A stretch of DNA of 64,000 nucleotides, taken from NCBI GenBank assembly GCA_025559845.1, contig CP048471.1, positions 1 through 64,000 on the forward strand, read 5' to 3'. Shown one piece after another: positions 1-64,000 of this stretch. Numbering within the stretch: position 1 is the first letter of the stretch; each line of letters begins with the position of its first letter. The notes below the pieces were generated by a model. That model did no database searches, was not told the DNA's origin, and saw only the letters and a list, made by a program, of their open reading frames with translations. The position numbers and the translations under genes are program-made. This stretch comes from Agrobacterium tumefaciens (GTDB lineage Bacteria > Pseudomonadota > Alphaproteobacteria > Rhizobiales > Rhizobiaceae).

Positions 1-8
1 TAACACCG

Positions 9-392
9 TCACCGATGTCCTCCGAGGTGAGAAACCGAGTGAACGATGCGGTCGCCGACCTTTGTTGCCAAAAGCGGCACAGCGACGGCTCCGGGGGCTC
101 CAAGCCTTAAACTGCTGAAGACCCGCCCCAGAACGAAGGTAGCGGCGGCAGTGGCGAATACCCGAAGCCATGGGTGGCGTTCCGGGGCAGGGGACGCTCG
201 CCGCCGGACTGATATTGCTTCAACACGTCGTCGCAGCTCGTCGACGTCTCTCTGCAGCTCTTCGATTGCCAAGTGGAATTCGCTCTCGTCCTTCAGCGGT
301 GGATGGTCCGCAGCAGAATCGTCATCAAGTTCGGCAAGACGCTCGCGAAGTTCGGCCGGGTCTTTGAAGCCGCGCGTTTTGATGTTGGTCAT
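9..392 (-). CDS. Small membrane protein with N-terminal coiled coil, unknown function
   Basis: The 127-residue product is not recognised as a named family. Residues about 10-65 are highly charged and heptad-like (many E, D, L and R), consistent with a coiled coil. Residues about 75-115 contain one or two hydrophobic stretches (around FATAAATFVLGRVFSSL and PGAVAVPLLATKVG), so it is probably anchored in the inner membrane. The ATG start is preceded by a GAGG ribosome site on the minus strand. The next gene on the same strand lies about 95 bp upstream and encodes another very small protein. Confidence 0.6.
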   Translation of the reverse strand: MTNIKTRGFKDPAELRERLAELDDDSAADHPPLKDESEFHLAIEELQRDVDELRRRVEAISVRRRASPAPERHPWLRVFATAAATFVLGRVFSSLRLGAPGAVAVPLLATKVGDRIVHSVSHLGGHR

Positions 393-486
393 AAGATTAC
401 CTCGTAGGTGGACAGGGACGAATTCGCAGGCTTATTGGAAAATCATCTCTCGCTCAGAACGGACCGACTGGAGTCTGCTGACCAAC

Positions 487-654
487 TCACCGGTCTTTCT
501 GATCGTCGCGCAATGGACAACGCTTCAGCATCTTTTCGATCGATTTCCTGTCGCCGCCGAACCGATCCAAAATCTCCGCGGCTTTCTGCAAGCTCAATGC
601 ATAAACAGACTGCAGTTTCTCGATCGTGTATGGCTCTGGATTTGCGGTTTTCAC
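487..654 (-). CDS. Hypothetical 55-residue protein
   Basis: A short reading frame with a GTG start, chosen because a near-perfect AAAGGAGG ribosome site lies five bases upstream. The product begins MKTANPEPYTIEKLQSVYAL and continues with a helical segment containing KAAEILDRFGGDRKSIEKML, ending in a charged tail. No family is recognised. Helix-turn-helix-like spacing is possible but not demonstrable. It lies upstream of and in the same direction as the small membrane protein gene at 9-392. Confidence 0.5.
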   Translation of the reverse strand: MKTANPEPYTIEKLQSVYALSLQKAAEILDRFGGDRKSIEKMLKRCPLRDDQKDR

Positions 655-802
655 TTGAGCCTCCTTTCAAGGAGTAAAATGCACGGTCCCGATTTCGGGT
701 TCCATTGCCGCAGATGATCCACGATGTTTTGTCGGAAGGGTCACAAGTGGCGATCTTGCCTCATCGCGACGCTTACTTAAAATAGGTCTGGGAGGATCGT
801 CT

Positions 803-1450
803 GTGTCCAGACTGTTTGCGATCACGAAGACCATGCCGGAAATCGTCGAACACTTTTGTGTCGATGTTGCCTCCGCATTGAACGTGCCCAGTGAAACTGT
901 GGAAGCTGCCGATGGCCTGATCGTATTCGAGAAGGATGGTCTGCGACATCTCAAGGCGATCCCCTGGGGGTTCCCACGCAAGACACGGGAGGGTCCGCCA
1001 AGCAGGCTCGGCCTTGTCGCGGACCTGACAAACCCGATGTGGGAGCGAATGGTTGTCGAACCTCGGTACCGTTGCCTGATCCCGCTTACCCATTTTGCCG
1101 AGCCCGACGGTGCGAAAGGGTCAAAAACGAGAACATGGTTCTCGCTCCATCGTCAGCCACTGATGGCCTGGGCAGGCTTCTGCCGGAACACTCCGGAGTT
1201 CGGGCCTGTCTTCGCCGGTATGACCGGAGAGGCAAACGACAAGGTGCGGCCGCTGAACGACCGCATGCCTGTCCTGTTGAGGCCTGAAGAGTACGATCGA
1301 TGGCTCCATGGGGATATCACCGACGTGATATGGTTCCAGTTCCGCGATCCGCCGCCTTCAGAGGAGTTTGAAGCACTTTATACGCGCGATCGCTGGCAGA
1401 GCGGAACGCCGACTGACAAAGCCATGCTTCGGCGCGTTAGCGACACATAG
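803..1450 (+). CDS. SRAP (YedK/HMCES-family) paralogue lacking most catalytic residues
   Basis: It belongs to the SOS-response-associated peptidase family, whose active members cross-link through Cys2 to abasic sites in single-stranded DNA. Family landmarks are clear: a WGFP block near residue 53, PMW, RCLIP, HFAEPDG, TRTWFS and an R-M-P-V block. The start is GTG behind GGAGG at 791-795, giving MSRLF, so residue 2 is Ser instead of Cys. The conserved Asn (VNN in the neighbour) reads GL, and the active-site His before DRMPV reads Asn (LNDRMPV). Only the HFAE glutamate remains. A canonical paralogue follows 27 bp downstream in the same operon. Length (215 residues) is normal for the family. I infer a non-catalytic or altered paralogue. 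Confidence 0.85.
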   Translation: MSRLFAITKTMPEIVEHFCVDVASALNVPSETVEAADGLIVFEKDGLRHLKAIPWGFPRKTREGPPSRLGLVADLTNPMWERMVVEPRYRCLIPLTHFAEPDGAKGSKTRTWFSLHRQPLMAWAGFCRNTPEFGPVFAGMTGEANDKVRPLNDRMPVLLRPEEYDRWLHGDITDVIWFQFRDPPPSEEFEALYTRDRWQSGTPTDKAMLRRVSDT

Positions 1451-1477
1451 TCTAGCAAGAAGTTGGGGAGGCCATGT

Positions 1478-2128
1478 ATGTGTAACTTGTACACCGTCCG
1501 CAAATCTGCTGCCGAGGTTGCCGCACATTTTCGCGTGCCGAACCCGATGCAATCGAATGCGCCCGATGAGGTTTATCCGGGAACACCCGGGATGGTGGTT
1601 ACGGAGGCTGATGGTGTCCGTGAGCTGCGGTCGATGACATGGGGCTTCCCTTTGAGGCTGAGAGGGATGAAACCTGAAGCGAAGCCAAAACCCGTCAACA
1701 ACATTGCCGATCTGTCAAAACCGATGTGGGTTGGACTTGCTCGCAAACCGCAGTGGCGCTGCCTGATACCCGTTACCGCCTTTGCAGAGGCAGAAGGTCC
1801 AAAGGGTGCCAGGACACGCACCTGGTTCAGCCTGACCGATCAGCCGGTCTTTGCCTGGGCGGGGCTTTGGCGCGTCAGTGACGAGTGGGGTCCTGTCTAC
1901 TCCGGGGTGATGACTGCTGCGAACGAATTCGTATCGCCCGTGCATGACCGAATGCCAGTCTTACTTCTACAGGAGGAACAAGAGCGTTGGTTGCACGGAA
2001 GTTACGACGAAGCATTATCGCTCCAGTCGCGTGTCTTTCCGAACCATTTAATGGCCGTTGCGCGTACGTCGGAGCTCTGGGTGAATCGGAAGGGATCGAC
2101 GGACCTGGAAGAACCTCTTCTCATTTGA
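1478..2128 (+). CDS. SOS-response-associated peptidase (SRAP, YedK/HMCES family)
   Basis: The 216-residue protein has all expected landmarks. The mature N-terminus is MCNLY, placing the catalytic cysteine at position 2. The VNN motif precedes IADLSKPMW, RCLIPVTAFAEAEGPKGARTRTWFS carries the catalytic glutamate, and VHDRMPV carries the active-site histidine. The family forms a thiazolidine DNA-protein cross-link with abasic sites in single-stranded DNA and protects them. The ATG at 1478 was chosen because it gives MC at the N-terminus and has GGGGAG 7 bases upstream; longer in-frame starts would bury the cysteine. It follows its degenerate paralogue by 27 bp and is probably co-transcribed with it. 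Confidence 0.92.
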   Translation: MCNLYTVRKSAAEVAAHFRVPNPMQSNAPDEVYPGTPGMVVTEADGVRELRSMTWGFPLRLRGMKPEAKPKPVNNIADLSKPMWVGLARKPQWRCLIPVTAFAEAEGPKGARTRTWFSLTDQPVFAWAGLWRVSDEWGPVYSGVMTAANEFVSPVHDRMPVLLLQEEQERWLHGSYDEALSLQSRVFPNHLMAVARTSELWVNRKGSTDLEEPLLI

Positions 2129-2478
2129 TGCGCCCCGTAAATTCTCTGATCTTGCGTAGCTCTAGCCGCATAAAAGCAGCTGTCCTTTACCCGAGGCTCG
2201 ATGCCAGCAATAAAAACTCGATGCCTATATCCCATCGACATATTCCTCTGCCTTATCCCTTTCTCAAGGGGCATTTGCAGAGACAAGAGAGGCAAGACGT
2301 AGAACAGGGCGCGCACGTGACTCCATGCAGGGAACGGCAAGCTGACGATTGAGCTTTCTCACCCAACCTCGCCGAGGTTTAGGCAACGTTCTCCGTATAC
2401 GAGAACTCCAAACCGACAATTATCTGAGGACATCCGAGAAAAATGATGGCACGCGCTTCAGGGACGGACTGCCACTGC
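2129..2478. other. Intergenic, no gene recognised
   Basis: About 350 bp between the SRAP operon and the convergent monooxygenase gene. No reading frame with a convincing ribosome site or recognisable product was seen on either strand. Confidence 0.5.
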
Positions 2479-2796
2479 CTACATCTCTGATATGGATCTA
2501 TCGTCGCGGATCTTATGCCAAACAGAAATCTCCCTCTCCTTTGAAAGAAGCTCGGGAAGTGCGGAATTCCATTCATGCCGATAAGGCCGTGCAAGCTGCA
2601 CATTGAGGACATCGTCGTGGCTGACCCAGGTCTCGTGCAGCAGAAAGATGTTACTGTGTTCGGGATCAACATGCAGTGCACCGTCTATGAACATGGTCTC
2701 GTTTCGCATGGAGTCGAGTAAGGTGTTCAGCAAGGTGAGAAAGCGTGCGCTCTCATCGGGCTTTACATTGAACTTTATTAAATATGTTACGCTCAT
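2479..2796 (-). CDS. Antibiotic-biosynthesis-monooxygenase-like (ABM fold) protein
   Basis: A 105-residue protein starting MSVTYLIKFNVKPDESARFLTLL, followed by a conserved-looking block around HVDPEHSNIFLLHETWVSHDDV and HEWNSALPELL. This layout (beta strand, helix, central ETW motif, second helix) matches the dimeric ABM ferredoxin-like fold, which includes small quinol monooxygenases and stress-linked oxygenases. Substrate cannot be assigned. The start codon overlaps the stop of the upstream XRE regulator gene (ATGA), so the two are translationally coupled and the regulator probably controls it. Confidence 0.75.
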   Translation of the reverse strand: MSVTYLIKFNVKPDESARFLTLLNTLLDSMRNETMFIDGALHVDPEHSNIFLLHETWVSHDDVLNVQLARPYRHEWNSALPELLSKEREISVWHKIRDDRSISEM

Positions 2797-3614
2797 CGGG
2801 ACGTATCCTTTTCAGGGTGCAGGAGGGCATCGCGGGTTTCTTGGTCGGCCGGATAAAAACACTCCATCGCCAGTTCCGAAACCGTGACGCTCGTCGCGGT
2901 ACTGAAGACGGTGGTGGTGGAGATAAACCGCATCACCCTATCGCTTCCTGGCATCCGCAGTTCAAGAGGAACGGCAAGCATGGGATCCGTTGAGATATTG
3001 GGGTGTGGCCGTTGATTGTTCTTCGCAGAGAGTGCGATGAGTTCTGAACGGAGTTCAGACAGGAATGGATCACCCGATCCGTCAAACTGCTGTTGTAACC
3101 TCTCTAAAACGTGGTGACGCCATTCCACCAGGTTGACGATCCTTGGTGCGAGCCCCTGCGGATGAAAGCTTATCCGCAGCACATTGAGGGGAGGGGCGAG
3201 CAAGGCTGGATCAATCTCCTGGAAAAGTTGGGCCGCCGCCGCATTGGCCTGTACCAGTGTCCAGTGACGATCAATTGTAATCGCAGGAAAGGGCAGGTGG
3301 CCGTCGAGGACAGTTTGAACTGTCGTCCGGATGGTCGCCATTTCCGGCGCATCATAGGACGGTTCCTCGTAAGCTGGCGCGTAACCCGCAGACAACATCA
3401 ACCGATTGGAGGCTCGAAGTGGCATGGCAAGTTGCTCGGCGAGCTTCGCCAGCAGATCGCGGCTTGGAGACGCGCGACCGCTCTCGACAAAGCTCAGATG
3501 CCTCGCCGAGATCTCCGCCAAAAGTGCAAGGTCAAGCTGGCTCATGCGGCGTCTCGAACGCCATTCGCGCAAAACATCCCCAACGTTCATTTCGTTTGCC
3601 TCTGATCGGTTCAT
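2793..3614 (-). CDS. XRE-family regulator with MmyB-like ligand-binding domain
   Basis: The 273-residue protein has an N-terminal helix-turn-helix at about residues 10-65 (LREWRSRRRMSQLDLALLAE, then SARHLSFVESGRASPSRDLL), typical of XRE regulators. The remainder resembles the MmyB-like domain: YDAPEMATIRTTVQTVLDGHLPFPAITIDRHWTL, later VNLVEWRHHVLERL, and MRFISTTTVFSTATSVTVSELAMECFYPAD. Regulators of this kind usually control an adjacent oxidoreductase gene; here they are the coupled ABM-like gene downstream and the divergent NTF2-like gene. A palindrome at 3648-3664 in the divergent gap is a candidate operator. Confidence 0.9.
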   Translation of the reverse strand: MNRSEANEMNVGDVLREWRSRRRMSQLDLALLAEISARHLSFVESGRASPSRDLLAKLAEQLAMPLRASNRLMLSAGYAPAYEEPSYDAPEMATIRTTVQTVLDGHLPFPAITIDRHWTLVQANAAAAQLFQEIDPALLAPPLNVLRISFHPQGLAPRIVNLVEWRHHVLERLQQQFDGSGDPFLSELRSELIALSAKNNQRPHPNISTDPMLAVPLELRMPGSDRVMRFISTTTVFSTATSVTVSELAMECFYPADQETRDALLHPEKDTSR

Positions 3615-3647
3615 GTCCCGAGAATAGCAAAGATAGAACGCGATGCG

Positions 3648-3664
3648 ATTACCTCCGAGGTAAT
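3648..3664. promoter_or_regulatory. Palindrome in the divergent XRE/NTF2 gap, candidate operator
   Basis: ATTACCT and AGGTAAT form a perfect inverted repeat with a 3-bp spacer. It lies 34 bp upstream of the XRE start and about 58 bp upstream of the divergent NTF2-like gene, a usual position for a regulator's own operator. Confidence 0.5.
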
Positions 3665-3722
3665 TGTCTCAAGTCTGATCGCGGCACAAATTGAGGCATT
3701 GCTAGCCGAAAGGAACACCACG

Positions 3723-4082
3723 ATGCCTGATCATGACATCATCGCAAACGCGTATGTCGCTCTCTGGAATGAGGCCGATGAAGCGGCGCGTTTGCAAACT
3801 CTCAAGAAGGAATGGACGTCGGACGCTGTCTACACCGACCCCCTGATGCGTGCCGAAGGCTTGGAAAACGTTTCAAAGATGATAGGCGCTGTGCAAAGTC
3901 GTTTTCCCAAGCATCGCTTTCAACTGTTTGGGGTACCTGACGGATATGGCTCCGTTGTTCGTTTCTCCTGGAACCTTCTGACTGCGGACGATCAACACGT
4001 AGTCCGTGGGACGGATATTGCCCAGCTCGACGAAAACAGGCGTATTCGAGGCGTCATCGGGTTCATTGAAAATGTGATTTAA
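3723..4082 (+). CDS. Nuclear-transport-factor-2-like / SnoaL-like protein
   Basis: A 119-residue protein of the NTF2-like fold: IIANAYVALWNEADEAARLQ, then WTSDAVYTDPLMRAEGLENV, FPKHRFQLFGVPDGYGSVVRFSWNL and a C-terminal strand with GFIENVI. The WNE helix, YTDP turn and RFSW strand are typical of SnoaL-like members, which include small isomerases, cyclases and many proteins of unknown activity. The ATG at 3723 is preferred to an in-frame start 24 bp upstream because GAAAGGAA lies in front of it. It is divergent from the XRE regulator and probably under its control. Confidence 0.75.
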   Translation: MPDHDIIANAYVALWNEADEAARLQTLKKEWTSDAVYTDPLMRAEGLENVSKMIGAVQSRFPKHRFQLFGVPDGYGSVVRFSWNLLTADDQHVVRGTDIAQLDENRRIRGVIGFIENVI

Positions 4083-4247
4083 CCAACTACAGCGGATCGG
4101 TGACGCGGTTGAAACCTAAGTACAAAGAAGACGGACATACATCTACTTCTTTGGAACTGAGCAGGTTTGGTCTCATTATGCGCGTCGCCTTTCCTTTACG
4201 GCCAAGCGCGTTCTGTTTTACGTTTGTTGTGGTCGGGGAGGATGGAT

Positions 4248-5087
4248 ATGACGATTGTTGCGTTGGTGACGGGAGCTAGTCGTGGAATTGGAAGGGGCGT
4301 CGCATTGGCGCTGCTCGGGGAGGGGGCGACCGTACACGTGAGTGCGAGGACGTTCACCGAGTCCGAAGCGCATGTGCATCCACAAGGTGGGGGGTCTCTC
4401 GAAAGTCTTGCCGAAGAGGCATCGGTTCTTCCTGGAAATCTCTTTATTCACCGCTGTGATCATTCTGATGACCAGGAGACTATTGCGCTGATCGGCGATG
4501 TTGTCCGGCAACATGGTGGTATAGATATCCTCGTCAACAACGCTTGGCCCGGCTACGAGCGCATGGTGGATGGAACGAAATTCACCTGGTGCCAGCCTTT
4601 CTGGGAACAGCCGCTCTGGCGCTGGAACGCCATGATCGATGTGGGGGTCCGCTCAGCTTTTATCGCGACGAGCGCAGCCGCACCCTCGATGATTGAAAGA
4701 AGGCAAGGCCTAATCGTCAACATCTCGTTCTGGGCTGCAGAGCTTTACGAGGGCAATGTGATATACGGTGTTGCGAAGGCTGCGGCGAACAAGCTTGCTG
4801 CAGATTTTGCGCACGATTTGAAGCCCTACGGTGTCTCAGCGGTGGCGCTCTACCCTAGCCTTGTCCGGACTGAAGCGGTCCTGCGTGCTGCTGAATTCCT
4901 GGACCTCTCGAATTCTGAATCGCCCCAGTTTATTGGGCGTGTCATTGCGGCACTATGGAAGGACAGCAACCTTGCTGAAAAGTCAGGCAACGTTCTAGTG
5001 GCAGCAGCATTGGCACAGGATTACGGCATTACCGACGTCGATGGGCAACGACCAATTCCGTTGATGCGAGAAAACTTCAGGAAATGA
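4248..5087 (+). CDS. Short-chain dehydrogenase/reductase (SDR)
   Basis: The 279-residue product opens with the NAD(P)-binding motif TGASRGIGRG at about residues 8-17. It contains DILVNNAWPG (the NNAG-like motif), a serine in VNISFWAAE, and the catalytic YGVAK with the lysine four residues after the tyrosine. The C-terminal part includes PYGVSAVALYPSLVRTEAV, typical of SDRs that recycle alcohols or ketones. The ATG at 4248 follows GGGGAGG by six bases; an ATG six bases earlier is also possible. Substrate is not assignable. The NNAWPG variant in place of NNAG occurs in human DHRS1-like SDRs. Confidence 0.9.
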   Translation: MTIVALVTGASRGIGRGVALALLGEGATVHVSARTFTESEAHVHPQGGGSLESLAEEASVLPGNLFIHRCDHSDDQETIALIGDVVRQHGGIDILVNNAWPGYERMVDGTKFTWCQPFWEQPLWRWNAMIDVGVRSAFIATSAAAPSMIERRQGLIVNISFWAAELYEGNVIYGVAKAAANKLAADFAHDLKPYGVSAVALYPSLVRTEAVLRAAEFLDLSNSESPQFIGRVIAALWKDSNLAEKSGNVLVAAALAQDYGITDVDGQRPIPLMRENFRK

Positions 5088-5092
5088 GAGCG

Positions 5093-5275
5093 TCAATTGA
5101 ACATATTATCCGAACGCATGGTCGTCGAAATCGACCAATACGCAGCGTTTTCAGCAGCAACTTGGACACGCAAACCCGAGCAAATTTGTCCTTGAGTTTT
5201 CTGAAGGCTGCTGTCGATAGCGCGCAGTGTATGGAGCGCGGAAACTGCTCCCGCGTTCGTCAAAATGCTGGTCAT
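5093..5275 (-). pseudogene. Flagellin N-terminal fragment
   Basis: Sixty-one residues starting MTSILTNAGAVSALHTLRAI, followed by SSLQKTQGQICSGLRVQVAAENAAYWSISTTMRSDN, clearly match the N-terminal D0/D1 segment of Agrobacterium/Rhizobium flagellins. The frame then stops, and nothing flagellin-like follows. Full flagellins of this group have roughly 300-400 residues, so this is a remnant. No other flagellar genes are in the window. It sits against the 3' end of the SDR gene, suggesting a deletion or insertion junction near 5090. Confidence 0.8.
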
Positions 5276-5404
5276 TTTTGCTAGTCTTAAAGTTGTAATT
5301 ATGTCCTCCATAGGCAACTAGAGTTGCGGTGCTAAAGCGGAAATGTGCTTCACTTACAGTTAACTCACGGAGGAGCTTGCGACACCGCTTACGTTGGGGT
5401 GGAA

Positions 5405-5423
5405 GCCTGCTTCACGGGCAGGC
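5405..5423 (-). terminator. Hairpin downstream of osmC-like gene
   Basis: GCCTGC and GCAGGC form a six-bp stem with a seven-base loop, 26 bp beyond the osmC-like stop codon. There is no strong T-run, so this is a weak terminator candidate. Confidence 0.35.
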
Positions 5424-5448
5424 ATCCAATATCAATATGAAGTTTCGG

Positions 5449-5880
5449 CTATGATAAAGACACCTCCAGGCTGATCGGCACTGCAGTCAGAGCCTTTGAG
5501 ACCGGGCACCCCTCCTTTGCCTTGTTGGCGAGTTCAGTGAACACGGCTTGATCGGCATTCGGAACCTCACCGCGAAGGCTCAAGGCGATTGAAGTGATCT
5601 CAAAACCGTCGCCGACTTTGTCAAGGGACACCACGGCTGTTGTATCGAGACTGGTTGCAGTCAATCCGGCTTCTCCGAGTATTTTTGAAAGGGCCATGGT
5701 GAAGCACGCAGCGTGGGCTGCACCTATCAACTCTTCCGGGTTCGTTCCCTTTGAGCCTTCAAAACGAGTGTTGAAACCGTAAGGATGCGAGCTAAGAGCG
5801 CCGCTCTGCGTCGATATTTCGCCTTTTCCGTCTTTGATGCCGCCCGTCCAGTGGGCCGAACCGTTCTTTTGTATCGCCAT
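5449..5880 (-). CDS. OsmC-family peroxiredoxin
   Basis: The 143-residue protein matches the OsmC subfamily of thiol-dependent hydroperoxidases. The first catalytic cysteine lies in GAAHAACFTMALSKILGEAG, and the second in AKEGCPVSKAL. Other family signatures are SAHWTGGIKDGKGEISTQSG near the N-terminus and GTNPEELIGAAHA. It detoxifies organic hydroperoxides in the cytoplasm. It is transcribed alone; a hairpin follows its stop codon. Confidence 0.92.
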   Translation of the reverse strand: MAIQKNGSAHWTGGIKDGKGEISTQSGALSSHPYGFNTRFEGSKGTNPEELIGAAHAACFTMALSKILGEAGLTATSLDTTAVVSLDKVGDGFEITSIALSLRGEVPNADQAVFTELANKAKEGCPVSKALTAVPISLEVSLS

Positions 5881-5946
5881 GATAATAGTTCCTGAGTTTG
5901 AGTGGATAGTAATCGCCGGGTGGCGGGCGGGAAGGTTTGATAGCTT

Positions 5947-6492
5947 TTATTTTGAATATCGACCTAGAGACCCTAAGGCGGATGAGAGATGCCTACTCGT
6001 AAGCTCGCGACCTTGATCTCTGGCAATTTCAAGGGCGTTTTCGATGTAGAGCATCAAGGGGTCGGGAGGTTGATCTTTGCTGTCGACGTTAAGAATAACC
6101 GAGCCGCTGTAGTAAGAAGGTATGCCCTCTGCGTCGCGAAAACATGTCCCAATGCTGGTCAGGGACTTAATTGTCATGCTGACGCTTTTTATGCCGTAGT
6201 GTAACGGAGCTGGCTCATCACCCAGAAGAACAGGATGAATTTGTTCGGCCAGTGGGCCCCGGTCGTCGAGTAGAACGAGTTCCAGTATCCTTTCCACCGG
6301 AACGCCCTTGGCAATCTCTTCGGGTGCGATTTCATAGATCTGCGCGAACACACTGTCGCCAAACACCAAGTTCCTAGGGACGTCCCAAGTGAAAAACCCG
6401 ACAGGTGACGGAACATCGTCTTGTGATGAGAACAATGACGTGGTGTGCATGTCTGAAACAACGCAAAACGTCATCTTAGGTTTCAACTTCAT
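5947..6492 (-). CDS. PAS-domain protein of unknown role
   Basis: A 181-residue protein with PAS-like features: VGFFTWDVPRNLVFGDSVFAQIYEIAPEEIAKGVPVERILELV matches the N-terminal half of a PAS_3/PAS_4-type fold (helix, then the conserved PEE turn). The second half has GIKSVSMTIKSLTSIGTCFRDAEGIPSYYSGSVILNV, resembling the last strands. It ends in a helical tail with EIARDQGRELTSRHLSSAL. No kinase, GGDEF or HTH domain is attached, so it may be a stand-alone sensor or a truncated protein. An alternative start exists 18 bp inside (MTFCVV). Confidence 0.6.
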   Translation of the reverse strand: MKLKPKMTFCVVSDMHTTSLFSSQDDVPSPVGFFTWDVPRNLVFGDSVFAQIYEIAPEEIAKGVPVERILELVLLDDRGPLAEQIHPVLLGDEPAPLHYGIKSVSMTIKSLTSIGTCFRDAEGIPSYYSGSVILNVDSKDQPPDPLMLYIENALEIARDQGRELTSRHLSSALGSLGRYSK

Positions 6493-7125
6493 TCACCAAA
6501 TTAGCGCTGAAATTGCCCATGCTCTACGGATCGTTCGTGAAAGCGGGCGCAACCGCACTGACGCTTACCCACCACTATTTTGCTTGATACCCTTCTTTGA
6601 AAGCGATCGCTTTGGGTCGTTTGAATGCTCGAGATCAGCTGTTTGCTCTCTACGGCGCGAAACCCTCTCCATTTTTTCTGCTGCCCTCTTGGCCGCATCA
6701 AATGCTTTCGATTTTCCGGGTGAATACTTCTCTTCTCCCAAGCTTTTCTGACCGCGGTATCGGATTTCGATGTTGCCAGGAACGCAGCCTAGCGACCGGT
6801 TGATTGGCGCGAGATTAGCAGGCTTGATTGCTGTTGGTTGCTTGCCTCGGCACTAGCTATCCTCGATCAATATCCACGCTTCAGGAACGAGCCAAGTATT
6901 TTGAGCGCTATTTGTCATGCTGAGTTCGTGTTGAGCGCTATTTTATTACGCACAACTCTTCGGGCGACCGAAGCGGATTTGCTCTGCGATTGAGAGTTAT
7001 TCCAGAACAACAGTCGATGACGTTTACGTGATTTAACGTCTGCTCTGCGCGCGTTGCAAAAATACTACATCATTTTTTGCCGAAAGGAATATTAATGATC
7101 CCTCATGTAAGGGAGTTCTAGGACT
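6493..7125. other. Long intergenic region upstream of porin gene
   Basis: About 630 bp with no convincing gene. The last 230 bp contain a pair of identical 13-bp direct repeats (listed separately) and presumably the porin promoter. The 6500-6800 part has no frame with recognisable similarity. Confidence 0.5.
6901..6943. promoter_or_regulatory. Paired 13-bp direct repeats, candidate regulator sites
   Basis: TTGAGCGCTATTT occurs at 6901-6913 and again at 6931-6943, exactly 30 bp apart, close to three helical turns. Each contains the palindrome AGCGCT. The pair lies about 190 bp upstream of the porin start. Confidence 0.45.
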
Positions 7126-7785
7126 ATGAAAAAGTTCGTATCGACTATCGCATTCGTGCTGGCAGCATCCACCGCTATGGCGGCCGACGCTGTTTTGGAC
7201 GTTCCCCCAGCACCGGTCGCGGACGTTGCTCCTGCGTTTAGCTGGACCGGCTTTACGGCTGGTGTTCAGGGTGGCTATGGCTGGAACAACAATGATGTTT
7301 CGGTTGGCGGTATTGCAGGTGAAACTTCTGCAGATTTTGACGGCGCGATTGCTGGCGGCTTCGTTGGCTTCAACTACGATCTCGGCAATAGCTGGGTAGT
7401 TGGTATTGAAGCTGACTTCGAAAAGAACTGGGGCGATGACTCCGCCACGCTCTTTGGAACGTCACTCGATTATGGTTTCGATTGGCAGGGTTCGGTTCGT
7501 GGCCGCGTCGGCTATGCGTTTGATCGCGCTCTTATCTACGGTACAGCTGGCTGGGCCTATGCCCGCGGTTATGCGGAAGTTCCTGGCGTGATCGAAGAGA
7601 AGGAAACCTTCAACGGTTACACACTCGGTGTTGGTCTTGATTACGCATTTACCGAGATGGTCTTCGGTCGTCTTGAGTACCGTTACACCGACTTTGGTGA
7701 CAAGGACTTCAATCTTGGCGGTGCCACGCTCAACTCCGACGTTGACCAGCACGCCATTCGCGTTGGTCTCGGCGTGAAGTTCTAA
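7126..7785 (+). CDS. Omp25/Omp31-like outer-membrane beta-barrel protein
   Basis: The 219-residue protein starts with a signal peptide (MKKFVSTIAFVLAASTAMAA), cleaved after AMA. The mature part is a small beta-barrel with alternating hydrophobic strands rich in G, Y, F and N: FSWTGFTAGVQGGYGWNN, GFVGFNYDLGNSWVVGIEAD, VRGRVGYAFDRALIYGTAGWAY, FGRLEYRYTDFGDKDF, and a C-terminal strand HAIRVGLGVKF ending in Phe. This is the porin-like family found throughout Rhizobiales and Brucella. A GGGAG site precedes the ATG, and a strong terminator follows the stop, so it is monocistronic. Confidence 0.92.
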   Translation: MKKFVSTIAFVLAASTAMAADAVLDVPPAPVADVAPAFSWTGFTAGVQGGYGWNNNDVSVGGIAGETSADFDGAIAGGFVGFNYDLGNSWVVGIEADFEKNWGDDSATLFGTSLDYGFDWQGSVRGRVGYAFDRALIYGTAGWAYARGYAEVPGVIEEKETFNGYTLGVGLDYAFTEMVFGRLEYRYTDFGDKDFNLGGATLNSDVDQHAIRVGLGVKF

Positions 7786-7810
7786 AATTCAGGATTTTTG
7801 GACAAGCAGG

Positions 7811-7840
7811 AAGCCCGGTTTCAAAGCCGGGCTTTTTGTT
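7811..7840 (+). terminator. Rho-independent terminator of porin gene
   Basis: The stem AAGCCCGG / CCGGGCTT with loop TTTCAAAG is followed directly by a T-run, 25 bp after the porin stop codon. Confidence 0.9.
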
Positions 7841-8042
7841 TATTTGCCTCCGGGCAATGTGACATGCTGCGCTGGTTCGGCTGGACGCTGCTGCCAAAAA
7901 ATATAGGCAAAAAGACGCCCGACAAACGCATTACCCACAGTCTGCACGTCGCCTCGATCTGAAATCAAGTGCCGCAAACTTGTCGTATACCGGACGGCCT
8001 GCCAAGTTCGCGCCATAAACTTCCTGAAGTTCTTTGTCGCCT

Positions 8043-8219
8043 ATGCCGCCCGTATCAAAGGTCGTGGAGTTGCTGCAGGACGTCGACGCCAGTTTCCGGC
8101 CCGTTGCACATAGATCGGGATTAGTGGCTTCGGCGGCATTTCAGAATGCCGACTGCTACAGGGTGGAATTCTTGACATCTAACCGCGGCTCGGACGACTA
8201 CATGGCGCGCGGGGCAGAA
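8043..8219 (+). pseudogene. Nucleotidyltransferase-fold (GSU2403-like) gene remnant
   Basis: A stretch of about 58 codons reads MPPVSKVVELLQDVDASFRP and continues with VAHRSGL, AAFQNADCYRVEFLTSNRGSDDY. The FRPV..RSG, AFQNA.GYRVEFLT.NRGSDD pattern resembles the central part of large nucleotidyltransferase-fold proteins of the GSU2403 type. Neither the N-terminal nor the C-terminal part is found in any frame, so this is a fragment. The rest of 7841-8584 contains no recognisable gene apart from the promoter region of the cytochrome gene. Confidence 0.45.
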
Positions 8220-8584
8220 AGCGACCATAGTGCTGCTGAACGACATCGGGCGTTCGGGGAGGACCGTAAAATTCAACCATGCGTTTTTTGCTCACGGGGC
8301 CCGTCACAATTCTATTCCACTTGGTAACTAAGCCATTCTGCGACATTTCCTTCAAAGCGGATTTTGCTTGCTAATTTGTGGCTTATGATCTGAGAATCTG
8401 ATGGCATCGAGGTAGGTGGACCTCCAGATCTATCCGACATGCGAAACGTTTAGCGTGAGGGGTAGTGCAAACGCAATTTGATTACTGCGGCACGGCAAGC
8501 CCCAATTGACTCACATTCGAGTTCACAATCATCGTATATTTTTGCTCACTCCAATGTCTTCAACACGATGTACGGGGAAAAGAG

Positions 8585-9118
8585 ATGAACTCTAGTCCTG
8601 AGGCGGAAGTAGCAAGATATAGTCGGGCGGCTAGGATGCTACATTGGATCGTGGCGCTACTTGTTTTCGTGACGTGGCCAATGGGTCTGATGATCGAGTT
8701 CGCCAAAGATGAGGTGAAGCTCGATTTTTATCTCGTGCATGAAAGCGTTGGCTTTCTTGTATTCTGGTTCATGCTGCTCAGGATTGGAGCGAAGTTTTAT
8801 CAGTCCGCTCCTGCTTTAGCCGGGACGACGTTGGAGCGCATGGCGGCGCACACGGTTCATGGGCTGATCTACATCTTTCTGATCATCATGCCCGTCTCCG
8901 GCTTTTTAGCCACCAACGCACACGGTTTTCCGTTGCAATGGTTCGGGGTGATCCCGATCTGGAGCCCGCTTGGGAAATCGCCGGAGATCGCACCAACATT
9001 TTCAATGATTCACGAGTGGAGCGCGTGGATCGTTTTGGGCCTGTTCGCGTTACATATGCTGGCAGTGATTTTCCATCATCTGATCCGCCGAGATGCCACG
9101 CTTTACCGAATTCTTTAG
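8585..9118 (+). CDS. Cytochrome b561-family membrane protein
   Basis: A 177-residue four-helix membrane protein. Paired haem-ligand histidines are visible in the expected helices: ARMLHWIVALLVFVTW, YLVHESVGFLVFWFM, AAHTVHGLIYIFLIIMP and SMIHEWSAWIVLGLFALHML. It belongs to the prokaryotic cytochrome b561 group of di-haem quinone-linked electron carriers. It is followed 12 bp later by the RibD-like reductase gene in the same direction, so the two may share a transcript; whether the cytochrome takes part in the cluster's chemistry is unknown. Confidence 0.9.
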   Translation: MNSSPEAEVARYSRAARMLHWIVALLVFVTWPMGLMIEFAKDEVKLDFYLVHESVGFLVFWFMLLRIGAKFYQSAPALAGTTLERMAAHTVHGLIYIFLIIMPVSGFLATNAHGFPLQWFGVIPIWSPLGKSPEIAPTFSMIHEWSAWIVLGLFALHMLAVIFHHLIRRDATLYRIL

Positions 9119-9130
9119 ACAGGGACGCCA

Positions 9131-9964
9131 ATGCGCAACCTCAATGTAACGGACAGGCTTTGGACGAGGCTCCTTTCGATCAGCGAAGGGAAAGACGCAC
9201 TTCGGAGAAGGGAGGCCGATCCGGCATTCTCGCTTTATGGCCCAATCGCTTCGGCAAAGGACCGGTTTGTCCTTGCGCAGGTTGGCCAGTCTCTTGACGG
9301 CCGTGTCGCAACCCCAAGCGGGGATGCTCGCGACATTTCCGGACCAGACGGGCTTGTGCACCTTCACCGTTGCCGCGCCCTTGTTGATGCGGTCATTGTT
9401 GGTATCGGAACCGTGAGGAATGACAATCCACGACTTTCAGTGCGGGAAGTGAAAGGCCCAAGTCCTGTCAGGGTGGTTATCGACTGTCGAAGCGAACTGA
9501 CCGGGACAGAGGGCATGTTTCATGATGGCGGAGCGCCGGTTATCATTTTTCAGGGCGACGACGCACTGAAGTTGGATTATCCCGCCGACGTCATCAGGCT
9601 GAAACGAGGTCCTTGTGGCTTGGCTCCTCAGGAGATCCTTGACTGTCTCGCCGAGCGAGGATTAAAGCGCGTCCTTGTCGAGGGTGGCGCAAAAACAATC
9701 GCCCGTTTCATCGACGCCAACCTCGTCGATCATCTCCACGTCGCCATTTCACCTTTGATCATCGGGTCCGGGCCGTGCGGCATATCCTTGACGCCGATTG
9801 CGAAACTCTGCAACGCGCACCGCCCTACGGCTGAAATATACGCGCTTGGGAGCGACGTGCTTTTCGACTGCAGCCTGAAAACGGACACTCCTTCAATTGC
9901 GGGGAAGAGCAAGAAAATCCGTGTGCCCGACGATGCAGAGGCTGCCATCCATGCCAATTTTTAA
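9131..9964 (+). CDS. RibD C-terminal-type (pyrimidine/pteridine) reductase
   Basis: The 277-residue protein corresponds to the dihydrofolate-reductase-like reductase half of RibD. FVLAQVGQSLDGRVATPSGD is the substrate/NADPH segment. HRCRALVDAVIVGIGTVRNDNPRLSVR, PVRVVIDCRSELT and RVLVEGGAKTIARFIDANLVD are the other hallmarks. No N-terminal cytidine-deaminase-like zinc domain is present; the first 45 residues are unrelated. In riboflavin synthesis this fold reduces the ribosyl side chain of diaminopyrimidine phosphates. Here it lies near a GTP cyclohydrolase II gene and a pterin-synthase-fold gene, so a role in a related but separate pathway is inferred. Its last 72 bp overlap the 3' end of the convergent methyltransferase gene. 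Confidence 0.87.
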   Translation: MRNLNVTDRLWTRLLSISEGKDALRRREADPAFSLYGPIASAKDRFVLAQVGQSLDGRVATPSGDARDISGPDGLVHLHRCRALVDAVIVGIGTVRNDNPRLSVREVKGPSPVRVVIDCRSELTGTEGMFHDGGAPVIIFQGDDALKLDYPADVIRLKRGPCGLAPQEILDCLAERGLKRVLVEGGAKTIARFIDANLVDHLHVAISPLIIGSGPCGISLTPIAKLCNAHRPTAEIYALGSDVLFDCSLKTDTPSIAGKSKKIRVPDDAEAAIHANF

Positions 9965-10690
9965 ACCACGAAAGTCTAGCCAATCCTTGAACGAGGCCTC
10001 ATCGACGTTGCCGATTTCCAAGATTGGCCGTTGAAGCCCCGCCAGAAATTCTCTCTGCAGTTCGGCTGATGATGGGCCAAGGCGCCAGGCGCTGTCGGCG
10101 GTAATGACTGTGAAACCAGATGTTTTGCATAGAGTGGAGAGATACGCTGTCGCATCTGGTCCAAGGGCCGGACCGAACCCCTTGTCTGATCGCTGATGCC
10201 GATTGAAGTCTTCAACCACCTGCTCGTCCAGCGGATGCGTGATTGACCATTTCATAACGCCATCATAGTTGAGAGCCGCATATAGTCCGATCTGTCTACT
10301 CGCCAGCCGCTCTAAGAAGAGTTCGCTAAAATCGGTCGAACAAAGGTCGAAAAGGGCCGATGCTGTGACGATCGTGACGCCATCCAGAAGGGTTTCGTCA
10401 AAACGATTCAGATCCTGGCAACGGAATTCAATATTCTCATTGCTTCCGATCCGGCGATGGGCCTCCTCCAGCAAGGCGGGTGCATAATCGACAAGCTTCC
10501 ACCTGTAGGTCGGAAGGAGGGGTGAGAGCGTTCGATAGGTTGATCCCGTGCCGCATCCTATGTCCATGATCAGTCGCGGTTGTGGGCGTGCATTCAGATG
10601 CTGGCGTACTCTTTCAAGCAGAGGTTTTGCTCTAGCAGCACAGTCGGCCGGTTCTCGAAGTTCCAGCCAATTCTTGTCAAAGCCGCTCAT
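9893..10690 (-). CDS. Class I SAM-dependent methyltransferase
   Basis: A 265-residue protein with motif I at LIMDIGCGTGSTYRTL (about residues 45-60), followed by WKLVDYAPALLEEAHRRI (acidic motif II) and FRCQDLNRFDETLLDGVTIVTASALFDL (motifs III-IV). The ATG at 10690 overlaps the stop of the upstream glycosyltransferase gene (ATGA), a better-supported start than one 48 bp upstream inside that gene. The C-terminal half has no recognised specificity domain. It is the last gene of a tightly coupled four-gene operon (dehydrogenase, pterin-synthase-like, glycosyltransferase, methyltransferase). Confidence 0.87.
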   Translation of the reverse strand: MSGFDKNWLELREPADCAARAKPLLERVRQHLNARPQPRLIMDIGCGTGSTYRTLSPLLPTYRWKLVDYAPALLEEAHRRIGSNENIEFRCQDLNRFDETLLDGVTIVTASALFDLCSTDFSELFLERLASRQIGLYAALNYDGVMKWSITHPLDEQVVEDFNRHQRSDKGFGPALGPDATAYLSTLCKTSGFTVITADSAWRLGPSSAELQREFLAGLQRPILEIGNVDEASFKDWLDFRGLKIGMDGSLCIVGHTDFLALPRN

Positions 10691-11733
10691 GCTGACACTT
10701 TCAAAATTTGCGAGATGATTTCTGACGTGTCCGACCATTCAGGCAGCAATGCGCCGGCTTGGCGGGCGGCCTCTGAGCGGCGACGACGTGCCTGAGGTTC
10801 GCTCAACAATGTTCTTAATGCGGATGCGAATGCCTCAACATCGTCCACGGGAACCAGGATGCCGGCGTCGTCGGGGACAACGTCTGGCACCGCGCCTGCC
10901 TTGCAGGCAACGATAGGCAAGCCATAAGAAAGGGCTTCGGCAAAGACCATGCCGTAACCCTCGTAGCGGCTAGCAAGCGCAAAGATATCAGCATTTTCGT
11001 AAGCCGAGGCCAGATCATCGCGCTCGCCACCAAGGACAACCCGATCAGAAAGTTTTAGAGTTTTGATTTTCTCCGCCAGTGCATCCGCGACAGCATGATC
11101 CAATTGTGGACTTCCGATGATCGTGGTTTGCCATGACAGATCAGAGACCTTTGCTAGCGCAGCGATCAAAATCTCATGTCCCTTGCGTTTGGTCAGTGAG
11201 CCGACAGACAAAATTTGCGGGATGTCGTTTTGCGCCTTGCGCACGTCCGGTGGCCTTTCCGTTCCCGGGACGGCAACTGTTATCTTGTTGGGCGCAACGC
11301 CGAAACTTCCCGAAAGTTCGGCAGCAGTCATGGTCGAGGTTACGATAACATGCTGTGTTGCGGCCAGTGCAGCTCTTTCGCTTTCCCGCAGTCGTGCTTG
11401 ACGCTCCTCATCCAAACCGGTTTCGAGTGCCAGCGGGTGGTGAACTAACGCGATGATCCTGAGACGTTCGGCCTCCCGCTCCGCCCACGCATCCATAATC
11501 CCGAAGGCGAGGCCGTCAATCAGGACGAGTGCACCGTCTTGGAGAGCGGAAAGCTGTTTTTCGGCTTCTCTCAACGTTCGAGGGGAGGGCGATGGGAAAC
11601 CGTCTCCAAGTGCAAGCAGGTCGACATCCCAGCCGAGCTGTCGAAGGCCCTTCACCAGTTCCCGGTCATAGCCGTATCCCCCGGTCCTGAGTTGAAGGTT
11701 TCCAGGATATGCAAAGGTGAGACTTGCCTTCAA
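10687..11733 (-). CDS. GT4-family glycosyltransferase
   Basis: A 348-residue GT-B protein. The N-terminal half has GGYGYDRELVKGLRQLGWDVDLLALGD, the acceptor-domain glycine loop. The C-terminal half has ILSVGSLTKRKGHEILIAAL, ADIFALASRYEGYGMVFAEALSYGLPIVA (the EGYG...E nucleotide-sugar motif) and GAVPDVVPDDAGILVPVDD. This is typical of retaining GT4 enzymes using a nucleotide-activated sugar. Start and stop codons overlap the neighbouring genes on both sides by ATGA, indicating translational coupling. In this setting the acceptor might be a pterin-like or lipid-linked product; that is inference. Confidence 0.92.
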   Translation of the reverse strand: MKASLTFAYPGNLQLRTGGYGYDRELVKGLRQLGWDVDLLALGDGFPSPSPRTLREAEKQLSALQDGALVLIDGLAFGIMDAWAEREAERLRIIALVHHPLALETGLDEERQARLRESERAALAATQHVIVTSTMTAAELSGSFGVAPNKITVAVPGTERPPDVRKAQNDIPQILSVGSLTKRKGHEILIAALAKVSDLSWQTTIIGSPQLDHAVADALAEKIKTLKLSDRVVLGGERDDLASAYENADIFALASRYEGYGMVFAEALSYGLPIVACKAGAVPDVVPDDAGILVPVDDVEAFASALRTLLSEPQARRRRSEAARQAGALLPEWSDTSEIISQILKVSA

Positions 11734-12128
11734 AGGTCTGCCTCATACCATCCACGTGCGGCATGAGATTCATGCAAAGTAACTTTGAGGCGGGTGATCC
11801 GATGGCTGCCGGGGCCAAGGCGCTTTGCGGCGACCGCTGCTGCGAGTGCGTCGAAAATAAACTTTGCAATAACCTCCGTGGTGCTGACCTTGCCCTTGAA
11901 AAGATCAAGCTCATCGAGGTTCTGATAGTTCAGAGGTTTCAGCACCTGCGCGAGAACATTGGTTGCCGCGCCGATATCGACTGCCAAGCCGTCCTCGTCT
12001 ACATCGCTTGTGAAAAAAGCTGCATCCACAACGAATGTTGCACCGTGCATGCCCTGGGCTGGTCCGAAGACAGGGCGGGGGAGACTGTGGGCGATCATGA
12101 TGTGATCACGGACTTCGACTGCGAACAT
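11730..12128 (-). CDS. Divergent 6-pyruvoyltetrahydropterin synthase/QueD-fold protein
   Basis: A 132-residue protein with the T-fold layout of PTPS/QueD: an N-terminal strand with a histidine (DHIMIAHSLPRPVFG), a second block MHGATFVVDAAF, DIGAATNVLAQVLKPLNYQNLDEL, STTEVIAKFIFDAL, and a final ITRLKVTLHES strand. Active members have a catalytic Cys, a His-Gly-His zinc pair and a later Asp-His. Here the first zinc His and HG are present, but the next zinc ligand is Ala (HGAT). The catalytic Cys position is occupied by non-Cys residues, and the later LDH-type histidine reads LNY. The pterin-binding Glu in HES remains. It may have lost or changed activity. It is coupled to the glycosyltransferase by ATGA overlap. 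Confidence 0.78.
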   Translation of the reverse strand: MFAVEVRDHIMIAHSLPRPVFGPAQGMHGATFVVDAAFFTSDVDEDGLAVDIGAATNVLAQVLKPLNYQNLDELDLFKGKVSTTEVIAKFIFDALAAAVAAKRLGPGSHRITRLKVTLHESHAARGWYEADL

Positions 12129-12141
12129 GGTCTCTCTTTCG

Positions 12142-13143
12142 TTAGTAGCGGATGCGATGGCAAAGCGTATCCTGTGATGTCAGGATACGCGGGTAAGCTG
12201 CGGAAAGCTCATCGAAGGCCGTCTCGCCGGTAATCAAGTGATCGAGTCGGTCGTCCTGTAACAGTTCCAGAGCCTTTCTCAGCCGCCGCCCGAAGGTCCA
12301 GCGCGTTCTACGAGATGCAGGAATGCACCCGACCTGCGAACTGATGAGGGAAAGGCGGTTAGAATGGAAAGCGCCTCCAAGAGAAAGCGACACAGCCTTG
12401 TCACCGTACCAGCTCGCTTCCACAATGCGCGCTTCTATGCTTGCATGATCGATCGCTTCTGACAAAGCGGCGCTGGATGCGGAGGCGTTGATGAGCACGT
12501 CATACTCGCCGCCCAGCTTGCCCGCGTCAACAAAGGCGATTTGCATGGCTCGCGCGAGTTCGCTTCGAGAACGATTGGTATCAACCAAGACGGTTTCCGT
12601 TCCCGCAATTCGACCGGAAAGGCTGGCAGCTAGCGTTCCGACGACACCGCCACCGAAGACTGCGACACGGTCACCGGGCTGAATAAGAGCATCCCATACA
12701 ATGTTGAGGGCGGTTTCCATGTTTGCTGCAAGAACTGCACGTTGCGGCGGAAGGCCTTTCGGCAGCGGTGAAACCATGTCCCTTGTCGTGACGAAGAAAT
12801 CCTGATGAGGGTGAAGGCAGAAGACAATTTCGCCAAGCAGGTCCTCTGGCCCTGCTTCAACACGGCCGACGCAGGCGTACCCGTACTTCACAGGAAACGG
12901 GAAATTACCACCCATATGGGGCCCGCGCATGCGATCGAACTCGCTCTGCGGCACAGCACCATTAAAGATGAGAGATTCGGTTCCACGGCTTATCCCGCTG
13001 TAGAGGCTTCGAACAAGCACCTCATTTTCCACTAGCGTTTCAATGGATTCCTCCCTCATGCCGCACCGCCCCTTGCCCTCAATCCAGAGCGCTCGGGATG
13101 ATAGTGGAGCAGGAAAATGTGTCTTGCCGTCAGCAGATGCCAA
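12142..13143 (-). CDS. MDR-type zinc-binding dehydrogenase-like protein
   Basis: A 333-residue medium-chain dehydrogenase/reductase. It has the GroES-like N-terminal domain (VENEVLVRSLYSGISRGTESL, FPVKYGYACVGRV) and a Rossmann domain with GDRVAVFGGGVVGTLAASL and VLVDTNRSRSELAR. It lacks the usual full set of catalytic zinc ligands (GISRGTES replaces the Cys-x-Thr-D motif), as in the bacteriochlorophyllide BchC-like branch. The likely start is TTG at 13143, with GGATCAC upstream; no ATG is in frame near it. It heads the four-gene operon and is divergent from ribA. Confidence 0.85.
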   Translation of the reverse strand: MASADGKTHFPAPLSSRALWIEGKGRCGMREESIETLVENEVLVRSLYSGISRGTESLIFNGAVPQSEFDRMRGPHMGGNFPFPVKYGYACVGRVEAGPEDLLGEIVFCLHPHQDFFVTTRDMVSPLPKGLPPQRAVLAANMETALNIVWDALIQPGDRVAVFGGGVVGTLAASLSGRIAGTETVLVDTNRSRSELARAMQIAFVDAGKLGGEYDVLINASASSAALSEAIDHASIEARIVEASWYGDKAVSLSLGGAFHSNRLSLISSQVGCIPASRRTRWTFGRRLRKALELLQDDRLDHLITGETAFDELSAAYPRILTSQDTLCHRIRY

Positions 13144-13296
13144 AAGAGTGATCCTGATTAATGCACGTCACATGGAGCGTATTACCGCGTTGCGCGTTTT
13201 GTTCCGTCGATAGATCCAGATAATTTTTCGACTCCACCGAAGCACGCATAAGATTTCGTTCGTAAAATACAAAAACGTTCAGGGAGAGTATTCAAG

Positions 13297-14403
13297 ATGT
13301 CGAATTCTGCCGAGCCAAATTTTCGGTTCAATACTCCGGAAATCCGAATTGAGCGTGCCATCGCGGAGCTTCGATATGGTCGACCAATTGTAATGTGGTC
13401 CAACGAGAGGAAGTTGGCAATCCTGGCTCTGGATGCCGTCGCACCTTCGCTATATGATCAATTTGCGATAGCGACCGCCAATAGCCACTCGCTTCTACTG
13501 ACGGCACCACGGGCCAGTCGTCTCGGTATCCACGGTAATCGGGATATACTCACGCCGCTCGCAGGCGCCAGCTTCGAAGATGCTTCGCAGTTATCCTATG
13601 GTCTTGCCGCCGGGCAGCCCTCAAAGTGGGTTGAGGCTGATGACTTGGCGTCGCAGACGGCAGAGCTGGCGCGCATTGCCCTTCTTCTTCCCGCCATGGT
13701 GCTTGCAGATGTTTCCGCAAAGAGCGCAAGTTTCTCGGGATGCTGCGAATTGTCGATAGCCGATTTGAAGGGCGCAGGCGTTGCGCGCCAGCGTTTCGAA
13801 AAAGTCGTTCGGACGCGTGTTCCTCTCAGGGAGCTTGGAGATTGCGAGTTCGTGATTTTCCGTGGCGGGCTCGCACAAAAAGATCAGGTGGCAATCGTCG
13901 TCGGCACGCCGGATGTATCGGGCACCGTCCCAATTCGCATTCATTCGTCCTGCATTACGGGCGATCTTTTTGGCTCTCTTAAATGCGACTGCGGCGATCA
14001 GCTTCACAACGGGCTCTCTCTGCTAAAGCAGGCCGGGGGTGGCGTTCTCCTCTATCTCGATCAGGAGGGACGCGGTACGGGTATCGGCGCGAAAATGCGT
14101 GCTTACGGATATCAGCATCTTGGACTCGATACGATCGACGCTGACGCAGAACTTGGCCTCGCCGCAGATCATCGCCGTTATGAGGCAGCAGTTGCAATGC
14201 TTCGGCACATGAACATCAGGAAAGTTGCAGTCTTCACGAACAATCCGACTAAGATCAGCGCGCTCAAGGCTGGTGATATAGAAGTGGACGCGCGAGCTCC
14301 GGTTACAGGAACCGTAACGGCTGAAAACCAGAAATATCTACGAACCAAGATGCTTCGCGCTGGACATCTCTTGGACCTGGAAGCGCTGATTGCGGCGGAA
14401 TAA
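13297..14403 (+). CDS. ribA: GTP cyclohydrolase II with degenerate N-terminal domain
   Basis: The 368-residue protein carries a complete GTP cyclohydrolase II domain from about residue 200. RIHSSCITGDLFGSLKCDCG contains the three zinc cysteines, YLDQEGRGTGIGAKMRAYGY the GTP-binding segment, and LGLAADHRRYEAA and TNNPTKISALKAGDIEVD the remaining family blocks. The N-terminal 190 residues (IERAIAELRYGRPIVMWSNE onwards) look like a degraded RibB-type domain without the usual acidic active-site motif, as in alphaproteobacterial RibA proteins. It converts GTP to 2,5-diamino-6-ribosylamino-4-pyrimidinone phosphate. RBS GGGAGAG precedes ATG. It is followed 20 bp later by a CDP-alcohol phosphatidyltransferase, away from any riboflavin operon. 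Confidence 0.92.
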   Translation: MSNSAEPNFRFNTPEIRIERAIAELRYGRPIVMWSNERKLAILALDAVAPSLYDQFAIATANSHSLLLTAPRASRLGIHGNRDILTPLAGASFEDASQLSYGLAAGQPSKWVEADDLASQTAELARIALLLPAMVLADVSAKSASFSGCCELSIADLKGAGVARQRFEKVVRTRVPLRELGDCEFVIFRGGLAQKDQVAIVVGTPDVSGTVPIRIHSSCITGDLFGSLKCDCGDQLHNGLSLLKQAGGGVLLYLDQEGRGTGIGAKMRAYGYQHLGLDTIDADAELGLAADHRRYEAAVAMLRHMNIRKVAVFTNNPTKISALKAGDIEVDARAPVTGTVTAENQKYLRTKMLRAGHLLDLEALIAAE

Positions 14404-14423
14404 CGTCTGGCGGGGAGGACTGA

Positions 14424-15188
14424 ATGGCTTTTACCCGTGGTGATCGGCCGAACAGAGTGGATGATCGCAAGTCACTCATTCAAAACACGCTCGCGAATAT
14501 GGCATGTCTTATGCTGGGCACGACTATTGTGGCCGTAATCGTACGCCGGGAGTTATCCTTGGGCTGGGACTACGTGGCTGCCGCGACGCTGTCCCTTTGC
14601 TTTATCTTCGGCTTCGTCGTTTATCTTCTGCCGCGACACCCTCACCGCAATTTTGGCTACGCGAATTTGGTCACGGCGTTCCGAGCGTCGCTTGTAAGCC
14701 TTACCGCGGCGACGGTCGTTTGTTTCGAGACGCTTCACCAGGCAGATACGATACTCTGGATATTGGTGGGGGTCGTTGTCTTTTCGCTCACCCTTGATGG
14801 TATTGATGGCTATCTCGCTCGCAAATATGGACAGGAATCGGAGCTTGGCGCACGCTTCGATATGGAAGTGGATGCATTTCTTATCCTCATCCTTTCTGTG
14901 GCGGCAGCCATGCTCCAGAAAGCAGGGGCTTGGGTGCTCTTGATTGGCCTTATGCGCTATGCTTTCATAGCCGCAAGCTGGTTCATCGCGGCGCTTCGCG
15001 CTGATTTGCCTCCGTCTTTCAGGCGCAAGGTCGTTTGTGTGATACAGGTATTGACGTTATGTCTGATCCTGGTTCCTTCCGTCGACGTTCCGATATCGCA
15101 CTATCTTGCGGCCATCTCTCTCGTCATGCTGACCATGTCTTTCGCTATGGACATCGTGTTCCTCCTGCGTAAACGAGTGGGCCCATGA
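14424..15188 (+). CDS. CDP-alcohol phosphatidyltransferase
   Basis: A 254-residue integral membrane protein with about six helices. The catalytic signature DG..AR...G...D...D is intact at about residues 121-149 (DGIDGYLARKYGQES and GARFDMEVDAF). The family transfers a phosphatidyl or other CDP-activated group to an alcohol acceptor, as in phosphatidylglycerol, inositol or unusual lipid head-group synthesis. Acceptor unknown. It follows ribA by 20 bp and is presumably co-transcribed; together with the flippase and sulfatase genes it suggests the cluster's product is lipid-linked or membrane-delivered (inference). Confidence 0.92.
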   Translation: MAFTRGDRPNRVDDRKSLIQNTLANMACLMLGTTIVAVIVRRELSLGWDYVAAATLSLCFIFGFVVYLLPRHPHRNFGYANLVTAFRASLVSLTAATVVCFETLHQADTILWILVGVVVFSLTLDGIDGYLARKYGQESELGARFDMEVDAFLILILSVAAAMLQKAGAWVLLIGLMRYAFIAASWFIAALRADLPPSFRRKVVCVIQVLTLCLILVPSVDVPISHYLAAISLVMLTMSFAMDIVFLLRKRVGP

Positions 15189-15315
15189 CCGTGTTCGCCA
15201 TTTTTTCGGCGCCGGTCGATGCCGCGCGGTCTCTAAGGGTTGAGCCGCCGTTCTGTCGCTCAAGCGATTAACGACGCACAGAATCTCTGCTGATTTTGAG
15301 GAAAGCGTGTCTGCG

Positions 15316-16314
15316 TCATGCCTTGCCAGCTCGTTTCATCACTGCGGCGAGGGTAAGGAAGACAATGCCAGGCGCTGCACCGGCGAGACAGAGCCAACCA
15401 TATGTGACGCTTGCAGCGAGGCCCTCGACTGATGAAAGACCGAGCGCTGGCCATAGTGCCATGGCCGCAGCTTCGCGGGTACCCCAGCCGCCAAATCCGG
15501 TTGGTATCAGCATTGCCAGCAAACAGAAGGGAATGATCGAGATACCCGCCAACCACGGTAGATTCGAGCCTGTTGCGTGTGCTGCGATAAAGAACGTCGC
15601 GATATATGCGAAAAGAATGATAGCGCTCATAAATAACTGAAGTAGCCATGCGTTGTGCCGGATGAAGGTATTGACAAGGTCTTCACGAAAGGCGCTCTCC
15701 GTTACCTCCTGCGTTTTAAACCACACGATTATTAGCAGGATTAACGCGCTTACCACGGCCACGAGGACGACGTGACGCCGGGTATTGCTGCCAGGATCGG
15801 CGTTCGTGATGTAGGGCCAGACAGACAGGCCGATGACAGCGACGACCGCAAGGGCGACCTGGCCGGAAAGCCTTTCAAAGATAACCGCTTTTGCGGGCTT
15901 TTTCCATCCGCCTGGCTCGTCGCCGCGCATCCTCCAAGCTCTAAGAACATCGCCACCCATGCCCCCAGGCAGGACCTGGTTCAGCAAGGTGGCGACATAG
16001 TACTCGCCTATTGCTTTGAAAGGAGTGATATCCTGGCCAAGGCGCATAGAGGTAAACCGCCACCGCAGCGCCGACAGCACGATTTGCACTTGCACCAGCA
16101 AGAGACCGCATATGGTCGCGTTCCAAGAAATGCGGGAAAGAGCTTGTTTGAGCGCCGTCAAATCCGTTTGAAAGATGATGCCGGAAAGGATCGCCAGCGC
16201 AACGACGGACACCAGTATTCGCAGTTTTCTCAAGCGAGTAGGGACCTGTATTTTATCTGTTTTTCCGATAAATTCAATGCTGCGGTCGAAAGGAGCGGTT
16301 TGCGGTGGTAACAA
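15316..16314 (-). CDS. LPG-synthase transmembrane-family (UPF0104/AglD-like) protein
   Basis: A membrane protein of up to 332 residues with about eight hydrophobic helices. Signature segments are GEYYVATLLNQVLPGGMGGDVLRAWRMRG, a charged VIFERLSGQVAL loop and LIPTGFGGWGTREAAAMAL. These belong to the lysylphosphatidylglycerol-synthase membrane domain family, members of which act as flippases or transferase-linked membrane components. The annotated start is a weak TTG that overlaps the divergent sulfatase start by 10 bp; translation may begin further inside. The gene stands alone on its strand, between the lipid-synthase-like and sulfatase-like genes. Confidence 0.82.
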   Translation of the reverse strand: MLPPQTAPFDRSIEFIGKTDKIQVPTRLRKLRILVSVVALAILSGIIFQTDLTALKQALSRISWNATICGLLLVQVQIVLSALRWRFTSMRLGQDITPFKAIGEYYVATLLNQVLPGGMGGDVLRAWRMRGDEPGGWKKPAKAVIFERLSGQVALAVVAVIGLSVWPYITNADPGSNTRRHVVLVAVVSALILLIIVWFKTQEVTESAFREDLVNTFIRHNAWLLQLFMSAIILFAYIATFFIAAHATGSNLPWLAGISIIPFCLLAMLIPTGFGGWGTREAAAMALWPALGLSSVEGLAASVTYGWLCLAGAAPGIVFLTLAAVMKRAGKA

Positions 16315-17924
16315 TAGGCCGTGCAGATTTCAGATATATTAACTTGAAAGCTGTGGCTGGAGCAGGGCTTTTCTCTGTCATCGCCTTTCTTGCTTTCATC
16401 CTGCCTGATCATCCTGACGCGCTTGTTCCAGGCGCATTTGCACGCTTGCCACTGGAATTGCCGATTGTTGGTGTTCTCGTGCTGATGACGCGCGGTTCGC
16501 TAAGGCGCAACGTCATCTTTCTTTGCGGTTTTCTGGTTTTTCTGGTTCTTTTCCTCAAGGTGGCGGATATTGGCGTACAGACAGCGTTCCAGCGGTCGTT
16601 CAATCCTTATCTTGATGTAAAGATGCTGGCTGATGGCTGGCATTTGATATCCGGCGCGATAGGAACAATCTCGGCCTTGATTGCTCTAGTCGGCGGCATT
16701 GTCCTCATCCTGCTGATCGTCGCAGTTTTTCTTATATCGCTTCGGCAGATGTCTGACGCCCGTGGAGGTGTACGGAGAATGCTTCTTGGGCTTTTTACAA
16801 GTTTAATTGCGGTGGGTGGAGGCATTATGCTCCTTGATAAGCCGCCTGTCGATTTGCGAACACCCAGCTATCTCGCGGGAAGGCTCAGTCTCGTCGCCCG
16901 TTCGGTTGCGGATATGAGAAGGTTCGAAAAGCAACTCAAGTCTGCCCTTGGCCCGCAGGATGGAAAAGATCTATTCAAAGCTGTAAAGGGCAAGGACGTG
17001 ATACTTGTCTTCGTAGAGTCCTATGGCCACTCCGCCATTGAGGACCCGCGATACTCCGATATAACCTCATCCCGTCTCTCATCGATCCAGCGCCAGATCG
17101 ACTCGACAGGGCTTCATGCAGCAAGCGGCTGGGTCGCTTCACCCACCGTCGGGGGGCTGAGCTGGCTGGCTCACGGCACATTGCTTTCCGGCCTTTGGGT
17201 TGACAGCCAGGCGCGCTACGACCGCCTTATGATCAGCCAGCAGCCGAGCTTGAACCGGCTGTTTTCGCAGGCTGGTTGGCACACGGTCGCTGTCATGCCT
17301 GCCATCACGATGGCTTGGCCTGAGGCAGGTTATTTCGGCTATGACCAGATTCTTGCAGCCTCGGATCTTGGATACCGCGGAGAACCATTCAACTGGGTGA
17401 CCATGCCGGATCAGTATACTTTATCCGCGTTTGATCGACTGGCAGTGGAGCCCGCCCATGGCCGTGCACAGAACGTCATGGCGGAGATAGCCCTCATCTC
17501 CAGCCACGCACCATGGATGCCCGTACCAAGACTTATTGATTGGAAAGATATCGGCGATGGCACGACCTTCAATGTTCAGGCAACAAGCGGCGATCCTCCT
17601 TCCGTTGTCTGGGCGAAGCCTGAGCGGGTGCGTGACCAGTACATTCAAACAATCGATTATTCGCTGGCGACATTAGGAGAATTCATTGCACATCAGCGAA
17701 AGGGTGCAATCTACGTCATACTCGGTGATCACCAGCCTGCCTCTATCATTACCGGGCCGGGTGCCTCACGTGCAGTACCGGTTCATATCGTCACAGACGA
17801 TTCTGAGCTCATTGCGCGGTTCATCAGACAAGGCTTTACTGCAGGGATGATACCTAGCGACACTACGCAACATTGGCTCATGAACGAACTTCGCAAGATA
17901 TTGATTGATGCGTTCAGCAAGTAA
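16305..17924 (+). CDS. Membrane sulfatase-superfamily protein (LTA-synthase-like)
   Basis: A 539-residue protein with four or five N-terminal membrane helices (to about residue 175) followed by an alkaline-phosphatase/sulfatase-like extracytoplasmic domain. Landmarks are KDVILVFVESYGHSAIED (metal ligand and region of the nucleophile), GGLSWLAHGTLLSGLW (nucleophile-type S/T loop), MPAITMAWPEAGYFGYDQI and ILGDHQPASIITG (GDH metal-binding motif). Homologues include lipoteichoic acid synthase and phosphoethanolamine or phosphoglycerol transferases. The GTG start has AAGGAG upstream. The substrate may be the product of the CDP-alcohol transferase in the same cluster (inference). Confidence 0.85.
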   Translation: MVTIGRADFRYINLKAVAGAGLFSVIAFLAFILPDHPDALVPGAFARLPLELPIVGVLVLMTRGSLRRNVIFLCGFLVFLVLFLKVADIGVQTAFQRSFNPYLDVKMLADGWHLISGAIGTISALIALVGGIVLILLIVAVFLISLRQMSDARGGVRRMLLGLFTSLIAVGGGIMLLDKPPVDLRTPSYLAGRLSLVARSVADMRRFEKQLKSALGPQDGKDLFKAVKGKDVILVFVESYGHSAIEDPRYSDITSSRLSSIQRQIDSTGLHAASGWVASPTVGGLSWLAHGTLLSGLWVDSQARYDRLMISQQPSLNRLFSQAGWHTVAVMPAITMAWPEAGYFGYDQILAASDLGYRGEPFNWVTMPDQYTLSAFDRLAVEPAHGRAQNVMAEIALISSHAPWMPVPRLIDWKDIGDGTTFNVQATSGDPPSVVWAKPERVRDQYIQTIDYSLATLGEFIAHQRKGAIYVILGDHQPASIITGPGASRAVPVHIVTDDSELIARFIRQGFTAGMIPSDTTQHWLMNELRKILIDAFSK

Positions 17925-18740
17925 GGCCATGCCGGCTTTGCGTCACAAACGTAGGGGAAGCTCCGATCGAGAGAAAATCAACACCCTTGGATTACCGTGG
18001 GCGTTCGGCATAGCCATTGCGTAGAGTATCAACCTCGTTTCGAAGTAGCGTAACGCATTTGCCTTTCAGGGCCCCGCATCTGCAATGGATTGCACCACGT
18101 TGACGGATTGGTCCTGCAGTATTCGCCCCTTTTTCGTCAGTTGTTGCAACAGCACGTGCCAAGCAAACGCCATGTTTATTCAGATTGTCGATAGAAAAGT
18201 CCTGCAGCCTCAGCCCGGGCAGACAGCAACTGGATGATTTCTTGATCTTGGGCTTGAGACTGCCTTCCATGCCATCGACGCGGCGAGCGGGGCCGGTGGG
18301 ACAGTCTTCATCTCTCGCAGGCCCTTCTCTACAAACTACACTCAGATATCGCTGTTTATAGCATCGCGTTCTTATTGGGCGCGAAGTCTCTGCATGCGTC
18401 CATCGGGTTGCATACGAACGCGTGGCCAATGAAATCAATATCTCGCGAACCCGATCCCGAGACGAGTCGTTTATGTCGGGCTTCCATCGGATTCACCTCC
18501 CGTCGAACCAGCATGTCGGAAATCTCACGCCGTAGTGCTCTGGAACATTTAGGTCCTTGCGATGTGCTGCGGCGGAACCATCTGTGTAAGATCGTGCCGT
18601 CAATGGAGCGAGGCATTCGTTTCCTCCCGAAAGCAACGGTTGACTTATCCCTAGTGCGGTCTACTTGCTCTAAGTGCTGTACATCGCCCTTGCGGCTTGA
18701 TCTCAATCCTTTCCCTACTGGCTGTCGTCAAACTCCAGCG
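17925..18740. other. Intergenic region, no gene recognised
   Basis: About 815 bp between the sulfatase-like gene and the secretion operon. Frames of 110-250 codons are open on both strands but have no ribosome site, no family signature and an atypical residue mix (rich in R, S and C), so I treat them as chance. It may hold degraded sequence. Confidence 0.45.
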
Positions 18741-20051
18741 TCATTCTTCACGAAAGGCTTTCATGACCTGGTCTGTGAATGGCTTCGTCAGGTAGGACCA
18801 CGCGGAGCGCTCAGCCGTGTGAACGAAGACCTCGATTGGCATGCCAGGCATGAGTTTGAGGTCTCTAATGACCTCCTGTTGGTCGATCATGTCAACTGTC
18901 GCGAGATAGTAAGGTTGCCCAGTCGTCTTGTCGACAACGGTTGCTGCTGCAACGAACTCGACGATCCCATACACCTCGGGAGTGGTTGCACTATTAAACG
19001 CGGTCAACCTCATCCTGGCGGCCTGCCCAGGTGTGACGCGATCAACGTCCGCCGGCGGGACCCGGAATTCGACCTTCATGTCGTCAGTTTTGGGAACGAC
19101 CGACATAATGGTCGCTCCTGATCCTATAACGCCGTTGATTGTATGGATTTGCAGATCATAGACAAAGCCATCAACAGGTGCACGGACTTCCATTCGCGAC
19201 AGTCGGTCATGTGCTGCGATCTCTCGTTCTCCAAGTTCGGCGAGCTTGGATTCTATTGAAACAATCTCTTTCTGAGTTTCGGAGCGCGTCGTCTGGTCTA
19301 TGGAGAGAAGCTTGATGCGTAATTCACTAATCTCTCCTTCAGCTTCCGCCACACGGGCTGCCACTTCGCCGCTGGTCCCATCGATGCGGGCTACCTGTTT
19401 CTGAAGGTCGCGAAATTCTGATAGCTTGATCAACCCGCCTTTGGCGAGCCTCTCGCTGACGCTGATCTCTTCGGTGATGATCTTCTTTTCAACTTCGTTC
19501 GCTTTTCTCTGCGAAATCAAACCGTCAATCTGGTCTTCGAGCTGGGAGATTTGCAGTTCCAACTGCTGTTTCTGATTGAGGATCATTCGGCGGTTTTCCT
19601 GAAACAGCTTCGTTTCGTTATGCGCCAGCTCAGGGACGATGGAACCGTCAGAAAATGCAATAGTGTCCTTCCCGTCGCGCTCGGCCTCTAGGCGGATTTT
19701 CATCGCCCTAAGCTGGGCGAGTTGGCTTCGGATGATCGTCAGTTCAACCCGGGTCTGTGTCTCGTCAAACCGGAGAAGTACATCACCAGCCTTTACTGTG
19801 TCTCCATTGGCGACAGGAATGTCAGCGACAATCCCGCCATCACGGTGCTGGATTGTCTTGACCTGATCAGGGACGACGAGCTGACCTTGCGCGACAACTG
19901 CACCAGCAAGCTTTGCCTGGACCGCCCAACCACCGACACCAAACACCAGGAATGCTGCCAGAACGCCCGAAACGATGACGCGTGGCGCGATGCCGAACGA
20001 TATGGCTTCCGATCGCGCCTGATTGTCTGTGTTTTTGTTTTCATACATCAT
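18741..20051 (-). CDS. HlyD-family type I secretion periplasmic adaptor
   Basis: The 436-residue membrane-fusion protein has a short cytoplasmic N-terminus, one membrane helix (VIVSGVLAAFLVFGVGGWAV) and a lipoyl half-motif (VVPDQVKTIQHRDGGIVADI, NGDTVKAGDVLLRFDETQ). A long coiled coil follows at about residues 95-260, then the second lipoyl half and beta-barrel (MEVRAPVDGFVYDLQIHTINGVI, KVEFRVPPADVDRVTPGQAARMRL). The length and the C-terminal MPIEVFV...TERSAWSYLTKPF segment match the PrtE/HasE type. It links the ABC exporter to an outer-membrane TolC-type protein, which is not encoded here. It is the last gene of the secretion operon. Confidence 0.95.
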   Translation of the reverse strand: MMYENKNTDNQARSEAISFGIAPRVIVSGVLAAFLVFGVGGWAVQAKLAGAVVAQGQLVVPDQVKTIQHRDGGIVADIPVANGDTVKAGDVLLRFDETQTRVELTIIRSQLAQLRAMKIRLEAERDGKDTIAFSDGSIVPELAHNETKLFQENRRMILNQKQQLELQISQLEDQIDGLISQRKANEVEKKIITEEISVSERLAKGGLIKLSEFRDLQKQVARIDGTSGEVAARVAEAEGEISELRIKLLSIDQTTRSETQKEIVSIESKLAELGEREIAAHDRLSRMEVRAPVDGFVYDLQIHTINGVIGSGATIMSVVPKTDDMKVEFRVPPADVDRVTPGQAARMRLTAFNSATTPEVYGIVEFVAAATVVDKTTGQPYYLATVDMIDQQEVIRDLKLMPGMPIEVFVHTAERSAWSYLTKPFTDQVMKAFREE

Positions 20052-20089
20052 CTCAGCACACTCCCCGATATGGCTTTTCGCCTTTTTTG

Positions 20090-22435
20090 TTACGCCCGTG
20101 CGAATCCTGCGTCCTCAACACGAGCCGCAAGAATGAAATCATCTTCTGTCAATGTCTGATGGCTGTAGATCAGCAGCTCGAGATCGTCCTGTTCGCCTGC
20201 AAGATCAATGACGGCGCGAACAATGGCTGTGTCGCCATCTGCAAACTCGCTGTAAAGGCGGATGCGCCGCACATCCTGCTGATCATCGATCTCACCCATG
20301 ATGCGGTCGAACATCAGGCCGCCGATTTCATCAGCGAGATCGGAAAGATCGATCCTATCGCCTATCTGGAAGTCTAATATCTTGTCAGTTCCTTGCCCAC
20401 TGTTGGACACGGCTTCCACAGAGCGGAAAATGAAGACGTCGTTGCCCGCGCCACCCGTCAAAAAATTGATATCCGAATTGGCGACCAGAACGTCGTCGCC
20501 GAGCCCGGCAATGGCGACTTCGAAGCCCTCCAGTTGATCCGTCCCTATCTCAACCCCCGTTGCTGTGCCACCTTCAAGGTCAATGATGACTGCCGTAATT
20601 GTCGCGGAAGCGTCGTAGGTATCGATCCCTTCTCCGCCGGAATATTGATCATCGCCATCGCTTGATCCGTCGCTCGTGTAGAGAACGACTACCGTATCAT
20701 CGCCAGCGCCACCATTGACGATATCGCTGCCGCTGCCTGCGGTTAGTCGATCGTCGCCGGTTCCTCCGATCAGGAGATTATTCCCGTCATCGCCGGTCAA
20801 CGTGTCGTTTCCACTGCCGCCGATTGCAGCCTCGAATCCAACGACCTGATCTGTTCCAATCTCAGAACCCGATGCAGTCTCGGCGGCAAGGTCAACGACC
20901 ACTGCTTCAGAAGCCGACGATGCGTCATACGTGTCGAAGCCATCGCCGCCAGAATATGTGTCGTTACCATCGCTAACGGCATTGAGCTGTACTGGTGCTC
21001 GCGCCTCCTCGTGTCCAGGGCCAACGACGATGGTGTCGTTGCCGGCTCCAGCGACTACCGCGTCGTTGCCGAGACCGCCCGACAGCATGTCGTTGCCGTC
21101 ACCGCCATCGAGCAGGTCATCCCCAACATCTCCGGAAAGGCGGTCGTTGCCTGCGTCTCCGAAGATATGGTCATTGCCGGATCCCCCACTGACAATGTCA
21201 TCGCCATCACCTCCGGACACGATGTCAGCGCCTTCTTCGCCATAAATCTCGTCGTTTCCTTCACCACCAAAAATGACGTCGTCACCCTCGCCACCGAAGA
21301 TCCGGTCGTGGCCGCTCTCGCCATAGATGGTGTCGTTTCCAGTCCCTCCGATAAGCGTGTCATTCCCATCGCCGCCATAAATGACGTCGTTGTTCTCGCG
21401 CCCGTAGACAATGTCGTCCCCATCGAGGGCTGCAATTATGTCTTCCTCGGGGGTTCCCAGTAGGACATCATCGTCATTGGTACCTTCAACGGCGTGTGGC
21501 GCCGCTTTTACGAGGTCCAGCATCGCCGTCCCCAGCACAGCTCCGGTTCCATCGCTAATGCCATATGTGAAGGTGACTTCACCTGTGTAGCCACGCTCAG
21601 GTGTGTACAGCCATTTACCGTCGCCATAGCTCTGTATGACGCCAGACGAAACCTGCAGGTTTCGGATCGACAAGGTGTCGCCATCCGGGTCGGTCGCAGC
21701 CGATGCCAAATTATCAAGAAGGATCAGTGCAGAAAGGTTCATCAAGCCACTGCCTAGCAGCACCCGTCCCGCAACCACGGGCAATCTGTTCGGGCGTGTA
21801 TTGCTTGTAGGAGGCGAACTGCCTCCAGTTGACGGCAGATCGTGGCCTTTCGGATTTTCATCTGAACGCGGTGCTTCAGTTGAAATGCCGCCACCTTCCC
21901 ACCGGTCGCTTTCGTGCCAGACGATCGGGGTTTCGTTGCCCAAAGCGCCGAGTCGCGTCAAAGGCTCAAAGTAACCGCTGACCCGATGATTGTCGTTTGC
22001 GGAAAGCGATTGAAGGAACGAACGAAAGGTATGATTTTCGAGATTGAGGTCGACCCTTGCGTGGAACGTGGAGGGTAACTGGATGCCTTCCGCGAAATAC
22101 CTTACCTTCCGTTCGGCACGGCCAGCTTCCTCTGCAACCTGGCGAAGATACGCGGCGACTTCCTCAATAATGTCGATGTTTGTCGAAGCATCGTTCGAAC
22201 TCGCGACGGTTTCGGCAGTGGAGTCTTGAATTTGTCGTTCATCCGGCGAATCCGGCGCCTCGACGTGCGTTTCGGAATGAAGCTTTCCAAAAAAAGCGCC
22301 GATCGCGGCAAATGCGATTACCGGGCTCACAATGCTCCAGTAGCGCGGGGCTGGTTTTTCCTGAACCTCAAAGCGGTTCTTTGGCGCTATGGAGGCTGCT
22401 ACGTCAGGCAGCCCAAGAACAAGTTTGTCTTCCAT
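20090..22435 (-). CDS. RTX protein with N-terminal membrane anchor and cadherin-like domain
   Basis: A 781-residue protein. Residues about 31-51 (YWSIVSPVIAFAAIGAFFG) form a single predicted membrane helix, unusual for a type I substrate. A helical segment with EVAAYLRQVAEEAGRAERKV follows. A cadherin-like/Ig domain lies around residues 240-310 (DPDGDTLSIRNLQVSSGVI, GDGKWLYTPERGYTG, FTYGISDGTG). From about 320 to 700 there are many calcium-binding GGxGxDxxx nonapeptides (GGDGNDTLIGGTGNDTIYGE and similar). The C-terminus (LEGFEVAIAG, TGGAGNDVFIFRS, ILDFQIGDRIDLSDL) resembles the M10/serralysin secretion signal region. It is encoded between the ABC exporter and the adaptor genes with gaps of 47 and 38 bp. 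Confidence 0.9.
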   Translation of the reverse strand: MEDKLVLGLPDVAASIAPKNRFEVQEKPAPRYWSIVSPVIAFAAIGAFFGKLHSETHVEAPDSPDERQIQDSTAETVASSNDASTNIDIIEEVAAYLRQVAEEAGRAERKVRYFAEGIQLPSTFHARVDLNLENHTFRSFLQSLSANDNHRVSGYFEPLTRLGALGNETPIVWHESDRWEGGGISTEAPRSDENPKGHDLPSTGGSSPPTSNTRPNRLPVVAGRVLLGSGLMNLSALILLDNLASAATDPDGDTLSIRNLQVSSGVIQSYGDGKWLYTPERGYTGEVTFTYGISDGTGAVLGTAMLDLVKAAPHAVEGTNDDDVLLGTPEEDIIAALDGDDIVYGRENNDVIYGGDGNDTLIGGTGNDTIYGESGHDRIFGGEGDDVIFGGEGNDEIYGEEGADIVSGGDGDDIVSGGSGNDHIFGDAGNDRLSGDVGDDLLDGGDGNDMLSGGLGNDAVVAGAGNDTIVVGPGHEEARAPVQLNAVSDGNDTYSGGDGFDTYDASSASEAVVVDLAAETASGSEIGTDQVVGFEAAIGGSGNDTLTGDDGNNLLIGGTGDDRLTAGSGSDIVNGGAGDDTVVVLYTSDGSSDGDDQYSGGEGIDTYDASATITAVIIDLEGGTATGVEIGTDQLEGFEVAIAGLGDDVLVANSDINFLTGGAGNDVFIFRSVEAVSNSGQGTDKILDFQIGDRIDLSDLADEIGGLMFDRIMGEIDDQQDVRRIRLYSEFADGDTAIVRAVIDLAGEQDDLELLIYSHQTLTEDDFILAARVEDAGFARA

Positions 22436-22482
22436 TGTCTGTTCTCCCTCCTGTTGCCTCTATGCGTTGCAACGGAACAAAT

Positions 22483-24219
22483 TCATTCTGCCGGAGTATT
22501 GCCTGACGACGCCTGGACGCGTGTATGTTCTGAGCGAAGCAACTGTGGTTGTGGGCCTTTCACGACTTCGTCCTTTGGACCGAACGCTACGAGCTTGCCG
22601 TTCTGGACAACGCCGACCATGTCTGCAGATTGCAGTGCGCTTGGGCGGTGGGCGACGACCACCACAATCCCGCCGCGACAGCGCACTGCGGCAATCGCTT
22701 TCATCAGTGCTTCTTCACCTTCGGCATCGAGATTGGAGTTCGGTTCGTCGAGTACGACAAGAAACGGGCTGCCATACAACGCCCTTGCAAGCCCGATACG
22801 TTGGCGCTGACCGGCGGAAAGCGACATGCCATTCGGTCCGAGCTCCGTTTGATAGCCATTCGGCAGGCGAACGATCATGTCGTGGATGCCTGCTGCCCTT
22901 GCGGCCTGGAGGATCGTGCGCGCCTCCGGCGTTTCGGAAAACCGCGAAATATTCTCGGCGATGGTTCCATCCATCAGACAGACGTCCTGGGGCAGATAGC
23001 CGACATGTTCGCTGAAGAAGGTTGAAGGCCATTGCTTGAGATCCGCACCGTCAACGCGAACTGAGCCGCGAAGTGTCGGCCAGATGCCGAGGATGGATCG
23101 GGCAAGGGTCGTTTTCCCGCCACCGCTCGGGCCGATCAACGCAAGCGCCTGGCCAGCCTTCAGCTCAAAGCTAACATCACTCAACAGAACCGCACCGCTA
23201 TGGGGCGCGACGGTTGTGATACCTTCAACGGTCAATGTTTCCTTTGGAGCGGGAAGGTTCAAAAGTGCTGTCTTGTCGTCGAGAACAGCCAGCGTTTCTT
23301 TCAGGCGCGCATGACTGCGCCTAGCCGAGACCATTCCCTTCCACTGCGCGATTGCTTGATCGACCGGTGCAAGTGCGCGTGCGGTCACTATCGAAGATGC
23401 GATGATCGAACCAGCCGACAATTCACCTTTGATTGTGAGATATGCGCCAAGCCCGAGAATTGCGGATTGCAGCATCATTCTCAGTACCTTCGACAGGCCT
23501 GAGAATGTCCCGGAGATATCGGATGTCTTGGTTTGCGTATCCAGATGACGCCGATTGGCGCGCTCAAAACGGCTGACGGCCCGATCAGCGATGCCCATTG
23601 AGTGCATGATATCGCTGTTTCGCGCATTGGAATCTATGACTGCATTTCGCAGGACCGTCGACTTCAGCATCTCTTTGGCGTGACGACGTGTCAGAAGTTC
23701 CGTGCACAGCGTCAAAAGGCCGAGGACCACGGCTCCCCCAACTGTCAGCATGCCGAGCATCGGGTGAAGAAGCCAAACGAATACGAGGTAGATTGGCATC
23801 CAGGGCAGATCGAACAGCGCAATTAGTCCGGGGCTCGCTAGAAAGCCGCGGATCGTATCGACGTCCCGCCCACGCTCTGTCGCTTCAGCCGTGGAGTAAC
23901 CATAGCGCGGCATGTCAATGACGACTTTGTGGGCGAGTGGGGCCAGTTGAGTATCCAGTCTTGCCCCAAGCCTCACCAAGATCTGTGAGCGCAAAATATC
24001 AAAGAGACCCTGGAAAAGATAAAGGCCAATTGCTAGGCCAGACAATGCAACAAGCGTCGACACGCTTCCGCTGGTCAACGCACGGTCATAGATCTGGAGC
24101 ATGTAAAAGGCGCCGGTCAGGGCCAGAATATTGATGATGCCGGACAGGCCGAAGACAAACATCATCAAGCCACCTAAGCCATTTATTTGGTTTTCTTTTT
24201 TGTTGCAGGTGCCACTCAT
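22483..24219 (-). CDS. Type I secretion ABC transporter (PrtD/HasD-like), permease-ATPase fusion
   Basis: The 578-residue protein has an N-terminal six-helix exporter domain (LMMFVFGLSGIINILALTGA first) and a C-terminal ATPase. Walker A is GPSGGGKTTL (about residue 362), the signature LSAGQRQRIGLARAL, and Walker B FLVVLDEPNSNLD. The start was set at 24219 because GGGGGAA lies eight bases upstream and the resulting length matches PrtD-type transporters; an in-frame upstream ATG would add 33 unusual residues. It energises export of RTX proteins, presumably the giant peroxidase upstream and perhaps the RTX protein downstream. Confidence 0.95.
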   Translation of the reverse strand: MSGTCNKKENQINGLGGLMMFVFGLSGIINILALTGAFYMLQIYDRALTSGSVSTLVALSGLAIGLYLFQGLFDILRSQILVRLGARLDTQLAPLAHKVVIDMPRYGYSTAEATERGRDVDTIRGFLASPGLIALFDLPWMPIYLVFVWLLHPMLGMLTVGGAVVLGLLTLCTELLTRRHAKEMLKSTVLRNAVIDSNARNSDIMHSMGIADRAVSRFERANRRHLDTQTKTSDISGTFSGLSKVLRMMLQSAILGLGAYLTIKGELSAGSIIASSIVTARALAPVDQAIAQWKGMVSARRSHARLKETLAVLDDKTALLNLPAPKETLTVEGITTVAPHSGAVLLSDVSFELKAGQALALIGPSGGGKTTLARSILGIWPTLRGSVRVDGADLKQWPSTFFSEHVGYLPQDVCLMDGTIAENISRFSETPEARTILQAARAAGIHDMIVRLPNGYQTELGPNGMSLSAGQRQRIGLARALYGSPFLVVLDEPNSNLDAEGEEALMKAIAAVRCRGGIVVVVAHRPSALQSADMVGVVQNGKLVAFGPKDEVVKGPQPQLLRSEHTRVQASSGNTPAE

Positions 24220-24315
24220 CTGAAATTCCCCCTGGAAACTTTGCCGACATTCGGCGTTAAGTTCGCGGCATATCGTGGAGTGATTTGGTTGATCCAAGAC
24301 ATCCCATTTCAGTTG

Positions 24316-24381
24316 CAACGCCGGTGCCAGTCCTCACCGGCGTTGGGAAGTTAAAGCGAACGGGAGATATCCCCGTTCGCT
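24316..24381 (-). terminator. Two tandem hairpins between peroxidase and exporter genes
   Basis: Reading with the gene, AGCGAACGGG/CCCGTTCGCT (10 bp, followed by TTTAACTT) comes first. CAACGCCGGTG/CACCGGCGTTG (11 bp) follows. They occupy most of the 170-bp gap and could terminate or attenuate transcription, lowering exporter expression relative to substrate. Confidence 0.65.
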
Positions 24382-24390
24382 CGCGGTTGG

Positions 24391-27300
24391 TCAGGAAACG
24401 CCTGTAAAGTCATTGTTGGTCAGATGGTGCTTTCCGGAAACCGCCAGTTCAAAGTCGGCGTTCCCATCTGCATCGGTGTGACCACGAATGACCGTAAAGT
24501 CCTCGCCGTCACGCACTTCGTGCGTAATCGCAATACCTCCGGTCGCAGTCAGCGAAGCTGGACTGTTGATTGTGAAGGTCTGCTTACCCGCTACACCTGT
24601 ATTGGCGTCGATTGCTGAGAAGTCGATCTTGTCACCAGGCTGGAAGCCGTAAATGCTGTCGCCATTGGCTGCACTCGTCGTTGTGAAGCGGAAGGTGTCG
24701 TTGCCAAGACCACCATCCATCACGTTCGCAGCATTCGACGCAGTGATCACGTCATGACCAGAGCCACCCACGAAGTTCTCGAAACCGTAGAATGTATCGT
24801 TACCTGTCGTGGCGCTGACGGCAGTGCCGTGTCCCATAAGGCCTGTACCGAGATCTACGGTCAGGTTGGTCGTTGCGACGGAGTAATCAAGCGTATCCTT
24901 GCCTCCATCGCCCCAATACCTGTCATTTCCGTCGCTGGACGTGGCCAGAACGATATCGTCCCCATCGCCACCCCAAGCCTGGTCGTCACCGGAACCACCT
25001 TCGATGGTATCGTTGCCGGAATCTCCGAAGAGAAGATCGGCTCCACCGTTTCCGAAGAGTACATCGTGACCGGCGCCGCCGTGCAGCTCGTCATCGCCGA
25101 CACCACCACTTGCAACATCGTTGCCTGCAGCCGCGACAATCACGTCGTCGCCGTCTTCGCCCCTCAGGATGTCAGAACCGGCATCCCCAGACAGCACGTC
25201 TGAGCCGCCACCTGCTAGTATCGTGTCATCGCCTGCTTGCCCGGCGAGTACTTCACCCGCAGCGGTACCGATTAGGGCAAGGGCTGCAATCGGGACAGAG
25301 ACAACAGGGCCATCATCATCGTCGTCTTCGTGCGAGCAGGTGTCATCGTCATCCTCGCCGCTGCCACTTTCGTCGTCATCGTCGCTATCCTCATCGTCAT
25401 CGTTGTCTTCTTCGCCTTCGTCGTCCTCTTCGTCCTGCTCATCATCATTGTCGTCATCGTCGCCGCCGTTGGCGCCGCCGTCATCATCGTCGTCATCATC
25501 GTCGTCATCGTCGTCGTTATTGTTGTCTTCCTCTTCCTCTTCCTCTTCTTCCTCGTTGTCTTGGACGTTCGGCGAGAAAATATCCTCGTCTAGATTGGTC
25601 AGGCCCGTGTTTCGAGCGATGATGTCGGCGAACTCCTGGCCGTCGATGAAGTTTTCGTAGAAATCGAAATCGTCGAAACGCTCCGTATAGTAGAAGCGGT
25701 CAGCTTCCTGAAGGCGGTCGAACTGTTCCTGCAGTACGACCCAGAATGTCTGACCGACCATGCCGCCGTTGATGTGTTTCTCGGCAAGGCCTCCAACCCA
25801 GAGATCAACGCGATCTATGCCTTTGACAATGCCGGTTCCGTTCGGTTGCATCGCAATCTCGATATCCGGGTTGATCGCGCGGAACGCATCGATTTCACCG
25901 GCCTCGAGCACGAGATCTGGATATGCCTGACGGAACTGGGCGATCACGGTATCAGAGAGACCGTTACGGCTCTGGAAATCTTCCCAGGACGTGTAGGCCG
26001 TCATTGTTCCTGCATATCCTAGAGCCTCTGCGACATAGGGGTCTGTGGATGCTGCGAGGTCCATGCGAACCTGGTTGAGCGTTCCAAGTCCGACGTCCCA
26101 GCCCCGTGCAACGTTGAAGGCGAACAGGTCGGCGTTGATACGCACGAGGTCGTTTCGTACGGCGTCGACAATGTTGAAGTCGACAGCTTCGGCAGGTTGT
26201 GTCGCGATCCCACCGAGGATAGCACTTACACCGAGCTGCTCATAGCCTTCCTGTGGCACATATCCGTATTGCGCCAGCGTGCTGAGCGGCAGCTTGAAGG
26301 CACTTGGATCGTTCGTGGGATTGAGGAAGGCATCGAACAATGCCACCTGGGTCGGGTTCCCATCTTCATCAAGGACCGTCATGGTTTGGCCGATCAGCGA
26401 ATGACCAACCCGATAGACAGCAGCGGCGAATTCATGGCTGATCGCTGCCGTCGCGTTCGGATTGTATTCCGAAAAACCATGGTCGCCGTCTCCTCTAATG
26501 CCGCCGATCAGCTTGTCTGCAAACTCGGTGAAGACGACACGCTGGTATTCCGCTTCATTGAGCATCTTTGCAGCCTGGAACAGTTCCTCAGCCGTGCCGT
26601 CGAAGCCGGCTGCCTCAAGGCCTTCGACATGAAAATTATGGTTTCGGGCCCAGATGGTATGCATTGAGGTGAGGGCAATGTTCTCATTCGCCCGGCCATC
26701 GCCCGCTACATAGTGATCGAGCAGACTGATGTAGGGGTTGGTGTCGAGAAGCAGTGCGTGCGTGCTACCCATGAAGTCCGAAGCAAGCCCGGACACCATC
26801 GCCTCGTTGATCACTCCTCCCGTCACGAGGCCCGGGAAATAGGATCTAAAGCTAGCCTGACCTCCTGCAAGCGTCGGCGAGTGAAAAACCGTATCGTTTT
26901 GCCAGTGATGCAGGATAAGGTCACGCAATGTCGGCATCAACTTGAAGGTCGGGTTGGAGGGATCCGCACCGCCTTGAAGCAAATGTGCCCCCAGACCGCC
27001 CGATCCATCGCCTTCGCGCAGGAACTGTCCGACAAGATCATTGGAGCCGTAAGCCTGGTTCTGATCGACGAATGGCGATGTCTTGTTTATGTGCTGTGGA
27101 ACGCCGTCGTCATAATAGGCTACGGTGGCGCGTGTCAGATCAGCCGGATTGCCAGAGCCAGGGGCACCGTTTCCGGGAGCGCCTATCTGGATAGTGCCGT
27201 TTCCGCCTTTGCCGAGAAAATCCAGGCCGTGGTCGAAATATTGTCCGAACGCCATGAAGAAGATGTTGGCATCGGCTTTAGGCAAGTTTGCTTCCTGCGC

Positions 27301-30300
27301 GCCCAGAATGTTGCTGATGTTTCGCGGATCGAGCCCGTCAAAGATCGGGTTGATCGCGGAATTTCCGAAGGCGTCCGGCTCGCCGTAGTGCGACTGGGTG
27401 ATGCGGATAAATGGTGTATCCACAGCACCTGCGTCGGGATCTGCAGCATTGTTGCCATGGCCCGAAAGGGTGCGGACACCTGTTGGAACAGGATCATCAC
27501 CATCGTTGGGAGAAAGACCATTCACGAGTGCTTTCAGACCAGCCAGATCACTTGGTGTGTATTCGAAGTGACCGGTAACATCATCGCCGTCCTCACCTGA
27601 AGTCGCTTCCTGGAACTTGGGCACGACACTACCTGTGAAAGTGATCGAATGTGTGCCATTTGAGAAAGACTTCGTTCCGTTGCCATTGTCTACAAGGGTG
27701 TAGCTGGAGAGTTGTTGTCCCGGCGCCAGTTCGACAACGTCCTGAGGACGAAGGGTCCCGACGATCGTATCGTCGCCACCATTGCTGCGGAAGAGAATAC
27801 GATGTGCGGACATCAACCCGGAAATGTTGACAGTCTCGTCTTCCGCTTCACCATTGATTGTAATCGTGTTGAAGCTGAGATTGGTCGGAGAAAAGTCCCC
27901 GATAGCCACGACCGTATCGTTTCCCCCGCCAGTGTTGATCAGTATTTCCTCGATTTCGGTTAGTTCTGCGATAATCGAGCCGTTCGTAATGCCATTGCGA
28001 GTGATGACGATTTCTGTCGCTGCAGCAATTCCGGACATTCCGGCGCTGATTGCTGCTGCGCGTGTATAGACCCGATAGGTTTCGGCGACTGCAGATCCGT
28101 TTATAATAAAAGTATCTCCGTCAGCTCCTTCCGTTCCGCCGTTCACACTGTCGCGACCATCGGGTAGCAGCCCCAGAAGGCCGGCACTCCAGTTGATAAC
28201 GTCGTCACCACCCAGGGCATTGATTGTGTCGTTGCCCCGGTTACCGGTGATGATGTCCGCGCCAGCCGTGCCGTTAAGTGTGTTGGCGGCGTTTGTGCCG
28301 TCTATGACATCGCCGACGACCTGGGTTGCAGCCGACACCACTTGCTCAGCGGAGCCAAACCCATCGATGAAGCTGACGACGACGCGCACCTGCCGACCAA
28401 CATGTGCCTGCTGAGGCGTAAAGTTCGGCGAGTTGGTTCCAGCATTTGTCCAAGTCGTGCCGTTGGCCGATGTCTGCCACTGGAAGCTGAATGTCCCCAG
28501 ACCATTCGCGTCGGCAATTCCAGAGGTATTTGCCGTCAACGTTTGCGTTTCGGTGGGTGATGTGTCGCTGATCACCGGCGCGCCGGTTGCTGCCCTGTTT
28601 ACAAGGGCAACCTCGACACCGTCCGAAAACCGTGCGGCCTCAATGTTGCGTAGAGTATCGACACCGTCAGACACAAGATTGCGCTCGGTCAACGGATCCA
28701 CGACATTGCTGACCGTGTTGTGGGTCACCGTGAAACTTCCATCACCATTTCTGACGATCGTGTAGTTCGCACGGATATCGTTGAACTCTGCGGTATCATC
28801 ACCTGCAAGCGGCGTTGTTGACGAGACAATCTCCCTCACAATGTGCAGCTGGCTTGGCACGATGGTGCGAGAGATCATCAGCTCAAAGAGCGACTTTCCA
28901 GCCCAGGCCGGATTTTCGTCTTCGGTGAAGACGTGTTTCAGACTGTCGACCGTAGCAATCTGGTTGCCATCCGCATTTTCCGCGCCAGCAGGCGTGATAC
29001 GGATACGAACGTTGAGCCACGCGTCACCATCGAGGAAGTCATCTCCACCATTGCCGCGCAGTGAGTCACTACCTGCGCCGCCGAGCAGAATGTTACCCCG
29101 ATCGAAGGCGGTAATCGCCTCCAGGTTTCCGCTTGCCGGCGCCGCTGCGATTAGACTGCCGAGAATTTCGCGCAGGCCTTCAATTCGATTGACGCCTGCT
29201 TGCGTCAAACTATCGTTGAAGAAGATACCTTCAGTCGTTGCGACCGTGTCGCCGGGTGCCACGTCGCCGAAGACACGATCGTCACCAAGCAGTGTGTCGT
29301 TGTAGTTCCAGCCGGAAAGCGCTTCCGTCTTGTCGAAACGATTGCGAAGGATGTCCTCCTGTTCCGTGGTGAATATCGGGATACGCATATCGGCGTAGGC
29401 ATCCATCTCCACGTCCTTGAAGATTGCCCAGTCAAAACCGAACATGCCTTCATTACGCATGACGCTTTCGCCTTGCACCATGATGTCGTCGCCTGATTCG
29501 GCATCGAAATCGTGTTCCTCATTGCCGGCAAACATGACGTCGTGACCAACGATCGACGAATTGAAGAAAAGTTCGGAGTTGTCGCCAGCCGTGGTGTCAA
29601 AACCGCCACCTGCCTCGATCCAGTCGTCGCCTTCATTGCCCATAAGCATATCAACGCCGTCACCACCGAGGATGAAGTCGTCACCATCGCCGCCGAACAC
29701 TTCCGTATCGTCGACACCGACAAAGACGACATCTTTGCCAGTTCCGCCCATGACGATATCCATGCCGTTCGAATTGGCGATCACGTCGTCGCCTTCATCG
29801 CCCTTCACAAAGTCGCCGGTATCGCCCGAGTCCGTGATGATATCGTTGCCTGCACCGCCGTTAACGAGGTCGACCCCGGCACCGCTTTCGATGCGGTCGT
29901 CGCCGGCGTCGCCCCAGATACCGTCGTCGCCGAAATCAGTGATAATGGTATCGTTGCCTATGGTGCCGCCGACCACGACGTGTTCACCACCAGTGAAGCG
30001 AAGGTAATGTCCCGTGGTACCGCTTTGATCGGCGCTGGTGTCAGCGACACTTTCGTCAACGTCAGCAGTGGAGAGATCATCGCGCTGAACTTTACCGAGC
30101 CCAAGAGCGGCCATGATCGGATCGTCACCGACAGGATCGTCGCCGACCTGGTTCGCCTTGTTGATCTCTAGGACGAAATCGTAATCGGCGAAGACATCGA
30201 CGCCAAGGTGGCGGGCAATCACGTCGTCAGCGGTGCCTCTGATACCGTCAGCGCCAGGCTGGGCGATATCGGTATTCGCCATGATCATCTTGGCGAATGA

Positions 30301-32967
30301 GTTCTGCTCCAGCATGTTGAGGAAATTCTGGCCCTGTGTACGGGTCAGATAATAGAACCTGTCGCCATCCTGCAGATTTTCGAGCTGCATTTCGAAGATG
30401 GCATTGAATGTCGAGCCGAGCATGCCACCGAAGGGCATCTTCTTTTCGGCAAGGCCGCCAATCCAGAGATCGATCAGGTTGAGGCCCGTTTCCACACCTG
30501 CCCATGTCCCTGTGCTGGTGAGATAGGAAACGCGGTCCGCAGGAGCACCAGCCCCGCCCATGACGAGTGCTGTCGCAGCCGCACGTTTTCCGGCCAGCGT
30601 GGATTCGCCGGTGATTGTTCCGTGCGTTCCATAGGCTGCAATGAAGTTGATCACGGATGCGGAGTTTTTCAGATTGGCGGCAAAATCAACCCAGTTGTCA
30701 TAGGGCTTCAGGAATGTGGAGCCGCTTGCCGCGTACAATTGCGCACGGGCGTCGTTGAGTGAAGGCACGCCCGTATCGCGGCCGCGAGCAATGTTGATCG
30801 CGCCAAGATCGAGAGGCAGACCAAGCAGGTTATTGCGCAGCGAGCTGACGATGAATTCGTCGATTTCATTCCCATGTTCGACGACCATGCCGCGCACGAT
30901 CGCGCCAGCGGCCTGATCTGCACTGATGGTGCTGTTGAGATCAAAGGCGACCGGATTGAGGAAAGCCTCGATGAGATCCAGTTCGGGTTCGGTCGCTGGC
31001 GTCTCCGTACCATCCGCATTCAGGAAAACGCGTGGCATACCGTCGGTGAGCATAGAATGCCCGAAGCGATAAACCGTATGGGCAAATTCCGCGAAGATCG
31101 ACGGATTGACGTCCGTGACCGAGTTGAAAACAAAGACATCGATCGCGGGCTGAATCTTGCGTGCGAACTCTTCAAATACGAGGTGCTGGTATTGCATCTC
31201 GGTTGCGAACCGAGCTGCCTGGAACATACGCTCGCCGTCCCAGTTCAGGCCTTGTGCATAAGCAAGCTGATCGATCGCAGGACGATCTTCAAAGTCAGCC
31301 GGGAGGCCGCCGATATCTGTCGCCAGCCATTCGTTGATGAAAGCGATATTGCCGCTTTGCAGGATCGTCAGCATCTGGGAGTCGACCTGACGATTGTGCT
31401 CGGAATGGAAGATGTGATGGACTGCGGTCAGGCCGATGTTCTCGTTACCGCGGCCATCACCCGTGATGAAATGACGTGCAAGCAGCTCATCGTCATAAAC
31501 ACCGGATGCGAGGGGGCCACTGCTGACGACACCGTCGGCGTCCGCAGTTTTCAGAGCGCCGGTCTGGCTGTTAAATGGATTGGCGTTGTGCGCAATGTCG
31601 TCCAGGAAGGCATGGCCGGTACGTAGCGCCAGCGAGGCGAACGTGTTGACGGGTGTTGAGGGTGTGCCGGAGACGACAGCGTCGTCAGCGGTGTTTGGAA
31701 TGCCGTCTGCACCGATACCCGTCACAACCTGCGCATAACCTGTTACCGGATGGGGGATAAAATTGCCGTATTGATCGGTGCGGATAAGAGGCAGGTTGAC
31801 GACATCCGCATCACTCAACTGAATGCCGAGGTACTGAAGAGCGTTGGCCTTGATATCCGCCCATGTCGGCAGGCCACCGTGTGTTCCCGCGGGAGAACCT
31901 GCCGGGGGAGGGCCATCAAGCAAACGTCCGGTCGCGACGGTGACGCCTCCAACGGTTGCGTATTCACGCAGGAAAACCTGATGCGACGGATGCGAGGTGT
32001 AGGTTTGGTTCTGATCAACGAACGGAGTTGTCGTGTTACGGGCCTCGTGATGCGTATCGTCGGCCGTCCCCATAACCCCGTCTGCACCGGGACCATCGAC
32101 AGGGTCTGCTCTGGTGATGACCATGAATCGCAGGCTAGGAGGCAGGTCGTCGGGCGTACCGGCAATGCCATCGGCGCCGAGGACCAGGGGATCGTCCGCC
32201 TCTAGTGGAATGAATACTGAGCCGTTGTTACCCTTGCTGATCAGGTCGAGGCCATGGTCGAAGAACTGGCCGAAGAATGTCATCCACGCATTGAACGGCG
32301 CCGAGAGGCCTTCGTCAGGTGCGATGTTCGGGATCGAAGCAAGATCGGCATTGGTGAGGTATACACCGTTCGTGCCTAGAGGTTCTCCGGGTGCCACGGG
32401 CACCATACCAGGGTTAGCCTCCTCCCATGCTGCGACCGCCAGAGGATTGTTGAACCAGGCCGATACCGCAGCCGGATTGTTGATGCTCATGTCGGAAATG
32501 AGGTTCGAGATGATGCGCGGATCTGCGTCGGCAACGTTTCCTGTATGACCGCCATTCGTTCCGGAAGGTGCGCCGACGACACTGTAGTCGGTGTTCGTTA
32601 CGACGGCCGGGCCTCCAAGCGACATCGTGTCGCCATCGGCATCGTTGCGGAAATTCGGATCGAGCGCACGCGGCATGGCCTGGTCGGCAGCCCCCCAAAG
32701 TTCCCGGCCCGCCACGATATTGTTATAGGTGCCGTCGACGGTGCGAAGTCCAACTGGCACATGGGGATCGGGAATGGCGCGAGGCGTTGACGCGTTTCCA
32801 AGGTAGACGCCTGTAACAGCATCGTATTGTGTTCGGTCGGAGATCACTGTTCCATCAGGGTTGATCCGGATTTCAGTGAGCGGAACACCAGAAGCGTGAA
32901 CTTCCGCGACCTTGATCTGATGAAGAACAAATGCCAGGTCAGCCTGGTTCAGTGTAAAAGCAGCCAT
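24391..32967 (-). CDS. Giant RTX protein with two animal-type haem peroxidase domains
   Basis: A 2858-residue protein without a signal peptide, suited to type I export. The first peroxidase domain spans about 130-930: distal FFGQFFDHGLDL near 226-238, HHIFHSEHNRQ near 510-520 and proximal-His YRFGHSML near 632. RTX-like repeats follow at about 990-1140 and an Ig-like domain at 1460-1555 (FSFQWQTSANGTTWTNAG). The second peroxidase domain is at about 1750-2440: MAFGQYFDHGLDFLG near 1910, IWARNHNFH near 2105 and YRVGHSLIG near 2185. Then comes an acidic D/E-rich tract at 2468-2554, GGxGxD repeats at about 2570-2700, and a typical C-terminal secretion region. Domain 1 has Ser where mammalian peroxidases have the catalytic Arg of REHNR; domain 2 keeps Arg but has Asn for Glu. 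It is likely a secreted, calcium-binding oxidase or adhesin. Confidence 0.95.
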   Translation of the reverse strand: MAAFTLNQADLAFVLHQIKVAEVHASGVPLTEIRINPDGTVISDRTQYDAVTGVYLGNASTPRAIPDPHVPVGLRTVDGTYNNIVAGRELWGAADQAMPRALDPNFRNDADGDTMSLGGPAVVTNTDYSVVGAPSGTNGGHTGNVADADPRIISNLISDMSINNPAAVSAWFNNPLAVAAWEEANPGMVPVAPGEPLGTNGVYLTNADLASIPNIAPDEGLSAPFNAWMTFFGQFFDHGLDLISKGNNGSVFIPLEADDPLVLGADGIAGTPDDLPPSLRFMVITRADPVDGPGADGVMGTADDTHHEARNTTTPFVDQNQTYTSHPSHQVFLREYATVGGVTVATGRLLDGPPPAGSPAGTHGGLPTWADIKANALQYLGIQLSDADVVNLPLIRTDQYGNFIPHPVTGYAQVVTGIGADGIPNTADDAVVSGTPSTPVNTFASLALRTGHAFLDDIAHNANPFNSQTGALKTADADGVVSSGPLASGVYDDELLARHFITGDGRGNENIGLTAVHHIFHSEHNRQVDSQMLTILQSGNIAFINEWLATDIGGLPADFEDRPAIDQLAYAQGLNWDGERMFQAARFATEMQYQHLVFEEFARKIQPAIDVFVFNSVTDVNPSIFAEFAHTVYRFGHSMLTDGMPRVFLNADGTETPATEPELDLIEAFLNPVAFDLNSTISADQAAGAIVRGMVVEHGNEIDEFIVSSLRNNLLGLPLDLGAINIARGRDTGVPSLNDARAQLYAASGSTFLKPYDNWVDFAANLKNSASVINFIAAYGTHGTITGESTLAGKRAAATALVMGGAGAPADRVSYLTSTGTWAGVETGLNLIDLWIGGLAEKKMPFGGMLGSTFNAIFEMQLENLQDGDRFYYLTRTQGQNFLNMLEQNSFAKMIMANTDIAQPGADGIRGTADDVIARHLGVDVFADYDFVLEINKANQVGDDPVGDDPIMAALGLGKVQRDDLSTADVDESVADTSADQSGTTGHYLRFTGGEHVVVGGTIGNDTIITDFGDDGIWGDAGDDRIESGAGVDLVNGGAGNDIITDSGDTGDFVKGDEGDDVIANSNGMDIVMGGTGKDVVFVGVDDTEVFGGDGDDFILGGDGVDMLMGNEGDDWIEAGGGFDTTAGDNSELFFNSSIVGHDVMFAGNEEHDFDAESGDDIMVQGESVMRNEGMFGFDWAIFKDVEMDAYADMRIPIFTTEQEDILRNRFDKTEALSGWNYNDTLLGDDRVFGDVAPGDTVATTEGIFFNDSLTQAGVNRIEGLREILGSLIAAAPASGNLEAITAFDRGNILLGGAGSDSLRGNGGDDFLDGDAWLNVRIRITPAGAENADGNQIATVDSLKHVFTEDENPAWAGKSLFELMISRTIVPSQLHIVREIVSSTTPLAGDDTAEFNDIRANYTIVRNGDGSFTVTHNTVSNVVDPLTERNLVSDGVDTLRNIEAARFSDGVEVALVNRAATGAPVISDTSPTETQTLTANTSGIADANGLGTFSFQWQTSANGTTWTNAGTNSPNFTPQQAHVGRQVRVVVSFIDGFGSAEQVVSAATQVVGDVIDGTNAANTLNGTAGADIITGNRGNDTINALGGDDVINWSAGLLGLLPDGRDSVNGGTEGADGDTFIINGSAVAETYRVYTRAAAISAGMSGIAAATEIVITRNGITNGSIIAELTEIEEILINTGGGNDTVVAIGDFSPTNLSFNTITINGEAEDETVNISGLMSAHRILFRSNGGDDTIVGTLRPQDVVELAPGQQLSSYTLVDNGNGTKSFSNGTHSITFTGSVVPKFQEATSGEDGDDVTGHFEYTPSDLAGLKALVNGLSPNDGDDPVPTGVRTLSGHGNNAADPDAGAVDTPFIRITQSHYGEPDAFGNSAINPIFDGLDPRNISNILGAQEANLPKADANIFFMAFGQYFDHGLDFLGKGGNGTIQIGAPGNGAPGSGNPADLTRATVAYYDDGVPQHINKTSPFVDQNQAYGSNDLVGQFLREGDGSGGLGAHLLQGGADPSNPTFKLMPTLRDLILHHWQNDTVFHSPTLAGGQASFRSYFPGLVTGGVINEAMVSGLASDFMGSTHALLLDTNPYISLLDHYVAGDGRANENIALTSMHTIWARNHNFHVEGLEAAGFDGTAEELFQAAKMLNEAEYQRVVFTEFADKLIGGIRGDGDHGFSEYNPNATAAISHEFAAAVYRVGHSLIGQTMTVLDEDGNPTQVALFDAFLNPTNDPSAFKLPLSTLAQYGYVPQEGYEQLGVSAILGGIATQPAEAVDFNIVDAVRNDLVRINADLFAFNVARGWDVGLGTLNQVRMDLAASTDPYVAEALGYAGTMTAYTSWEDFQSRNGLSDTVIAQFRQAYPDLVLEAGEIDAFRAINPDIEIAMQPNGTGIVKGIDRVDLWVGGLAEKHINGGMVGQTFWVVLQEQFDRLQEADRFYYTERFDDFDFYENFIDGQEFADIIARNTGLTNLDEDIFSPNVQDNEEEEEEEEEDNNNDDDDDDDDDDDDGGANGGDDDDNDDEQDEEDDEGEEDNDDDEDSDDDDESGSGEDDDDTCSHEDDDDDGPVVSVPIAALALIGTAAGEVLAGQAGDDTILAGGGSDVLSGDAGSDILRGEDGDDVIVAAAGNDVASGGVGDDELHGGAGHDVLFGNGGADLLFGDSGNDTIEGGSGDDQAWGGDGDDIVLATSSDGNDRYWGDGGKDTLDYSVATTNLTVDLGTGLMGHGTAVSATTGNDTFYGFENFVGGSGHDVITASNAANVMDGGLGNDTFRFTTTSAANGDSIYGFQPGDKIDFSAIDANTGVAGKQTFTINSPASLTATGGIAITHEVRDGEDFTVIRGHTDADGNADFELAVSGKHHLTNNDFTGVS

Positions 32968-33174
32968 TTTCCCCTCCGAAGCGCCAGCGCGCTAGAACGC
33001 GTTACATGGATGGAGGCTTTGAACGTTTCGATTGGCCATCCGGCACAATCCCAATCTCCTCCATTCGCCCGGAAGAAGATTCCCCTAGCCTTCATGATCT
33101 CAGGTTGCAGGAAAGTCTTGCTCAAGACCACTTCGCATAGTCCAGTTGTTTAAGGACCCTAGGTCGCAATAGTT

Positions 33175-33194
33175 CATCAGACTATGGTCTGATG
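33175..33194. promoter_or_regulatory. 8-bp-arm palindrome between peroxidase and sensor kinase genes
   Basis: CATCAGAC and GTCTGATG are perfect inverted arms around TATG. The site lies about 208 bp upstream of the peroxidase start and about 190 bp upstream of the kinase start, in the 415-bp divergent gap, which contains no gene. It is a candidate binding site for one of the nearby regulators. Confidence 0.5.
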
Positions 33195-33382
33195 GTGCTA
33201 AGCCAAAAGTTTGAGTGGTATTGCGGGTTTGGGGCAATCAAATTAAAGTTCTGAAATATTTATGTTTATTTCGGACGAATGGTTGCATCCGAAAGGGGCA
33301 AACATCCAATCCGGGGTGACTTTCTGTATTTGTTAAGATCGAATTCTAAGCGGTCCGTGATCTATCATCAGAAGGTTTGGAC

Positions 33383-34867
33383 ATGACGCATTCGCAGCCT
33401 GAAGACATTGCTGAACGAGTGAAATTGGATGGTGGATCACCTAACAAATGGAGACCATCGTGGCGGCGGTTAACAGACTGGTTCCGGGATCTGCATCTCT
33501 CGACACAATTCATGATCCTGATGTCGCCGATCGTCTTGGTGCTGATGTCGTGCCTCACATTCTGGGCTGCTGATCGGGTGGAGCGGGCGATGCTTGCCGG
33601 AGCAGGTGGGGTGGGCGCGCTTTATTTGGAGACCTTTGTTTCTCCGCTGATCGCGGAGGCCGATATCAGCAATGATGCGATCAACCCTGTTCTCGTCTCA
33701 CGACTGGAGACTCTCCTCGGCACAGGACCAATCGGTCAGCATGTACGTACCATCAAGCTCTGGCGCGCAGATGGCAGTATATTATATTCAACGAACAACC
33801 AGAAAATTGAAAATCCGAGAGTCTTCGACGAACTGAAAGCTGCTCTGTCCGGTGAAATCGTCGTATCTCGCACAGAGGTCGACAAGCACGCGTACACAGG
33901 CGACGAAAAGCAAAGCCTTCTGATCGAAGTCTATGCGCCGCTACTACGTGATCGGAATGGGAAAATCATTCTCGTTGGCGAGTTTTACGAAGAACCGAAC
34001 TACCTGATCGCCGAACTTCGCTCGGCCCAACGCGGAACTTTCCTCATCGTCGCAGCCGTCACTCTACCGATGTTGGTTCTGCTATATCTTATAGCTCTTG
34101 CCGCAAGCAGACTGATCGAGAGGCAGAAGCGTGCGATTGAGGCAAACCTCCTCAACGCGCTAGATTTATGGGAACAGAACGACAAGCTCAGAAAAGCGGC
34201 AGATTATGCGCGTCTTGAGGCGGGGAAGCTGAACGAAAAAATACTGGATCAGATTGGCAATGATTTGCACGATGGCCCCGTGCAGGTTCTGACCCTTATC
34301 AGTCTTCGTCTGAGCGATATGATTGCAGAGCAGCGCACTCGAGAAGCAAAGGTCAACCCTGATCTTGAAAAGCTGTTGAGTTTCGTCTCAGGCGTCCTGG
34401 CGGATCTGCGAAAAATTTCCGCCGGTCTATCATTGCCTGAACTGGATGAGCTCAGCCTGAGTGAAACGATAAAGCTCGCCGTTGCGCGATACAGGGATCT
34501 CACGGCGTTCCCCGTTGAGATTGACGGGGTGATCCCGCACGAGATGTACAAACCTCACCTGAATGTATGCGTTTACCGCTTTATTCAGGAAGGCTTGATG
34601 AACGCGTTTCGACACGCAGGCAATAATAAGCAGAAGGTCAGGTATCGCATCCACGATGAAAAACTCATTATCGTGGTGGCTGATGTGGGGGATCGTGTTG
34701 TACGTCCAAATCAGAATGCGGCAGCGCGCGTGAAACTTGGTTTGACCAGTCAAAAGCGGCGTGTGAGGTCATTTGGCGGAAAAATGCGGATATTCAGGCG
34801 GGCGTCCGGCACAATTATTGTCGCAGTTTTGCCCATCAATCAGCTCTCGTCAGATGAGATGATCTAG
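33383..34867 (+). CDS. NarX/DegS-type sensor histidine kinase (HisKA_3)
   Basis: The 494-residue protein has a membrane helix at about residues 36-60 (FMILMSPIVLVLMSCLTFWA), an extracytoplasmic sensor region to about 225, and a second helix (FLIVAAVTLPMLVLLYLIAL). The dimerisation and phosphoacceptor box is ILDQIGNDLHDGPVQVLTLISLRL, with His near 295. The ATPase domain follows, with CVYRFIQEGLMNAFRHAGNNK (N-box) and VRSFGGKMRIFRRASGT. ATG at 33383 follows GAAGG. Such kinases pair with NarL/FixJ-type regulators; a response regulator gene is convergent immediately downstream. Confidence 0.92.
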   Translation: MTHSQPEDIAERVKLDGGSPNKWRPSWRRLTDWFRDLHLSTQFMILMSPIVLVLMSCLTFWAADRVERAMLAGAGGVGALYLETFVSPLIAEADISNDAINPVLVSRLETLLGTGPIGQHVRTIKLWRADGSILYSTNNQKIENPRVFDELKAALSGEIVVSRTEVDKHAYTGDEKQSLLIEVYAPLLRDRNGKIILVGEFYEEPNYLIAELRSAQRGTFLIVAAVTLPMLVLLYLIALAASRLIERQKRAIEANLLNALDLWEQNDKLRKAADYARLEAGKLNEKILDQIGNDLHDGPVQVLTLISLRLSDMIAEQRTREAKVNPDLEKLLSFVSGVLADLRKISAGLSLPELDELSLSETIKLAVARYRDLTAFPVEIDGVIPHEMYKPHLNVCVYRFIQEGLMNAFRHAGNNKQKVRYRIHDEKLIIVVADVGDRVVRPNQNAAARVKLGLTSQKRRVRSFGGKMRIFRRASGTIIVAVLPINQLSSDEMI

Positions 34868-34910
34868 CACCCGTCTAGAGCTTGAGTTACAGCGAATTTT
34901 TGGCGTCATT

Positions 34911-35582
34911 TTAGTTGAAGAGATCGCGCGGCCCACCAATTTTTTGCGCAGCGAGAACAGCTTCGACACGATTTCGTACGTCGAGTTTCTGCATCAGGAT
35001 CGTCATATAGTGTTTGACGGTTTTTTCGCTGATATCGAGACTTCTGGCGATTTCCCGATTTGTGTGTCCTCTCACAAGGAAGGAGACAATCTGTTCTTCG
35101 CGGACGCTTAAGCGCCTGTGCTGTATTGCTTTCCTTCTGGCTTCATCAGCCTTCATTGACATTATGACCTTAGTCGCAAAGCCTGGCGTCATATAAGTCT
35201 CACCGTTTCGCGCAGCAATAATTGCATCGTGAAGGTCGGTCGAACTGCTTCCTTTGAGAACGTAACCGGAAACGCCGCAATTGAGAGCCTTGATTGCAGT
35301 CTCGATGCTAGAGGTCGCCGTGAATATTACCACCTTGGTTCCCGGCATTGTCTGGATAATAACTTCTATCGCAGCCATAGAGTCACCGGGCATGCTGAGA
35401 TCCACGACAATCACGTCAGGCGCAAGCTGTTCTGTGAGCTTGATCGCGTCTACAGCATTGTGGCCCTGGCCGACGATCCTCAAATCTTTCTTGTTCGAGT
35501 AAAGGCTAACAAGCCCTTCAAGAAGGATAGGGTGATCGTCAACAAACGCGACGGAAACAGGTGCGCTAACAACTGATGACAT
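34911..35582 (-). CDS. NarL/FixJ-family response regulator
   Basis: The 223-residue protein has a receiver domain (VAFVDDHPILLEGL acidic pocket, VIVVDLSMPGDSM with the phosphoacceptor Asp, VVIFTATSS and GYVLKGSS with the conserved Lys). A LuxR-type helix-turn-helix follows: LSVREEQIVSFLVRGHTNREIARSLDISEKTVKHYMTILMQKL. The start was moved inward to the ATG at 35582 (MSSVVSAPVSVAFVDDHP), which gives the usual length. It is convergent with the sensor kinase gene, with stop codons 44 bp apart, and is its probable partner. Confidence 0.92.
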   Translation of the reverse strand: MSSVVSAPVSVAFVDDHPILLEGLVSLYSNKKDLRIVGQGHNAVDAIKLTEQLAPDVIVVDLSMPGDSMAAIEVIIQTMPGTKVVIFTATSSIETAIKALNCGVSGYVLKGSSSTDLHDAIIAARNGETYMTPGFATKVIMSMKADEARRKAIQHRRLSVREEQIVSFLVRGHTNREIARSLDISEKTVKHYMTILMQKLDVRNRVEAVLAAQKIGGPRDLFN

Positions 35583-35878
35583 TGATTCAGCCTCACAGTT
35601 ACTTGGGCTGGAAAAATACCACAATAGAATCTCTCTAAACAACTCGCTATAAATGAAGATGTTGGACGGTTTATAGGCACTAAAGTATTAGTGATGGATA
35701 ATCATTTGTTATTATATACATAGCCCAGATTAACTGCCGCCTTTGTAAGTTCCTATGATCGCTCATTATTTATCGATTAAAATGCTCAACATTCACTCCT
35801 AAAAATAATCAAGTAAAATTGAATAACCACTAGATTTAAGGGGGTCTTCAACTAGAATTGCCTTGGAAAGGAGGGGCA

Positions 35879-36973
35879 ATGCCGGTTGACGTCTCACAGT
35901 TTTATCGTTCGCTTGATCAGTTTCAGGATGCCGCTGTCGAGCCTGAGCGCTGGCCATTGCTGATGGAAAGTATTTCTGTGGCCAGCGGCGCTGCCGGGGT
36001 GAACATCATGTCGCCTGCTGAGCGTAGCTCTGTCTGTGGCATACTTTTCACCGATAGCCTTGCAAGAATCATGGAGGCGTACCTCCGTGACGAGTGGTAC
36101 ACTCGCGATCACAGGGCACGGTTTATTCCTCTGATGAAGCGCAGAGGCGTCGTTCTTGAGGCAGACATCGCAAGCAGCGAAGATATTCAGTCTCTCGAAT
36201 ATTATAGGTTCATGGCAAGTCACGGCTTCCAACAGACTGCTGTGATTAATTTCACATCAGGCACCGATGACTTTTTCCTGGTCCTTCAGCGTAGGTATGG
36301 CGATGGGGGATTTGAGGATAGGGATCGTGCTCACTTCGTGGCTCTGCAATCGCAACTTCAGACTTCATCCCGCATCATGTCGCTGTTTTCAAATAGTGAA
36401 ATGATTGGACGGTTGGCGGCATTTGAACGCGCGAACGTCCCATGCGTATTTTTTGACCGACAGGGTAGGGTGGTTGCCTCAAATGAGCGTGCCGAACGTC
36501 TGCAATCGGACGGCATTAGAATACTGAATAAAAAACTTGTCGCGTCGTCTCCAAAGGAAACTTCAAATTTCGAAGCCTTGTTGCGCAAGGTTATTCACGC
36601 ACCAGAGCAAGCTTCCGGGGAAGTCCTAGTATTTTCCCGCCCTGCAAATAGACCCATCCTCGCACGGATCGAGCGTGTGCAATCCAATCTCAAGGATGTT
36701 TTTTCCCGCGCGCATATTATGGCGTTGTTCGAAGATTTAGCGGCACCTAATGGTACTGACCCCGATGTTCTGCATCGGCTTTTTGGTCTGACACGTTCGG
36801 AATGCAGAATTGCAGCCCTGCTTCTGCAAGGCTCTGATTTAAAGGCCATCTCGGATGATCTAGGCATTCAATATGAAACAGCGCGCGCGCACTTGAAATC
36901 TATCTTCAGGAAAACCGAGACTGAACGTCAGGCTGAGCTCTGCCTGTTGCTCACACGCGTCCGGTTAGGGTAA
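35879..36973 (+). CDS. LuxR-type transcriptional regulator with unrecognised sensor domain
   Basis: A 364-residue protein. The C-terminal helix-turn-helix is clear: LFGLTRSECRIAALLLQGSDLKAISDDLGIQYETARAHLKSIFRKTET. The N-terminal 280 residues contain no receiver aspartate and no known autoinducer-binding motif. They have an alpha/beta character with VNIMSPAERSSVC, a central PAS-like part (PCVFFDRQGRVVASNERAERL) and FSRPANRPILARIERVQSNL. This layout is common among orphan rhizobial LuxR-like regulators. The ATG at 35879 is supported by AAAGGAGGGG. It is preceded by about 296 bp of AT-rich sequence that probably carries its promoter. Confidence 0.87.
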   Translation: MPVDVSQFYRSLDQFQDAAVEPERWPLLMESISVASGAAGVNIMSPAERSSVCGILFTDSLARIMEAYLRDEWYTRDHRARFIPLMKRRGVVLEADIASSEDIQSLEYYRFMASHGFQQTAVINFTSGTDDFFLVLQRRYGDGGFEDRDRAHFVALQSQLQTSSRIMSLFSNSEMIGRLAAFERANVPCVFFDRQGRVVASNERAERLQSDGIRILNKKLVASSPKETSNFEALLRKVIHAPEQASGEVLVFSRPANRPILARIERVQSNLKDVFSRAHIMALFEDLAAPNGTDPDVLHRLFGLTRSECRIAALLLQGSDLKAISDDLGIQYETARAHLKSIFRKTETERQAELCLLLTRVRLG

Positions 36974-37117
36974 CGCCTAGCGGTTAACGATTAAGAGGAA
37001 AATAGAGTGCTTTCCCCCATATGGGGTATGACGCGGTTTACCTTATCTGGTTTCGTTTGCGAAGTTGTAAGCACAACGACACTGCCGATACGGCTTTGCT
37101 AGGTGAGGAGATATCTG

Positions 37118-37312
37118 ATGAACTCGTTCGTATTCCTTTCAAGCCGTTTTCTTTCACCTCTCGACAATGATCACACGCTTGATCCTTCAGTCAAAGGGTC
37201 TAATACGCATCCGGTAGCCCCGCAGTTCTCAAACCTCGACCCACAGCCATTTCCGCCAGACGCTCATCCCGGCCTTAAGGACGAGATCGACACTGTGTCT
37301 GTAATGAAGTGA
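37118..37312 (+). CDS. Small proline-rich 64-residue protein, unknown
   Basis: The ATG is preceded by AGGTGAGGAG, eight bases away, a strong ribosome site. The product starts MNSFVFLSSRFLSPLDNDHT and is rich in Pro, His and Asp in the second half (NLDPQPFPPDAHPGLKDEID). It lacks Cys and has no signal peptide. It follows the LuxR-type regulator by 145 bp in the same direction. Nothing in it identifies a family. Its strong translation signal makes it more credible than its length alone would. Confidence 0.5.
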   Translation: MNSFVFLSSRFLSPLDNDHTLDPSVKGSNTHPVAPQFSNLDPQPFPPDAHPGLKDEIDTVSVMK

Positions 37313-37725
37313 AGCGCAGTATGCCCACTGCGTTTTTTCAACCCTTTTAAACAATAGCGTTGCGTCAAGCTGGGGGTCACAAACACATTTGCCAGAGGCA
37401 CTGGGAGTCCGCACAATTCGCGGGATACGGATTTCGAATATGTCCTTCCTAGTCGATCGGTCTGCCACCAAAAGATCGAGGCGATTCTAGCCTCGAAAGG
37501 CAATTGGCAAAGTGCGGCGCTGGCAGCAATTTCTTGGCTTTGTGACCTTTAGATTGTCGAGAAAGTTCGCTCGCCGACAATGGCCGTGCGCCGGCTTGAT
37601 GTGACCGTTCTTTTCGCTGTTGGTCTTTACAGCTGGCTTTGCCTGCTGATCCTTGCTGCGTCCGGTTCATGCGCTCGATACGCATGTTGGCTTGGCTCGA
37701 ATTTGCACATAGAATCTCGACCCCC
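37313..37725. other. Intergenic, left edge of the module array
   Basis: About 410 bp with frames on both strands but no recognised product or ribosome site. It ends where similarity to the second parE gene (44.4 kb) begins. Confidence 0.4.
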
Positions 37726-37879
37726 ACGTATGGTGCGCGAGCGCAAGGAGATTTCTCCGCCTGTCAGGATACATCCTTTCAAAGCGCACCTCGTCGTTCA
37801 TCGCATCATGGAGAACGGAAGCATACTCGTAATCCGTATCAGGCATGGCCATGAGGATTGGGGAGGCGATCCCCTATGA
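37726..37879 (+). pseudogene. Truncated ParE toxin, 3' fragment
   Basis: The last 49 codons (from VRERKEISPPVRIHPFKAHL to HGHEDWGGDPL) are nearly identical to the C-terminus of the intact ParE at 44258-44551. DNA similarity continues past the stop codon through the boundary motif. The 5' half of parE and the parD antitoxin are missing. This is a decayed copy of the same module, consistent with duplication within the array. Confidence 0.87.
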
Positions 37880-37916
37880 TTAATACCTTCGTCACCCTCA
37901 TTACGTGTCTGTCGTC

Positions 37917-37941
37917 GGTTCACGCTTCATCCAGAGCTCAA
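37917..37941 (+). repeat. Array boundary motif, copy 1
   Basis: GGTTC ACGCTT CA TCCAGAGCTCAA, 38 bp after the truncated parE stop. It matches the copy at 44590 including flanks. Confidence 0.75.
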
Positions 37942-38030
37942 AAGAGCCATCCGCAGATAATGGCGGCGCAAATTTTACCTAGAAAGCGTCATTCAATTGC
38001 ATTGCTATCCGGTTGAATCTGGAGATAGCC

Positions 38031-38339
38031 ATGGCCGCCAACGCACTCGTCCAAACACGTATTGATGCCGAGGTTCGGGATCGTGCTTCTGCCGTGCTTG
38101 AAAGCATGGGCCTCACGGTATCTGATGCGGTTCGTATCCTGCTCACCCGGACTGCTAATGAGGGGGCTTTGCCCCTTGAACTTCTTTCGAGCAGTGAAGC
38201 GCATGACGCCTGGTTTCGGACCAAGGTGCTCGAAGCATTGAACGATACTCGGCTCGATTTATCAGACGAGGAAGTTGAGGCTCATTTTTCCGAACGTCGA
38301 GCAGCAGCACGTCTTAAAGCTGGTGTGCCCAAATCGTGA
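38031..38339 (+). CDS. RelB/DinJ-family antitoxin
   Basis: A 102-residue protein starting MAANALVQTRIDAEVRDRAS, then LESMGLTVSDAVRILLTRTANEGALPLEL, the ribbon-helix-helix pattern of DinJ/RelB antitoxins. The C-terminal half (RLDLSDEEVEAHFSERRAAAR) is the expected toxin-binding region. ATG at 38031 follows GGAGATAG. The stop overlaps the GTG start of the RelE gene (GTGA). The antitoxin neutralises the RelE/YafQ-like toxin and autorepresses the operon in known systems. The partner toxin here is frameshifted. Confidence 0.9.
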   Translation: MAANALVQTRIDAEVRDRASAVLESMGLTVSDAVRILLTRTANEGALPLELLSSSEAHDAWFRTKVLEALNDTRLDLSDEEVEAHFSERRAAARLKAGVPKS

Positions 38340-38628
38340 AACTTATTTGGTCTGCATTTGCGTTATCGGATCGCGACGCCATCTTTACGTACATTGAGGC
38401 AGATCATCCCGCCGCCGCCGTTCTGATCGATGAGCGGATTGTCGCTGCTACCCGTCGTTTACTCGATTTTCCTGCCAGTGGGCGCGTGGGCAGAATTGCT
38501 GGCACACGCGAACTCGTCATCAACGGTACGCCCTACTCGCTGCATATACCATTACTGAAACGACAGTTCGAATTCTTCGTGTGCTTCATGGCTCGCAAGA
38601 ATGGCCAGAACATATGCCGCCAAAATAA
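38336..38628 (+). pseudogene. RelE/ParE-family toxin, frameshifted
   Basis: The GTG start overlaps the antitoxin stop. The product begins MKLIWSAFALSDRDAIFTYI and continues through GRVGRIAGTRELVINGTPYSL, typical of this toxin family. After that the frame changes: the expected C-terminus (TETTVRILRVLHGSQEWPEH, then MPPK and stop at 38626) is in the next frame. A single missing base near 38543 explains this. Without correction the protein ends in 35 unrelated residues, so the toxin is probably inactive. Confidence 0.8.
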
Positions 38629-38652
38629 TCGACCCACTCTCTCGGAGCCGGT

Positions 38653-38677
38653 GGTTCGATTCCTATCAAGAGCTTAA
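38653..38677 (+). repeat. Array boundary motif, copy 2
   Basis: GGTTC GATTCC TA TCAAGAGCTTAA, a full match to the consensus, 25 bp after the relE stop. Confidence 0.85.
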
Positions 38678-38738
38678 TGGGAACGATGATTCAGGCGTAC
38701 AGATTTCACGTATATTGATTATCGCAGTATCTCGCTAT

Positions 38739-38756
38739 ATGACTATATATGGTCAT
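38739..38756. promoter_or_regulatory. Imperfect palindrome upstream of phd, candidate operator
   Basis: ATGAC and GTCAT arms surround TATATATG (ATGACTATATATGGTCAT), ending 15 bp upstream of the antitoxin ATG. Autoregulation by the antitoxin-toxin complex is usual for this family. Confidence 0.55.
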
Positions 38757-38771
38757 TGTTCTGGAGGTCAG

Positions 38772-39023
38772 ATGTCAAGCATTAGTGTTGCCGAGGCAAA
38801 AGCCAGATTTGCTGGCCTCGTGGATGAAGCGGCGAAGGGTGAGTTTGTTACGATCACGAGGCACGGAAAACCCGCTGCTGTGATCGTGAGTGTGGAAGCT
38901 GCAGAGGTCGCTAAGAAAGCACTGAAGAGGCCTCGTGCAAACTTTGGTGATTTCTTGTTGACCTTTCCGGGTGGAGCAGATTTCGAGCGTGATCATTCCG
39001 AAATGCGCGATGTAGATCTGTGA
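38772..39023 (+). CDS. Phd/YefM-family antitoxin
   Basis: An 83-residue antitoxin. MSSISVAEAKARFAGLVDEA, followed by GEFVTITRHGKPAAVIVS, is the Phd DNA-binding domain, and the C-terminal segment (ANFGDFLLTFPGGADFERDH) is the toxin-wrapping region of VapC partners. GGAGGT lies four bases before the ATG. The stop overlaps the VapC GTG start (GTGA). A palindrome just upstream probably serves autoregulation. Confidence 0.92.
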   Translation: MSSISVAEAKARFAGLVDEAAKGEFVTITRHGKPAAVIVSVEAAEVAKKALKRPRANFGDFLLTFPGGADFERDHSEMRDVDL

Positions 39024-39478
39024 ACGGTTATCTGCTCAATACGAATATCATCAGCAAATTTGCGCCTGATAAGGTCTCTCCCTCAGCTGAAGTTCGCGAG
39101 TGGTTTCACCAACAAGGCATGGCGGACGCGCTGTTCTTGTCCGCAATGACAGTTGCTGAGATTGAAAGGGGTCTAAGATCGCTTCATCGCCGTGGTGGTT
39201 TTGAAAGAGCGAAACGCCTTTCTCTCTGGCTGGATTTTATTACTAGCACCTTTGATGATCGTATCTTGCCGATGGATACTGTTGTCGCTCGCATCGCTGG
39301 ATCTATGGAGAATGAAGCCAAAGGAAGAGGCCAGAACCCGGGCCTTGGCGATATCATCATTGCTGCGACAGCTCGAGCATACGATCTGACGGTAATTAGC
39401 GAGAATATGCGGCACTTCGAACCTTTGAACGTCGCTGTAGATTTCCCGGTTTTCTTCAAGACGGATCAATCGAGCTAG
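39020..39478 (+). CDS. VapC-family PIN-domain toxin with changed first catalytic residue
   Basis: A 152-residue PIN protein with GTG start. Family blocks are LFLSAMTVAEIERGLRSLHRRG (second acidic residue), FDDRILPMDTVVARIAGSM, and GLGDIIIAATARAYDLTVISENMRHFEPL (third and fourth acidic region). The N-terminal active-site motif reads LLNTNIIS instead of LLDTNIIS, so the first metal-binding Asp is Asn. If the family's metal-dependent RNase mechanism applies, activity should be reduced or absent. The boundary motif follows the stop codon at 39505. Confidence 0.9.
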   Translation: MNGYLLNTNIISKFAPDKVSPSAEVREWFHQQGMADALFLSAMTVAEIERGLRSLHRRGGFERAKRLSLWLDFITSTFDDRILPMDTVVARIAGSMENEAKGRGQNPGLGDIIIAATARAYDLTVISENMRHFEPLNVAVDFPVFFKTDQSS

Positions 39479-39504
39479 AGAAATCTCTGAAACTGCGGTT
39501 CGGA

Positions 39505-39529
39505 GGTTCGATCCAGCTTAAGAGAGTTT
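39505..39529 (+). repeat. Array boundary motif, weak copy 3
   Basis: GGTTC GATCCA GC TTAAGAGAG: the left half matches well, the right half partly. It lies 27 bp after vapC, the position expected for a copy. Confidence 0.5.
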
Positions 39530-39538
39530 CTAAGGAAT

Positions 39539-39691
39539 ATGCGTCACCATGAGACCGTTCACGTAGACCAGCCTGTATTCCTTGGAAAGTGGCAATTTGG
39601 ATGGGAGTGGGTCGGGGTTGACGCTAAGCCAGTGGAAATGCTCGCCGACCGGCTATATCTACAGGGAGAGCCAGGTATGAGGCGGAAATGA
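39539..39691 (+). CDS. Hypothetical 50-residue protein upstream of MNT gene
   Basis: The frame starts at ATG with TAAGGAAT in front and encodes MRHHETVHVDQPVFLGKWQF, then GWEWVGVDAKPVEMLADRLY and a short tail. Its stop codon overlaps the MNT start (ATGA), which argues for co-translation. No family recognised; it could be the tail of a lost upstream gene. Confidence 0.4.
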   Translation: MRHHETVHVDQPVFLGKWQFGWEWVGVDAKPVEMLADRLYLQGEPGMRRK

Positions 39692-40046
39692 GTGTCGTTG
39701 CTGCAAGTTTTGGTGGTCGTATTGCATCTCCCGGCGGGTATCCGGAGTTGGAGACGCTGCTTGCCCGTATCAGAGCGGCATATAACCCGATCGACGTGAT
39801 CCTATATGGCAGCCGCGCCCGCGGAGAGGCGACAAGCCAGAGCGACTGGGATTTGAAAGTGATCGTTTCCGACGAAGCTCCAGAGCGCTTTTTTCGCCAA
39901 TGTCTGGTTGGCGACTTCAGGAAGGTTCTGGCGTTTATGCCGATGTCTCCTGTATCAGGCTTTCGGATTTCCAGGCTGATCTAAGCGTGGCAAACTCGGC
40001 ATCTAACCATATTGTGGCAGACGGCATCGTGATTGATGTGCGCTGA
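39688..40046 (+). pseudogene. MNT-type nucleotidyltransferase (antitoxin), frameshifted
   Basis: ELETLLARIRAAYNPIDVIL, then YGSRARGEATSQSDWDLKVI, is the minimal nucleotidyltransferase active site (GSRARGE...SDWD), as in MNT antitoxins that AMPylate HEPN toxins. After about residue 75 the expected sequence (SGVYADVSCIRLSDFQADLS, then VANSASNHIVADGIVIDVR and stop at 40044) lies in the next frame, indicating a one-base change around 39920. Uncorrected, the protein ends at 39984. The corrected stop overlaps the HEPN start, as in intact modules. Confidence 0.75.
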
Positions 40047-40512
40047 TCTCCACATCGCAAATTCTCTTCGGCTAGCGCATGAAGATTTGGTGGCTGCGCA
40101 GGCCCTATCGGCAATCGACAACCGAAACGACGTCTTCCATCTACAGCAGGCTGCTGAGGAAAATTCTTCTCGCGCTCCTCAATTCGAAAACATCAAGGCA
40201 GAGCGTAGAGATTCGCATCGCCTTGACGTCCTGCGAGACCTCTTGCCGGAAGACAATACTTTCAAGGTGAAATTTTCACCAATCACGTTCCTTGCCGTCT
40301 ATGCAACGACCTACCGTTACCGAAAGGATGCTGGTCGTTTGCCTCAGAGAGGCGAGAAGGATGAAATCGAAGTTGCCGCGAAGATACTGCAGGTAATTTT
40401 GGCGGACGCAGCCGCTCACTTCGGCGTAGCGTTGACCGATTCTGATCGAATTCCAGCAAAACGAATTACACCACATTTCATATCCTCAAGCCGGCGTTCC
40501 GATGTCGGATAG
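40036..40512 (+). CDS. HEPN-domain protein, partner of MNT nucleotidyltransferase
   Basis: ADLHIANSLRLAHEDLVAAQ, RDSHRLDVLRDLLPEDN and FLAVYATTYRYRKDAGRLPQ match the HEPN family paired with MNT. HEPN toxins are RNases, and the MNT partner inactivates them by adenylylation. The segment EENSSRAPQF replaces the usual hydrophobic helix; the next frame reads KILLALLNS there, pointing to two compensating frameshifts. The last 15-20 residues run into sequence overlapping the recombinase remnant on the other strand, so the natural C-terminus may be near 40465. Confidence 0.65.
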   Translation: MCADLHIANSLRLAHEDLVAAQALSAIDNRNDVFHLQQAAEENSSRAPQFENIKAERRDSHRLDVLRDLLPEDNTFKVKFSPITFLAVYATTYRYRKDAGRLPQRGEKDEIEVAAKILQVILADAAAHFGVALTDSDRIPAKRITPHFISSSRRSDVG

Positions 40513-41725
40513 TGTCCGCGCGGGCAGACGCGTAGCTGGCGAAGGTTCTTTTGTCTGAGCCCAAGGTGCAGGCCAAGCCGAAGCAACAGGAATGCTCTGA
40601 CGGCTTCGGCGGCAGGTCGTGGGTATCTGTTCTCGTCCGGCATACGTTTCACGATCTCGTCCGTGATTTTGCGATATTCCGCTAATGGACTGTCCGCTTC
40701 AAGTACATACATGATCGGTTCAAATGGATCGCGATGCACACGCATCACTCGCTGGATCTCCTTGGAACGGTTCGCGGCATGTCGGTGAAACGCATCACAG
40801 GCACCATGCCAGTCGCGAGCCGCGAAGTCGATTTCTTCCTGCTCAATCAAGCCCACGATGGGCCTGACGTTCTTAAGCAGTTCCGGGTGTTGCCGGATCC
40901 AGCCGACATCCGCGCGAGATAGGGCTTGGGCGACCATCAGCATGTCTTCTTCCCATTTGGTGTAAAAGCCACGTCGTTGTTCCCGCCACTGCAGATACCA
41001 GTCCCAGACGCCAGGGAAGATGAGGAGGCCAAAGCTTAACTGGCTAAGCGGTACGCCACAGTCCTTCACGACGCTGCTTGGGAAAGCTGCTAGTGCGCGC
41101 CCTGGCCCCAGGATAGCAGCGTCTTGTTGTCAAAGGTCTCATTCAGATGAACGACGGCGCGATAGAGCTGCCAGTAGGTGTCGCCGAACCGCCGCATATG
41201 ATAGATCAATGCGTCCTGAAAGCTCACCGGATCTTCAGTCGCTTCAAATAGTGTGTCTGGGAACGGGCTGATCGGTTTTGGCGCAGGGCCGCGCTGTGTC
41301 GATGCGGACCGGGCAAAGGTGCCGTCGGTCGCCGCGCGTTGCGGCTTTCCGGTCGAGGATGCGGAAGCCGCTTTCTTGGCGGGAACGATTTTGGTCGGGC
41401 GGGCCTTTGACTTTGGTGGCCGTCGCTCTTCGGCTGCCGGTGGTGCGCCGAGCCATCGGATGATGGCATCCAGAGCAGGCCGGAGCTGCTTTTTCAGTCC
41501 TACCGTCAACTCGGCTTCGATCCCACACGCCTGACCGATAGTCGTCCAGTCGATATGGCCGTTCAGAAGCGGTGGCGATTTTCGGTAGACAATCAAACTG
41601 GCCAGATAAGGCCGTATATTTTCCAACACTCGCCTGGATGCGATCGGAGCGATACGAAGCTCGCAGAATTCCGAAATTTTTCGCTGAAAATGACGTGATG
41701 AAAGGTCGTGTTTGGTCATGCTCAT
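40463..41725 (-). pseudogene. Tyrosine recombinase remnant, N-terminal and middle parts
   Basis: Two frames on the minus strand belong to one large recombinase-like protein. The first (41725-41090) starts MSMTKHDLSSRHFQRKISEF and ends at TLLSWGQGAH. The second (from 41069) contains LSFGLLIFPGVWDWYLQWRE, ADSPLAEYRKITDEIVKRMP and the Arg-I region of the catalytic domain, AFLLLRLGLHLGLRQKNL. The segment joining them is missing or shortened, and the C-terminal part with the His and Tyr residues is absent beyond about 40463. A matching C-terminal piece lies at 56415-56699. The remnant sits inside the module array and could derive from the enzyme that moved its modules, but that is speculative. Confidence 0.72.
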
Positions 41726-41878
41726 TCCGTTTCTCTCGACACCGATGCCGAGGGCGAGCGGAAATAGGGGGCGCCCGTTAACAAAATATGTTTAGGGCAA
41801 GACGTTTAACGTCGATCGCTGCGTCTTGAATGGAGAGCCGCAGCCTGTGGTGCTGAGCGATAGACGGACTTGCAATAG

Positions 41879-41928
41879 CTCATATATGGCAATAATTATG
41901 AGTTATAGAGATGGATCCTATAACTCAT
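41879..41928. promoter_or_regulatory. Operator-like repeats overlapping the fic start codon
   Basis: ATGAGTTATAG (41898-41908) and CTATAACTCAT (41918-41928) are perfect 11-bp inverted arms around nine bases, and the second arm runs into the fic ATG. A further half-site CTCATA at 41879-41884 pairs with TATGAG at 41897. It is a likely binding site for the winged-helix domain of the Fic protein itself, and the transcript would fold over the start codon. Confidence 0.7.
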
Positions 41929-43033
41929 GAAATGGAACTGGCAAAACACGGATTGGCCAAACTTCAGGTACGACACCGCAAGGATGGTACCGTTGGAGCA
42001 GAGATTCTTGCAGTCCGCCGGCGAGGTTATCGGTGCTATCCGGCATTTCAACGAGGACGACAGCAACCAACTTCGTATTGAGTTGCTGAGCGACGAAGCG
42101 GTCAAGACCTCAGAGATTGAGGGGGAATATCTCGACCGCGTGAGCGTCCAGTCGTCACTCCGCCGACAGTTCGGGCTAAACACTGATGACAGACAGATCC
42201 GCCCCCAGGAGCGGGGGATCGCCGAGATGATGGCGGATGTCTATCGAAGTTGGCATAGGCCACTGCGTCATGAGGGCCTGTTGCACTGGCATTCAATGCT
42301 GATGGCCGGAAACCGATATATTGAAACGGTTGGTGCTTACCGCACACATGAAGACGCCATGCAGATCGTGTCAGGTCGACTGGATAAGCCGACAATCCAC
42401 TTTGAGGCTCCCCCGTCTCGCCAGGTTACCGATGAGATGGAGACTTTCATCGCATGGTTCAATCAATCCGGGCCAAGTGGTCAAGCGTCGCTTCAAGCTT
42501 TAACGCGCGCAGCCGTAGGCCATCTTTATTTTGAAAGCATACATCCATTTGAGGATGGCAACGGCCGAATTGGGCGCGCGCTGGCTGAGAAATCCCTGTC
42601 GCAAAACATAGGGCAGCCAAGTCTCATTTCACTCGCTTTCACAATCGAGAAGAGCCGGAAGGCCTACTACTCCGAGCTTGAGCGGCACCAGCGCACGCTT
42701 GATATCACCGACTGGATCATTTTCTTTTCAGAAACGATCCTGGATGCTCAACGGGCGACGCTTGAGCGCATAGATTTCTTTATTCAGAAAGCAAAGTTCT
42801 ATGATCGCTTTCGAGGCCAGTTGAACAAGCGGCAGGAAAAGGTAGTTGCGCGTATCTTCAAGGAAGGCACGGCAGGCTTCAAGGGGGGGCTAAGTGCCGA
42901 AAACTACATTTCAATCACAGATACATCTCGCGCTACAGCAACACGCGACCTTCAGCAGCTTGTGGAGATTGGTGCACTGACGCGTACGGGCGAACGTCGG
43001 CATACCCGGTACTCTCTGTCACTACAGAAATAA
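41927..43033 (+). CDS. fic: Fic-family AMP transferase with C-terminal winged helix
   Basis: The 368-residue protein has the catalytic Fic motif HPFEDGNGRIGR at about residues 205-216. The N-terminal inhibitory motif is TSEIEGE near residue 65, of the class II type in which the glutamate blocks ATP binding. The last 60 residues (LSAENYISITDTSRATATRD, then LQQLVEIGALTRTGERRHTRYSL) form a winged-helix DNA-binding domain. Fic enzymes transfer AMP from ATP to target proteins. The built-in inhibitory helix removes the need for a separate antitoxin. Strong inverted repeats over the start codon suggest autoregulation. Confidence 0.93.
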   Translation: MKWNWQNTDWPNFRYDTARMVPLEQRFLQSAGEVIGAIRHFNEDDSNQLRIELLSDEAVKTSEIEGEYLDRVSVQSSLRRQFGLNTDDRQIRPQERGIAEMMADVYRSWHRPLRHEGLLHWHSMLMAGNRYIETVGAYRTHEDAMQIVSGRLDKPTIHFEAPPSRQVTDEMETFIAWFNQSGPSGQASLQALTRAAVGHLYFESIHPFEDGNGRIGRALAEKSLSQNIGQPSLISLAFTIEKSRKAYYSELERHQRTLDITDWIIFFSETILDAQRATLERIDFFIQKAKFYDRFRGQLNKRQEKVVARIFKEGTAGFKGGLSAENYISITDTSRATATRDLQQLVEIGALTRTGERRHTRYSLSLQK

Positions 43034-43066
43034 ATTGCTGCGATGCAAATGAACTAGGTGAAGGGC

Positions 43067-43091
43067 TGTTCGATTCCGCTCAACAGCAAGA
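43067..43091 (+). repeat. Array boundary motif, copy 4
   Basis: TGTTC GATTCC GC TCAACAGCAAGA, 33 bp after the fic stop codon; one mismatch in the TCAAGAGC core. Confidence 0.65.
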
Positions 43092-43177
43092 CGATTGCTC
43101 TCCGCTGATCTGCAAGATGACGCTAAAAGCAACCATTCCCTTGGTGTTTCGCTTCAAGCCACCGCAGCGTGATTTGA

Positions 43178-43465
43178 TCATTCGCCACAAAGGAATACGC
43201 CATAGTCCGAAGCGCCATGCAGGAAGTGGATAATGACCACTTTGGCGGCTTCAACGCGATAGAAGATCAGGTAGTTGCCGTGAACGTGTCGACGGATTCT
43301 ATGATGTTCATAGCGAGGCACCAGGGCGAAACCGTTTGGGTTTTGGATAAGATCTTCACACCGGCTCCGCAGCTCTCTGATAAATGAGAGAGCGCGCCGT
43401 GGATTGTGCTCGGCAATGTAATCGGCGATCTGCTCAAGATCGCCCTCGGCCTCTGGTAAAATCAA
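43178..43465 (-). CDS. ParE/RelE-family toxin
   Basis: A 95-residue protein: ILPEAEGDLEQIADYIAEHN, PRRALSFIRELRSRCEDLIQ, YEHHRIRRHVHGNYLIFYRV and VVIIHFLHGASDY are ParE hallmarks. ParE poisons DNA gyrase in characterised systems. The only usable start in frame is TTG three bases after the antitoxin stop, which suggests low translation or a slightly shortened N-terminus. It is the only toxin-antitoxin pair of the array encoded on the minus strand. Confidence 0.87.
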   Translation of the reverse strand: MILPEAEGDLEQIADYIAEHNPRRALSFIRELRSRCEDLIQNPNGFALVPRYEHHRIRRHVHGNYLIFYRVEAAKVVIIHFLHGASDYGVFLCGE

Positions 43466-43468
43466 GAA

Positions 43469-43735
43469 TCATGCGGAATTTTCGGCTTTGTCAGCTATCG
43501 CCTGATATTTTGCTTCGAGACGGTTGAACACATCATTGGCCGACTTAGTCCGACCGGAGTCCGCATCAGAGATGCCGCGCGTGATTGAAGCATCCAGAGC
43601 GGCCAGTCGCGTTTCACGATCCTGAACCAGTCCCACGCCCTCGCGCAGGACTTCGCTTTTGGAGCCGTAGCGACCTTTATCCACGAGCTGCTGGATGTAG
43701 CTTTCAAGCTGCTTGCCCAAATCGGCGCTGATCAC
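43469..43735 (-). CDS. ParD-family antitoxin
   Basis: An 88-residue antitoxin: LGKQLESYIQQLVDKGRYGS, KSEVLREGVGLVQDRETRLA is the ribbon-helix-helix core, followed by an extended C-terminus that binds ParE. AAGGAG precedes the ATG. About 40-55 bp upstream, TTGATAA occurs twice ten bp apart (43774-43790 on the opposite strand reading), a plausible operator. Confidence 0.9.
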   Translation of the reverse strand: MISADLGKQLESYIQQLVDKGRYGSKSEVLREGVGLVQDRETRLAALDASITRGISDADSGRTKSANDVFNRLEAKYQAIADKAENSA

Positions 43736-43908
43736 GCGTATCTCCTTCGTGGATCACGGAAAGAATATAGTCGTTTATCAACTATTATCAAACGGCGAGT
43801 GAGCGCTCTTGCTGTTCAGCGCTATCCTTCTCGAATAGGCGGCCCGTAGAGACTTCGGCAACCATTTGGTCGGTGCGAACTAGTTGAAATTGCAATTAGC
43901 AGGTCACC

Positions 43909-43933
43909 TTTTCATGTCTGTTCAAGAGCTTAA
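43909..43933 (+). repeat. Array boundary motif, copy 5
   Basis: TTTTC ATGTCT GT TCAAGAGCTTAA between the two parDE modules: perfect right half, weaker left half. It stands at the 5' side of the minus-strand pair, so orientation follows the array and not the genes. Confidence 0.8.
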
Positions 43934-43951
43934 TCACGACGCATTGTAGAT

Positions 43952-43991
43952 TTGACAAACTTTGCCATCGGGATGTATTTTTACTTACATC
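43952..43991 (+). promoter_or_regulatory. Promoter and operator of second parDE operon
   Basis: TTGACA at 43952-43957 and TGTATT at 43974-43979 form a sigma-70-like promoter with a 16-bp spacer. GATGTA and TACATC (43972-43991) are perfect inverted arms overlapping the -10 element, as expected for autorepression by ParD. Confidence 0.65.
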
Positions 43992-44003
43992 TAGGAGGCT
44001 CAA

Positions 44004-44258
44004 ATGGCGACGATGAATGTATCCCTACCAGACCCCATGAAAGACTGGGTTGAAGCGCAAGCCAAGACCGGCAGATACTCCAATGCGAGCGATTACGTTA
44101 GAGATTTGATACGCAGAGACCAGGCTCGTACGGACAAGATTGCCGAGATGCAGCGCTTTGTGGACGACGGTATTGAAAGCGGCGTTGGAAACCAATCGTC
44201 GGATGAGCTGTTTGCTGCAGCCAAAGCGCGAGCAAAGATCAGCAGCGATCGCGACTGA
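44004..44258 (+). CDS. ParD-family antitoxin
   Basis: An 84-residue protein: MATMNVSLPDPMKDWVEAQA, then GRYSNASDYVRDLIRRDQAR, the canonical ParD ribbon-helix-helix. The C-terminal half contains QRFVDDGIESGVGNQSSDELF, the usual ParE-binding segment. TAGGAGG lies seven bases upstream. The stop overlaps the toxin start (TGATG). Its operator and promoter are recognisable immediately upstream. Confidence 0.95.
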   Translation: MATMNVSLPDPMKDWVEAQAKTGRYSNASDYVRDLIRRDQARTDKIAEMQRFVDDGIESGVGNQSSDELFAAAKARAKISSDRD

Positions 44259-44551
44259 TGCCGTTTAACCTCTCGGTACAAGCGGAAGAGGATATCGTTT
44301 CCATCGCGGAAGAAGGCATCCGCGTTTTCGGAGCACTTGTTGCCAAACGATATCACGATGAGCTCTTTGCCTTGTTCGAACTCATTGCCGCCAACCCACG
44401 AATGGCGCGCGAGCGCAATGAGATTTCTCCGCCTGTCAGGATACATCCTTTCAAAGCTCACCTCATCGTTTACCGCACCATCGAGAACGGAAGCATACTT
44501 GTAATCCGTATCCGGCATGGCCATGAGGATTGGGGAGGAGATCCCTTCTAA
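44258..44551 (+). CDS. ParE-family toxin
   Basis: A 97-residue toxin: FNLSVQAEEDIVSIAEEGIR, YHDELFALFELIAANPRMAR, VRIHPFKAHLIVYRTIENGS, ILVIRIRHGHEDWGGDPF. These are the ParE strands and terminal motif. It overlaps parD by one base. The 3' half and downstream sequence are duplicated at 37726-37941. Confidence 0.95.
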   Translation: MPFNLSVQAEEDIVSIAEEGIRVFGALVAKRYHDELFALFELIAANPRMARERNEISPPVRIHPFKAHLIVYRTIENGSILVIRIRHGHEDWGGDPF

Positions 44552-44589
44552 ATTAGTTCCTTCGTCGGCCTCAGTACGTGTCGGTCGTC

Positions 44590-44614
44590 GGTTCAAGCTT
44601 CATCAAGAGCTTAA
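44590..44614 (+). repeat. Array boundary motif, copy 6
   Basis: GGTTC AAGCTT CA TCAAGAGCTTAA, 38 bp after parE, exactly as far as copy 1 from its truncated parE. Confidence 0.88.
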
Positions 44615-44672
44615 AAGGACGGCAGCCACGCGATGCCAGAAAGGGATTGCGCGATGAAAATGAAGGCGCTAT

Positions 44673-44692
44673 ATGTAGGTACGTTCCTACAT
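44673..44692. promoter_or_regulatory. Palindrome upstream of second phd, candidate operator
   Basis: ATGTAGG and CCTACAT are perfect arms around TACGTT, ten bp before the antitoxin ATG. Binding here would block both promoter and ribosome access. Confidence 0.6.
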
Positions 44693-44701
44693 GAGGTGCC
44701 T

Positions 44702-44956
44702 ATGGCTACGACTAGCTTGACCAGCCGCGAACTGAATCATGATGTTGGCAGAGCGAAAAAAGCTGCTGAGGCAGGGCCTGTCGTCATCACCGATCGAGGC
44801 AGACCTTCGCATGTGTTGATGACGTACGGTGAGTTTGAGCGTCTGACAGGTAAGCGTCACAATCTTGTCGATGCGCTTTCAATGCCAGGATTGTCGAATA
44901 TCGATTTCGATCCGTCTCGGTCGGTCATTGCAACTCGCGAAGTTGATCTCTCTTGA
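44702..44956 (+). CDS. Phd/YefM-family antitoxin
   Basis: An 84-residue antitoxin: MATTSLTSRELNHDVGRAKK, then GPVVITDRGRPSHVLMTYGEFERLTG is the Phd/YefM DNA-binding half. The tail (LSMPGLSNIDFDPSRSVIAT) is typical of Phd partners of VapC. ATG at 44702 follows GAGGTG. Longer in-frame starts would run through the operator and were rejected. The stop overlaps the toxin's TTG start. Confidence 0.92.
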   Translation: MATTSLTSRELNHDVGRAKKAAEAGPVVITDRGRPSHVLMTYGEFERLTGKRHNLVDALSMPGLSNIDFDPSRSVIATREVDLS

Positions 44957-45375
44957 AATACTTGCTCGACACAAACGTTGTCTGCGAACTCCGTAAAGTG
45001 GGTGACGGTAAAGCTGATCTGAACGTGACGACCTGGTTAGGTGCGCAGGATTCTCGTGATCTGTATATTTCTGCCATAACAATTTTAGAGCTCGAGCGTG
45101 GCATACTCAGCATCCAGCGCCGTGACATCGAGCAGGGTTCTCGCTTACGAACGTGGATGGATAGGCGAGTTCGCCCGGAGTTCGCTGAGCGCATCATCTC
45201 TATCGATGAAGCAATTGCGACGCGATGTGCTCACTTGCATATTCCGGATCGCCGCAATGAAGCAGATGCACTCATCGCGGCGTCAGCTGTCGTGCATGGG
45301 CTAGTGGTTGTCACACGCAACATTCAAGATTTCCAAGGTACAGGCGTTGTTCTCGTAGACCCATGGCGTGCCTAA
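44953..45375 (+). CDS. VapC-family PIN-domain toxin
   Basis: A 140-residue PIN protein with all acidic residues: YLLDTNVVCELRK, LYISAITILELERGILSIQR, and ADALIAASAVVHGLVVVTRNIQDF. VapC toxins are metal-dependent RNases that often cut tRNA or rRNA. Translation must start at TTG inside the antitoxin stop (TTGA), a low-efficiency arrangement that keeps toxin below antitoxin. Confidence 0.93.
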   Translation: MKYLLDTNVVCELRKVGDGKADLNVTTWLGAQDSRDLYISAITILELERGILSIQRRDIEQGSRLRTWMDRRVRPEFAERIISIDEAIATRCAHLHIPDRRNEADALIAASAVVHGLVVVTRNIQDFQGTGVVLVDPWRA

Positions 45376-45464
45376 GGACCGGCATGCAGGGCGCCTCGAA
45401 GTCGAAATTGTTTCTGCGAGCCCGGTAGAAACCTCGTTGAGTTTTTCGAAATCCAGAGGTCTCC

Positions 45465-45489
45465 CGTCCAGATCTTATCAAGACCCGGA
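45465..45489 (+). repeat. Possible extra boundary motif, copy 7a
   Basis: CGTCC AGATCT TA TCAAGACCCGGA; it shares spacing and TCAAGA, and lies 40 bp before a better copy. Confidence 0.3.
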
Positions 45490-45504
45490 CTCTAACGGGT
45501 CAGC

Positions 45505-45529
45505 GACCCTGATCTCTTCAAGAGCTTAA
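45505..45529 (+). repeat. Array boundary motif, copy 7b
   Basis: GACCC TGATCT CT TCAAGAGCTTAA: perfect right half, weak left half. The 45376-45504 stretch before it holds no gene. Confidence 0.8.
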
Positions 45530-45785
45530 AATAGCCGTGATGAGAGACGACCTTGTGATCCTTCGATTGGCCACGTTTGGTCGTCGTGGCTGACAGAAGA
45601 GAGGGCTGGCTGCACGCCCATTTCATCATGGAGCCATTGCCACTTGCCGATGCCATGCGGCCAGCACTCACGAGCAACTTTGGATATGCCGCGGTTCGCG
45701 GCGGAGAGTGCTGGCATACCGGCTGCAAGACTTAAGCCGAGGCAAATTTGCGATTGGTTAGGGTTCTGGCCTTGTATTATAGTCA
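45526..45785 (-). CDS. Hypothetical 86-residue protein, doubtful
   Basis: The frame runs from MTIIQGQNPNQSQICLGLSL to EGSQGRLSSRLF on the minus strand. The composition is plausible (GIGKWQWLHDEMGVQPALSS), but no ribosome site is obvious and no family is recognised. It occupies the only cassette of the array with no recognisable product. The adjoining plus-strand frame at 45909-46022 (MDIAFMEPMVPFDDKAALGD and 17 more residues) is another weak candidate. Confidence 0.25.
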
Positions 45786-46039
45786 TTTCACTGATGCGCA
45801 AGATCGCGAACCGGCATAGGAACCGGTAAAATATGCTCATCTACACACTCATAAAGTCTTGTTTTTGATTGCTTTACAAGCAGAATATGAACCGGCATTA
45901 AAGGCGGTATGGATATCGCATTTATGGAACCTATGGTGCCCTTTGACGATAAGGCCGCTCTTGGAGATAAAGGTTTGACGCTGGTTGGCGAAGGCACTGA
46001 TCCCCTGCCTCTCAATTCATGACAAATCGATGGGCCGAA

Positions 46040-46064
46040 CGTTCGAATTTCATCAAGAGCTTAA
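46040..46064 (+). repeat. Array boundary motif, copy 8, left edge of catabolic block
   Basis: CGTTC GAATTT CA TCAAGAGCTTAA, immediately before the end of the LysR gene. Confidence 0.88.
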
Positions 46065-46078
46065 TTCGCCCTATGCTA

Positions 46079-47038
46079 TCAAGGAGTATAAAACTTTTCT
46101 CCTTCTACATAGTCGGTAACACGACGGACTTCACGAACGATGGTATCGGCCAGATGCCGCGCGGCTGGTGACAGTTCGCGGTTCTTCAGCCGGATCAGCG
46201 ACATGGCCCGTCGGATATGTGGTTCCGTTAGGGTCATCACCCGCGCGGTCTGTGGCGGGTGTTTGGCAAGCCTCGTGCTGGGCTGGACGGCGATGCCTAG
46301 TCCCGCTTCTGCCATGGCGATAATCGTCTCGGCCTGAATGAACTGGTATCGGTTTGTCTCGACCAATCCGTTGTCGTGCAGGACATGATCGACGATCCGC
46401 CGCATTGCCGTTTGCGGCGCAGGCAGAAGGATCGGGAAATGAGCGATCTCTCGCCAGGTCACGGTCTTCTTCGTTGGATCCAAGAAGCGCGGGTGAACTA
46501 CCGCATGCAGCGGCTCGACCAGTATGGGACTGAAGTCGAACGCTTGGTCCGTTCCATGTGGACCGATCGCGAAATCGACTTCATGTTTACGTAGCGCGGC
46601 GTAGAGATCGGTCGAGGTCAGCTCCCGGATTGTTACCGCCACTTCCGGAAACTCGCTGACGAACTGCGTCAAGACAGGAGGCAGATGGACGGATGCGACA
46701 TGGGAGGAGCTGGCGAGTGATAGCTGCCCGCGCTTCAGGTCTGCGGCCTCGCGTATCTCGCGAAGCCCATGCAGGATCTCGTAATGGGCCTTTCGCAGAC
46801 TTTCTTGCAGTTTGGTGCCTTCTTCCGTCAATTTGACGCTGCGTGTCGTACGCTCGAAAAGCTTCACTTGAAGCTGCTCCTCCAATTGACGGATCTGGAC
46901 ACTGACGGCTGAATGGGCGCGGTTGAGCTTCTCGCCAGCCAGTCGAAAGCTTCCTTCGCTGGCCACGACCAGAAAGGTCTGGAATAGTCGCAGATTGATG
47001 TCATTGATCGTATCCACAGGCCCCTCCGCATTGGTCAT
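46079..47038 (-). CDS. LysR-family transcriptional regulator
   Basis: A 319-residue protein. The winged helix-turn-helix is at the N-terminus: LRLFQTFLVVASEGSFRLAG, EKLNRAHSAVSVQIRQLEEQ, LFERTTRSVKLTEEG. The effector domain follows, with GQLSLASSSHVASVHLPPVL and AETIIAMAEAGLGIAVQPST. It is divergent from the tripartite transporter and catabolic genes, and a perfect palindrome in the gap contains the T-N11-A core of LysR sites. It probably activates this operon in response to its substrate. Confidence 0.93.
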   Translation of the reverse strand: MTNAEGPVDTINDINLRLFQTFLVVASEGSFRLAGEKLNRAHSAVSVQIRQLEEQLQVKLFERTTRSVKLTEEGTKLQESLRKAHYEILHGLREIREAADLKRGQLSLASSSHVASVHLPPVLTQFVSEFPEVAVTIRELTSTDLYAALRKHEVDFAIGPHGTDQAFDFSPILVEPLHAVVHPRFLDPTKKTVTWREIAHFPILLPAPQTAMRRIVDHVLHDNGLVETNRYQFIQAETIIAMAEAGLGIAVQPSTRLAKHPPQTARVMTLTEPHIRRAMSLIRLKNRELSPAARHLADTIVREVRRVTDYVEGEKFYTP

Positions 47039-47040
47039 CT

Positions 47041-47062
47041 AATGATACCAATCGGTATCATT
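47041..47062. promoter_or_regulatory. LysR-type operator palindrome
   Basis: AATGATACC and GGTATCATT are perfect nine-bp arms around AATC, starting three bp from the LysR start codon. The ATA-N8-TAT core fits the LysR consensus. Confidence 0.7.
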
Positions 47063-47172
47063 ATTATACTTGCTTTGCCACCGCCTACGGGTTCAATCTT
47101 GCCAAACCGCAATTCGGGAAGGGATTGCCGGTATCGGCTGGAGGGCCGGTTTTCAAATCGGGAGGAAGTATC

Positions 47173-48159
47173 TTGGACAATTTTGAAATCCGTAAGGGGA
47201 TGAAACGCCGTACGCTTCTCGGGTGCGGCGCGGCCTTTGTCGCGGCACAGCCGTTTGCCTTCGGCACGGCGAGAGCCAATGCCTATCCGAGCGAGACTAT
47301 CAATTATATCGTCGCCTTCGGCGTCGGCGGCGGCAGCGATATCGTCGCGCGCACCATGGCCAAGGTGATCGACGAGAAGAAGCTCATTCCGGTCAAGATG
47401 CTGGTGGAAAACCGGCCGGGCGGCTCGGGCGCTGTCGGCTATTCCTACATCAGTTCCCGTAAGGGCAATCCCTATTATCTCGGCGGTGTCGGCGTCAGCT
47501 TCTTCACCACGCCGCTGCTCGGCAAGATGCCGCTGAGCTACAAGGACTTCACCCCGCTCGCCGCGATCGCGCGCTCGCCCTACATCCTGGCTGTGCTCGC
47601 CGATTCCAAGATCAAGTCGATCGATGACCTCAAGAGCGCCAAGGGGCTGACCATCGGTTCGGCCGGTGCGGTCTCCGACCCGGCACTTCTATCGCATCTC
47701 CTCAACAAGCAGCTCGGCAGCTCGATCAAGGTCGTGCCCTATGACGGCGAGGGCGAGGTGATGGCGGCGGTGCTCGGCAAGCATCTCGATCTTCTGTTCG
47801 GAAATCCCAACGAGATCCTCGAACAGGTCAATGCCGGCAAGATGCGGGCGCTGGCGGTGACATCGGCGGAACGGATGGGCTCTCTTCCGGAGGTTCCAAG
47901 TTTCAAGGAACTCGGTCATGATATCATCCATACCCAGCTCCGCGGCATCATCATGCCCAAGGACGTTCCGGCGGAAGCGGTCTCCTATTGGGAAGGTGTG
48001 ATGAAAACCGTGGCGGAAAGCCCGGAATGGCGCAGCCAGTACGTCGACCGGTTCAACGAAATACCGCTCTTCCTCGACAGCAAGCAGTTCGGCGAGGAAA
48101 TCGTCGCAACCTCGCAGCGTTACGAGACGCTTATGCGCGAGCTCGGCCTAATCAAGTGA
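47173..48159 (+). CDS. tctC: Tripartite tricarboxylate transporter substrate-binding protein (TctC)
   Basis: The precursor has a twin-arginine-like leader (MKRRTLLGCGAAFVAAQPFA) and a mature Bug/TctC fold. INYIVAFGVGGGSDIVARTM, VENRPGGSGAVGYSYIS, VVPYDGEGEVMAAVLGKHLD and VPSFKELGHDI are family landmarks. It captures a carboxylate in the periplasm for TctAB. A TTG start at 47173 follows GGAGGAAG; the ATG at 47200 is equally possible and gives the more typical leader. It is the first gene of the catabolic operon. Confidence 0.92.
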   Translation: MDNFEIRKGMKRRTLLGCGAAFVAAQPFAFGTARANAYPSETINYIVAFGVGGGSDIVARTMAKVIDEKKLIPVKMLVENRPGGSGAVGYSYISSRKGNPYYLGGVGVSFFTTPLLGKMPLSYKDFTPLAAIARSPYILAVLADSKIKSIDDLKSAKGLTIGSAGAVSDPALLSHLLNKQLGSSIKVVPYDGEGEVMAAVLGKHLDLLFGNPNEILEQVNAGKMRALAVTSAERMGSLPEVPSFKELGHDIIHTQLRGIIMPKDVPAEAVSYWEGVMKTVAESPEWRSQYVDRFNEIPLFLDSKQFGEEIVATSQRYETLMRELGLIK

Positions 48160-48251
48160 GGCCGATCAAGTGAGATTGGCGGCCTCCGGTCAGTTCGGGG
48201 GCCGATAGTCCCCGAAAATTTCAAATGCTCTACGCTTGGGAGGCGCGGCAG

Positions 48252-48698
48252 ATGATACCCTTACGTTCATTCGATCTTGGTCTTTCAGCGATCTTCGGCC
48301 TGCTCGGCCTCTACATGATCTGGCAGGGAAGCGGTTATGGCTACCAGGAGGGTTCCGTGCCCTCTGCCGGCTTCTTCCCCGTCTGGATCGGGGCGGGGCT
48401 GGCGCTCTTTTCCGCGCTCAATTTCCTCAAGGTCATCAGGCAGTCGGATCTTCTCGGCAGCGTCGAGCGGATGGAGGTGGTCCGGGTCGGGCTGGTCAGT
48501 CTGGCACTGGTCGCTTTCGTCCTGCTCTCCCAGTTTATCGGCATGCTGGTCGCCTCTATGCCGCTGATGATCGCCATCGGCTGTATCTTCGGCGCCCGCG
48601 ACGCCCGCTCGATTGCGGCCGCCAGCGCTATCGCCGTCGGAATGGCCTTCATACTCTATCTCGTGTTCGGCGTGGTTCTCGCCATCCCGCTGCTCTGA
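48252..48698 (+). CDS. tctB: TctB-family small membrane subunit
   Basis: A 148-residue protein with four predicted helices: LGLSAIFGLLGLYMIWQGSG, GFFPVWIGAGLALFSALNFL, VGLVSLALVAFVLLSQFIGM, AIAVGMAFILYLVFGVVLAI. The PSAGFFP motif before helix 2 is typical of TctB. GAGGCGCGG precedes the ATG at 48252. It is encoded between tctC and tctA as usual. Confidence 0.9.
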   Translation: MIPLRSFDLGLSAIFGLLGLYMIWQGSGYGYQEGSVPSAGFFPVWIGAGLALFSALNFLKVIRQSDLLGSVERMEVVRVGLVSLALVAFVLLSQFIGMLVASMPLMIAIGCIFGARDARSIAAASAIAVGMAFILYLVFGVVLAIPLL

Positions 48699-48720
48699 TC
48701 CCTCAAGAAGAGACGATATC

Positions 48721-50247
48721 ATGCTAGAATCATGGCACTTGCTTGCCGAGGGATTGGTCGCAGCATCGCAACCCTCCGTTCTCGCCGCCATCATGGTCGG
48801 CGCCATCATCGGGCTTTTCATTGGCGCCCTGCCGGGGCTCGGGCCAACCGCCGGCGTGGCAATCCTGCTGCCGGTCGCCGTCAGCTTTGACGGTACGGCG
48901 GCGATTGCGGCACTCGGAGCCGTCTATTACGGCGCCCAATATGGCGGCGCGGTCACCGCAATCCTGCTCGGCATTCCGGGCGATGCTTCCGCGACCATGA
49001 CCGTCATCGATGGCCACAAGCTGGCACGAAACGGCAAGGCCGGCGCGGCACTCGGCTTGAGTATTGCCGCCTCCTTCATCGGCGGCCTGATCGGCCTCAT
49101 CTTGCTTACCGCTTTTGCCACGACCATTGCCCAGGCCGCGATCGCCTTCGGGCCGATAGAGATGACCGCGCTGATGATCTTCTCGCTGTCGCTCGTCAGC
49201 GTGCTCGGCGGCCGCGACCTCAACAAGGCGATGATGTCGCTGTTTGCCGGCCTCTTCATCGGCACGATCGGGCTCGATCCGATGGTTGGCCTGCCGCGTT
49301 TCGATTTCGGCGAGGTCCGGCTGTTCGACGGTATCGAATTTTCCATCATCGCTGTCGGCCTGTTCGGTCTGGCGGAAATGTATGCGACGCCGCCTTCGAT
49401 CGGAAAGCCGCAGGAGAACAACCGGTTCCGCTTCCGTGAACTTCTGCCCGATGTGCGCGGCACGCTGCAATGCTGGCGTGAACTGGGCTCCGGCTCGCTG
49501 ATCGGCTTCTTCATCGGCATCCTGCCCGGCGCCGGCGCGACCGCGGCCACGATGATCTCCTACGCCTTCGCCAAGCGCACCTCGAAACATCCCGAACGCT
49601 TCGGCAATGGCGCTATGGAAGGTGTTGCGGCTCCCGAAGCCGCCAATAACAGCGCCGCCTATGGCAACATGATCCCGATGTTCGCGCTCGGCATTCCGGG
49701 GTCCGGCACGACGGCGGTGCTGATGGGCGGCCTGTTGATGATCGGCCTGCAGCCCGGCCCGATGCTGTTCCAGACACAGTCGGAATTCGTCTGGACCATT
49801 TTCGGCAGCTTCTACATCGGCAATCTGGCGCTGGTCGCAATCACTATCGTCCTGACCCCGGTGCTCGCCACCTGTGCCTTCGTACGTCCGAGCTACCTGT
49901 TCCCGGCCGTCATCGCCATCATCGCCTTCGGCATTTTCGGCATCAACAATTCGATGTTCGAGGTGGCTCTGGTGATCGGCTTCGGCGTCCTGGGCTACCT
50001 GATGATGAAGCTGGACTACCCGCCGGTACCGCTCGTCCTCGGCATGATCCTCGGCCCGATCCTCGAGCGTGGCATTCGCCGCACCCTGGTCGCTTCGGAT
50101 GGAGATGTCTCCGTCTTCTTCAAGAGTCCGATCGCGCTCGTCGTTCTGCTGATCACAGTCGTGCTCCTGGTTTCACCTTGGCTGTTCAAAAACCGCGCGA
50201 GCAAGGAACACCATTTGGACGAGCCGCAGGCCAAGAAAATCGGCTGA
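48721..50247 (+). CDS. tctA: TctA-family large membrane subunit
   Basis: A 508-residue protein with about twelve helices. Typical TctA signatures are [60 protein letters not shown] and [20 protein letters not shown] followed by [17 protein letters not shown]. It forms the transmembrane channel for the carboxylate bound by TctC. The ATG is 22 bp after the tctB stop. Confidence 0.95.
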
Positions 50248-50415
50248 GGCAGCAAGGGGCGATCCTGCCTCACGGATCGCCCGGCTGCCTGACCACATCG
50301 CATGTTCATTCCGGATGCAGGCAATTGCCGCGCGTCGCTATCCAACGCGGCCTTGCGGCAGGTCCTGCAACCTCCAGAGCGTCACCGGGCGCGCATGAAA
50401 AGGATATTTTAAACA

Positions 50416-51837
50416 ATGGTTTATCACCATCTTTACGCAAACTTCGCCAAGGCTTCCGAAGTGCGGGTCGGCATTATCGGCGCGGGCAATTACGGCACGG
50501 CCATCGTCACCCAGGCGCCCGTTACGCCGCGGTTGAATGTCGTTGCCGTCGCCGACATTTCGATCGATGCGGCGCGCGGCGCCTATGAGAAGGCGGGCTT
50601 CGACATGGCCAAGGTTGCCTATGCCGGAACGGCAGATGAGGCCAAATGCGAAATTGCGCGCGGCAATTCCATCTTTACCGACAAGCCGGAACTCATCGGT
50701 GCCATCGGTGCCGTCGATATCGTCTGCGAGTGCAGCGGCGTGCCGGAGGCGAGCGTCAGATATGCCGTGCAGGCGATCGAGGCCGGCAAGCATGTGGCGA
50801 TGGTGACGAAGGATTGCGACGTTGCCGTCGGCCCGATGCTGAAGCGGATCGCCAAGGAAGCGGGCGTCATCTACACGCCGGTCGATGGCGACCAGCACGG
50901 GCTGCTGATCCAGTTCTACGAATGGGCGAAATCGGTCGGCCTGACGGTGATTTCCGGCGGCAAGGCGACCGATGGCGAATTCGTCTATGACGAGGCGGCC
51001 GGCACGGTCTCGATCAAGACCGACAAGAAGATCCATGAGCCCTATGTCGAGACGGTTGCCGTCTCCGATGAGGATCGCAAGTGGCTCGCCATGATCCCCG
51101 AAGGACAGGCCGCCGAATACGTCGCCAAGCGCAAGGACATTCTGGCACGCCTGCCGCAACCTGGCGCCTATGATCTCTGCGAAATCACCGTCGCGGCCAA
51201 TTATACCGGCATGAAGCCTGCGGTCGACACGCTCGTCCATGCGGCCCTTCGCATCACCGAAATCCCGGTCGCCTATGCGGAAATCGCCAATGGTGGGCTC
51301 TTCGGACAGGTCGATACGATCGACCTCGCCACCTGCCTCAGGCGCCCGGATGAATCCGGGCTCGGCGGCGGCGTCTTTCTCGTCGTCCGGTGCGACAATG
51401 CCTATTCCAACCATGTCCTTGTGACCAAGGGCCAGATCCCGAACTATGACGAGACGACGGCAGTCATCTACCGCCCCTATCACCTTTGCGGCGTGGAGAC
51501 TTCGACCTCGCTGCTCATGGCGGGCCTGCTCGGCATCGATACGGGCTCGGAGGACTACCGGCCCCGCTACGATCTCGTCAAAGTCGCGGCGCGCGACATC
51601 AAGGCGGGCGAAGTCTTCGGCAATGACCATAGCCCGATGTTGAAGGCACGAATCGTCCCGGCGGTACCCGTCGCGCTTGAGAACCCCGCCTGCGCCCATC
51701 TTCTGACCGGCAATCGCGCCAAGGTGGATATCCCGGCCGGCACGTTGATTACCTATGACATGGTGGAGGAGCCGCAGGCTTCGTCGCTTTGGGAGATGCG
51801 CAGGCTTCAGGACCGCACCTTCCTGGCCGCGCAGTGA
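50416..51837 (+). CDS. NAD(P)-dependent oxidoreductase with SAF domain
   Basis: A 473-residue protein. The N-terminal Rossmann fold has VRVGIIGAGNYGTAIVTQAP, and VDIVCECSGVPEASVRYAVQ and AGKHVAMVTKDCDVAVGPML recall homoserine-dehydrogenase-like enzymes. The C-terminus is a SAF domain (VKVAARDIKAGEVFG, VDIPAGTLITYDMVEEPQ). This family often neighbours DUF1537 kinases and class II aldolase-like decarboxylases. Here it takes the place of the dehydrogenase in a sugar-acid pathway; the exact substrate is unknown. Confidence 0.88.
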   Translation: MVYHHLYANFAKASEVRVGIIGAGNYGTAIVTQAPVTPRLNVVAVADISIDAARGAYEKAGFDMAKVAYAGTADEAKCEIARGNSIFTDKPELIGAIGAVDIVCECSGVPEASVRYAVQAIEAGKHVAMVTKDCDVAVGPMLKRIAKEAGVIYTPVDGDQHGLLIQFYEWAKSVGLTVISGGKATDGEFVYDEAAGTVSIKTDKKIHEPYVETVAVSDEDRKWLAMIPEGQAAEYVAKRKDILARLPQPGAYDLCEITVAANYTGMKPAVDTLVHAALRITEIPVAYAEIANGGLFGQVDTIDLATCLRRPDESGLGGGVFLVVRCDNAYSNHVLVTKGQIPNYDETTAVIYRPYHLCGVETSTSLLMAGLLGIDTGSEDYRPRYDLVKVAARDIKAGEVFGNDHSPMLKARIVPAVPVALENPACAHLLTGNRAKVDIPAGTLITYDMVEEPQASSLWEMRRLQDRTFLAAQ

Positions 51838-51844
51838 GATCGCC

Positions 51845-52519
51845 ATGACGTTCAAGCCACGCATATTCTTCTTCCATGCGACGCCGGTTGCCATGGCGCC
51901 CGTGACCGATGCCATGCGGCGGCTCTGGCCGGAGGCCGAGGCCGTCAACATTCTCGACGAGAGCCTGTCACTGGACCGGGCGCGGGAGGTCGGGCCACTC
52001 TCGCCGGAACTCAGCGAGCGTTTCGTCGCTCTCGGCCGGCAAGCCGTTTCCGGCGCGGCAGATGGCATATTGATCACCTGCTCGGCCTTCGGCCCGGCCA
52101 TCCGGCGGCTTTCCTCGGAGATCGGCATCCCGGTCCTCATGCCCAATGAGGCGATGTTTCGTGCGGCGATCATGGCCGGCTCGGACATCGGCATGGTTGC
52201 AACCTTCGCACCCGCCGTCGCCACGATGGAAGAGGAGTTCCGCGAGTTCGCGGCAGAAGTCGGCAGTTCTGCGACGCTTCGCACCATCATTGCGGACGGC
52301 GCGATCGAGAAGCTCCGGCAGGGCGATGCGGCCGAGCATGATGCAAGGGTCGCCGACGCCGCTCAGGATTTGGCCGGTTGCGACGCGATCATGCTCGCTC
52401 ATTTTTCCACCGCGCGCGCGGCCGGCCCGGTCGGCGAGCGGGTGGATTGCGCCGTGCTGACCGCGCCGGGCAGCGCGGTGACACGAATGAAACAGTTGAT
52501 GGACAGGCAGGAGCACTAG
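51845..52519 (+). CDS. Asp/Glu/hydantoin racemase-family protein
   Basis: A 224-residue protein with two symmetrical halves typical of the family: PRIFFFHATPVAMAPVTDAM, GILITCSAFGPAIRRLSSEI (first catalytic Cys) and CDAIMLAHFSTARAAGPVGE in place of the second Cys motif. The second active-site cysteine appears as Ser/Thr-rich sequence, with a Cys only later in RVDCAVLTAPGSAV. The reaction may therefore be an isomerisation other than classical amino acid racemisation. It starts 7 bp after the oxidoreductase gene. Confidence 0.85.
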   Translation: MTFKPRIFFFHATPVAMAPVTDAMRRLWPEAEAVNILDESLSLDRAREVGPLSPELSERFVALGRQAVSGAADGILITCSAFGPAIRRLSSEIGIPVLMPNEAMFRAAIMAGSDIGMVATFAPAVATMEEEFREFAAEVGSSATLRTIIADGAIEKLRQGDAAEHDARVADAAQDLAGCDAIMLAHFSTARAAGPVGERVDCAVLTAPGSAVTRMKQLMDRQEH

Positions 52520-52522
52520 ACG

Positions 52523-53815
52523 ATGCTGCTCGGAGTTATCGCCGACGATTTTACCGGTGCGGGAGACATAGCGAACACGCTTGCAAAAGGCCTGCCGGGG
52601 CAGGGTGGGCTTGCGGTCACGCAATATCTCGGCGTTCCCAAGGTGAAGGCCGACCGATCCGTCGAGGCGGGAGTGATCTCGCTCAAGACCCGGTCCTCGC
52701 CGGTCGAGGATGCGGTCCAGCAATCGCTTGCAGCACTCGAATGGCTGCGCAACCAGGGCTGCGAGCAATTCGTTTTTAAATATTGCTCGACATTCGATTC
52801 CACGCCGGAAGGCAATATCGGGCCGGTGGCTGAGGCGCTTGCAACGGCCCTTGGGGTCAAGGGCGTGATTGCCTGCCCGGCCTTCCCGACGGTCGGGCGC
52901 ACCGTCCATCAGGGCCATCTCTTCGTGCAGGATCGGCTGCTCAGCGAATCCAGCATGCGCCATCATCCGCTGACGCCGATGACGGATTCCGACATCCGGC
53001 GCTGGCTGGCGCAGCAGACGCGCGATCCGGTCGGGCTGGTGAGTACGGCGATTGTCCGTTCCGGAAGCGAGGCCGTGAGGACGGCGCTGGAGGCGGCCGC
53101 CGCCGACGGGACGACGATGGTCATCTGCGACGCCTCGCTTGATGACGACCTCGTCACGCTCGGCAGGGCGGCCGCGGGGGAGCGGCTTGTTACCGGCGGT
53201 TCCGGCATCGCGATCGGCCTTCCGGCAAACTTCCTGCGCAGCGGCAAGGCGAAGGGTGCGGTCACCGCCTTTTCCGGCGTCGACGGCCCCGAGGCGATCC
53301 TGGCCGGCAGTTGCTCGGCCGCGACCCGCCGGCAGATCGCCATCCATGCCGCAGGGCATCCGACCATGGCGCTCGATATCGATGCGGCCATGGCGGGCAG
53401 GCTCGATGTCGGCGACCTACTCGAATTCGCAGCCGCCCACCGCGGCAAGGCGCCGCTGATCTATTCCTCGGACGATCCGCTGGAAGTCGAGCGCTTGCAA
53501 AAACGCTACGGCCGGGAAAAGGTGGCCGAGACGCTCGACGGCCTGTTTGCAAGGACGGCGCGCTCGCTGGTCGAGAGCGGCGTCAGCAGGCTGGTGGTCG
53601 CCGGAGGAGAGACATCCGGCGCGGTCGCCCAGGCGCTCGATCTCGAAGCGCTTTCGATCGGGCCGGAAATCGATCCGGGCGTGCCGATCCTGATCGGCGG
53701 CAAAGGCAGGATTGCGCTGGCGCTTAAATCCGGCAATTTCGGCGCGCCGGACTTTTTCGCCAAGGCGTTGAAGCAGTTGCAACAGGGGGCCGTTGAAACA
53801 GGGGGCAATGGGTGA
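52523..53815 (+). CDS. otnK: Four-carbon acid sugar kinase (DUF1537, OtnK-like)
   Basis: The 430-residue protein has the N-terminal substrate domain (GVIADDFTGAGDIANTLAKG, FVFKYCSTFDSTPEGNIGPV, CPAFPTVGRTVHQGHLFV) and a C-terminal nucleotide-binding domain (RLVVAGGETSGAVAQALDLE, EIDPGVPILIGGKGRIALAL, KSGNFGAPDFF). Characterised relatives phosphorylate 3-oxo-tetronates or threonate/erythronate. It overlaps the following aldolase-family gene by four bases, the usual OtnK-OtnC order. Confidence 0.9.
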   Translation: MLLGVIADDFTGAGDIANTLAKGLPGQGGLAVTQYLGVPKVKADRSVEAGVISLKTRSSPVEDAVQQSLAALEWLRNQGCEQFVFKYCSTFDSTPEGNIGPVAEALATALGVKGVIACPAFPTVGRTVHQGHLFVQDRLLSESSMRHHPLTPMTDSDIRRWLAQQTRDPVGLVSTAIVRSGSEAVRTALEAAAADGTTMVICDASLDDDLVTLGRAAAGERLVTGGSGIAIGLPANFLRSGKAKGAVTAFSGVDGPEAILAGSCSAATRRQIAIHAAGHPTMALDIDAAMAGRLDVGDLLEFAAAHRGKAPLIYSSDDPLEVERLQKRYGREKVAETLDGLFARTARSLVESGVSRLVVAGGETSGAVAQALDLEALSIGPEIDPGVPILIGGKGRIALALKSGNFGAPDFFAKALKQLQQGAVETGGNG

Positions 53816-54447
53816 AAGAGGATGAACTGCGTGCCGAGATCGTGAGGTTCGGCGCCCTCCTTTACGGGCGAGGACTTGCGCATGGCAGTGCCGGAAACCT
53901 TTCGGTGAAGCTGGAGGATGGCACGATCCTCGTCACGCCGACCAATTCATCGCTGGGCTTTCTGTCTCCCGGGCAGATATCGAAGGTCTCGGCCGAGGGC
54001 ATCCATCTTGCCGGCGATCCGCCGTCGAAGGAGGCCTTCTTCCATCTGGCGGTCTATCACGAACGGCCGGAGGCAAGCGCAATCGTCCACCTTCATTCCA
54101 CCAACGCGGTTGCCCTGTCCTGCCTTTGCCATGAGGACACTTCCGATGTACTCCCGCCGCTCACCGCCTATCAGATCATGCGGATCGGGCGATTGCCGCT
54201 TCTTCCCTATTTTCGGCCGGGGGACCGCAAGCTTGCGGATGCCGTTCGCCAGATCGCCGGTGGTCACAAGGCAATGCTGCTTGCCAATCACGGCCCGATC
54301 GTTTCCGGTAAGTCGCTGCAGGACGCGGTTCACGCCTATGAGGAACTGGAGGAAACGGCCAAGCTGTTCTTCCTCATCGGTGACCGGCCCGTTTCGCGCC
54401 TCACCTGCGAGGCGATCGTCGATTTGAATGAAGCCTTCCCGAATTGA
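53812..54447 (+). CDS. otnC: Class II aldolase-family decarboxylase (OtnC-like)
   Basis: The 211-residue protein has the class II aldolase/adducin motifs: GRGLAHGSAGNLSVKLEDGT, VTPTNSSLGFLSPGQIS, AIVHLHSTNAVALSCLC (zinc histidines HLH) and AMLLANHGPIVSGKSLQDAV (second zinc His). In known pathways OtnC decarboxylates 3-oxo-tetronate 4-phosphate to dihydroxyacetone phosphate. The GTG start lies inside the kinase stop region, so the genes are translationally coupled. Confidence 0.9.
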   Translation: MKEDELRAEIVRFGALLYGRGLAHGSAGNLSVKLEDGTILVTPTNSSLGFLSPGQISKVSAEGIHLAGDPPSKEAFFHLAVYHERPEASAIVHLHSTNAVALSCLCHEDTSDVLPPLTAYQIMRIGRLPLLPYFRPGDRKLADAVRQIAGGHKAMLLANHGPIVSGKSLQDAVHAYEELEETAKLFFLIGDRPVSRLTCEAIVDLNEAFPN

Positions 54448-54476
54448 TGCCGGGCCATGCCGTGTGAGGACCGATC

Positions 54477-55310
54477 TTGGAACAGTGGATCTTGCTGCTT
54501 GTCGCGGCACTCGGCGCCGGCGCGCTGAGCGGTGTGATCGGAACCGGTGCGAGCCTGCTGCTTCTGCCATTGCTAGTGCCGATGTTCGGTGCCGTCGAGG
54601 CGATCCCGATCATGGCCGTGGCCGGCTTCATGGCCAACCTGTCGCGGGCGCTTGCGTGGTGGGGTTCGATCGCCTGGAAGGCGGTGATGGCCTATGCCCT
54701 GCCGGGCGTTCCGGCCGCAGCACTCGGCGCCTATACGCTGGTTCACATGCCGCGCGGATGGCCGGAAATGCTGCTTGGCCTCTTCATCATGGCTCTGGTG
54801 CCGCTGCGCCAGCTGGTGATGAAGGCCGTCGTCTCGATCAATCTGGTGCAGATGGCCGTCGTGGGTGCGGTGATCGGCTTTCTGACGGGACTGTTTCTCT
54901 CAACCGGACCGCTCAGCGTGCCGGCCTTTCTGGCGCTCGGCCTCGTGCGCAGTGCCTTCATCGACCAGGGCGGTGAGCCGTCCGGGCGAAATATGTTGGG
55001 CGACATGGCGGCGACCGGTCTTGGCGTGCGTTCCCGCCTGCTCAATGCCGCAAGGATTGCCGCCTCCGTGCTTTTGACCTGCGCCTGCGCATCCGTGGTG
55101 GGCACGCTGGGTTTTGTCGGGCTTGTCGCACCCCATCTGGCCCCGCTTTTCTTCGGCTCGGCGCAGATGCCGTTTCTGTTTGGCAGTGCAGCTTTAGGCA
55201 GCCTTCTCGTGCTTCTGGCAGACACAGTCGGCCGAACGATCTTCGCCCCGGTCCAGATCCCCGCCGGCATCCTGATGGCCGTGCTCGGACTGCCGTTTTT
55301 CTGTTCCTGA
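54477..55310 (+). CDS. Chimeric protein: TauE/SafE permease N-terminus joined to FecCD permease C-terminus
   Basis: A 277-residue frame. Up to about residue 163 it is a TauE/SafE-type permease: GALSGVIGTGASLLLLPLLV, FMANLSRALAWWGSIAWKAV and GFLTGLFLSTGPLSVPAFLA. After FIDQGG it becomes the C-terminal third of a FecCD siderophore permease: GLGVRSRLLNAARIAASVLL, VGTLGFVGLVAPHLAPLFFG and LLADTVGRTIFAPVQIPAGI. The two families are unrelated, so an in-frame deletion or recombination joined two genes. The TauE half lacks its last helices and the FecCD half its first two thirds, so function is doubtful. An ABC substrate-binding gene follows at once. Confidence 0.88.
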   Translation: MEQWILLLVAALGAGALSGVIGTGASLLLLPLLVPMFGAVEAIPIMAVAGFMANLSRALAWWGSIAWKAVMAYALPGVPAAALGAYTLVHMPRGWPEMLLGLFIMALVPLRQLVMKAVVSINLVQMAVVGAVIGFLTGLFLSTGPLSVPAFLALGLVRSAFIDQGGEPSGRNMLGDMAATGLGVRSRLLNAARIAASVLLTCACASVVGTLGFVGLVAPHLAPLFFGSAQMPFLFGSAALGSLLVLLADTVGRTIFAPVQIPAGILMAVLGLPFFCS

Positions 55311-55332
55311 TGTGGCAGAGAAAGGACACGCT

Positions 55333-56311
55333 TTGAAGAGACCCGGTTTTGGAAACCTCGTACTGGCAGCCTGCCTGATGCTCGGCATGCCGTTTTTCAG
55401 CCCGGCAGCCTTGGCCCGGGAAATCATCGATGACGCCGGACGACGCGTCGAGATTGTTGACCGGCCGCAACGAGTCGTCTCGCTCGACGATGCGGACCTC
55501 ACCGTGCCGTTGCTCGAACTCGGCGTCCTGCCAATCGCAAGCCAGGGCCGGCGGGGACGCGGCGGCCATCACTTTCTCCGCTCCGGCATGACGCTGACAG
55601 GCCAGGACTTCGACAATACCCGCTTGATCTTCCTCGGCATGCAGCCGGTCGATGTCGAGGCCGTTGCGGCGTTGAAGCCTGATCTGATCCTGGTCTTCAA
55701 GGGCCGACCGACGCCGCCGGAACAATTGCAGGCAATCGCGCCGACCGTGGTCATCGACGATATCGCGCGTGGACCTGACGCTATCTACGATTTCCTCGCC
55801 GAGCTGACCGGGCGGCAGGCGGCACTCGATCTTCTCAAACGCCGCTACGGCACGCAGATCGCCCAGCCGCGGCTGATTGCCGGCGACAAGCCCCCGGTGA
55901 TCTCCGTCATTTCCGCGACCGGCGATCGCAAGCTCAGCATCGAGCGGAGCTATGGCAGTATCGGCTTCGTTGCACGGGATGCGGGTTTTGACACTCCCCC
56001 CGCTGACAAAGACGATTGCGGAAAATTCAGGCGCGCTCTTCAGCCCTGAAGCGCTGCCCGAATTCGATGCGGATATCGTCTTCGACACCTATCGCAACGA
56101 CCGTAACGAGACCGCCAAGGATGCGAAGAAGAGGTTGGAAAACATGCTGCCCGGCTATTGCCGCTTCCTCAGGGCCTGCCGCGAAGGGCGCTATTATTTT
56201 CTGCCGAGGGACGAGGCCAAGTCGACGACCTATGCAGCGCGCATGATGGCGATCGCCTTGCTGACGGGAGTTGTTTCGTCTTTGCAGTTGGACGACGAGA
56301 CAAGCCGTTGA
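55333..56311 (+). pseudogene. Siderophore/cobalamin ABC substrate-binding protein, frameshifted
   Basis: A signal peptide (FGNLVLAACLMLGMPFFSPA, ALA) precedes a periplasmic-binding fold: REIIDDAGRRVEIVDRPQRV, LIFLGMQPVDVEAVAALKPD and VVIDDIARGPDAIYDFLAEL. At a run of six C (55996-56001) the frame shifts; the remainder (LTKTIAENSGALFSPEALPE, DIVFDTYRND, GRYYFLPRDEAKSTTYAARM) is in the next frame up to 56311. One base added or lost in the run restores continuity. With the chimeric permease upstream it is the remnant of an iron-chelate ABC operon lacking its ATPase. Confidence 0.8.
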
Positions 56312-56328
56312 GATATTTACGGGTTGAC

Positions 56329-56353
56329 GGTTCATATCCCATCAAGAGCAAAG
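56329..56353 (+). repeat. Array boundary motif, copy 9, right edge of catabolic block
   Basis: GGTTC ATATCC CA TCAAGAGCAAAG, 18 bp after the substrate-binding gene; only the last four bases differ from consensus. Confidence 0.82.
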
Positions 56354-56362
56354 CGAAAGGGT

Positions 56363-56398
56363 CGGCTCAGACGGAGACTGTTTTCACTATCTGAGCCG
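56363..56398. terminator. Hairpin next to boundary motif copy 9
   Basis: CGGCTCAGA and TCTGAGCCG are perfect nine-bp arms with an 18-base loop, between the boundary motif and the end of the recombinase fragment on the minus strand. It could terminate that gene. Confidence 0.5.
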
Positions 56399-56414
56399 AG
56401 CATCTCATTCGCTC

Positions 56415-56699
56415 TTACGCAGCTTCCCAAACCTGATTGAGAATCTTGGCAGCCAGTGCGGCTTTGTCTTGCGGCAGGAAGCGACCGTAGTGCTGTTGCA
56501 CTACATCGGGCGTATCCTGAATTGCGTAGCTCGCCTGCTCGTAGGATCCGGTCTGCTTCAGAATATGCGTCGCGAGAATGTCCCGTAGGTTATGGGGTCC
56601 ATGTGGCAACAGGCCCTTGATCGCACCTCGCCTGGTATAAGGGTTATAAATTCCATAGCGTTGAATGACGGTCCTCCAAGCCTCGTAGAATGTGGTGGA
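56415..56699 (-). pseudogene. Tyrosine recombinase C-terminal fragment
   Basis: About 95 codons encode the end of a large tyrosine recombinase: TTFYEAWRTVIQRYGIYNPY, LPHGPHNLRDILATHILKQT (His and Arg of the active site), YAIQDTPDVVQQHYGRFLPQ (Tyr nucleophile) and AAKILNQVWEAA at the natural stop. No N-terminal part is attached; upstream on the strand is a short unrelated hydrophobic frame (56787-56644, TGGAVAVAGGTILALIVIK). It lies on the same strand as the recombinase N-terminal remnant at 40463-41725, which stops before this region, but about 15 kb away and in the wrong order for one gene. Confidence 0.85.
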
Positions 56700-56900
56700 G
56701 GCCTGCTGCCATCTTGATCACGATCAGCGCCAGAATGGTGCCGCCGGCCACGGCGACGGCTCCTCCCGTGATGTGAAGAAGCCGCATCAAGAGAGCGACG
56801 GGTTTTTGCTAGAGCTGAGGTAGGTTGTGGAATAGGCGTCTACGAAAAAGCACATCCCTCCAACCAACCGCCGATCAAGGTTCGACGGTGGTCACATACC

Positions 56901-56910
56901 CACATATGTG
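56901..56910. promoter_or_regulatory. CACATATGTG palindrome upstream of antitoxin
   Basis: A perfect ten-bp palindrome, flanked by further CACAT/ATGTG half-sites (GTCACATAC before, TAATGTGG after), 36 bp before the antitoxin ATG. It is a likely autoregulatory site. Confidence 0.55.
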
Positions 56911-56945
56911 TTAATGTGGCTTTTCTCAATTCAGGAGTACGCTAG

Positions 56946-57197
56946 ATGAGCAGGTTGACGATCGACATAACGGACCAACAACATCAAAGCCTGAAGGCGT
57001 TGGCCGCTTTGCAAGGGAAGACAATCAAGCAGTATGCAATTGAACGCCTCTTTCCCGGAGATACAGACGCAGAACGAGCCTGGCAGGAGTTGAAGAAGTT
57101 TATAAACACACGCGTCGATGAGGGGCTAGCAGGAAGACTGTCGACCAAAACCGTAGGTGAGATTCTCGATGAAGAGATTGCCGAGGGTCGTGCTTGA
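56946..57197 (+). CDS. Ribbon-helix-helix antitoxin of ParE-type module
   Basis: An 83-residue protein: MSRLTIDITDQQHQSLKALA, then ALQGKTIKQYAIERLF is an Arc-type ribbon-helix-helix, and LSTKTVGEILDEEIAEGRA the C-terminal toxin-binding part. AGGAG precedes the ATG by eight bases. The stop overlaps the toxin's TTG start (TTGA). Confidence 0.9.
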   Translation: MSRLTIDITDQQHQSLKALAALQGKTIKQYAIERLFPGDTDAERAWQELKKFINTRVDEGLAGRLSTKTVGEILDEEIAEGRA

Positions 57198-57505
57198 CTA
57201 CCTACATTCTTACTGCAGAGGCGGAATCAGATCTACGTTCGGTAATCCGCTACACCCGTGCGCAATGGGGTACTCCGCAGGTACGCCGCTACGTTTCGGA
57301 TTTGGAGCGAGGTATCGCACTACTCGCCGAGGGCAAAGGTTCTTTCAAGGATATGAGTGGGCTTTATCCGGCCTTACGAATGGCGCGATGCCAACACCAC
57401 TACGTCTTTTGTCTGCCGCGAGAGGCAACACCGGCTCTCATCGTGGCAATTCTCCATGAGCGAATGGATATTATGAACCGTTTGGTTGATCGTCTGAACG
57501 AGTGA
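57194..57505 (+). CDS. ParE-family toxin
   Basis: A 103-residue protein: YILTAEAESDLRSVIRYTRA, QVRRYVSDLERGIALLAEGK, RMARCQHHYVFCLPREATPA, LIVAILHERMDIMNRL. The HHYVFC and ILHERMD segments are typical of this ParE subgroup. Translation starts at TTG overlapping the antitoxin stop. Confidence 0.92.
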   Translation: MTTYILTAEAESDLRSVIRYTRAQWGTPQVRRYVSDLERGIALLAEGKGSFKDMSGLYPALRMARCQHHYVFCLPREATPALIVAILHERMDIMNRLVDRLNE

Positions 57506-57583
57506 TGTTTGAATGGAGGCGAGATTGCAGGAGCGCAAGAACCGACAAATCGATATCATAAGGTAGCCAAAACGATGGGCACC

Positions 57584-57608
57584 AGTTCTGATCCCTTCAA
57601 GAGCTTGC
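57584..57608 (+). repeat. Array boundary motif, copy 10
   Basis: AGTTC TGATCC CT TCAAGAGCTTGC, 78 bp after parE. Downstream, GGCTCTTG can pair with CAAGAGCT-type sequence of the motif to form a hairpin. Confidence 0.85.
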
Positions 57609-57691
57609 TTGGAGGCTCTTGTTCCTTCCCCACAGTACGACTTGAAGAGTGATATCATTTTGTTTATATTGATAGCGCGGCGAGACGATAG
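57597..57691 (+). repeat. 95-bp direct repeat A (orphan fitAB promoter region)
   Basis: Starting at TCAAGAGCTT, this segment matches 60099-60193 with two mismatches. At the second location it leads into fitA; here the similarity stops just before the fitA start and no antitoxin follows. The remaining 57692-57869 has only a weak 49-codon frame. Confidence 0.9.
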
Positions 57692-57869
57692 GCGCAGCCA
57701 TTACAGGAAGATGAATTCAACCAATGTGAATTGGGGCAGGATAAGGCGCTGTAAAGTAGGCGAGTGTCTTCTTGACCGGCACAATAGCGAATTCCGCCAC
57801 AACAAAGAATCCGCCCGTGTCCGGCAATCGTGTTTTCAATCGTTTAGCGAACTATCCTAACGGGTCGTA

Positions 57870-57894
57870 GGTACATATCCCCTCAAGAGGAGAG
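57870..57894 (+). repeat. Array boundary motif, weak copy 11
   Basis: GGTAC ATATCC CC TCAAGAGGAGAG, positioned between the orphan promoter repeat and the AbiE-like operon. Confidence 0.55.
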
Positions 57895-57926
57895 CGGGAA
57901 TGGCGAAATGCGCTTGTATAACACGT

Positions 57927-58002
57927 ATTTTCACTGCGCAGTGAAAATTGGCGTGACATCGAATATTAGATGATTTATTGAATTTTCACTCTGCAGTGAA
58001 AA
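57927..58002. promoter_or_regulatory. Two palindromic operators of the AbiE-like operon
   Basis: The first site (57927-57948) has perfect arms ATTTTCACT/AGTGAAAAT around GCGC. The second (57982-58002) has TTTTCACT/AGTGAAAA around CTGC. Their centres are 55 bp apart and the second ends 10 bp before the ATG. Characterised AbiEi antitoxins bind paired inverted repeats to autorepress. Confidence 0.8.
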
Positions 58003-58012
58003 AGGTAAAACA

Positions 58013-59107
58013 ATGGAGTTAAACGAGGGGGACCGTGCGACAAAAGCGATCAATGCGCTCGTTGAAACGCTTGAAGGGCTGCCGCATGTCACGGTTTCCC
58101 ATGTTGAAGCCGAGCCCGGTTTCGGCCTTCACCTATACCTAGACGCTGCAGTGGAGGTCGATGTAGCCGGCAAAGGCATCGTCTTGATCGTCGAGTGCAA
58201 GTCCGTCGTATATCCTCGTGATGTCCGCGAGGCGATGTGGCGCCTCCTCGCTGCCAAGAAAGACGCCGAAGCAAAGCGCGTTGAGACTGTCGTGCCCGTT
58301 CTCGCAGCAAGCTCCATATCGGTTGGTGCTCGCCAGGTGCTTCGAGGGGAGGGGGTTGGATACTTCGATGATGGCGGAAGCCTCTTTGTGCCAGCACCAG
58401 GCGCCTACCTCGACATCGAGCGCCCCGTCCCGAAGTCTGGGGAACGAACGATTGGATCCCTGTTTACAGGGAAGCGCTCCCAGATCTTGCATGCCCTGGT
58501 TCTGGATCACGGAGACTGGTTCGGCGTCAGCGAGCTGGCAGAGCGGGCGAAGGTATCGTTCGGAACCGCTTCAGAAACACTTAGCGCACTGGAGCGCTTG
58601 GAATGGGTGTCTGCTCGCGGCCATGGCCCAAATAAAGAACGGCGCCTGTCGGACACCACCTCATTACTCGACAGCTGGGCTCGCCATGTGGAAGAGGGGC
58701 CGCGGTACAAACGCCGGCGCTTCTACGTTCCTGGTAAAGGTGCCGACACTATTGCAAACAAGCTCGAAGCTGAATGCGAGGCTCTTGGCGCCGAGTATGT
58801 GCTTACCCAAGACAGGGCTGCACAAGAATATTCGCCTTACCTTTCATCTATCAATCGCATAGCTTGCCGTATGGCGCCTGGTGAAAAGACAGACATCGTT
58901 CTGGAGCATCTTGATGTCCGAGCTGTGACGGAAGGTGCAAATCTCGACGTGATCGAGACGCCGTCCCGAACTGAGTTTCTTTTCAAAGAGAAGCGGGCAG
59001 GACTTTGGCTTGCGAGCCCCCTGCAGGTCTATCTGGACCTCTTGCGAGGCGAGGGGCGATCAAGGGATATGGCCGAACACCTTAGAAAAGAAGTTTTAGG
59101 AGTCTGA
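58013..59107 (+). CDS. AbiEi-like antitoxin/regulator of type IV module
   Basis: A 364-residue protein. An N-terminal alpha/beta domain (VEVDVAGKGIVLIVECKSVV with a nuclease-like ECKS motif) precedes a winged helix at about residues 160-210 (HALVLDHGDWFGVSELAERA, VSFGTASETLSALERLEWVS). A C-terminal domain typical of AbiEi-like proteins follows (YVLTQDRAAQEYSPYLSSIN, GLWLASPLQVYLDLL). The paired operators upstream and the partner nucleotidyltransferase support the assignment. The N-terminal ECK segment is not part of short AbiEi proteins, so a different subgroup is possible. Confidence 0.75.
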   Translation: MELNEGDRATKAINALVETLEGLPHVTVSHVEAEPGFGLHLYLDAAVEVDVAGKGIVLIVECKSVVYPRDVREAMWRLLAAKKDAEAKRVETVVPVLAASSISVGARQVLRGEGVGYFDDGGSLFVPAPGAYLDIERPVPKSGERTIGSLFTGKRSQILHALVLDHGDWFGVSELAERAKVSFGTASETLSALERLEWVSARGHGPNKERRLSDTTSLLDSWARHVEEGPRYKRRRFYVPGKGADTIANKLEAECEALGAEYVLTQDRAAQEYSPYLSSINRIACRMAPGEKTDIVLEHLDVRAVTEGANLDVIETPSRTEFLFKEKRAGLWLASPLQVYLDLLRGEGRSRDMAEHLRKEVLGV

Positions 59108-59108
59108 G

Positions 59109-59996
59109 ATGACGAAACCGTCGACCGCCGAGGGATACGGCAATCAGGTCACTGAGAACTGCGAACGGGTCCTGGTCACGCTTCTTCGAGGGTTGGGACC
59201 ATGGCGTGACTCCATCTTCCTGGTGGGTGGTTTGACGCCTCGCTATCTTATCGAGAGGAAGCCTCCCGAAATTCCGGCACACGCAGGAACGGGCGATGTC
59301 GACGTCGTCATCCAGCTTCAGATGCTCAACGAAACGGAGGCTTACCATAGCCTTGAAGACAATTTCAAAAAACTCGGATTAACGCGCGGCACAAATACGA
59401 AGGGACAGTCTGTCTCTTGGCGCTGGGAGATCAGCACGGGTGGTACGAAGGTCGCAATCGAACTCCTCGCCGATGATCCTGACAAGTCAGGCGGCAAGGT
59501 CGTTGAGTTGCCCACGGAAGGCAGCGTATCGGCCATGAACATCCCGCATTCGGCAATTGTCTTCGATCATCATAAAACGCGAAAGATCTCGGCCGAGCTT
59601 CTCGGGGACGACGGGGTTGCAACGGTCGACCTCCACTATGCTGACCTGGTGGCGTTCGTTTGCCTGAAAGCTTATGCCTTCAACCAGCGAGCAGAGCGAA
59701 AAGACGCCCATGACCTAGTCTACTGCATCGAGCATTATGATGGTAGCGTCGATGCGGCCGCAGACGAATTCGTGAAAGCGCTTGGTGGTAAACACAAGGA
59801 GGTTATCGCCGAGAGCCTGACTTTGTTGGCTCAGCACTTCGTTGATGACGAGCGGACCGAAGGCTTCACCAAGGATGGTGCTGTCGCGGTGGCGAAATTC
59901 GAATTGGGAGAAGACACCGATCGCGACACCCGTATTCTCCGGCAGCGTGAGGTTTCCGATCTCATATCGACGCTCCTGAAGAAAGTTGGCGCCTAA
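59109..59996 (+). CDS. AbiEii-like nucleotidyltransferase toxin
   Basis: The 295-residue protein has the nucleotidyltransferase core DSIFLVGGLTPRYLIERKPP with GTGDVDVVIQL (GG...DVD acidic motif), followed by VAIELLADDPDKSG and an acidic/Lys site near VAFVCLKAYAFNQRAERKDAHDL. AbiEii-type toxins transfer nucleotides to tRNA or other targets and cause growth arrest. The gene follows the AbiEi-like gene with a one-base gap. GAAGTTTTAGGAG lies upstream of the ATG. Confidence 0.85.
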   Translation: MTKPSTAEGYGNQVTENCERVLVTLLRGLGPWRDSIFLVGGLTPRYLIERKPPEIPAHAGTGDVDVVIQLQMLNETEAYHSLEDNFKKLGLTRGTNTKGQSVSWRWEISTGGTKVAIELLADDPDKSGGKVVELPTEGSVSAMNIPHSAIVFDHHKTRKISAELLGDDGVATVDLHYADLVAFVCLKAYAFNQRAERKDAHDLVYCIEHYDGSVDAAADEFVKALGGKHKEVIAESLTLLAQHFVDDERTEGFTKDGAVAVAKFELGEDTDRDTRILRQREVSDLISTLLKKVGA

Positions 59997-60085
59997 CGCC
60001 TAGCCTGGGCGCACTCCCTCAAGTTCCATAGGTCGGCGTTACGCCATCTTTTCAGAGGCTTAGTTCATTTGGTGAGCGTGCCATT

Positions 60086-60110
60086 GGTTCGAATCCGTTC
60101 AAGAGCTTGC
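60086..60110 (+). repeat. Array boundary motif, copy 12
   Basis: GGTTC GAATCC GT TCAAGAGCTTGC, 89 bp after the AbiEii-like stop; the best-formed left half of all copies. Confidence 0.9.
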
Positions 60111-60193
60111 TTGGAGGTTCTTGTTCCTTCCCCACAGTACGACTTGAAGAGTGATATCATTTTGTTTATATTGATAGCGCGGCAAGACGATAG
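60099..60193 (+). repeat. 95-bp direct repeat B (fitAB promoter region)
   Basis: Second copy of the 57597-57691 repeat, running from the boundary motif to just before the fitA ribosome site. It contains the palindrome TGATATCA and an AT-rich TTTATATTGAT segment suited to promoter function. Confidence 0.9.
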
Positions 60194-60207
60194 ATAGGAT
60201 AATGTCC

Positions 60208-60462
60208 ATGGCAGCGGTCACCATTCGAAACATCTCTGATGAAACGCATCGGGCGTTACGTGCAAGAGCCGCTCACCACGGCCGGAGCACCGAAGCCGAA
60301 ATTCGTGACATCCTTGAAGCTGCTGTTCGTCCATCTGGACGCGTGAAACTTGGATCACTGCTCGCGGCCATCGGACGTGACGCCGAATTATCAAATAGTG
60401 ACGTTGAAGCTCTGCACCAGCAGCGCGACAGGACCCCGGCAGAACCGATGACTTTTGAATGA
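60208..60462 (+). CDS. FitA-type ribbon-helix-helix antitoxin
   Basis: An 84-residue antitoxin: AAVTIRNISDETHRALRARA, HGRSTEAEIRDILEAAVRP is the FitA/VapB-type ribbon-helix-helix; the tail contains LGSLLAAIGRDAELSNSD. The second of two adjacent ATGs was chosen for its spacing to TAGGA. The stop overlaps the toxin ATG (ATGA). Confidence 0.92.
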   Translation: MAAVTIRNISDETHRALRARAAHHGRSTEAEIRDILEAAVRPSGRVKLGSLLAAIGRDAELSNSDVEALHQQRDRTPAEPMTFE

Positions 60463-60878
60463 TCTTGCTAGACACTAATGTAATATCTGAGCCTTGGAAG
60501 TCGGCTCCTGACCCTGCCGTGCTGACTTGGCTGGATGCACAGGCAATCGAGACGCTGTTCATTTCCGCAATTTCCATTGCCGAACTTCGTTTCGGGATTG
60601 CCTCAATGCCTGTGGGGAAGCGCCAGACAATTCTTCATGATCGTCTTGAAAGCGAAGTTCTTCCGCTCTTTGATGGGCGTATTCTGCCCTTTAGTGTCGG
60701 TACCTCGCACTTTTATGCAGCTTTAATGGCCGACGGCCGAAAATCTGGAAAGGCGATCGCGCAGGCTGATGGATACATCGCTGCTACGGCAGCAGAAAAC
60801 CATCTCGCGGTCGCAACGCGAGATACAAGCCCGTTCGAGGCAGCCGGATTGCGCGTTATTAATCCTTGGCTCGCCTAA
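60459..60878 (+). CDS. FitB/VapC-type PIN-domain toxin
   Basis: A 139-residue PIN protein with MILLDTNVISEPWK (first Asp), LFISAISIAELRFGIASMPV (Glu) and AIAQADGYIAATAAENHLAVATRDTSPFEA (two further acidic residues). The residue set is complete, so the toxin may be active. It ends 23 bp before the last boundary motif. Confidence 0.94.
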   Translation: MILLDTNVISEPWKSAPDPAVLTWLDAQAIETLFISAISIAELRFGIASMPVGKRQTILHDRLESEVLPLFDGRILPFSVGTSHFYAALMADGRKSGKAIAQADGYIAATAAENHLAVATRDTSPFEAAGLRVINPWLA

Positions 60879-60901
60879 AGCCGCCTGAATTGCGCGGCTC
60901 C

Positions 60902-60926
60902 GGTTCGCGTCACTTCAAGAGCTTCC
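60902..60926 (+). repeat. Array boundary motif, copy 13, right end
   Basis: GGTTC GCGTCA CT TCAAGAGCTTCC. It is the last copy seen; the following 218 bp contain no gene. Confidence 0.82.
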
Positions 60927-61144
60927 GTCCCTCCTTCGACCCGCATTTTGGAAACGCCAGATAAATATGCCGGTGATGATGCCTGAAGATGTTGCGTCAT
61001 CACTCTGCCTGCCGTCTATGGCGTGAGATTTTGGGTGCCATCCCGTGATGATCAGTTTTCATCGTTCTGGAATCGACAAAGCGAGTGAGCCAAATGAGAC
61101 GCTCCCGCAAGAGCGCCTGAGCTTACGTAGCATCAAACACGACC

Positions 61145-61534
61145 CTAAACGGAGAGCGCCGTGCTGCAGCTTTCGGCGATATTGCTGTCGACCGATGTCT
61201 GCCCCGGCATGGATGCCCACCCGCCCGCTTCGATGAACTGCCGCTTTTTGTAGCTGTCTGAAAGAGCCTTGAACTGCGTCAGTTTCCCAGCAGCGTCCGG
61301 AGCAGCCTTTAAGCGTTCGACGCATATGGCTGATGCGAGTTCTCCACGGGCCGCCTTGCCCGCAGCCGCCGCTGTCAGGACTGAGGACCCGCCCGTCACC
61401 CACCCGCCCCAGTTAAAGCCGACAACGATGGTCGCGACCGCGGTCGCCACACAGGCCCACACAAGAATGGTCTTGGAGGGCTGATACGTATCAAATCGCT
61501 GGAATATTGATGTTTTGCTGTTCTGCACGGCCAT
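61145..61534 (-). CDS. Small membrane-anchored protein, unknown function
   Basis: A 129-residue protein with one N-terminal helix (ILVWACVATAVATIVVGFNW), then a Gly/Ala-rich segment and a periplasmic-looking C-terminus with two Cys (ASAICVERLKAAPD and AESCSTALSV). GAGGAG precedes the ATG. It resembles conserved rhizobial hypothetical proteins. It is downstream of groEL in the same direction with a 95-bp gap. Confidence 0.7.
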   Translation of the reverse strand: MAVQNSKTSIFQRFDTYQPSKTILVWACVATAVATIVVGFNWGGWVTGGSSVLTAAAAGKAARGELASAICVERLKAAPDAAGKLTQFKALSDSYKKRQFIEAGGWASMPGQTSVDSNIAESCSTALSV

Positions 61535-61628
61535 GTCATTCTCCTCGTTGATCGGTTAACTGATCCAAGTTCCAGAGTAAGCGCTACATCATTCCGCCCA
61601 TGTCAGGCATGCCGCCGCCGGCAGCATC

Positions 61629-63242
<1,614 letters not shown>

Positions 63243-63275
63243 TCATGAAAATGGAAATAACGAAGAGGCAGAAAG

Positions 63276-63572
63276 TCAGGTGATCACGCCCATGACGTCG
63301 GCTTCCTTCATGATCAACAAGTCCTCGCCGTTGAATTTAATCTCGGTGCCCGACCATTTGCCGAACAAGATGCGGTCGCCGACTTGCACGTCGGGCGGGT
63401 TGAACTTGCCGCTTTCGTCGCGATCACCAGGGCCAACGGCAACGATTTCGCCTTCAGCTGGCTTTTCCTTGGCGGTGTCCGGAATGATGATCCCACCCTC
63501 GGTCTTACCTTCGGCCTCGATACGACGCACGACGACGCGGTCGTGCAACGGCCGGAAAACAGTAGTCAACAT
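63276..63572 (-). CDS. groES: Co-chaperonin GroES
   Basis: The 98-residue protein starts [20 protein letters not shown]; the mobile loop is [20 protein letters not shown], and [16 protein letters not shown] and [20 protein letters not shown] complete the family pattern. It forms the heptameric lid of GroEL. The internal ATG at 63572 is chosen; the open frame extends upstream through the promoter but would add unrelated residues. Confidence 0.97.
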
Positions 63573-63625
63573 TTTGGGATTCCTCGACGGCAACGAAACC
63601 CAATGGCCGCTCCCGATAATGTATG

Positions 63626-63652
63626 TTAGCAGTCTAATGGTAAGAGTGCTAG
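63626..63652 (-). promoter_or_regulatory. CIRCE element (HrcA operator) of groES-groEL
   Basis: On the plus strand TTAGCAGTC, nine bases, GAGTGCTAG; the consensus is TTAGCACTC-N9-GAGTGCTAA, so there are two mismatches. It lies 54 bp upstream of groES, where HrcA represses heat-shock transcription. Confidence 0.88.
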
Positions 63653-63689
63653 CGAATTCGTATTGGCGGCGGGTCGCATAAGTTCTCAT

Positions 63690-63998
63690 TCCGTTCGCCC
63701 TTAGCGTACGATTTTGCACTGCTCTTGTTCTGACCCCGAAGAGGATCTGCTGCGACAATTCCGGCGATGAGAGAAACTGGATCAGCGAAAGAAGCGACTG
63801 GAAAAGGAAGAGCAGCGCGATGCCGCCTAGCATGGAAAAGACGAAAGCGCCGAGCGGCACTGCGATAATGGCCGACAGGCCAAGCGCGCCGACCGCAAGA
63901 ACCAGCCCTGCGCCGAGGGCTGCAACGACAACAAGTCCCATCAGCGCCATGGGCAGGCGCAGCGAGAGGCCGCGACGGCTGCACCAGTGTCTAGGCCC
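63690..63998 (-). CDS. Hydrophobic protein, partial at window edge
   Basis: The minus-strand frame is open from the window end and encodes two membrane helices ([40 protein letters not shown]). It has no stop before groES, so its true end, or whether it is a fragment, cannot be judged here. Heat-shock control elements start immediately after it. Confidence 0.35.
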
Positions 63999-64000
63999 GT

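Follow-up and report, generated by a model that had tools for sequence, protein, structure and literature searches.

A conserved right-end motif with a TCAAG core marks mobile gene cassettes on plasmids of the Rhizobiaceae

Introduction

Integron cassettes are small units, often encoding toxin-antitoxin (TA) genes, that end in a site of fixed orientation and are swapped at that site; most of them carry no recombinase of their own. The locus analysed here shares these features, which like those of the other systems compared below are general background. Unlike in an integron, no platform gene or attI was seen beside its arrays, its site is unstructured, exchange falls in TCAAG rather than in G/TT, the recombinase proposed here travels in a cassette of its own and is no IntI, and the units are scattered on plasmids along the GC skew. 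The system resembles integrons, yet is not an integron.

Three further systems invite comparison. The pdif modules of Acinetobacter plasmids, bounded by XerC/XerD sites, likewise place short sites around plasmid TA modules, but a pdif site has two inverted 11-bp arms about a 6-bp centre, which the present consensus lacks, and here the motif copies along a replicon arm all point one way. Transposons of the Tn554/Tn1549 kind use a tyrosine recombinase and a short target and need no long homology, and a structural comparison of the recombinase model described below returned Tn1549 Int as one of its neighbours; unlike in these transposons, the passengers here are separate, apparently non-autonomous cassettes that share one right-end site and are chained. 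IS200/IS605 elements combine a pentanucleotide-like target with lagging-strand orientation, but the genome studied has no Y1 enzyme and the right end has no hairpin.

The window, a 64,000-nucleotide stretch of Agrobacterium tumefaciens contig CP048471.1, lies on the replicon designated C3 here. We consider it probable that a chain of mobile cassettes with exchange at TCAAG, a ~790-aa recombinase and replication-linked insertion together explain the locus. A literature search at the level of listings, outside which most subscription papers and preprints lie, gave no description of this cassette system.

Results

The right-end motif and the cassettes of the window

An earlier note on this DNA had described a 25-bp motif at 13 positions of the window, all on the plus strand. 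The motif was found at all 13 in that orientation; its conserved part is longer than described, reading GGGTCG-NN-GGTTCGAWTCC-NW-TCAAG-AGC, and TTAA is weakly conserved. This consensus retained 204 of 213 sites, or 178 once similar upstream flanks were removed (dropped were L142, L145, the viral L212, L213, L215 and L216 (tRNA-like by eye), L147 and other viral loci). On a 42-column profile, trained in part on the same 13 sites that it scores, 12 of the 13 reached at least 21.5 bits; the exception, 39505, scored 20.9 bits, close to the highest score (20.7) in one shuffle of C3 plus C2. Strong copies in the window are all on the plus strand, no minus-strand stretch attains that score level, and the profile added a copy at 45465 (23.5 bits). 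Mutated cores occur at 37917 (TCCAG), 39505 (TTAAG) and 43067 (TCAAC). A search with TCAAGAGCTTAA at up to two mismatches gave 11 window matches, all on the plus strand, against 3.3 (sd 1.8) in shuffles, none of 100 of which reached 11; nine are positions already listed and the other two (15260 and 34874) are not motif copies. Genome-wide, 20 copies were found at up to two mismatches, all on C3 and C2, and the main chromosome (C1) gave none. We confirm the motif as genuine; it bounds mobile cassettes on their right side. The 14 sites divide the locus as follows.

37909..37937, plus: right-end site closing a truncated ParDE cassette, core TCCAG, 24.0 bits; upstream flank shared with 44590
37935..38670, plus: cassette with DinJ/RelB antitoxin (38013-38339) and RelE/ParE-type toxin (38336-38677); right-end site 38653
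38671..39522, plus: cassette with Phd/YefM antitoxin (ORF end 39023) and PIN/VapC toxin (39020-39478); right-end site 39505, weak, core TTAAG
39523..43084, plus: composite cassette with nucleotidyltransferase (39688-39984), an ORF with no Pfam match (40033-40512), a broken recombinase and Fic (41927-43033); right-end site 43067
40416..41725, minus: broken copy of the ~790-aa recombinase in two ORF pieces (40416-41069 and 41090-41725)
43085..43926, plus (genes on minus): cassette with ParE (43178-43465) and ParD (43469-43735); right-end site 43909
43927..44607, plus: cassette with ParD (44004-44258) and ParE (44258-44551); right-end site 44590
44608..45482, plus: cassette with Phd/YefM (44633-44956) and PIN/VapC (44953-45375); right-end site 45465, second copy 45505
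45523..46057, plus: 535-bp unit, two ORFs with no Pfam match; right-end site 46040
46058..56346, plus: 10.3-kb interval with LysR regulator, tripartite tricarboxylate transporter gene and others, not a TA unit; right-end site 56329
56347..57601, plus: cassette with ParD (56946-57197) and ParE (57194-57505); right-end site 57584
57602..57887, plus: 286-bp remnant whose left end is that of the FitAB cassette (107-nt repeat 57585/60087 at 95%); right-end site 57870
57888..60103, plus: cassette with AbiEi-like gene (58013-59107) and a downstream gene with no Pfam match (59109-59996); right-end site 60086
60104..60919, plus: cassette with FitA-like (60202-60462) and PIN, FitB-like (60459-60878) genes; right-end site 60902

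Nearly every interval had been thought to hold one defence-like unit; this applies to nine of the 13 intervals, which are TA or defence-like, while the other four are stretches of 40, 286 and 535 bp and the 10.3-kb transporter region. The ParDE unit at 43178-43735 lies on the minus strand, though its motif is on the plus strand. Both ends of the FitAB cassette were found again on the minus strand of C3 at 254.7-255.5 kb. The left end of the cassette at 44608..45482 is shared with the minus-strand site at C3 238174, whose cassette recurs in loci L237-L241.

Cassettes are exchanged inside TCAAG

Exchange points fall inside the 5-bp core TCAAG on several plasmids and in several strains. The start of one VapBC cassette is common to six plasmids (L237-L241 and C3, the window's own), where it follows six different upstream units, and the switch occurs at TCAAG. 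Past the TCAAG of its right end two clear flanks were seen, one in L237-L239 and L241 and another in L240. The A. fabrum plasmids pAtC58, pAt1D1478 and pAt12D13a share 5.87 kb at 98-99% identity, stopping 1 bp past TCAAG; pAt1D1478 and pAt12D13a continue at 98.5% identity through the next Fic cassette, whose motif has its TCAAG 4 bp before the point of divergence. The earlier note had asked whether cassette content varies between strains with junctions in the motif, as it does on the VapBC and A. fabrum plasmids, and whether copies flank units in one orientation; in other loci, neighbouring pairs were on the same strand in 34 of 34 cases. Flank comparison of 213 de-duplicated sites gave 42 one-sided and no two-sided pairs; two of the 42 resemble real tRNAs, which leaves 40, and the pairs are not independent of one another. 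Just after TCAAG, left ends usually read AGC; those of recombinase cassettes most often read GCG, a start also found elsewhere. The idea of repeated insertion at a copied target site was partly right, in that each unit brings in its right end the TCAAG where the following unit sits.

No filled/empty triple was found among 326 sites (50 and 75 one-sided and 25 two-sided pairs), the alignment between W06 and W04 had only one of 24 ends within 20 bp of a core and a second 23 bp off, and H72, a candidate empty site, showed no motif and no readable junction. At C3 77.3 kb a cassette with no motif on its left sits at a TCAAG near the end of a small gene. Homologs that continue differently support an insertion into a lone target, but a search for an uninterrupted copy with TCAAG gave none.

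A ~790-aa recombinase-like protein is the candidate enzyme

Genomic evidence strongly suggests that the cassette enzyme is a ~790-aa tyrosine-recombinase-like protein encoded in a cassette of its own, sometimes together with a Fic gene. In 17 of 32 loci (15 by profile, plus L231 and L264 by inspection) its gene lies on the opposite strand and stops 82-149 bp beyond a motif. Within the close clade (at least 74% identity) a motif lies past the stop codon in 16 of 20 loci, the others being L341, L351, L369 and L258; at 67% identity or less this holds for one of 12. The upstream sequences inspected vary between loci, and a Fic gene adjoins the recombinase in eight of the 32. Genomes with at least two motif matches carried the recombinase in 11 of 14 cases, compared with 46 of 283 others (OR 18.9, p = 1.3e-6); G057, G295 and G075 have several motif matches and no recombinase match at 1e-20. 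The window's own genome has partial copies only, and the broken window copy matches residues 3-224 and 407-621 of the intact protein at 73% and 89% identity, the remainder being missing.

The tyrosine-recombinase signature Arg, Lys, His-x-x-Arg, Tyr is present in order. Among 76 sequences R588, K637, H735 and R738 are invariant and Y770 is conserved in at least 90%; the second His/Trp of the active site is absent, and Q760/D761 are invariant there. Single catalytic positions are known to vary in this superfamily. Family profiles searched with four members gave PF00589 below cut-off in one (E 0.21, 11.8 bits, cut-off 27.1) and no NCBIfam match in any; hhalign of the recombinase profile against seven integrases returned a probability of 1%, and a PDB sequence search with the profile gave two chance-level matches and no recombinase. 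A first AlphaFold model (pLDDT 48.6) was left unused. Foldseek with the later model had a best E of 0.35, with the stretch bearing HxxR and Tyr at a pLDDT of about 40-65, and the top structural rows were Cre, Tre, XerA and XerH; the fold evidence is at most suggestive. Placement in the tyrosine recombinase family is likewise suggestive, drawn from residue patterns, and strand cleavage and joining at the site are proposed functions. The family has about 1,000 homologs, mostly named hypothetical protein.

Our first enzyme candidate was a different and unrelated one, a ~380-aa plasmid tyrosine recombinase encoded near repC (L226, C3 319135-320277). It is present in five complete motif-bearing replicons (C3, W04, W06, W07 and W11) and in W09; its W06 copy is 82-90% identical to the others, where W06 RepC is 60-66% identical to the others except that of W04 (99%); and it co-occurs with multi-motif genomes (11 of 14, OR 17) as well as the ~790-aa protein does. 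In the five complete replicons, however, it is encoded 7.2-24.7 kb away from the closest motif; at two other loci the distances are 2.8 and 4.8 kb. We gave it up because the adjoining gap in W06, W11, W09 and W04 proved to hold the inverted repeat ACCATCGATAAG-AGGTAC-TTATCGATGGT (the left arm is poorer in W07), a far likelier site for this enzyme than the cassette motif, and its role as the cassette enzyme is now unlikely.

Site orientation follows GC skew

In five complete replicons, the orientation of sites scoring at least 21.5 bits follows the GC skew (+/-30 kb) at 66 of 66 sites and in 43 of 43 clusters; in +/-15 kb windows, 60 of 66 sites agree. On 14 plasmids, 74 of 78 motif pattern matches lie on the repC strand, those against it being one in W05 and three in W09. 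Among weaker-scoring sites, W07 has one on the minus strand (19.4 bits) and C2 has two on the plus strand beside five on the minus strand. Co-orientation with the skew suggests replication-coupled insertion. Since every strong site on the five replicons runs along the skew, we infer a preference of insertion for whichever strand is exposed as single-stranded DNA at the fork. By itself, the action of a tyrosine recombinase on duplex DNA leaves this tie to replication unexplained.

Orientation of this kind would also be expected of an IS200/IS605-type HUH transposase that works on single strands and inserts units 3' of TCAAG on the lagging-strand template, which these elements prefer, with a short 5' target and one-sided recognition. 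The Y1 transposase model (PF01797), which matches in five of 14 genomes as a control, has no match in this genome, and the right end shows no hairpin (mean z 0.00 top, 0.01 bottom); we rejected this distinctly improbable reading for want of a Y1 enzyme here. The skew could also befit a polar replication or repair sequence, similar to Chi or to a fork barrier, where broken ends are joined fortuitously. Such a sequence is hard to square with exchange in the same 5 bp between otherwise unrelated flanks, with a recombinase cassette that has the same ends, or with the lack of copies on the main chromosome at up to two mismatches, and we regard it as very unlikely.

Resemblance to tRNA genes and integron sites

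The consensus resembles tRNA positions 37-72, with GGTC presumably the variable loop and GGTTCGANTCC the T-arm, and some exact pattern matches outside the Rhizobiaceae read, by eye, as tRNA genes; the units might then be relics of genomic islands integrated at a tRNA 3' end. Despite the resemblance we rejected this very improbable origin: no tRNA was found in the window, the sites show no T-stem covariation, C1 has no match at up to two mismatches, and the units, of ~1 kb and without an integrase, are spread over numerous distinct loci.

An ordinary integron whose attC sites had degenerated would match the single-unit, TA-rich cassettes of one orientation, each closed by a site, but this reading has next to no probability and was rejected: integron-integrase models stay below cut-off for the seven of ten own tyrosine recombinases scanned, which are XerC/XerD-like or phage-like and whose relatives, in the loci examined, lie at least 2.8 kb from any motif; the units are dispersed over the replicon with no integron platform seen; attC boxes, already unrecognisable to the earlier note, were likewise not found; and bottom-strand folding, which that note had proposed to check, is no better than in shuffles over 178 sites (mean z 0.01; downstream control -0.31), with no covarying pair standing out, so that the site is not attC-like. 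Its inference of a different cassette-type recombination system is supported, and the motif withstood the refuting conditions that the note had set.

Cargo and host range

A Pfam scan of motif-adjacent genes elsewhere covered 138 ORFs, one for each site (140 minus two repeats, a choice that favours long ORFs), and found 151 families, the commonest in four members; the cargo is therefore diverse and extends beyond TA genes alone. PADLOC gave 153 models on cargo genes, each in at most four members. Genomes in which the system was found belong to Agrobacterium, Rhizobium, Neorhizobium, Shinella and Sinorhizobium, and many plasmids of these genera carry it.

Discussion

We propose that the window is a chain of mobile gene cassettes, mostly of TA or defence genes, each of which would span from a short left end after TCAAG to a ~30-bp right-end site, GGGTCG-NN-GGTTCGAWTCC-NW-TCAAG. 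Cassettes would be joined and exchanged by crossover within TCAAG. The predicted recombinase probably binds at the conserved right end, and the target may need little beyond TCAAG; because every right end itself finishes in TCAAG, successive cassettes would stack head to tail, all facing the same way. TA and other units would be non-autonomous passengers moved in trans, with insertion presumably favouring the strand left single-stranded at the fork.

A stronger version, which we hold tentatively and think somewhat less probable than its converse, treats this as nature's second cassette system, separate from integrons. Here a large recombinase with an N-terminal region, an HTH, and core-binding and catalytic parts would work during replication, when the lagging-strand template is single-stranded, and join cassettes to TCAAG on that strand. 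If so, cassettes on a replicon would run in the direction of the fork, and Rhizobiaceae plasmids would have their accessory defence genes shuffled one cassette at a time, without a dedicated platform.

The motif offers a simple sequence mark for finding cassettes computationally. With site orientation so closely tied to GC skew, the use of fork single-stranded DNA by a recombinase becomes testable in a new system. An enzyme family of mostly hypothetical proteins would gain a function, if this reading is true. Textbook accounts of gene cassettes concern integrons; a second, separate system would explain how these plasmids collect and trade TA, Fic and other defence units.

Distribution of the motif

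The ~30-bp motif with the core TCAAG forms the right-end site of mobile cassettes. All 13 copies listed in the earlier note are present and lie on the plus strand as claimed, and a 14th copy was found at 45465. A search with TCAAGAGCTTAA allowing up to two mismatches gave 11 matches in the window against 3.3 expected, a number reached in 0 of 100 shuffles; nine of the 11 are motif copies. Genome-wide, the 20 pattern matches at this threshold are all located on C3 (401 kb, two repC matches), the replicon whose first 64 kb make up the window, or on the 2.4-Mb C2 of this 6.3-Mb genome, and C1 has none. Profile sites of at least 21.5 bits on C3 comprise 16 on the plus strand at 38-79 kb and 14 on the minus strand at 145-298 kb; the profile was built from C3/C2 sites and other genomes, is partly trained on the sites it scored, and was controlled with one shuffle.

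An exact-pattern scan returned at least 120 stretches, nearly all from Rhizobiaceae among the 80 matches listed by name, and 46 of 297 family genomes contain the pattern when no more than one mismatch is allowed. The uniform orientation noted earlier was also seen at other loci, where neighbouring sites share a strand in 34 of 34 pairs. Alignment of 178 non-redundant sites yielded the consensus GGGTCG NN GGTTCGAWTCC NW TCAAG AGC, with little conservation beyond. The consensus resembles a tRNA 3' half; T-stem covariation was not seen in these 178 sites, and their folding, a check suggested in the earlier note, was no better than that of shuffles.

Other features of the window are as follows.
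18741-20051, HlyD-type protein, beside the 2858-aa frame
20090-22435, RTX/cadherin-like protein, beside the 2858-aa frame
24391-32967, minus strand, 2858-aa open frame
57928-58002, a pair of near-copies of a palindrome resembling TTTTCACTGCGCAGTGAAAA, directly before AbiE-like genes and perhaps an AbiEi operator
61629-63950, minus strand, GroEL, on this plasmid-like replicon; residues 132-223 of an upstream 224-aa ORF match GroES

Cassettes are exchanged at TCAAG

When the flanks of 213 de-duplicated sites were aligned, 42 pairs agreed on one side and none on both; two of the 42 look like real tRNAs. A recount on 326 sites without de-duplication found 50 + 75 one-sided pairs and 25 two-sided ones. 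Where two sites have the left flank in common, they are alike up through TCAAG and then diverge; where the right flank is common, the agreement begins at TCAAG. The prediction that cassette content differs at motif junctions was borne out in pAtC58, pAt1D1478 and pAt12D13a: their left flanks are 98-99% identical over a 5.87-kb stretch that ends 1 bp beyond TCAAG, followed by a recombinase cassette in pAtC58 and a Fic cassette in the other two, which diverge again 4 bp past the TCAAG closing the Fic cassette. The VapBC cassette at C3 237.3-238.2 kb is also present in at least nine Agrobacterium, Rhizobium and Neorhizobium plasmids. Comparison of C3 with five of these plasmids showed six different units in front of it: DUF4433/macro, DarT/macro, an ImmA-type pair, Fic, an unknown unit and the one found in C3. 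Every unit closes with a motif version of its own. Past the TCAAG at the right end of the VapBC cassette, four of the five plasmids have one flank and the fifth another; in C3 the match stops a few bases short of TCAAG.

Cassettes also recur within C3. The cassette at 60104-60919 is found again at 254.7-255.5 kb, and another occurs at 77.3-78.1, 145.2-145.9 and 183.8-184.6 kb; contexts differ and the strand fits the arm each time.

Cassette left ends and targets

At 111 sites, the three bases after TCAAG are AGC (57), GCG (24), ACC (7) or others. GCG starts nine of the 17 recombinase cassettes located after a motif, and other stretches as well. Among 133 rows of cassette starts recurring elsewhere, which are not independent, the left motif is good in 118, weaker in 8 and poor in 7. 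The poor cases include C3 77.3 kb, where the cassette lies at an isolated TCAAG close to where a small plasmid gene ends, and 127.4 kb on W07, a relative's plasmid, where it lies at CTCTAG. We infer that the full site is required on the cassette and not on the target.

Integrons, pdif, Tn554 and IS200/IS605 served for comparison. The cassette system resembles integrons in the way it works, yet fails two defining integron tests. A literature search of limited depth found no publication on it.

Candidate enzymes

The cassette-borne ~790-aa tyrosine-recombinase-like protein occurs in 21 of 46 motif-positive versus 36 of 251 motif-negative genomes (p = 5.8e-6). It is present in 11 of the 14 genomes with at least two motif matches versus 46 of the 283 others. 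The backbone integrase L226 gives nearly equal counts (20/46 versus 41/251; 11/14 versus 50/283), so co-occurrence alone cannot pick the enzyme; adjacency to the motif and common cassette ends do favour the recombinase. Recombinases of at most 67% identity (L356-L370) mostly have no adjoining motif; their cognate sites may be different ones, and this would provide a co-evolution test.

L226 represents a conserved tyrosine recombinase of ~380 aa encoded in the neighbourhood of repABC. Loci of this type were found at the following positions and in the relatives' plasmids W07, W09 and W04.
C3 319135-320277, L226
W06 11425-14185, L226-type locus
W11 15089-17600, L226-type locus

The W06 gene is divergent from a DUF1612/HTH_13 gene, and an inverted repeat, ACCATCGATAAG-AGGTAC-TTATCGATGGT, lies between the two genes in W06, W11, W09 and W04, in poorer form in W07. 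Together with this repeat, the L226-type recombinase is perhaps a plasmid dimer-resolution system.

Site orientation follows GC skew

On C3, the site strand flips between 79 and 145 kb, cumulative GC skew peaks at ~110-120 kb, and the repC matches lie at 330 and 367 kb. The skew climbs over most of the length of W06, W07 and W11, whose strong sites are all plus; in W04 both skew direction and strong-site strand are reversed. With skew windows not set in advance, agreement was 66/66 sites and 43/43 clusters at +/-30 kb, and 60/66 and 39/43 at +/-15 kb. Among lower-scoring sites, W07 has one on the minus strand and C2 has two on the plus strand. On 14 plasmids, 74 of 78 motif matches are on the repC strand, the others being one on W05 and three on W09; the backwards-pattern control gave five matches.

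Cumulative skew is one-directional over most of the repABC plasmids W07, W11, W06 and W04, a pattern that would fit mostly one-way replication or a terminus near the origin. The strand agreement suggests that DNA carrying the motif would serve as template for the lagging strand.
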